A DNA stretch of 22,920 nt, taken from Candidatus Desantisbacteria bacterium CG1_02_49_89 (lineage in GTDB: Bacteria; Desantisbacteria; UBA1551). The position numbers and the translations under genes were made by a program. Shown here piece after piece: positions 1-22,920 of the stretch. Where the stretch lies: the NCBI GenBank assembly GCA_001871075.1, contig MNUP01000055.1, positions 1 to 22,920 of the forward strand. The letters run 5' to 3'. Positions within the stretch are counted from its first letter, which is position 1. Each line of letters starts with the position of its first letter. The notes under the pieces were generated by a model that was given only the letters and a program-made list of their open reading frames with translations, did not search any database and was not told the DNA's origin.

Positions 1-603
1 TCATACGGGTGGGCGCAGGTGTTAGAATTCGGCGAGGATAAGGTCGGCTATATGATGCCGCAGGGCCTTACGGTCATCAACCCCGACGCGATAAGCATAC
101 TGAAAGGCGCGCCGCACCCTGAGCTGGCGAAGTCATTTGTCGATTTCGTAATGAGCCCCGCGGGACAGAAGCTGTGGATGCTCAAGAAAGGCGAGGCGGG
201 CGGCCCGAAGGAATTTTCGCTGAACCGCCTTAGCGTGATGCCGCACGTTTACAAAGAGGTCGAGGGAAAGACGTTTGTAAGGGTCAACCCGTTCGCGTGG
301 AAGGGGAACTTCAGGTACGATTCGGAAAAGGGCGGGGTCAGGTACACGATACTCAACGACCTGCTGGGCGCGCTTATCATTGACAGCCACAGGGAGCTCG
401 AGAAGGCGTGGAAGGCAGTGATAAAAGGCGGGATGAAAGAGGCGGCGGTTGAAAAACTGTGCGAAGCATCCTGCACCGAGGAAGAACTGGCGGCAATGGC
501 GAAGGACAAGTGGGATGACCAGGCTTTCCGCAACGGGAAGTTAAAGGAATGGATAGAGTTCGCCAAAAAGAAGTATAAGGAAGCCGAAAAGCTCTCCAAG
601 TAA
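1..603 (+). CDS. ABC transporter substrate-binding protein, C-terminal part (5' end outside window)
   Basis: The reading frame is open from base 1, so the gene starts upstream. The GTG at 19 has no ribosome binding site and is internal. About 200 residues of the C-terminal lobe are visible. They include a GY(M)MPQGLTVINPDAISI stretch and the helix AKSFVDFVMSPAGQKLW, both typical of periplasmic binding proteins of the ferric-iron/sugar-phosphate/aminoethylphosphonate class (extracellular solute-binding family 1/AfuA-FbpA type). The protein ends in a lysine-rich helix. An ATPase (903) and a double-domain permease (2223) of the matching class follow on the same strand, so this is taken as the binding subunit of that importer. 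The ligand cannot be told from the C-terminal half alone; sugar-phosphate genes downstream make an AfuABC-like role possible. Confidence 0.85.
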   Translation, partial: SYGWAQVLEFGEDKVGYMMPQGLTVINPDAISILKGAPHPELAKSFVDFVMSPAGQKLWMLKKGEAGGPKEFSLNRLSVMPHVYKEVEGKTFVRVNPFAWKGNFRYDSEKGGVRYTILNDLLGALIIDSHRELEKAWKAVIKGGMKEAAVEKLCEASCTEEELAAMAKDKWDDQAFRNGKLKEWIEFAKKKYKEAEKLSK

Positions 604-750
604 ACAAATGAAAAAATTTCCACGAAAGCACTCCGCCCGTCTTTCAGCGTGCGAGACTTCGCCCACCTGAAAGGATGGGCGAGGAAAGCACGAAAACACG
701 AAAAAGACCACCACAGAGACACGGAGGCACAGAGAATTCCTTGGTTTTAA

Positions 751-778
751 ACTAATGACAAATGACTAATGACCAATG
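751..778. repeat. 4 x 7-nt tandem array
   Basis: Four consecutive heptamers of the form ACNAATG or ACAAATG span 28 nt. The number of units and total length match the arrays at 2104, 6114, 6160, 6654, 13125 and 18401 although the heptamer sequence differs in each. Confidence 0.75.
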
Positions 779-850
779 ACTGTTTCTGCAACCACGAATT
801 AGCACGGATTTCCACGGATTCCTTGCACTATTGAACAATTGAACTATTTA

Positions 851-878
851 CGCATTTACGATGCACGATGCACGACCC
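851..878. repeat. 4 x 7-nt tandem array
   Basis: Two perfect ACGATGC units (858-871) are flanked by degenerate units, making 28 nt. An ATG inside the array (861) opens the ATPase frame, but it has no ribosome binding site and is not taken as the start. Confidence 0.6.
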
Positions 879-902
879 GCAAGGGCGATGAACGAGGTGT
901 AT

Positions 903-2039
903 ATGGTTTCAGTGAGGCTGCAAAATTTAAGCAGATCATTCGGCCAGGTGAAGGCTGTTGACAGCGTGTCGCTCGAGGTGCAGAAGGGAGAGCTTTTTTT
1001 CCTGCTTGGCCCGTCGGGCTGCGGCAAAACAACCGTCCTCAGGATGATAGCTGGATTCTACTCGCCTGACAGCGGGGACATCAGCTTTGACGGCAGGACA
1101 GTGAACGAAGTGCCGCCGCACAGGAGGAATACAGGGATGGTGTTCCAGAACTACGCGCTCTGGCCGCACATGACGGTTGAAAAGAACGTCGGATACGGGC
1201 TTGATATACGCCGCGTCCCCGCGGCGGAAAAAGCCGGGAAAATAAGGAAGGTGCTGGAAACGGTCAGGATGCTTGAATACGCGCAAAGGAAACCGGCGCA
1301 GCTTTCAGGCGGGCAGCAGCAAAGGGTCGCGCTTGCAAGGGCGCTTGTCATCGAGCCGGACCTGCTCCTGCTCGACGAGCCGCTTTCCAACCTGGACGCG
1401 AAACTGCGCCTGGAAATGCGCGGGGAGATAAAGAGGATACACGGCGAGACAGGGATCACCTCGATATACGTTACGCACGACCAGAAAGAGGCGCTTTCAA
1501 TGGCAGACAGGATCGCGGTAATGAACGCGGGAAAGATCGAACAGGTGGGTTCGCCGAGGGAACTCTACGAAAACCCGGCGGACAGGTTTGTAGCGGGTTT
1601 TATTGGCGAGACGAATTTCATAGAGGGAAAAGTAACCGGAACGCAGGATGACAGGGTGACGGTAGAGACACCGATAGGAATAATAATAGCCCAAATCCCC
1701 AACAAGTTGGGGCACCCATCCCGAACAAGTTCGGGCGCCCATCCCCAACAAGTCGGGGCGCCCAATTCGGCCGTCCAGCCAGGGGATGCAGTGGTTTGTT
1801 CAATCAGGCCTGAAGCGGTCGATGTCCTTGACGAGAAAGGCGGCGGGACAGAAAACGGGTTTGAATGCACGGTCGAATCCTTTATGTACCTCGGAGACAA
1901 CGAACAGTACCAGATCAGGATGAAGGACGGCGGCACAATGAAGGCGGTGGCGCATAATCCGTGGGGAAAGATGCGCAAAAACGGCAGTATCGCATGGATC
2001 CGGATAGAGCCTTCAAATGTAATACTCCTTAAAAAATGA
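903..2039 (+). CDS. ABC transporter ATP-binding protein (FbpC/PotA class) with a REP array inside the coding sequence
   Basis: This 378-residue protein is the cytoplasmic ATPase of the importer. It shows Walker A GPSGCGKTT (residues 36-44), the Q-loop in VFQNYALWPH, the signature LSGGQQQRVALARAL (about 134), Walker B LLLLDEPLSNLD and the H-loop YVTHDQKEAL, then a C-terminal TOBE region ending at residue 378. I place the start at ATG 903, directly after GAGGTG (894-899); the frame is open to 861, but that stretch is a tandem repeat. Residues about 264-288, in the TOBE region between TPIGIIIAQ and VQPGDAVVCSIRPEA, are encoded by three palindromic REP units of 23 nt, each read in a different frame; the total keeps the gene in frame. 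The insert lies outside the catalytic domain, so the protein is probably active. Substrate is unknown; Fe3+, sugar phosphate or polyamine are possible for the class. Confidence 0.9.
   Translation: MVSVRLQNLSRSFGQVKAVDSVSLEVQKGELFFLLGPSGCGKTTVLRMIAGFYSPDSGDISFDGRTVNEVPPHRRNTGMVFQNYALWPHMTVEKNVGYGLDIRRVPAAEKAGKIRKVLETVRMLEYAQRKPAQLSGGQQQRVALARALVIEPDLLLLDEPLSNLDAKLRLEMRGEIKRIHGETGITSIYVTHDQKEALSMADRIAVMNAGKIEQVGSPRELYENPADRFVAGFIGETNFIEGKVTGTQDDRVTVETPIGIIIAQIPNKLGHPSRTSSGAHPQQVGAPNSAVQPGDAVVCSIRPEAVDVLDEKGGGTENGFECTVESFMYLGDNEQYQIRMKDGGTMKAVAHNPWGKMRKNGSIAWIRIEPSNVILLKK
1697..1758 (-). repeat. REP array, three hairpins, inside the ATPase gene
   Basis: There are three 16-mers at 1697-1712, 1720-1735 and 1743-1758, spaced 23 nt apart. 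The first is CCCCAACAAGTTGGGG and the second CCCGAACAAGTTCGGG, a compensatory C-G to G-C change that keeps the 7-bp stem and AA loop. The third, CCCCAACAAGTCGGGG, has one mismatch. Read on the minus strand each hairpin is preceded by GGGCG, GGCG or GGTG and has a TT loop, matching the elements that flank the transposase gene at 7549. Confidence 0.85.
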
Positions 2040-2222
2040 GATACAGTTTACAGAGTTTACAAGTTTACAAAGTAAAAATCCGTGTGAATCCGTGGCTGAT
2101 TTCAGTATCAAGGGTCAAGTGTCAAGTATCAAGTTTAAACTAGAAAATATCTCTCTGTGCTTCCGTAATTCCGTGATTCCGTGGTAATCTTTCGTGCTTT
2201 CGTGGAAATCGGTGGTTTAAAA
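2040..2222. repeat. Repeat-filled spacer before the permease gene
   Basis: The spacer holds TTTAC-based tandem copies (2045-2068), a reversed CACGGATT-type element (2078-2100), a perfect 28-nt array at 2104-2131, and CACAGAG/CACGAAA-type octamers in reverse orientation (about 2149-2212). The permease frame is open from GTG 2181, but that segment is the reversed repeat. No gene is seen here. Confidence 0.65.
2104..2131. repeat. 4 x 7-nt tandem array
   Basis: Four heptamers of the form AGNNTCA are arranged without gaps; the first and fourth are identical (AGTATCA). Confidence 0.75.
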
Positions 2223-3887
2223 ATGAAGATAAAAATAGCTTTTTTCCTGATAATCCTGGTTTTCGCGGTATTTTTTTTCTACCCGCTCGGGTACGTTTTC
2301 ACGAAGTCATTCTATTTCAGCGGGGGATTTTCCGCTGTTTTTTTCAAATACATGTTCACCAACCCGATACTGAGGGAATCTATAACGAACAGTTTCATCC
2401 TCGGAATAACCGTCACGCTTATCACCGCGTGCCTGGCGATCCCGCTCGGGTTAATAATAAGCAGGTACAAGTTCAGGGGTAAGGGGCTGCTTTCAGGCCT
2501 TATGCTCCTGCCGATGATAATGCCCCCGTTTGTCGGGGCGATCGGGATGAGGCAGATGCTTTCAAGGTTTGGTTCCATAAACCTGCTGCTTATGAAAACA
2601 GGCTTGCTCAAACAACCCGTGGACTGGCTCGGAGGAAGCGGTTTCTGGGGGGTTGTCCTTATGGAAGTGCTCCACCTGTACCCGCTGATGTTCCTTAACG
2701 TGAGCACAGCTCTTGCGAACATAGATCCCAGCCTTGAAGAGGCGGGTATGAACCTCGGGGCTAACAGACGCAGGCTGTTCAACACTGTGACATTCCCCCT
2801 GATGATACCGGGTTTTTTCGCGGGCGCCAGCCTTGTTTTCATCTGGGCTTTCACGGACCTGGGCACCCCGCTTATATTTGAATACACAAGGCTTGTGCCT
2901 GTCCAGATATTCAACATGGTGACCGATATCGGCGAGAATCCGATGGGTTTCGCGCTGGTCGTGCTGGTCCTGCTTATGACAGTCACGCTTTTCTGGGTAT
3001 CGAGGAGGTTTGCCGGGGGCGAGGGCTACGCGATGATGGCAAAAGGCCAGGTTTCAAGGGTTGAGAAAGACGCGGGCCTTGCCGGGGCAATCCCGATATA
3101 CGTTTTCCTGGGCGGCGTAATTTTTATCTCGGTCCTGCCGCACATAAGCGTTCTGCTTACATCAATATCCAAGGAATGGTTCATGACAGTCCTGCCTTCC
3201 GAGACAACGTTCAAATACTACGGGCTCGTGTTCAGGCACCCGCTTACAGTTTCAAGCATAAGGAACAGCCTTTTTTTAAGCTCGATATCAACGGTGCTGG
3301 ACGTGGGCCTGGGATTGATGATCGCGTACCTGCTCGCGAGGACTTCCATAAAAGGTAAAGGACTGCTGGACGCTTTCACAATGCTTCCGCTGGCAGTGCC
3401 GGGCCTGGTGCTTGCTTTTGGTTACGTGGCGTCGTTTTCAGGCGGGATACTGGACCCAAGGAACAACCCGTTTCCGCTGCTGATAATCGCGTATACTATG
3501 CGGCGCATTCCCTACGTTGTGCGGGCCGCGTATGCCGGCTTCCAGCAGACAAGCGCGGCGTTTGAGGAGGCGTCCCAGAACCTGGGAGCAACGGCTTTTT
3601 ACACGTTCAGGAGGATCACGGCTCCGCTTATAAGCGCCAACATCATAGCCGGGGCGGTACTCGCGTTCTCGTTCGCGATGCTGGAGGTAAGCGACAGCAT
3701 AATACTGGCAATGAAGGAGCAGTTCTACCCGGTGACCAAAGCCATATACACGCTGGTAGGCCGCATAGCGGACGGGCCATATATCGCCAGCGCCATGGGA
3801 ATACTGGGCATGGCCCTGCTCGCAGTCAGCCTTCTTATTTCGAATAAATTCATCGGTAAGAAGATGGGCGAGCTTTTCCGCATTTAA
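2223..3887 (+). CDS. ABC transporter permease, double-domain FbpB/AfuB class
   Basis: This is a 554-residue inner-membrane protein with about twelve hydrophobic segments arranged as two tandem permease units. Each half carries an EAA loop that docks on the ATPase: EEAGMNLGANRRRLFN near residue 172 and EEASQNLGATAFYTFRR near residue 448. The length and the internal duplication fit the permeases of ferric, thiamine or sugar-phosphate importers (COG1178 type). I chose ATG 2223 because the hydrophobic segment KIAFFLIILVFAVFFF follows at once and the upstream extension is repeat DNA; GGTGG at 2211-2215 is a modest ribosome binding site. It completes the binding protein/ATPase/permease set. No substrate-specific residues can be read. 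Confidence 0.92.
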   Translation: MKIKIAFFLIILVFAVFFFYPLGYVFTKSFYFSGGFSAVFFKYMFTNPILRESITNSFILGITVTLITACLAIPLGLIISRYKFRGKGLLSGLMLLPMIMPPFVGAIGMRQMLSRFGSINLLLMKTGLLKQPVDWLGGSGFWGVVLMEVLHLYPLMFLNVSTALANIDPSLEEAGMNLGANRRRLFNTVTFPLMIPGFFAGASLVFIWAFTDLGTPLIFEYTRLVPVQIFNMVTDIGENPMGFALVVLVLLMTVTLFWVSRRFAGGEGYAMMAKGQVSRVEKDAGLAGAIPIYVFLGGVIFISVLPHISVLLTSISKEWFMTVLPSETTFKYYGLVFRHPLTVSSIRNSLFLSSISTVLDVGLGLMIAYLLARTSIKGKGLLDAFTMLPLAVPGLVLAFGYVASFSGGILDPRNNPFPLLIIAYTMRRIPYVVRAAYAGFQQTSAAFEEASQNLGATAFYTFRRITAPLISANIIAGAVLAFSFAMLEVSDSIILAMKEQFYPVTKAIYTLVGRIADGPYIASAMGILGMALLAVSLLISNKFIGKKMGELFRI

Positions 3888-4105
3888 CTTGCTTTTTTGC
3901 CAAAATATGGTACAATAATTACCACGAAATCACGAAAGTATCACGAAATCACGAAAAAAGTTTTTTCAACAGGGATCTTATGAAAATTTAAAATTCTTGA
4001 TATTAAACTAGAAGCTGAAAAATTAATTTAGTTTAAGTTCTCTTAAGTTCCCTGTAAAAAGAATCTTTCGTGTTTTCGTGCTTTCGTGGTAAAATGGAGG
4101 TTTTA
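3888..4105. repeat. Spacer before galT with CACGAAA repeats
   Basis: The spacer contains a forward CACGAAA octamer array at 3921-3958 and its reverse form at about 4062-4090. The part between them is AT-rich with no gene. The galT frame is open from GTG 4070 only because the reversed repeat lacks stops. Confidence 0.6.
3889..3916 (+). promoter_or_regulatory. Possible sigma70-type promoter for the galT block
   Basis: TTGCTT (3889-3894) and TACAAT (3911-3916) are separated by 16 bases. It lies just after the permease stop and would give a leader of about 180 nt. Moderate match only; there is no terminator before it. Confidence 0.35.
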
Positions 4106-5101
4106 ATGCCTGAATTAAGGCAGAATCTTGCGACCAAGGAATGGGTGATAATAGCCACGGAAAGGGCGAAAAGGCCTGAGGATTTTAAATCCACCAAGGC
4201 GAGGAAGGAGCAGCCTCCGTTCAGCAAAGAATGTCCTTTCTGCCCGGGCAACGAGATCAACACGCCGGGCGAGACCTACAGGATCTCAGACGAAAAGGGC
4301 TGGGTGGTCCGTTCGTTCCCCAATAAATTCGCGGCCCTTGTAAACGAAGGCGAGCGCATAAGGAAGATAAAGGGTATCCAAAGGTGGCTTAACGGGGTCG
4401 GCGTGCACGAGGTAATAGTCGAAAGCCCGGTCCACAACATGACGACCGCGCTCCTGCCTGTTGAGGGAGTGCGCCTTATAATAGAGCTTTACAGGGCGAG
4501 GTACAGGGAACTGCTGAAGGACGACAGGATGGAAACCATAGTTATTTTCAAGAACCACGGCGAAGCGGCCGGCACTTCGCTTGAACATCCGCATTCCCAG
4601 CTCATCGCCACCCCGGTAGTGCCGGGCCAGGGAAGGTACAGGCTTGAAGAGGCTATGAGGTATTACGACGACACCGGCGAATGCGTTTACTGCAAGATGC
4701 TGAATGAGGAGATAAAGGAACAGTCGAGGATGGTGATGGAAACGGACCATTTCGCCGCTTTCGTGCTGTACGCGGCGCTTGGCCCTTTCCATACCTGGAT
4801 CCTGCCCAAAAGGCACGCGCCGAATTTCGGCGAGATATCCGATAATGAAATGAGGGACATGGCTTACATACTGAGGACTGTCCTGGCGAAATTTTACCAC
4901 GGGCTGGATAACCCGGATTTCAACTACGTGATACGGTCCGCGCCCACTGGCGGCGGAGCCAACGATTACTACCACTGGTACCTAAGCATTGTTCCCAGGC
5001 TCTCGAAAACCGCAGGTTTTGAGCTGGGCTCGGGCATGTTCATCAATAGTTCGGTGCCTGAGGAAAACGCGAAATTCTTAAGGGAGGTCAGGGTTCCCTG
5101 A
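4106..5101 (+). CDS. galT: Galactose-1-phosphate uridylyltransferase
   Basis: This 331-residue Leloir-pathway enzyme exchanges UMP between UDP-glucose and galactose-1-phosphate. The active-site motif H161-P-H163-S-Q165 in GTSLEHPHSQLIATPVVP holds the uridylylated histidine (H163, by analogy with E. coli H166). C43 and C46 (CPFC) are the likely zinc ligands, and a second CxxC lies at 193-196. The C-terminal half has GPFHTWILPKRH and the HWYLSIVPR segment typical of the family. The start is ATG 4106, five bases after GGAGG (4097-4101); ATG 4094 and GTG 4070 lie upstream in repeat sequence. The stop is 7 bp before the next gene. Together with the mutase at 5994 it suggests galactose or related sugar use; related ADP-glucose phosphorylases are the main alternative. 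Confidence 0.9.
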   Translation: MPELRQNLATKEWVIIATERAKRPEDFKSTKARKEQPPFSKECPFCPGNEINTPGETYRISDEKGWVVRSFPNKFAALVNEGERIRKIKGIQRWLNGVGVHEVIVESPVHNMTTALLPVEGVRLIIELYRARYRELLKDDRMETIVIFKNHGEAAGTSLEHPHSQLIATPVVPGQGRYRLEEAMRYYDDTGECVYCKMLNEEIKEQSRMVMETDHFAAFVLYAALGPFHTWILPKRHAPNFGEISDNEMRDMAYILRTVLAKFYHGLDNPDFNYVIRSAPTGGGANDYYHWYLSIVPRLSKTAGFELGSGMFINSSVPEENAKFLREVRVP

Positions 5102-5108
5102 AACTAAC

Positions 5109-5990
5109 ATGGAAGAAGAAATGGACCAGAAAACACGGGCGAAATACGGTTTCCTTGAAGCCTGGGTTAGCATAGCAGGTAACACCGCTTTGTTTGTAGT
5201 TAAGGTGATAATAGGGTTTGCCATTAACAGTATTTCGCTCATAACAGACGCTTTCCATACCCTGTCAGACGTTCTTACGTCGGTAGTTGTCCTGGTGGGT
5301 TTCATGTTTACAAGGATGCCGGCTGACGAGCGCCACCCGCACGGGCACGGAAGGGTCGAACCCATCGCTACCCTTATCATCGCGCTTCTGCTGGCAATGG
5401 TGGCTTATGAGTTCGGCAAGCAGTCTATCGAGAGGTTTTTCCACCCTGAGCCTGTCAAAGGGACAGTGCTTGCAGTGGTGGTCCTGTTTGCTTCGGCGCT
5501 GGGAAAAGAATGGATGGCTCGGTTTTCATACAAGCTCGGAAAGAAGATCAACTCCGCGGCGCTTTACGCGGACGGCTGGCACCACAGGAGCGACGCCATC
5601 GCTTCCGCGCTTATACCGATCGCTATTATCGGCGCGATGTTCAAGGTTTACTGGCTTGACGCCGCATTCGGGATCGGGGTCGCGGTGCTTATCATGTATA
5701 CCGCGTTTGAGATCGCGCGCCCCAATATAGACGAGCTCATAGGCCATGCGCCCAGCAAGGAATTTATCAACAGGATCGAGCAGAGCGCGAGATCGGTAAA
5801 GGGCGTCGTGGGAGTGCACGCCATATCCGTGCATGAATACGGGGATTACTACAACGCGATCTCGATGCACATCGAGGTGGAAGGGAATATCAACATAAAC
5901 GAAGCGCATGCGATCGCGACCATGGTGGAACACAAAGTGAACACGGAAACAAAGGGTTCTGTCACCGTGCACGTTGAGATCAAGGAATAA
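5109..5990 (+). CDS. Cation diffusion facilitator family metal efflux protein
   Basis: This 293-residue membrane protein exchanges divalent metal for protons. Six hydrophobic segments occupy about residues 18-205. TM2 carries H50xxxD54 (TDAFHTLSD) and TM5 carries H158xxxD162 (ADGWHHRSD), the four-residue transport site of the family; the HD/HD composition is most common in zinc transporters. HPHGHGRVEP (76-85) is the usual loop after TM2. Residues about 215-293 form the cytoplasmic metal-binding dimerisation domain (GVVGVHAISVHEYGDYYNA). Start is ATG 5109 or ATG 5121; the latter has GGAAG just upstream. It follows galT by 7 bp and precedes the mutase by 3 bp, so it is in one transcription unit with them, though its link to sugar metabolism is unclear (metal supply is a guess). 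Confidence 0.92.
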   Translation: MEEEMDQKTRAKYGFLEAWVSIAGNTALFVVKVIIGFAINSISLITDAFHTLSDVLTSVVVLVGFMFTRMPADERHPHGHGRVEPIATLIIALLLAMVAYEFGKQSIERFFHPEPVKGTVLAVVVLFASALGKEWMARFSYKLGKKINSAALYADGWHHRSDAIASALIPIAIIGAMFKVYWLDAAFGIGVAVLIMYTAFEIARPNIDELIGHAPSKEFINRIEQSARSVKGVVGVHAISVHEYGDYYNAISMHIEVEGNININEAHAIATMVEHKVNTETKGSVTVHVEIKE

Positions 5991-5993
5991 AAG

Positions 5994-7463
5994 ATGCCCG
6001 GGAACAGCGATATAAAATTCGGCACGTCGGGATGGCGGGCGATAATCGGCAGGGACTTCACGTTCGCGAATGTCCGCCTGGTTTCGCGCGCGATCGCGGC
6101 CTACCTTAAAACCGTTCATCGTTCATCGTTCATCGTTCATCGAAAAAGAAGTATTTCACGCACGACGTCCGGCGTCCGGCGTCCGACGGTGGTTGTGGGG
6201 CACGACACGCGGTTTATGAGCGAGGATTTCGCTTTTGAATGCAGCAGGACGCTTGCGGAAGAAGGCATCCAGCCGCTTCTCACAAGAGAAGACACGCCCA
6301 CCCCGGTCATAGCTTACGAGATAATAAGAAGGAAGCTCGCGGGCGGCATCAATTTCACTGCCAGCCACAACCCTTACTGTTATAACGGCATAAAATTCTC
6401 CCCGTCATACGGTGGGCCGGCGTTCCCGGAAATAACCAACGAAATAGAGAAAAACATTAATAGGATTTCCACGAAAGCACGAAACCTTCGGCACGAAAAC
6501 ACGAAAAGATCTGGAGTAAAAATCAAATATATTGATCCGAAAGAAAAATACATAAAAAGAATCAAAGAATTGGTGGACCTGAAAGCGCTCAGGAAACTGA
6601 AGATCGTCTGCGATCCGTTGTACGGCACCGGTCGAACTTATTTTAGTAATATCTTACGACGTACGACGTACGACGTACGACTGATCCACGACTGGCGGGA
6701 CGTGATGTTCGGCGGGGGAAGACCTGAGCCTGATGCTGAGACCCTGAAAGAGCTCGCGGCAAAAGTAAAGGCAGAAAAAGCCGATATCGGCATAGCCACG
6801 GACGGTGACGGGGACAGGTTCGGTATAATTGATTCTGACGGGACATACATCAACCCGAACGCTGTGGTAACACTGCTTGTATACTACCTGCATAAAACGC
6901 GCGGCTGGAAAGACGCGGTAGTGCGCAGCATCGCGACAACTCACATGGTAGACGCTGTAGCGAAGAAATACGGGATGGAAACAATAGAGACTCCGGTAGG
7001 GTTCAAGTTCATAGCGGAAGTTATGCAGGAGCGCGATATCACCATAGGCGGTGAAGAGAGCGGCGGGTTGACAATACGCAGGCATGTCCCGGAAAAGGAC
7101 GGCATCCTTGCCTGTCTGCTTATGGCTGAAATGGTGGCGAACGAAAAGAGACCGATCAAACAGATACTCGCGGGTTTATACAGGCAGGTTGGCCTATTCG
7201 TCCCGGGCAGGATAAATCTCCGCCTGACGCCTGAAATGAGCAGGAACCTGCGCAACAACCTTATTAAGCCCTTTAAGGACATTGAGGGCATTAAGATCAT
7301 TGGAAAAAATACAATTGACGGGACAAAATTCCTGCTTGAGGACGGGTCCTGGGTGCTTTTCAGGTTCTCGGGCACAGAGCCGGTTGCCCGCGTTTACGCC
7401 GAATCCAGCTCCGCCAAAAAGCTGAATATCCTGCTTAACGCCGGCAGGAAAATGGTACAATAG
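5994..7463 (+). CDS. Phosphoglucomutase/phosphomannomutase family enzyme with repeat-encoded insertions
   Basis: This alpha-D-phosphohexomutase (489 residues) interconverts hexose 1- and 6-phosphates. The phosphoserine is S124 in TASHNPYCYNGIKF, the metal loop is D270-G-D272-G-D274-R, the sugar-binding loop is GGEESGGL (352-359) and the phosphate-binding loop is RFSGTEPVARVY (from 457). The start ATG 5994 follows AAGGAAT, which overlaps the previous stop. Three regions are longer than expected and coincide exactly with repeat DNA: residues about 41-65 (two heptamer arrays), about 159-173 (CACGAAA repeat) and about 221-230 (heptamer array). All core motifs are intact, so the enzyme is probably functional with surface insertions. 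The TAG stop overlaps the first base of the REP array at 7463. Confidence 0.92.
   Translation: MPGNSDIKFGTSGWRAIIGRDFTFANVRLVSRAIAAYLKTVHRSSFIVHRKRSISRTTSGVRRPTVVVGHDTRFMSEDFAFECSRTLAEEGIQPLLTREDTPTPVIAYEIIRRKLAGGINFTASHNPYCYNGIKFSPSYGGPAFPEITNEIEKNINRISTKARNLRHENTKRSGVKIKYIDPKEKYIKRIKELVDLKALRKLKIVCDPLYGTGRTYFSNILRRTTYDVRLIHDWRDVMFGGGRPEPDAETLKELAAKVKAEKADIGIATDGDGDRFGIIDSDGTYINPNAVVTLLVYYLHKTRGWKDAVVRSIATTHMVDAVAKKYGMETIETPVGFKFIAEVMQERDITIGGEESGGLTIRRHVPEKDGILACLLMAEMVANEKRPIKQILAGLYRQVGLFVPGRINLRLTPEMSRNLRNNLIKPFKDIEGIKIIGKNTIDGTKFLLEDGSWVLFRFSGTEPVARVYAESSSAKKLNILLNAGRKMVQ
6114..6141. repeat. 4 x 7-nt tandem array within the mutase gene
   Basis: Four perfect GTTCATC units code for the VHRSSFIVH segment between the conserved AAYLK and VVVGHDTRFMSE blocks of the mutase. 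All three frames of the heptamer are read in succession. Confidence 0.85.
6160..6187. repeat. 4 x 7-nt tandem array within the mutase gene
   Basis: Two perfect GTCCGGC units, then GTCCGAC, preceded by a degenerate unit GCACGAC. It lies 18 bp after the array at 6114, so two unrelated heptamer arrays were placed next to each other in one coding insertion. Confidence 0.75.
6468..6507. repeat. CACGAAA-type repeat within the mutase gene
   Basis: This is the same CACGAAAGCACGAAA element that fills spacers at 620, 3921, 9590 and 19110, here read in frame as STKARNLRHENTKR. A short CCTTCGG interrupts the units. Confidence 0.8.
6654..6681. repeat. 4 x 7-nt tandem array within the mutase gene
   Basis: Three perfect GTACGAC units are preceded by TTACGAC. 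The array codes for LRRTTYDVR between FSNI and LIHDWRDVMFGG. Confidence 0.85.
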
Positions 7464-7542
7464 GAAGCCTCAACTTGTTGAGGGAGATCTGGAAGCCTCA
7501 ACTTGTTGAGGGAGATCTGGAAGCCTCAACTTGTTGAGGGAG
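7463..7542 (+). repeat. REP array upstream of the RAYT gene (three units, 28-nt period)
   Basis: Three tandem units each contain GGAAG followed by the hairpin CCTCAACTTGTTGAGG (7468-7483, 7496-7511, 7524-7539; 7-bp stem, TT loop). The third unit is cut at 24 nt by the transposase leader. The hairpin differs from the downstream family only by a T-A for C-G exchange in the stem. The GAGGGAG that closes the third unit (7536-7542) also serves as the ribosome binding site of the transposase gene. Confidence 0.9.
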
Positions 7543-7548
7543 TTTTTA

Positions 7549-8076
7549 ATGAATAAACCATATCACCCACCACACTTTTATAAGGAAAATACCGACTACT
7601 TTATTACTGCCCATACTTTTGATAAAAGAAGGTTCTTCACAACTGAGACAGAAAAAGAAATGCTGTTGAAGGTTCTTTATTCGGCGGCTAACGCGCATAG
7701 CATTTTTATTCATACATGGGTTATACTTGATAATCATTATCATCTTTTAATTAAAATTAACACTACAGAGAAACTTGTAAAATTCATCAAAAGCCTGCAT
7801 GGCAAGAGCGCTATAGAACTGAATAAAATTAATTCAACCCCAGGTCAGAAGATTTGGGTAAATTACTGGGATCACTGTATCCGTTCAAAAAAAGATTTTT
7901 GGGTTCATTTCAATTATATACATAACAATCCTTTAAAGCATGGATATGTTAAGAATTTCAATAAACTAATTGACTATAAATTTTCAGGATACAGTCAATG
8001 GGTTGAAGAAAAAGGAGTGGATTGGTTAAAAGATATATGGGAAACATATCCTGTGGTAGATTTTGAGAAAGAATAA
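7549..8076 (+). CDS. REP-associated tyrosine transposase (RAYT, Y1/HUH family)
   Basis: A 175-residue single-strand DNA transposase of the IS200/IS605-like Y1 superfamily. The HUH motif is in WVILDNHYHLLIKI (here H-Y-H, about residues 65-67) and the candidate nucleophilic tyrosine is in FNYIHNNPLKHGYV, the usual RAYT signature near the C-terminus. Length and the N-terminal ITAHTFDKRRFF strand fit the family. Start ATG 7549 has GAGGGAG 6 bases upstream; the frame extends to TTG 7531, but that is REP sequence. The gene is AT-rich with AAA/ATT/TTA codons, unlike the GC-rich neighbours, which suggests acquisition. It sits between a mutase and a HAD phosphatase gene and is bounded by oppositely oriented REP arrays, the standard arrangement for RAYT/REP pairs. 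It is not flanked by insertion-sequence ends, so it is probably a domesticated or REP-mobilising enzyme. Confidence 0.92.
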   Translation: MNKPYHPPHFYKENTDYFITAHTFDKRRFFTTETEKEMLLKVLYSAANAHSIFIHTWVILDNHYHLLIKINTTEKLVKFIKSLHGKSAIELNKINSTPGQKIWVNYWDHCIRSKKDFWVHFNYIHNNPLKHGYVKNFNKLIDYKFSGYSQWVEEKGVDWLKDIWETYPVVDFEKE

Positions 8077-8082
8077 AGACAT

Positions 8083-8179
8083 CCCCAACAAGTTGGGGCG
8101 TCCTGAAACCCCGAACAAGTTCGGGCGTCCTGAAACCCCGAACAAGTTGGGGCGTCCTGAAACCCCCAACAAGTTGGGG
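8083..8179 (-). repeat. REP array downstream of the RAYT gene (four units, 27-nt period)
   Basis: Hairpins lie at 8083-8098 and 8164-8179 (CCCCAACAAGTTGGGG), 8110-8125 (CCCGAACAAGTTCGGG, compensated) and 8137-8152 (CCCGAACAAGTTGGGG, one mismatch). On the minus strand most read GGACG-hairpin with a TT loop, that is, inverted with respect to the array at 7463. The period of 27 nt equals nine codons, so the array leaves the HAD reading frame open and, if translated, would give a repeated peptide such as TPNKLGRPE. Confidence 0.9.
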
Positions 8180-8197
8180 CACCCTGTGGAGGAAAGA

Positions 8198-9586
8198 GTG
8201 AAACTGCCTTTGTTCGCGGAACAGGAAGAAGCTGTCCGGCTGTTCAAAAAACTGGGAAAAGAATACGCGGTCATAAAGAACCCGAGTTACGTTTACCCGG
8301 ATTACGAATTCTACCCCCTGCCTCCCAAAATAAGAACACCAAGGGAAAAGCTTGTCGCGATCGTAAAGGACATGGACGGCACGACCACCACAACCGAACA
8401 GCTCTGCCTTCACTCGCAGGAATTCATGGTGGGAAAGATCACAGGCATGGGCAGGGACCCTGGATGGGGCCTGGATAAGAAGAAAGACTACCCGCACATC
8501 ATAGGTAACAGCACAACGCGCCACGTTGAATACCTAATAAATACCTACGGTTCAGGGATAAAGCCGGATGATTTCAGGCGTTCCTACATGAACGCGGTTT
8601 TATGGTTCCTTATCGAAGGCAGGGACGAGCGTCGCATGTCTGAGGTGATAAACAACATGAAGAACCTTGGGTGGGGCGGCCTGCCGCAGGACCCGGCCGT
8701 GAAGGGCTTGCAGAAGGAGAAGGGAAAGTTCGTTCCTTACCAGGCCAGCGAAACCGTGGAACAGCTGCTTAAGAAATACGGCGGTATTTTCAACCCGCAG
8801 TCTCTTGCCGAAAAGGTAAGGGCCGCGACTGAGATATACTACCAGCGGTACCACGAAATACTTGCCGCGATAGACAGGGGAGAAGGGGAGCATCTTTCAG
8901 AGGAACTGCTTTCCGAAAAGGGAAGGCGGCTTATCGAGCCGATGCCCGGGGTCGCGGTGTTCCTGTCAATGATAAAGGGGTGGCTCGGGGAAGATGCCGC
9001 GCTATTCTACGATGAGCTGAAGGGCCATCTGCTGGCAAACCACCGCGTAAAATACGGGGAAAAAGAGCTTGAAAAATACAGGCCGAGGCTGAAGAAATTA
9101 GGCGGGTATTTCAGCAAAAATCCGCTCAGGGTGGCTGTTGTCACGTCCTCGATCTCCTACGAGGCGAACATAGTGCTGAGGGAGGTTTTTAACGTTGTCA
9201 GGAAGCAGATAGAGGAATGGCCGGTTACAGACGAAAAGAAGAAAAAGCTGATTAAAAGATTCCAAGATTTTAAGATTTATTACGACGGGTACATTACAGC
9301 GTCGGATTCAAGCGAGATCAGGCTGAAGCCGCACAGGGACCTGTACAGCATAGCTTTGCATATGATGGGCGTTAAAAGGGAGGATTTTGATTTTGTCGCC
9401 GGTTTTGAGGACAGCGAGTCAGGCACGGTGGCGATAAGGGCGGCAGGCATGGGGTTGTGCGTAGCGGTGCCGTTCTCGGATACCGCAGGCCATAACCTGG
9501 ACGCGGCCGCGTATATCCTGCACGGCGGCCTGCCCGAGGCGATCCTGGTCCACAATATGTTTCTTGATGAAAAGGCCACAAAATAA
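8198..9586 (+). CDS. HAD-superfamily hydrolase, sugar-phosphate phosphatase or mutase-like
   Basis: 462 residues with all HAD motifs: D58-M-D60-G-T (nucleophile and acid/base), VTSS near 316 (motif II), the lysine in LKPHRD near 377 (motif III) and GFEDSESG near 404 (motif IV). The cap region between motifs I and II is unusually large, about 250 residues, so substrate cannot be read off; beta-phosphoglucomutase-like enzymes and sugar phosphatases share the FEDSxxG block. I chose GTG 8198 because GGAGG (8188-8192) sits five bases upstream. The frame is open back to TTG 8063 through the REP array, so a longer form with a repeat-encoded leader remains possible. The gene follows galT and the mutase and was probably their operon partner before the RAYT/REP block appeared between them. 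Confidence 0.85.
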   Translation: MKLPLFAEQEEAVRLFKKLGKEYAVIKNPSYVYPDYEFYPLPPKIRTPREKLVAIVKDMDGTTTTTEQLCLHSQEFMVGKITGMGRDPGWGLDKKKDYPHIIGNSTTRHVEYLINTYGSGIKPDDFRRSYMNAVLWFLIEGRDERRMSEVINNMKNLGWGGLPQDPAVKGLQKEKGKFVPYQASETVEQLLKKYGGIFNPQSLAEKVRAATEIYYQRYHEILAAIDRGEGEHLSEELLSEKGRRLIEPMPGVAVFLSMIKGWLGEDAALFYDELKGHLLANHRVKYGEKELEKYRPRLKKLGGYFSKNPLRVAVVTSSISYEANIVLREVFNVVRKQIEEWPVTDEKKKKLIKRFQDFKIYYDGYITASDSSEIRLKPHRDLYSIALHMMGVKREDFDFVAGFEDSESGTVAIRAAGMGLCVAVPFSDTAGHNLDAAAYILHGGLPEAILVHNMFLDEKATK

Positions 9587-9736
9587 AGATTTCCACGAAA
9601 GCACGAAAGTGTCACGAAGGCACGAAGGAATCTTTAGCTTTTGCTGACAACTGACAACTGCTTTTGCAACCACGGAATTTTTCGTAACATCGTTGAAAAT
9701 AGAGCAATTGAGCAATAGATTGTAAAGGAGGAAGAA
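9587..9736. repeat. Repeat-filled leader of the FecR gene
   Basis: Octamer CACGAAA units occupy 9592-9628, two CTGACAA heptamers lie near 9645-9658 and two GAGCAAT-type units lie near 9702-9717. No gene or terminator is seen in this spacer. Confidence 0.6.
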
Positions 9737-11647
9737 ATGAGAAAGCTGATCTTGCTGGTTGTGGTAGCGGGATTGGGGATACTGGCGGCAGGGCAGGCGT
9801 TTACGCAGGAAGCAGCTCCGGCAGCCCAGGCGGAAGAACAAAAACCCGCGGTTGAAGCGCAGAAGGTTGCGTCGGTAACTCCCAGGCAGGCTTCCCTGAG
9901 TTCGGTAAAAGGCGAAGTCTTCATTCAGAAAGGGGACGCGGCGCCTGTGCCGGCGAAAAAAGGCGACGGCCTGAATGCGGGCGATAAGGTCATCACGAAA
10001 AACGGAAGGGCTGAGCTCACGCTTGATGACGGCAGCCTGCTGAAACTGAAGGAAAATGCCATGCTCGAGATCCAGGACCTGAACGAGGAAGTGGAGACGA
10101 AAAAGAAAAATTCGATATTCAAGCTGTTATCCGGAAAACTGTGGGCGAAGGCGGAAGCGCAGAAGGCAGGCAATTTTAAGGTTGCCACCCCCGCGGCTAT
10201 CGCCGGCATACGCGGGACGGTTTTCGGCATAACCGTTAACCCGGACAATTCAGGCAATATCTACGTTTTTGAGGGCGAGGTTGAGGCGTTCGGCTTGACA
10301 GGCGAGTGGGCAACTGTCATACCGACCGGGAGAGTTTTCGCTGTGTCAAGCGAAGGCGGCCAGGGCCAGATACGCGAACTGACCGGGGACGAGCTGAAAG
10401 AATGGAAGAAGGATTTTGAGGAACAGGCAGAGGAACAGGGAGAGGGGAAAGGCGAGGAAAAGAAGGAAAAGAAGGAACAGAAACCTGTCAAGACAAAGGG
10501 CCTGGGATTGGACGGCGTGATAGGCGCGGTGAACCTTGACGGGAAAATGTATTACAGGGTCGCTTTCCAGCCTATACTGAAATTCGGAAAACTTAAAGCG
10601 GCTCTTAATCTCGCTATCACCTGGAACGACACCGGGATCAAGTGGGATAACACGGTGGACGATTACCTTAACCTTCTCCTGTATCTCCAGTGGGCTGAGA
10701 AGGGCGAAAGGCCGCTCTATTTCAGGTTCGGAAATCTTGACAACGCTACGCTGGGCAACGGGTACATAGTCAACGGGTATTCAAACCTGACGCTTGCGGC
10801 AATGCAGGGCGGGTACAGGGCGATGGGGCTTGAATTCGACCTGGATTTCAAAGGCGGGGGAGTTGAATCCGTTATCAACAACGTCTTCAGCCCCTCGGTT
10901 TGCGGCATAAGGCCTTTCTTCCGGCCTCTGTGCATGGTCCCGATCCTGGAAAGGTTCGTTATCGGCGCCTCATTGGCTACTGACCTTGTGACCGGCCCGA
11001 TCATAGCGACCGCAACCGTGCCGGAACCAAGCGTCCAGATCTATGGAGTGGATATGAGCACGCCGATAGTGGGCAAATGGTGCATATGGTTCGCGGATGC
11101 CGCGCAGCTTATGACAAACTGGTCCGTGAACCACGGGAACGGCTGGGCAACCGGTTTCAAGGGCGATATCTGGATACTTTCCTACAGGGTGGAATACAGG
11201 AACCAGGATTCCGATTTCATCTCCAGGTATTTCAGCGGTTTCTACGAAACTAACAAGCCGCTGGCGCTTGCTGCCCACGATCCTTTAAGGTACACGGGTT
11301 ATTACGGGGAGCTGGGCATAGACTTATTCAAGTTCGCGTCCATAAATTTTTCGTATGAAGACTCACTTGACGTTGCATGTGTAAGCAAGGGTGGGTACCC
11401 GAAGCTGCGCGGCGTGCTTACGCTCAACGACAGCCTGTTCATGATGCTGAAACAGAAAATAGTGGTTTCAGCCGGCTACGAAATGACGGATATGAAGGAT
11501 CAGGCCAGGTCGCAGTCCATTTTACAGGTGAGCCTGCTCTACGGTGTTTCAAGCAACGTGGATGCGATGTACTCGTTCACGCAGAAGCAATCACCCGGTG
11601 CAAGTCCGATCACAACGTCGTCTGTAGGGACGCAGATACACTTTTAG
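9737..11647 (+). CDS. FecR-domain protein fused to a beta-barrel-like C-terminus
   Basis: 636 residues. ATG 9737 follows a strong AAGGAGG (9724-9730). A signal peptide (about residues 1-23) is followed by an Ala/Glu-rich stretch and a FecR domain (about 55-190: SSVKGEVFIQKGD, the GDKVITKNGRAELTLDDGS block and the ATPAAIAGIRGTVFGI core). A highly charged Glu/Lys linker spans about 222-252. The remainder (about 255-636) alternates short hydrophobic and aromatic strands, for example GKMYYRVAFQPILKFGKLKA, and ends in QIHF, the terminal aromatic typical of outer-membrane barrels. FecR domains occur in anti-sigma signalling and as envelope modules; here there is no sigma factor or TonB receptor beside it, so a structural or porin-like envelope role is more likely. 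Two terminators follow, closing this unit. Confidence 0.8.
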   Translation: MRKLILLVVVAGLGILAAGQAFTQEAAPAAQAEEQKPAVEAQKVASVTPRQASLSSVKGEVFIQKGDAAPVPAKKGDGLNAGDKVITKNGRAELTLDDGSLLKLKENAMLEIQDLNEEVETKKKNSIFKLLSGKLWAKAEAQKAGNFKVATPAAIAGIRGTVFGITVNPDNSGNIYVFEGEVEAFGLTGEWATVIPTGRVFAVSSEGGQGQIRELTGDELKEWKKDFEEQAEEQGEGKGEEKKEKKEQKPVKTKGLGLDGVIGAVNLDGKMYYRVAFQPILKFGKLKAALNLAITWNDTGIKWDNTVDDYLNLLLYLQWAEKGERPLYFRFGNLDNATLGNGYIVNGYSNLTLAAMQGGYRAMGLEFDLDFKGGGVESVINNVFSPSVCGIRPFFRPLCMVPILERFVIGASLATDLVTGPIIATATVPEPSVQIYGVDMSTPIVGKWCIWFADAAQLMTNWSVNHGNGWATGFKGDIWILSYRVEYRNQDSDFISRYFSGFYETNKPLALAAHDPLRYTGYYGELGIDLFKFASINFSYEDSLDVACVSKGGYPKLRGVLTLNDSLFMMLKQKIVVSAGYEMTDMKDQARSQSILQVSLLYGVSSNVDAMYSFTQKQSPGASPITTSSVGTQIHF

Positions 11648-11700
11648 TAAAACAAACGGATGCAGGCGGATTAGAAGACCGGATTCAGACTGATAGAAGA

Positions 11701-11730
11701 AAAAGAGCCGCTTCATGCGGCTCTTTTTTT
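11701..11730 (+). terminator. Intrinsic terminator after the FecR gene
   Basis: GAGCCGC (11705-11711), loop TTCAT, GCGGCTC (11717-11723), then seven T. An A-run precedes the stem, so it could also act in the opposite direction. Confidence 0.93.
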
Positions 11731-11772
11731 ATGACTTCAGGTATTAAGGCAAACGGTTGCACAAAAATCAAG

Positions 11773-11805
11773 TCCGCTGGAAATAAAAGACAGCGGATTT
11801 TTTTT
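11773..11805 (+). terminator. Second intrinsic terminator
   Basis: TCCGCTG (11773-11779) and CAGCGGA (11791-11797) pair around an 11-nt loop and are followed by eight T. With the first hairpin it insulates the LacI promoter just downstream. Confidence 0.85.
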
Positions 11806-11810
11806 ATTTC

Positions 11811-11839
11811 TTGACTTTTTCCTTAAAGTCTGATATAAT
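11811..11839 (+). promoter_or_regulatory. Strong sigma70-type promoter of the LacI operon
   Basis: TTGACT (11811-11816), a 17-bp spacer and TATAAT (11834-11839), with an extended -10 TG at 11831-11832. Transcription would start near 11846, giving a leader of about 180 nt before the regulator start. Confidence 0.9.
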
Positions 11840-11847
11840 AATCTTAA

Positions 11848-11869
11848 TTTGCGTAAACGTTTACGCAAA
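11848..11869. promoter_or_regulatory. LacI-family operator overlapping the transcription start
   Basis: A perfect 22-bp palindrome with half-site TTTGCGTAAAC and a central CG, the classical form bound by LacI/PurR-type regulators. It begins 8 bp after the -10 box, so bound repressor would block initiation. The regulator is encoded just downstream, indicating autoregulation of the regulator and the GH123-like gene. I found no second copy in the window. Confidence 0.92.
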
Positions 11870-12026
11870 AGCTGTAAAAACACTACCTCATTATTACACT
11901 CCTTACACTTTCTCCTATATAATATATGATCAACGCGCCAGGCATGCTCCCTTTATGCGCCCCATACCGCCCTTTCCGGAATTTATGAAAAATATTGCGA
12001 AAAAAAATCACGCCGAGGAGAAAAAG
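11870..12026. other. Long leader of the LacI gene
   Basis: The leader is 157 nt, pyrimidine-rich at 11880-11918 with imperfect TTACACT copies. The frame is open through it, but no upstream ATG has a ribosome binding site as good as GAGGAG at 12015-12020. No known riboswitch motif was recognised. Confidence 0.5.
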
Positions 12027-13073
12027 ATGACCAAATTTACCATCAGTGACATAGCAAGGATAGCGGGAGTTTCGCTGGCTACGGTTTCCCGCGCCCTGAA
12101 CAACAAGCCGCGCATAAGCACGGTCACAAGAGATAAAATATTGGAAATCGCCAGCAGGAACGGATACAATCCCAATCCGCTTGCCAGGGGCCTGAGCAGG
12201 GGGAGAACGAATAACATAGGCCTTGTGGTCATAGACATAACCAACCCCTTTTATTCCCCCATCATCCAGGCGGTAGAGAAAAGGGCTGAAGAAGAAGGTT
12301 ATAATCTTCTTGTCGTAAATTCGCAGCATTCTTCCGCGAGGGAGGAAAAATACATCAACAGTCTTGTCCAGCAGAGGGTTTCGGGCATCATTGTTTCTCC
12401 CGTGCAGGACCCCAGAAAATACCTGGGTATGCTTAAGAAAAGGAAGATACCTGTCGTTTTCCTGTATCCCCCGTCAGGAGCAAAGTGCGACAGCGTTGAC
12501 GTGGATAACGTAAAGGGGGCTTATGGCGCAGTCACCCACCTTATTAAGCTCGGACACCGCCAGATTGCTTACATAAGCCGCGGTTTACTGCACAGGCATC
12601 CTTCTTCCAAACGCCTGCTCGGATACAAGAAAGCCCTCCGGAGCAGCGGCATACCTTTCAATGAAAAGTTCATGGTGAAGACGATCACAGACCAGGGCAG
12701 GATTGAGGAAGGTTACCAGGCGACCCTGAAGCTGCTTTCTAACGGCGTGAGGCCCACCGCAATTTTTGCGTTCAACGACCTGATCGCGATGGGCTGCCTT
12801 AAAGCCCTGAAGGAGAAGGGTTTGAAAGTGCCTGATGACATGGCTGTGGTCGGATTTGATGACATTGAATTCGCTCCGTTCCTGGAAGTTCCGCTTACAA
12901 CCGTCAGAATACCGGAATACGAAGTAGGTGAAATAGCGGTAAAACTTTTATTTGAAAGGATAGACAGCGGCAGGATGAACGGGAAATACAGGAAGGTCTG
13001 CCTTTCTCCGGAACTGGTGATCAGGAAATCGTGCGGTTCAAAAAATTCAAACCTTATACAGGAAAAGGAATAA
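12027..13073 (+). CDS. LacI-family transcriptional regulator
   Basis: 348 residues. The N-terminal helix-turn-helix ISDIARIAGVSLATVSRALN (about residues 5-24) and hinge helix NPLARGLSRGRTNNIG are followed by a periplasmic-binding-like sensor domain (about 60-335) with FAFNDLIAMGCLKALKEKG and the VVGFDDIEFAPFLEVPLTTVR block. ATG 12027 is six bases after GAGGAG. The gene is downstream of a perfect operator and ends 3 bp before the giant GH123-like gene, so both are likely repressed together until a sugar from the degraded glycan binds. The specific inducer cannot be read; the family binds free or phosphorylated sugars. Confidence 0.95.
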   Translation: MTKFTISDIARIAGVSLATVSRALNNKPRISTVTRDKILEIASRNGYNPNPLARGLSRGRTNNIGLVVIDITNPFYSPIIQAVEKRAEEEGYNLLVVNSQHSSAREEKYINSLVQQRVSGIIVSPVQDPRKYLGMLKKRKIPVVFLYPPSGAKCDSVDVDNVKGAYGAVTHLIKLGHRQIAYISRGLLHRHPSSKRLLGYKKALRSSGIPFNEKFMVKTITDQGRIEEGYQATLKLLSNGVRPTAIFAFNDLIAMGCLKALKEKGLKVPDDMAVVGFDDIEFAPFLEVPLTTVRIPEYEVGEIAVKLLFERIDSGRMNGKYRKVCLSPELVIRKSCGSKNSNLIQEKE

Positions 13074-13076
13074 CCC

Positions 13077-16000
13077 ATGAAAAAATTCAATCCAATATTT
13101 TTTATCTGTTTGCTGCTTGTTTTAACCTTACACCTTACACCCTGCACCTTACACTGCTACGCCGCAGAGCGCGGCTTAGTGGCTTATTGGAGCTTCGACG
13201 AGGGCAAGGGCCAGATCTCGGAAGACCTGTCAGGCAACAGGCATGACGCGGTCATAAACGGCGCGGCGTGGGAGAAGGACGGCATAGGGTTCTGCCTTTC
13301 CTTTGACGGGGCTTTAAACCTTGTTGAGGTAAAGCACGCGAATGACCTTGGCCTTACAACCGCGGGCACGGTTATGTTCTGGATGAAGGCGTCCGGTTCA
13401 AACAGCGCCTGGCAGAACGTGATTCGCAAGTGGGGCGGGGATTCGCGCAATTACGGCATATACCTGAACGTTGATAACGGCAATCTCGCGTGGTCCGCTT
13501 CCTACAGGGAAAATCCGGCTCCTTTCAGCGATGCTGCTTCGGGTTTTATTGCCTGGGACGATACCTGGCACCATATCGCGGTCGTGTTCAACGGCTCTGA
13601 GCCAAAGGTCGCTTTTTACGTAGACGGCTCTGAATACTACAGCGCAGACCCGGGTTTCGCGGAAATGAAGACCAACAACGAAGCCCTTGCGATAGGCGAC
13701 CATTTTCCCGGAATGATGGACGAGGTGAAGATCTACAACCGCGCCCTCACTTCCGAGGAAATAGAGAAGTATTATTTTGAGACGAGTAAAAGACTCGGTG
13801 AAACACCCAAGGAAAAGAAATCCGACAGGACCCCTTTGGGGGAGAAGAAGGTTGAAAAGGCTGTTCCCGCGAAAACAGAAAAGAAAAAAGAAGCAGGGCC
13901 CAAGGGACTTGTAAGTTATTACGGGTTTGAGCCCAATGACCCCGAAGAATGGGCGCCAAGCCCGGGCGGAACCGTTACAGCAGAGAAGAAGGAAGTGATA
14001 TCCGGAAAATCCTCTATGGAAGGCAACAGCATGGGATCTTCAAGTGACTGGAACGAGTTCTTCCACTCGGATCCCGCGAAGCTTCCGTTTGAAGGCGGCA
14101 AGACATATACAGTCTATTTCAAGTACAAGGTCCTTGACAAGGGAGACAGCTCAAAATCTTATTTTCTGATGCGCTCAACAATAGGCGGAGCGCCCGGACC
14201 TTCTGATAAGGGCTGGACAGATATAACAGAGGAACCCGGGGAAGAAGGCGCTAAAACTATAACTTTCGCGCTCGATGATTTTCCCGATTATCTTATTATC
14301 ATAGGTATTTATAAACAGAGTTCAATTGTCATAGATGACCTTGCCGTATTCGAAGGTGAAGTGGACGAAGGGATGATAGAAAGCGTTATTAAGGATCTGA
14401 ACAGGAACAAGCCTAAAGAACAAAAGGAACCTATAAAAAAAGAGGTTACCAAAGAACCTATAAAGGATAACAAGAGAACCGAAGTTAAGGAACCTGTTGA
14501 GCCCGTTAATGAGGAATGGCGCGCGCTGTACGTGCCGGGGGGCGGGTTCTGGAGCAAGAGGATAGGCATAGACCTGCAGGACGTTTCGGGCGAGGGGGTT
14601 GCAGGCGAGCCGGTGGACATAAAGATCGGCAGGCAGAAGGGAGAGATCGGCCTGGCGGGTTTTGAAGCAAGGGAAGTAAGGGTGTGCGATGACAGGGGCA
14701 ATGAATTCATTTTTTCAATATATGACGCAAAGGGCATACCCCTGAGAGAGGGAAAGATCCCTGAAGGCGGGCTTCTTACCATCCCGGCCGAGCTGAAACC
14801 CGGAGCTTCAAAGCGCTATTACGTTTATTTTGACAACCCGTCAGCCTGGCTTGTGCCGGATTACTTTGAAATAACCAGGGAGGTCCGCAATAACGGGTTT
14901 GAGGAAAAGACCTGGTGGGAGTGGGCAGGGGCGCAAAGGGTCACGGACAAATATTATTCCGGCGCGGCGAGCGCGCGGCTTGAGGCGGACGGCAGCAACG
15001 GGGAAGGGCCTTATACCCTGTTTATGCCTGTGCCTGAGAGTACCTCGTTTGTCCTGACAGTCTCGTTTATGTACGACATAGACATAACCGACGGAAGGTA
15101 CTGGATGAGCGTTTTCCACTATGACAAGAACGGCAACGCGATACCCAGGGCGCCCGGAGCCGCCGAGGGTCACTCGGATATTTTTACAACCGACAAATCC
15201 ACTAACGGCTGGAAAAAGTTCAGCATTACAATGGGCCAGTCCGGTTCAGGAGCGGATTTCATACTTCCCGAAGGCACGGCGAAAATGAAGCTAAGGGGAT
15301 GTTTCTGGGACGCGGACGGTTCCAACACGGGTATAGCGTGGCTGGATGATTTCAACATTGAAGGAATTGAGAAAAATCCTTCCAATGTCCGGGCATCTGT
15401 GAAACAACTTGAAAAAATGGATCTGCGACGCTCAGCTGCGGTAAAACCACAGTGGCTTTCAGACCAGGGCAAGACCTGGGAATACAGGATGCCTGTGGAG
15501 ATCAGGAATTTCGCTTCGCAGGATATAAGCAACTCAATGCTGTTTGTGAACACGCTGAGGTTCAGGGTAAGGATGAAAGGGCTTGCGACTGACGCTTCTA
15601 TAAGGGTTGCTGACGCGGAAGGCAGGATAATACCGCATTCGAGCTTCACGGACAACGTGGTGTTCTCGGGAAGCTGCAAGCCGTTCGGCGCCGGCATTTA
15701 CTATATCTATGCGTCAAAAGACCCCGGAATAACAGGTTCGTCTTCAGGGCCAGGCGACCTTGCAAAGAGCAAATCAAACCTTGTTAAGAACCCGGATTTT
15801 GAGGAAGGAGAAGGTCTGCCTGCGGGCTGGAGGTCAGAGGTTGAAGTCGGCAAAGAAGGGGACCAGGTCATATACAGCAAGGACCCCAATGTCAAGTATG
15901 AGTGGCTTAAGGCAGGGATATCAGGGAACCGCTGCGTAAAAATGGAGGTTTCGCCTGACGCGCCTTCCGCGTGGCGGGGCTGGAGGCAGATAGTTCCGGT

Positions 16001-18041
16001 AAAACCCGGCAAGTCCTACTTCTACGGCGGTTACGTGAAAACCGAAAATATTGAAGGTGAAGTCAGGATGCATATACATTTTCTCGACAAAAGCGGCAAG
16101 CTGTGCGGCACTAAATTCTTTGCCACTCCTGACAGCCTGAAAGGCACCAACGACTGGACAATGCTGACAGCTATGCTGACCACCCCGCCTGACTGCGTTT
16201 CAGTTGAGATACACCTTACTATGGATGCCAGGGGCACGATCTATCACGACACGGTTGTGCTGTGCGAGGCAATGGACGCTGTTGCCGGCAACATTGAAAG
16301 CCTTATACCTTCAAAGGAAGGGATAGCCGCATGGCAGGTAAACCCGATAATAAAGGTGTTCCAGGATGACCCTGCCAGGGAAACCCCGAAGGAATTTTCT
16401 ATTTCTTCGGCGCGGAACGAAAAAGAACCTTTGCAGGTCGCGATCCGCAGCGCTAAGGACCTGAAGGGCGTTAACGTAAGAGTTGAACTGCCCGCCGATG
16501 AGGCGGGGGCAAAACTCCAGGACTTCAAGATCGAGAGAATAGGGTTTGTTCCATGCGACGTCAATTCTAATTATTTCAGTTCAGACCTTCCTTCCTGGCG
16601 CAGAAATATACCCAACGGCGGTCCGGGTTCAGACGGGTGGCCGGGTATATGGCCTGACCCTGTGCTTCCGCTAAGGCAGTTTGACCTTCCTGCGAACACA
16701 ACCCAGCCTGTGCTTATAACCGCGAGCATACCGAAGAACGCGAAACCCGGAGACTATACCGGTAAAGTCATTATTGAATCAGGCGGTAAGCCGCTCATAA
16801 CAGCGCCTTTCAGGATAAAGGTGTGGGATTTTGAGCTTCCTGACGAATCCCACCTAACAGCGCTGTTCGATCTGGGCAACGGGCCGGGGTGGAGCTTCCT
16901 GGATATGACTAACAGGAAACTGTGGTACAAACTTATGGCAGAGCACAGGGTATGCGCGAATGCCATAGAGCCGGGCCCTGTGATAAACTACAGTAATGGA
17001 AGAGTTACGCTGGACACTACCGAATTCGACAAAATGGCAAAATATTATTTCGACGATCTGAAAATGAATAAGACCTATCTGCCCGGGATCTTCTACAGCT
17101 TCGGCTGGGGATTTGAGCCCAGGGGTATTTACGGATTCTCGTACCCATCCGAAGGATATAAGGAAGCGTACCAGACCGTGCTGAAAGCGGTATGGGAGCA
17201 CGTGAAGGAAAAGGGCTGGGACAAGAAATTCCTCCTGTATATATCAGATGAGCCGGATGCCTGGAATTCCGTGGTGGGAAAGCGGATGGTGGAGCAGATG
17301 AAGGGCGTGTGCGACATAATACACGAGGCGGCTCCTGACGTGAACATATATTCCAGCACCTGGAGGTTTGTGCCTGAATGGGTGGGATATCTGGACGTGT
17401 GGGGAGTGGGCAATTATGGATGTTTTCCCGTGGATGAAATGGAGCGCAGGCTGAAGGACGGGGATAAACTGTGGTTCACGACTGACGGGACTATGTGCCT
17501 GAACACGCCTTATAACGCGATAGAAAGGCTGTACCCGTATTTCTGTTTCAAATACGGGGTTTCAGCCTATGAATTCTGGGATATATCCTGGTGGACATAC
17601 GATCCGTTCAAGTTCGGGTGGCACACCTACCTTCCGCATGTTTTCAAGCCGGGCGACAAGCCAATAGGGGTAAGGTACCCCAACGGGGACGGGTTCCTCA
17701 CGTATCCAGGCTGGCTTGCCGGTGAAACCGGGCCGCTTAGCTCTGTGCGTTTTGAGCAGGTAAGGGAAGGGATGGAAGACTACGAGTATATGTATATCCT
17801 TAAGAACCGCATTGACGCCGCGAAAAAGAAATCTTCTGGAGTGCAAGCCTTTTCGAAGACCCGCCAAGGTATTGATGGAGGGAGGCTTGCAGAAGCCGAG
17901 GCAGCGCTTGAGAAAGCAAGAGCTCTTGTTACAATACCCAACGCCGGCGGCACGAACTCAACAAAGATCCTGCCTGACCCGGACGCGGTTTTAAAGATAC
18001 GCGAAGAAATGGCGCGGGCGATATTGGGGCTGGCAGAGTAG
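13077..18041 (+). CDS. Giant secreted multi-domain protein with LamG, carbohydrate-binding-like modules and a GH123/DUF4091-like C-terminus
   Basis: 1654 residues. A signal peptide (about 1-30) is followed by a LamG/concanavalin-like domain (about 34-235; AYWSFDEGKG, DDTWHHIAVVFNG, GMMDEVKIYNRAL), a Lys/Glu linker, a jelly-roll-like module (about 285-425), a KEP-rich linker (about 440-475), DUF2341-like and carbohydrate-binding-like modules (about 480-770 and 785-1075; NGFEEKTWWEW, LVKNPDFEEG), and a C-terminal block (about 1095-1640) opening with SSARNEKEPLQVAIRS and carrying FLLYISDEPD. The D1391-E1392 pair fits the catalytic Asp-Glu of GH123 beta-N-acetylgalactosaminidases; VREGMEDYEYMYILKNRID is the usual end of the DUF4091 region. 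AAAGGAA precedes ATG 13077, 3 bp after the LacI stop. Two stretches are repeat-encoded: the signal peptide core and residues about 1589-1605. The TAG stop lies within the GTAG foot of a REP hairpin. Likely surface or exported glycan-degrading enzyme; activity is inferred. Confidence 0.85.
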   Translation: MKKFNPIFFICLLLVLTLHLTPCTLHCYAAERGLVAYWSFDEGKGQISEDLSGNRHDAVINGAAWEKDGIGFCLSFDGALNLVEVKHANDLGLTTAGTVMFWMKASGSNSAWQNVIRKWGGDSRNYGIYLNVDNGNLAWSASYRENPAPFSDAASGFIAWDDTWHHIAVVFNGSEPKVAFYVDGSEYYSADPGFAEMKTNNEALAIGDHFPGMMDEVKIYNRALTSEEIEKYYFETSKRLGETPKEKKSDRTPLGEKKVEKAVPAKTEKKKEAGPKGLVSYYGFEPNDPEEWAPSPGGTVTAEKKEVISGKSSMEGNSMGSSSDWNEFFHSDPAKLPFEGGKTYTVYFKYKVLDKGDSSKSYFLMRSTIGGAPGPSDKGWTDITEEPGEEGAKTITFALDDFPDYLIIIGIYKQSSIVIDDLAVFEGEVDEGMIESVIKDLNRNKPKEQKEPIKKEVTKEPIKDNKRTEVKEPVEPVNEEWRALYVPGGGFWSKRIGIDLQDVSGEGVAGEPVDIKIGRQKGEIGLAGFEAREVRVCDDRGNEFIFSIYDAKGIPLREGKIPEGGLLTIPAELKPGASKRYYVYFDNPSAWLVPDYFEITREVRNNGFEEKTWWEWAGAQRVTDKYYSGAASARLEADGSNGEGPYTLFMPVPESTSFVLTVSFMYDIDITDGRYWMSVFHYDKNGNAIPRAPGAAEGHSDIFTTDKSTNGWKKFSITMGQSGSGADFILPEGTAKMKLRGCFWDADGSNTGIAWLDDFNIEGIEKNPSNVRASVKQLEKMDLRRSAAVKPQWLSDQGKTWEYRMPVEIRNFASQDISNSMLFVNTLRFRVRMKGLATDASIRVADAEGRIIPHSSFTDNVVFSGSCKPFGAGIYYIYASKDPGITGSSSGPGDLAKSKSNLVKNPDFEEGEGLPAGWRSEVEVGKEGDQVIYSKDPNVKYEWLKAGISGNRCVKMEVSPDAPSAWRGWRQIVPVKPGKSYFYGGYVKTENIEGEVRMHIHFLDKSGKLCGTKFFATPDSLKGTNDWTMLTAMLTTPPDCVSVEIHLTMDARGTIYHDTVVLCEAMDAVAGNIESLIPSKEGIAAWQVNPIIKVFQDDPARETPKEFSISSARNEKEPLQVAIRSAKDLKGVNVRVELPADEAGAKLQDFKIERIGFVPCDVNSNYFSSDLPSWRRNIPNGGPGSDGWPGIWPDPVLPLRQFDLPANTTQPVLITASIPKNAKPGDYTGKVIIESGGKPLITAPFRIKVWDFELPDESHLTALFDLGNGPGWSFLDMTNRKLWYKLMAEHRVCANAIEPGPVINYSNGRVTLDTTEFDKMAKYYFDDLKMNKTYLPGIFYSFGWGFEPRGIYGFSYPSEGYKEAYQTVLKAVWEHVKEKGWDKKFLLYISDEPDAWNSVVGKRMVEQMKGVCDIIHEAAPDVNIYSSTWRFVPEWVGYLDVWGVGNYGCFPVDEMERRLKDGDKLWFTTDGTMCLNTPYNAIERLYPYFCFKYGVSAYEFWDISWWTYDPFKFGWHTYLPHVFKPGDKPIGVRYPNGDGFLTYPGWLAGETGPLSSVRFEQVREGMEDYEYMYILKNRIDAAKKKSSGVQAFSKTRQGIDGGRLAEAEAALEKARALVTIPNAGGTNSTKILPDPDAVLKIREEMARAILGLAE
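13125..13152. repeat. 4 x 7-nt tandem array within a signal peptide
   Basis: Three ACCTTAC units and one ACCCTGC. They code for TLHLTPCTLH in the hydrophobic part of the signal peptide of the giant protein. Confidence 0.8.
17842..17891. repeat. Large-loop REP element inside the giant gene
   Basis: TGCAAGCCT (17842-17850) pairs with AGGCTTGCA (17883-17891) around a 32-nt loop whose CGAAGACCCGCCAA is shared with the elements at 20289 and 22704 (minus strand). It is read in frame as VQAFSKTRQGIDGGRLAE near the C-terminus. Confidence 0.85.
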
Positions 18042-18258
18042 TGGCAGAGCTTGCTCTGCAATTTGAAAAGCGTGTCAACGTGTCAACGTATCAGCGTGTC
18101 AGAGCAACGGCAAGGTAGCCGCAGGCTTCAGCCTGCGTGTAGGGGCGGGCTTGCCCGCCCGAAGCTTGCCCTGAACCCGAGCGTGCGAGTGGTTCGGGGG
18201 TAGCCACAACCTTTAGGTTGCGTAGGGCATTTGTAACTCAGGGCTTTAGCCCTGAGTT
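18038..18258 (+). repeat. Cluster of GTAG/GTAA REP hairpins
   Basis: Five hairpins follow one another. GTAG 18038 with GCAGAGC/GCTCTGC; GTAG 18115 with CGCAGGCT/AGCCTGCG; GTAG 18139 with GGGCGGGC/GCCCGCCC; GTAG 18200 with CAACCT/AGGTTG; GTAA 18233 with AACTCAGGGCT/AGCCCTGAGTT. Every loop is TT or TC. The first GTAG contains the stop codon of the giant gene. An 8-nt array (four GCGTGTCA-like units, 18070-18101) and a GAACC/GGTTC hairpin (18173-18195) lie between them. The rest of the spacer to 18365 (about 105 nt) shows nothing further. Confidence 0.88.
18070..18101. repeat. 4 x 8-nt tandem array
   Basis: Units GCGTGTCA, ACGTGTCA, ACGTATCA and GCGTGTCA follow one another without gaps, between two REP hairpins. 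Confidence 0.75.
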
Positions 18259-18365
18259 TAATCACCGTAATCAGTAGTTAAAAATCACTGGAATTCGTCG
18301 TTTATCGACAAAACACACAAAGAATGTTGCGAAGCAAAGATCTTCAGTAACAAAAGGAGCGACGT

Positions 18366-19100
18366 ATGAAAAAATTAATTTTAGTTATTTTGGTATTAAC
18401 GTTCAACTTTCAACTTTCAACTATGAACTGTGCCGGCGCGGACGACAAGGTGGTCATCAAGAAGGCTAAGTCCGCGATGGCAATAGACGGCAAACTGGAA
18501 GACTGGAAGGGCTATGAGGCGATAAAGCTGAATGCGCCTGAGCAAAGCACCAACCCTGACAAGGATCCAAAGGATTTTTCTTCAGTATGCTATGTCGCGT
18601 GGGATAAAGACAACTTATATTTTGCAGCTGATGTCACGGATGATCTTGTTTCCTGCGAGGATATCACAACATCGGATTTCCAGCACTGCGATTATTACAG
18701 GTTCTATCTGGATATGGGGAATAACAGGAACGAGGGCAGCGGGAATATGGATGACGATGATTTTGAGTTCGTGTTCACACCTTCAGGGCCTGATAAGAAG
18801 CCGATGGTGCGAGAGGTTTCAAAGGCGTTCGGCGGAGAAGGCCACGGCCTTGATCTGAGCAAAGTAAAAGTAGCTGCAGGGCTTGCCCTGCCTGATAAAA
18901 AGGGCTGGATTCTTGAAGCCGCCATTCCCTGGAGCATGATAGGAACCACGCCCAAGGAAGGGACAGCATTCGGCATAAAGTTCATAACAGGGGATACGGA
19001 CCAGGAAGGGCAGAGGGAAGACGAATATATCTGGGGGGACATGAGCGGCAGCTACTGGCAGGACCCGACAAAGTTCGGCTCCGCCATCCTCGGACAGTAA
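18366..19100 (+). CDS. Secreted CBM9-like carbohydrate-binding protein
   Basis: 244 residues. After a signal peptide (about 1-24) almost the whole protein is a carbohydrate-binding family 9-like (DOMON-type) domain: AIDGKLEDWKGY (39-50), VAWDKDNLYFAADVTDD (77-93), DDFEFVFTP, and GWILEAAIPWSMIG before a FGIKFITGDTDQEGQREDEY block. ATG 18366 has AAAAGGAG at 18352-18359. It follows the GH123-like gene and probably works outside the cell or in the periplasm on the same glycan. Residues 169-176 (VAAGLALP) are encoded by a GTAG-REP hairpin, and the signal peptide core LTFNFQLSTMN by a heptamer array. No catalytic residues are recognised. Confidence 0.85.
   Translation: MKKLILVILVLTFNFQLSTMNCAGADDKVVIKKAKSAMAIDGKLEDWKGYEAIKLNAPEQSTNPDKDPKDFSSVCYVAWDKDNLYFAADVTDDLVSCEDITTSDFQHCDYYRFYLDMGNNRNEGSGNMDDDDFEFVFTPSGPDKKPMVREVSKAFGGEGHGLDLSKVKVAAGLALPDKKGWILEAAIPWSMIGTTPKEGTAFGIKFITGDTDQEGQREDEYIWGDMSGSYWQDPTKFGSAILGQ
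18401..18428. repeat. 4 x 7-nt tandem array within a signal peptide
   Basis: GTTCAAC, two TTTCAAC and TATGAAC follow one another in the coding sequence of the signal peptide, at the same relative place as the array at 13125 in the giant protein. Confidence 0.8.
18870..18891 (+). repeat. GTAG-REP hairpin inside the CBM9-like gene
   Basis: GTAG (18870-18873) is followed by GCAGGGC (18876-18882), TT, GCCCTGC (18885-18891). Foot, spacing and TT loop match the intergenic REPs at 18038-18160. Read in frame as VAAGLALP. Confidence 0.75.
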
Positions 19101-19106
19101 CAAAGA

Positions 19107-19200
19107 TTTCCACGAAATCACTCCGCCCCGATGTCCATCGGGGCGAGACTTCGCCCACCTGGAAGTATGGGCGAGGAAAGTATCACGAAAGCACGAAATG
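19107..19200. repeat. CACGAAA repeat interrupted by a second copy of the 53-55 bp insert
   Basis: CCACGAAATCAC (19110-19121) and the array at 19177-19199 flank an insert (19122-19176) matching 632-684 through CGAGACTTCGCCCACCTG and TGGGCGAGGAAAG. This copy also carries the hairpin CCCCGAT/ATCGGGG (19126-19143), which recurs at 22782-22800. Confidence 0.8.
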
Positions 19201-19379
19201 TAACTCAGGGCTTCAGCCCTGATTGTTTAACCAAATGTAGCGGTCGGATTTATCCGACATAATGTTGCCTGCCCTGCGAAGCCTTGGCGTAGTAGGGTCA
19301 TTGCGACCCGCCTTTGTCCGCCAATTCTTATGGAGGAAATATTCGTGGCGGGGAAGCCCCGAAGGGACCCCTTTGGGGC
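19200..19379 (+). repeat. Second GTAA/GTAG REP cluster
   Basis: GTAA 19200 with TCAGGGCT/AGCCCTGA (TC loop); GTAG 19237 with GTCGGAT/ATCCGAC (TT loop); GTAG 19292 with GGGTC/GACCC; a large-loop form at 19307-19352 (CCCGCC/GGCGGG, loop with GTCCGCCAATTCTTATGGAGG degenerate to the loop at 22714-22743); and a long hairpin at 19356-19379 (GCCCCGAAGGG/CCCTTTGGGGC with a 2-nt loop). The spacer 19101-19447 holds no gene. Confidence 0.8.
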
Positions 19380-19447
19380 AATCTTAAAGTCACAAATTGT
19401 GACCAGTTCAAAACCATCAGTTTTGGATGTATAAAGGAGTAGGCATA

Positions 19448-20287
19448 ATGCAGGCGGATACTAAAATCGCGATTTTTAAAGGCAGGAAAGTCAGGAGAAC
19501 CTTATATCAGAACGAGTGGTGGTTTGTCATAAACGATGTTGTGGAAGTGTTAACCGATACACCGAATGTAAAAGACTATATTCGTAAAATGCGTATAAGG
19601 GATAAGGAGCTCGCTAAAGGGTGGGGACAATTTGTCACCCCCCTTTTAGTGGAGACTGAAGGCGGAGTTCAAAAATTGAACTGCGCTAATACGGAAGGTA
19701 TGTTCCGCATCATCCAGTCTATTCCCTCACCTAAGGCGGAACCGCTTAAGCGCTGGCTTGCTAAGGTAGGATATGAGCGCGTTCAGGAGATAGAGAATCC
19801 TGAACTTGCTACGAAAAGAACGCGAGTACTATACAAGCTTAAGGGCTATAGCGACGATTGGATTGAAAAGCGCATACGCGGTATTGCTATTCGGGATGAG
19901 CTGACCGATGAATGGCAAAAACGCGGCGCGCAGGAAGACAAGGATTACGAGATTTTGACAGCAGAAATATCAAAAGCGACGTTTGGGATTACCCCTTCCG
20001 AATATATGGACATTAAAGGGCTTAAGCGGGAAAACCTGCGCGACCATATGGATGATTTTGAACTGATTTTTACCATGTTGGGAGAGCGTGCCACAACCGA
20101 GATCCATCGTAACGAAGATTCAGAGGGAGTAAATAAGCTTAAAGCGGATTCTCACGCCGGCGGAAAAATTGCCGGTGATGCCCGCAAAGCCCTGGAGAAA
20201 CGTTTAAAAAGGCCTATTGTCTCAAGCCATAACTACTTAGAAAAAAAGGAATTCCAGAAAAGATTACCCCGAAGGCACGAAATGTAA
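19448..20287 (+). CDS. BRO-family (Bro-N) DNA-binding protein
   Basis: 279 residues. The N-terminal part (about 5-110: IAIFKGRKVRRTLYQNEWWF, VINDVVEVLTDTPNVKDYI, LNCANTEGMFRIIQSI) matches the Bro-N domain of phage antirepressors and related bacterial proteins. The second half (YEILTAEISKATFGITPSEY and the SHAGGKIAGDARKALEKR/VVSS-like end) is the C-terminal region seen in bacterial Bro-N and DinD-like proteins. Start ATG 19448 follows AAAGGAG (19433-19439); ATG 19427 precedes that site. The last residues (RRHEM) and the TAA stop are encoded by CACGAAATGTAACTCAGGGC, identical to the repeat at 19193, so the natural C-terminus has been replaced by repeat sequence. No phage structural genes accompany it. 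Role is unknown; accessory or phage-derived. Confidence 0.8.
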   Translation: MQADTKIAIFKGRKVRRTLYQNEWWFVINDVVEVLTDTPNVKDYIRKMRIRDKELAKGWGQFVTPLLVETEGGVQKLNCANTEGMFRIIQSIPSPKAEPLKRWLAKVGYERVQEIENPELATKRTRVLYKLKGYSDDWIEKRIRGIAIRDELTDEWQKRGAQEDKDYEILTAEISKATFGITPSEYMDIKGLKRENLRDHMDDFELIFTMLGERATTEIHRNEDSEGVNKLKADSHAGGKIAGDARKALEKRLKRPIVSSHNYLEKKEFQKRLPRRHEM

Positions 20288-20360
20288 CTCAGGGCTTTTC
20301 GGAGACCCCCGCCAAACTAACTGGCGGGCAAGCTGCCAATCTTTAAGGAGGGAGCCCTGA
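20284..20360 (+). repeat. Large-loop REP element at the end of the BRO gene
   Basis: GTAA (20284-20287, containing the gene's stop) is followed by TCAGGGCT (20289-20296) and AGCCCTGA (20353-20360). The stem is the same as in the small hairpins at 18235 and 19205, but the 2-nt loop is replaced by 56 nt. The loop ends with AATCTTTAAGGAGGG and contains an inner hairpin CCCGCCA/TGGCGGG (20308-20328). Confidence 0.88.
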
Positions 20361-20364
20361 AAGA

Positions 20365-20590
20365 TTTTTAACAGGGATTCAACGGGAATTTAAACTGCTT
20401 CTTTTAGGAGTAGACCCTTTAGGGTCGTAGAACAACGGGGCTTAAGCCCTCCGAAGAGTCCGTATACTTCGTTCTTTTGGAGTCATCGGACCTACTCTTG
20501 AATCACGCCTTAACCTATTTCTGGACGGGTAGGTTGTTGAACACTACCAATTAAATGATATGTCACATGTCAAGACCTGACACCTTTTTT
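20365..20590. repeat. Long structured repeat, copy 1
   Basis: This 226-bp segment is repeated almost exactly at 20592-20850. It contains GTAG plus GACCCT/AGGGTC with a TT loop (20410-20426), the palindrome GGGCTTAAGCCC, and complementary AAGAGTCCG and CGGACCTACTCTT arms. It ends with TGTCAAGACCTGACACC followed by T6. No reading frame is present; it may be a non-autonomous element or an RNA. Confidence 0.85.
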
Positions 20591-20591
20591 A

Positions 20592-20850
20592 TTTTTAACA
20601 GGGATTCAGCGGGAATTTAAATTGCTTCTTTTAGGAGTAGACCCTTTAGGGTCGTAAAACAACGGGGCTTAAGCCCTCCGAAGAGTCCGTATACTCCTCG
20701 GTCCGACGATTCTGTCGGACTCCGTATCGAAGCATCGGAGAGTCATCGGACCTACTCTTGAATCACGCCTTAACCTATTTCTGGGCGGGTAGGTTGTTGA
20801 ACACTACCAATTAAATGATATGTCACATGTCAAGACCTGACACCTTTTTT
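20592..20850. repeat. Long structured repeat, copy 2 with an extra hairpin
   Basis: About 259 bp, near-identical to copy 1 apart from a handful of substitutions and a replaced segment near 20694-20740 containing GTCCGAC/GTCGGAC. Copy 1 has a short TTCGTTCTTTTGG there. Its end runs directly into a truncated reading frame. Confidence 0.85.
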
Positions 20851-21107
20851 ATTGGGGTTGTGAAAAATGGTTTGATGCTCAAAACTATTCAGGCTGGGGT
20901 AGCTTTAAAGAAATTTCAGCTAATTCGTTAGGAGCAAATTCTTATCATAAAATGGTTTTTCGCCTGCCTAAAAATTATTTGAAGAATTTGGAAGATAAAA
21001 ATATGATGAATATATATATAAATTATTTTGACAGATTAGGTGAAAAACATAGGATTAAATTTTTTTCAAATGATTTTAAAACAATTAATTCCGTAAATGA
21101 AGAATAG
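20841..21107 (+). pseudogene. C-terminal remnant of an unknown protein
   Basis: A frame open from the end of the long repeat to the TAG at 21105 encodes about 85 protein-like residues (KWFDAQNYSGWGSFKE, KMVFRLPKNYLKNL, NIYINYFDRLGEKHR) without a plausible start codon. The AT-rich codon use matches the two genes that follow. The N-terminal part is absent upstream, where the repeat begins, so the gene looks truncated by the repeat. No family was recognised. An internal ATG at 20952 could give a short protein but has no ribosome binding site. Confidence 0.6.
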
Positions 21108-21136
21108 GAAAATTTAAAGAATAAAAAGTGGTGAAC

Positions 21137-21727
21137 ATGAGTAAATTATTGATTGGGTTTATTTTAATAATTTGTTTTTGTGGGTTAGCTTGGGCGGATA
21201 CTGCTACTATAACTGATACGCGATCCTTTCTTGATCCAGGCGGTTACAAGGACGCTAAATGGGGAATGACTATTGATGAAGTAAAACAGGCAATTACAGG
21301 GGTGAATTGGGTTAATAATTGGGCATTCGGTTCTCAATGTTTTCAGGATACAATACTTGAACATTCATCCTATCTCAATTTTTTCTTTGATAATAATAAA
21401 AAATTAATTAAAACCAAAATTTATGTAGTGCATAAAGTTATTAAAAGTGGTAGTTTTTTTTCTTTAGACGAATATGATGATACCGATTTATTTAATTCAA
21501 TATCCAGAGTTTTAAGAGAAAAATATGGGGAACCCGAAAGTGTATATAGAAATACTATGGAGATGGGACCTTCTACACTTAATTGGATATTTCCAACAAC
21601 ACAGATAACACTTGAAGTTTCAACTACCTATATAACAAAAGTGGGCAATGTTCCTCTGGGTATTAACATTATCTACTTCCAGCGTTCAATAAAAGAAGGC
21701 AAACAGGAAGATAAGGATAAATTATAA
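21137..21727 (+). CDS. Small secreted protein of unknown function
   Basis: 196 residues. Residues 1-20 form a signal peptide (LLIGFILIICFCGLAWA) with a likely AWA-D cleavage site. The mature part opens with YKDAKWGMTIDEVKQAI, a W-G-M-x-x-x-E-V motif seen at the start of many small periplasmic proteins, and later has REKYGEPESVYR and NWIFPTTQITLEV. ATG 21137 is preferred to the two GTG codons just before it; the ribosome binding site is weak. Composition is AT-rich, unlike the host genes. It lies 30 bp after the remnant and upstream of a nuclease-like gene. No function can be assigned. Confidence 0.75.
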   Translation: MSKLLIGFILIICFCGLAWADTATITDTRSFLDPGGYKDAKWGMTIDEVKQAITGVNWVNNWAFGSQCFQDTILEHSSYLNFFFDNNKKLIKTKIYVVHKVIKSGSFFSLDEYDDTDLFNSISRVLREKYGEPESVYRNTMEMGPSTLNWIFPTTQITLEVSTTYITKVGNVPLGINIIYFQRSIKEGKQEDKDKL

Positions 21728-21782
21728 ATTTTGTGTAATTAGATTGCGCAGACGCCAAATTTTTTTAAAAAGGAGGAATTCT

Positions 21783-22547
21783 ATGAACAAGCAAATTACT
21801 AAGGGTATTGATAAGTACATTCCAATTTTTCAAGAAGCAAGAGAGAAAGATATGAATGAAGCAGACATTGTAACGCGGGTTGTTAAATTTTCAGAAGAAG
21901 TTTTGGGGTATGATGTTTTTAAAGAAATTACAAAAGAATTTCAAATAAAAGAACGATATGTGGATTTAGCGATTAAAATAGATGACAAGGTCAAATTTTA
22001 TATTGAAGTAAAATCTGCGAATGTAAAATTAAAGGAATCACAAATATATCAAGCGGAGAGTTATGCTTCACAGAGTGGTATTCCTTGGGTAGTATTAACA
22101 AATGGTACTGAATGGCAATTGTATCATCTTGTATTTGATAAAACAGGAATTGATCATTCCATGGTATTTTCTATTGATTTATTAAACGGCAACACAGAGG
22201 AAAATGCTGACAAATTATATTATCTTTCTTGTAGTGCTATGCGAAAAGATGAGATAGAAAACTTTTGGCAAAAACAAGTATCTTTAAACCCAGACTCAAT
22301 TATAAAAGCATTGTTTCACGAAGACACCCTTACTGCGATTAGACGAGAAATACGGAGAATGTCTGATGTTTTGGTAGATGAAGATGAAATTGTAAATAGT
22401 GTTAAAAAATTATTAAGTAATGAACTGTTATCTCAATTTGGGGAGGTAATTAAGATTAGGCGTAGACGTAGAACAAGAGCAGAAAAAGAAGACCCCAACA
22501 ATAGAGAGTCGGAAGAAACAAATAATCCTATTTTAGCAAAAATATGA
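21783..22547 (+). CDS. PD-(D/E)XK nuclease-like protein (type I restriction HsdR N-terminal type), C-terminus truncated
   Basis: 254 residues. The N-terminal half resembles the HSDR_N domain: helix EADIVTRVVKFSEEVLGYDV, YVDLAIKIDD with D61, then KFYIEVKSAN with E75-x-K77, and ESQIYQAESYASQSGIPWVVLTNGTEW, the usual fold signature. No helicase motor follows, so this is a stand-alone nuclease-domain protein, of the kind often annotated as restriction-subunit-R N-terminal. ATG 21783 follows AGGAGG (21771-21776). The end RRRRRTRAEKEDPNNRES is basic and polar. The TGA stop comes 8 bp before a perfect palindrome, after which a displaced coding tail continues in another frame. AT-rich, probably acquired; role in defence is possible but no partner methylase or specificity gene is present. 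Confidence 0.75.
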   Translation: MNKQITKGIDKYIPIFQEAREKDMNEADIVTRVVKFSEEVLGYDVFKEITKEFQIKERYVDLAIKIDDKVKFYIEVKSANVKLKESQIYQAESYASQSGIPWVVLTNGTEWQLYHLVFDKTGIDHSMVFSIDLLNGNTEENADKLYYLSCSAMRKDEIENFWQKQVSLNPDSIIKALFHEDTLTAIRREIRRMSDVLVDEDEIVNSVKKLLSNELLSQFGEVIKIRRRRRTRAEKEDPNNRESEETNNPILAKI

Positions 22548-22554
22548 TTTAACC

Positions 22555-22574
22555 CCCCGCGGCTTGCCGCGGGG
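22555..22574. repeat. Perfect REP-like palindrome cutting the nuclease gene
   Basis: CCCCGCGGC, TT loop, GCCGCGGGG: a 9-bp stem in AT-rich surroundings. The GC-rich block contrasts with both sides and looks inserted. Confidence 0.85.
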
Positions 22575-22647
22575 TAATTCAAAAAAAACTGATAAAATTG
22601 AAGAAACAAATCAAACAATTAAAGAAGAAACTAACGAGAAAAAATAA
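22575..22647 (+). pseudogene. Displaced C-terminal tail of the nuclease-like gene
   Basis: After the palindrome one frame reads KKTDKIEETNQTIKEETNEK and stops at TAA 22645. Its Glu/Thr/Asn-rich style matches the REK-rich end of the upstream protein (ESEETNNPIL). It is in a different frame from the nuclease gene and would rejoin it if the GC-rich block were removed. Confidence 0.55.
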
Positions 22648-22703
22648 GATGACAGGGTGCCAAGCCCTTAGTTGTGAAGATATATTAATAAGTTGAAATT
22701 AAT

Positions 22704-22832
22704 ACTCAAACCTCCCTCCTTAAAGATTGGCGGGTCTTCGAGAAGGTTTGAGTTACATGTGCGATAAATCGCACTCCGATGCCCCGATATAACATCGGGG
22801 ATGCGGAGTCCGAAGATACATCGGACCGCTAC
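22704..22832 (-). repeat. REP cluster on the minus strand
   Basis: Reading the minus strand: GTAG foot (22829-22832) with GTCCGA/TCGGAC (22808-22826); CCCCGAT/ATCGGGG (22782-22800); GTGCGAT/ATCGCAC with a 2-nt loop (22759-22774); and GTAA (22753-22756) with ACTCAAACCT/AGGTTTGAGT around a 30-nt loop containing CGAAGACCCGCCAATCTTTA (22704-22753). The modules and feet match those at 19200-19258 and 20284-20360. Confidence 0.85.
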
Positions 22833-22920
22833 ATCTCGAGCGCAATGTCCCAAGGGGATGGATTAGTCAAATTGCGCGCCTACATACACCCCCATCTCAA
22901 TCTTCCCCCGTCCAAGGGGG
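22833..22920. other. Window end without a gene
   Basis: No gene is seen. CCCCC and GGGGG (22905-22909 and 22916-22920) form another possible hairpin cut by the window edge. Confidence 0.4.

Follow-up and report, generated by a model that had tools for sequence, protein, structure and literature searches.

The window analysed here, a stretch of 22,920 nt from contig MNUP01000055.1 of Candidatus Desantisbacteria bacterium CG1_02_49_89, carries genes for a solute-binding protein, an ABC-ATPase, a permease, galT and a phosphoglucomutase-like protein, with short arrays of tandem, directly repeated words both between and within genes (all features are given on the + strand). The initial annotation had pointed to eight such arrays, each of about four heptamers. 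All eight were found close to where it had placed them, and eight period-7 arrays in the window score at least 11, as against 0.1 in second-order Markov sequence. The figure of about four units suits six of the eight, while those at 858 and 6166 contain 2.6 and 2.9 units, respectively. The same size class is also filled by window arrays of periods 8, 9 and 10, built from the words CACGAAAN, CACRGAGN, GTTTACANA, CACGRATTNN and MGTRTCAR.

Arrays between and within genes of the window

The region leading into the ABC-ATPase gene illustrates how these arrays can follow one another. A period-8 CACGAAAN array at 684-704, from a family of ~50 loci, precedes three period-8 units of CACRGAGN as read from the sequence (712-734), a word present in 12 of 386 genomes. 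Four units of AATGACH (754-780) then lie between the genes for the solute-binding protein and the ABC-ATPase, and this array's word recurs with fixed edges (TTTTAACT..TG) at 13 loci of the genome sample. They are followed by three period-10 units of CACGRATTNN (793-820), a related word of which is common to an unrelated family, and by 2.6 units of ACGATGC (858-875; 23 loci in the genome sample) ahead of an ATG at 903 that is probably the true ABC start. Farther along the window, a CACGAAAN double array occupies 3923-3956, and an array of CTTTCGTG, the reverse of CACGAAAN, sits just 5′ of galT (4065-4088). Additional arrays are formed by CACGAARN (9594-9628), by 2.4 units of CTGACAA (9644-9660) and by four period-8 units of MGTRTCAR (18071-18102), whose family has about 60-70 loci.

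The phosphoglucomutase-like gene (5994-7463), assigned through Pfam and aligned with its counterpart in a same-order relative and with structure 1tuo, contains four in-frame arrays. The first, 4.3 units of CGTTCAT at 6113-6142, encodes a loop (aa 40-51) whose residues are gapped in distant homologues, and the second, 2.9 units of CGTCCGG at 6166-6185, encodes aa 58-65. The third is a CACGAAAN double array (6470-6508) at a site where the relative has CACAGAGNNCACAGAG-like sequence, and the fourth, 3.9 units of TACGACG (6655-6681), leaves the net length unchanged. Three of the four encode residues absent from distant homologues and from 1tuo. At the codons matching the fourth array (aa 221-231), the relative carries a heptamer array of AAATTTC/AGATTGC type. 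Site-specific exchange, an idea suggested by this gene, was not retained; insertion-tolerant loops explain most cases and leave aa 221-231 unexplained. Two other genes in the window appear from their translations to have the end of a signal peptide encoded by an array, namely an ACCTTAC-type array in a gene for a GH123-like protein (13125-13154) and an AACTTTC array in one for a CBM9-like protein (18398-18429).

Repeats of other kinds are present as well. The ABC-ATPase gene has three in-frame 23-nt palindromic repeats of ATCCCCAACAAGTTGGGGCGCCC type (1695-1764), where the relative is without ~20 residues; the commonest 12-mer of the genome sample, ATCACYGTAATC (92 copies), occurs in the window at 18261; and a long near-duplicate block (AACAGGGATTCA.CGGGAATTTAAA ... 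GACACCTTTTTTATT) is present in two consecutive copies at 20361-20858. An Rfam search of the window gave no match to a known RNA family.

Numbers, vocabulary and placement in the genome

The genome was sampled as stretches amounting to 1.06 Mb of 2.48 Mb (43%), with genes called simply as the longest ORFs. This sample contains 266 period-7 arrays, where one would be expected in Markov-generated sequence, and another 172 of periods 8, 9 and 10 (79, 58 and 35, respectively), with periods 3-6 and 11-13 almost empty. Copy number is narrow, in that 169 of the 266 period-7 arrays round to four copies (a four-copy share given as 61%) and their length has its mode at 31 nt. Arrays of periods 8 and 9 also have mostly four copies, and those of period 10 mostly three, for 28-29 nt. 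The coefficient of variation of period-7 copy number is 0.17 here versus 0.76 among 287 period-7 arrays of other phyla, a mostly cyanobacterial set fetched through one word that serves as a guide and not as an unbiased survey. Thus, the constant array size that had been proposed from the window extends to the genome, the sharp peak suggested for a genome-wide scan is there with a band reaching to period 10, and the broad spread of unit numbers and periods that would speak against it was looked for and not seen.

The arrays were also said to have unrelated sequences, with a different heptamer every time. While this describes the window itself, it breaks down genome-wide, where the units form a recurrent vocabulary of 73 canonical heptamers for 266 arrays. 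The commonest of these are AATTATG (29 arrays), ACGACGT and AACGTGT (16 each) and AACTCAT (14), and among the period-8 arrays the AACGTGTC word accounts for 32 of 79. Window words mostly recur at 11-42 loci in the sampled 43% of the genome, as compared with 0-1 for the same words reversed. The exception is CGTCCGG, at three loci versus one reversed; for AACTTTC, found at 29 loci, the control is uninformative because the reversal is a rotation of the word itself. Together, the Markov and reversed-word controls rule out chance or low complexity. Unit sharing by single-mismatch clustering is clear for periods 8-10 and uninformative for period 7, where random units also reach 98%.

Each family keeps a constant phase and short conserved edges, such as TTTTAACT before and TG after AATGACN, TTAAC before CACGRATTNN, and AATCAANNGNANGG after ARTKATG. 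In view of this recurrent vocabulary, the arrays are better described as many families of dispersed cassettes. Two families form larger structures: of 61 ARTKATG arrays, 40 stand in inverted pairs, which keep one relative orientation throughout and have a gap mode of 47-50 nt, and of 71 MGTRTCAR arrays, 20 are so paired. Other families are single, as in CACGRATTNN, where all 48 of 48 arrays stand alone.

With respect to placement, 319 of 445 non-overlapping arrays (72%) are intergenic, in a sample of which intergenic DNA makes up 14%. The remaining 28% lie inside genes, at starts, at ends and in internal protein loops; 43 of them are at most 90 nt from the gene start, often in signal peptides. 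In gaps between co-directional genes, array frequency peaks shortly past the stop codon of the upstream gene, and arrays lie nearer to such stops than to starts. Their strand relative to genes is near 50:50 for most families, with CACGAAAN, at 28:7, being the exception. A role at the RNA level was rejected on this general lack of strand bias, CACGAAAN excepted. Of the intergenic DNA, 32% lies under 12-mers seen at least six times, a figure that takes in dispersed repeat words of all kinds.

Outside this genome, some words are shared widely and others are private. Arrays of CACAGAGN occur in 12 of 386 genomes, with 85 sites in one of them, and the reversed pattern in five. Among the same 386 genomes, GTTCATC arrays are found in four, CACGGATTNN likewise in four (this one and three of one other family, with none for the reversed word), and CGTGTCAA only here. 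A universal vocabulary was considered and discarded, as a mere 15 of 163 heptamer arrays from cyanobacterial and other loci match the word list, which is near chance.

Added DNA and the origin of the arrays

A single genome of the same order (G001) served as the relative. Its protein identity to the present genome is only ~62%, and empty sites were therefore read from gene order rather than from DNA alignment. It contains six period-7 arrays in 0.86 Mb. Its dispersed repeats and commonest 12-mers are palindromes, such as AACTCAGGACTTTAGTCCTGAGTTAC; related palindromes also occur here, and the heptamer words are mostly missing from the relative. The relative keeps the gene order of solute-binding protein, ABC-ATPase, permease, galT and phosphoglucomutase, and in it the ATPase and permease genes overlap at an ATGA. 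Here, the two are split by 187 nt of five word arrays (locus 2032-2226), comprising GTTTACA (2045-2073), AATCCGTG, TCAAGTR (2104-2134), TTCCGTGA (2157-2183) and CTTTCGTG. Copies of AAAAATGA flank this locus at 2032-2039 and 2219-2226, and the pair could reflect either duplication of the target or a start codon made anew. Direct repeats in 25 gaps average 4.6 nt versus 3.8 nt in shuffles, and no consistent target duplication was found across these gaps.

The same trend is visible over 74 conserved adjacent gene pairs. Median gaps here and in the relative are 54 and 1 nt without an array, 126 and 18 nt with one, 137 and 15 nt with two, and 186 and 24 nt with three (a single pair). Thus, the more arrays a gap holds, the longer it tends to be in this genome, a rise that the relative does not show (Spearman 0.33, p 0.005); the linear slope is 33 nt per array (p 0.07). 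Array-bearing gaps are 100-160 nt longer than in the relative, and gaps that lack arrays likewise exceed those of the relative to some extent. Within genes, 34 array sites could be aligned to the relative; some are clean in-frame insertions, one of which consists of an array together with its family's GCAAGGA edge, some hold other inserted material, and at a few the relative carries a weak, different heptamer array.

The arrays are accordingly real, non-random, recurrent, fixed in architecture and tied to DNA that is added with respect to the relative. A moderately likely explanation, and the one preferred here, is that they constitute many families of very small insertion cassettes that disperse in trans and do not arise by slippage in place. 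Such a cassette would be ~23-40 nt long, with a 7-10 nt word repeated three or four times in degenerate form between short fixed edges, and would stand alone or serve as the arms of an inverted element of roughly 100 nt. An activity acting in trans would copy cassettes into new places. Most of them would survive in intergenic gaps, which they would lengthen, often in series, whereas within genes only cassettes that keep the reading frame and fall in loops, signal peptides or termini would survive. We infer that copying and insertion account for the spread of each family, with the degenerate letters being positions that are tolerated or re-drawn. The mechanism is likewise inferred, since no mobilising enzyme was found among the matches to IS200-like transposases and reverse transcriptases. 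Moreover, some in-gene arrays, including that at aa 221-231 of the phosphoglucomutase, align without net change in length, and this counts against insertion.

Replication slippage in place, in which a polymerase duplicates local heptamers and polymerase contacts favour a unit of 7 nt, would draw on the finding that, in many prokaryotes, no long-unit repeat is commoner than the heptamer (PMC4679880), and like words could have converged. The initial annotation had already thought slippage an unexpected source of arrays of constant size, and the wider analysis points the same way. Plain slippage fits badly with about four units per array in a narrow distribution, with phase and edges shared across a recurrent vocabulary, and with variable letters that are fixed in position and differ in frequency between units. 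Gap expansion, in addition, far exceeds one array per gap. We therefore regard slippage as improbable.

Just as improbable is mobilisation by RAYTs (IS200-like REP-associated transposases), which would make the arrays degenerate REPIN-like elements. This genome has 10 Y1_Tnp matches versus three in the relative, and the ARTKATG family forms inverted pairs. One Y1_Tnp gene of RAYT type lies in the window itself (7531-8076) between two REP-like palindrome arrays, with 28-nt units upstream (7463-7542) and 27-nt units downstream (8083-8180), a layout typical of REP/RAYT loci. The RAYT genes are flanked by palindromes and not by heptamer arrays, which was the ground for rejecting this candidate, and most families are single direct-repeat arrays that lack a palindrome, as CACGRATTNN does in 48 of 48 cases.

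A very improbable origin is RNA-templated synthesis, whereby a telomerase-like or DRT10-like reverse transcriptase would write short repeats that are then captured at breaks. A bacterial reverse transcriptase that produces tandem-repeat DNA does exist (PMC12632851), and a unit with a variable junction letter and a limit of ~30 nt could be taken to resemble the products of a short, repeatedly used template. The many words would nevertheless call for as many templates, the words carry family-specific flanks, and this 93.5% complete genome yielded a single match to a reverse transcriptase, partial and at a contig end, on which this origin was rejected. The match lies at 37201-37527 of contig C119 (G000, L299), where the contig end cuts it. 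Its motifs appear to resemble those of diversity-generating retroelement enzymes.

The least explained part of the picture is variation within families. Whole-array haplotypes are shared above chance in four of nine families tested, with observed versus chance values of 8 versus 0.8 for CACGRATTNN, 13 versus 2.1 for YAHGACN, 27 versus 14.9 for AATGACN and 37 versus 16.5 for ARTKATG. No clear sharing was seen in MGTRTCAR, CACRGAGN, GTTTAYANA and CGTNCNT, and the test was uninformative for CACGAAAN. Some families thus bear visible traces of copying, whereas in others copying either did not take place or has left no trace. Among 176 intergenic units of MGTRTCAR, position 4 is G in 110 and A in 66, position 8 is A in 103 and G in 72, and position 1 is C in 154 and A in 20, with substitution at other positions of at most about 3%. 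The two main variable letters, 4 nt apart, are not linked (odds ratio 0.75, p 0.43), and units 1 and 4 favour G (33 of 44 and 34 of 44), whereas units 2 and 3 have it in about half. The lack of both haplotype sharing and letter linkage in this family is a pattern that simple copying does not predict.

One reading of this pattern is that every word serves as the recognition site for a DNA-binding protein, with four contiguous sites kept by selection and the free letters not discriminated. The near confinement of intergenic MGTRTCAR substitutions to fixed letters, their lack of linkage, and the preference of end units for G, with middle units about even, would all be compatible with binding sites. 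On the other hand, dozens of unrelated words would require one protein each, and periods of 7, 8, 9 and 10 would set neighbouring sites on different faces of the DNA. The 28% of arrays in genes, the lack of orientation bias in most families and the closeness to upstream stop codons also fit poorly, so that selection for binding seems unlikely on balance. Distinctly unlikely, yet conceivable, is that a dedicated activity writes four-unit cassettes from a genome-specific codebook and redraws the degenerate letters at each site, which would make the arrays a generated, non-copied kind of dispersed element. This reading predicts both the unlinked letters of MGTRTCAR and its unit-position frequencies.

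Relation to known repeat systems

Among long-unit repeats, those of 7 nt are the most frequent in many prokaryotes, and slippage has been proposed for them (summarised in PMC4679880). For example, TAACTGA arrays of Beggiatoaceae are abundant, intergenic, of 2-6 copies and scattered in phylogeny, with no known mechanism (PMC4679880). The present arrays are likewise abundant and mostly intergenic. In Beggiatoaceae, however, there is one word and related heptamers are rarely repeated, whereas here 73 canonical heptamers are found, related words are repeated, and periods 8-10 are added. In cyanobacteria, the tRNA-Leu intron of Nostoc contains degenerate heptamers that form complementary arms, with P6b motifs TDNGATT and NNTGAGT (PMC4476775), and G-rich heptamers of GGGNATC type are known from Xanthomonas and Nostoc (PMC4692102). 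The arrays described here share with the cyanobacterial heptamers their 7-nt units, fixed degenerate positions, mostly intergenic placement and complementary arms built of heptamers. They differ in having about four units, many words and periods 7-10, while the cyanobacterial ones have broad copy number (coefficient of variation 0.76 in the one-word set) and few words per study; open-ended copy number is not seen here.

Other small elements offer further comparisons. Like REP/REPIN sequences (PMC3116915), the arrays are very short, dispersed and extragenic, partly in inverted pairs, and IS200-like transposase genes are found alongside them in the genome; unlike these sequences, they are direct repeats and not palindromes, and the RAYT genes are not flanked by arrays. 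With regard to the terminal inverted repeats of MITEs, inverted pairs are formed by ARTKATG (40 of 61) and MGTRTCAR (20 of 71) arrays, all other families being single; with regard to their target site duplications, the window has the AAAAATGA pair, and the mean over the 25 gaps is 4.6 versus 3.8 nt. With its one partial reverse transcriptase, the genome gives no support for classing the arrays as DRT10-like products.

Small dispersed repeats of Nostoc are the subject of a 2008 study by Elhai that PMC3116915 cites. They are reportedly about 21-27 nt long and regarded as mobile, and they are not known to have a tandem-word structure. In the open-access literature searched, no account was found of a genome that pairs a large vocabulary with a narrow copy number and a band of periods from 7 to 10. 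What is new in comparison with known heptamer repeats is the combination, in one genome, of many words, narrow copy number, periods 7-10 and hairpin pairs.

Heptamer repeats have been on record in bacteria for decades, still without a mechanism. The arrays of this genome are genuine, and as a genome-wide feature they are strong and unusual; they most likely spread by the insertion of small cassettes. With several hundred uniform arrays, many families and identifiable empty sites, the choice among insertion, slippage and selection becomes directly testable. Moreover, the genome demonstrates that a sizeable share of the intergenic DNA of a bacterium can consist of dispersed repeat words of all kinds.
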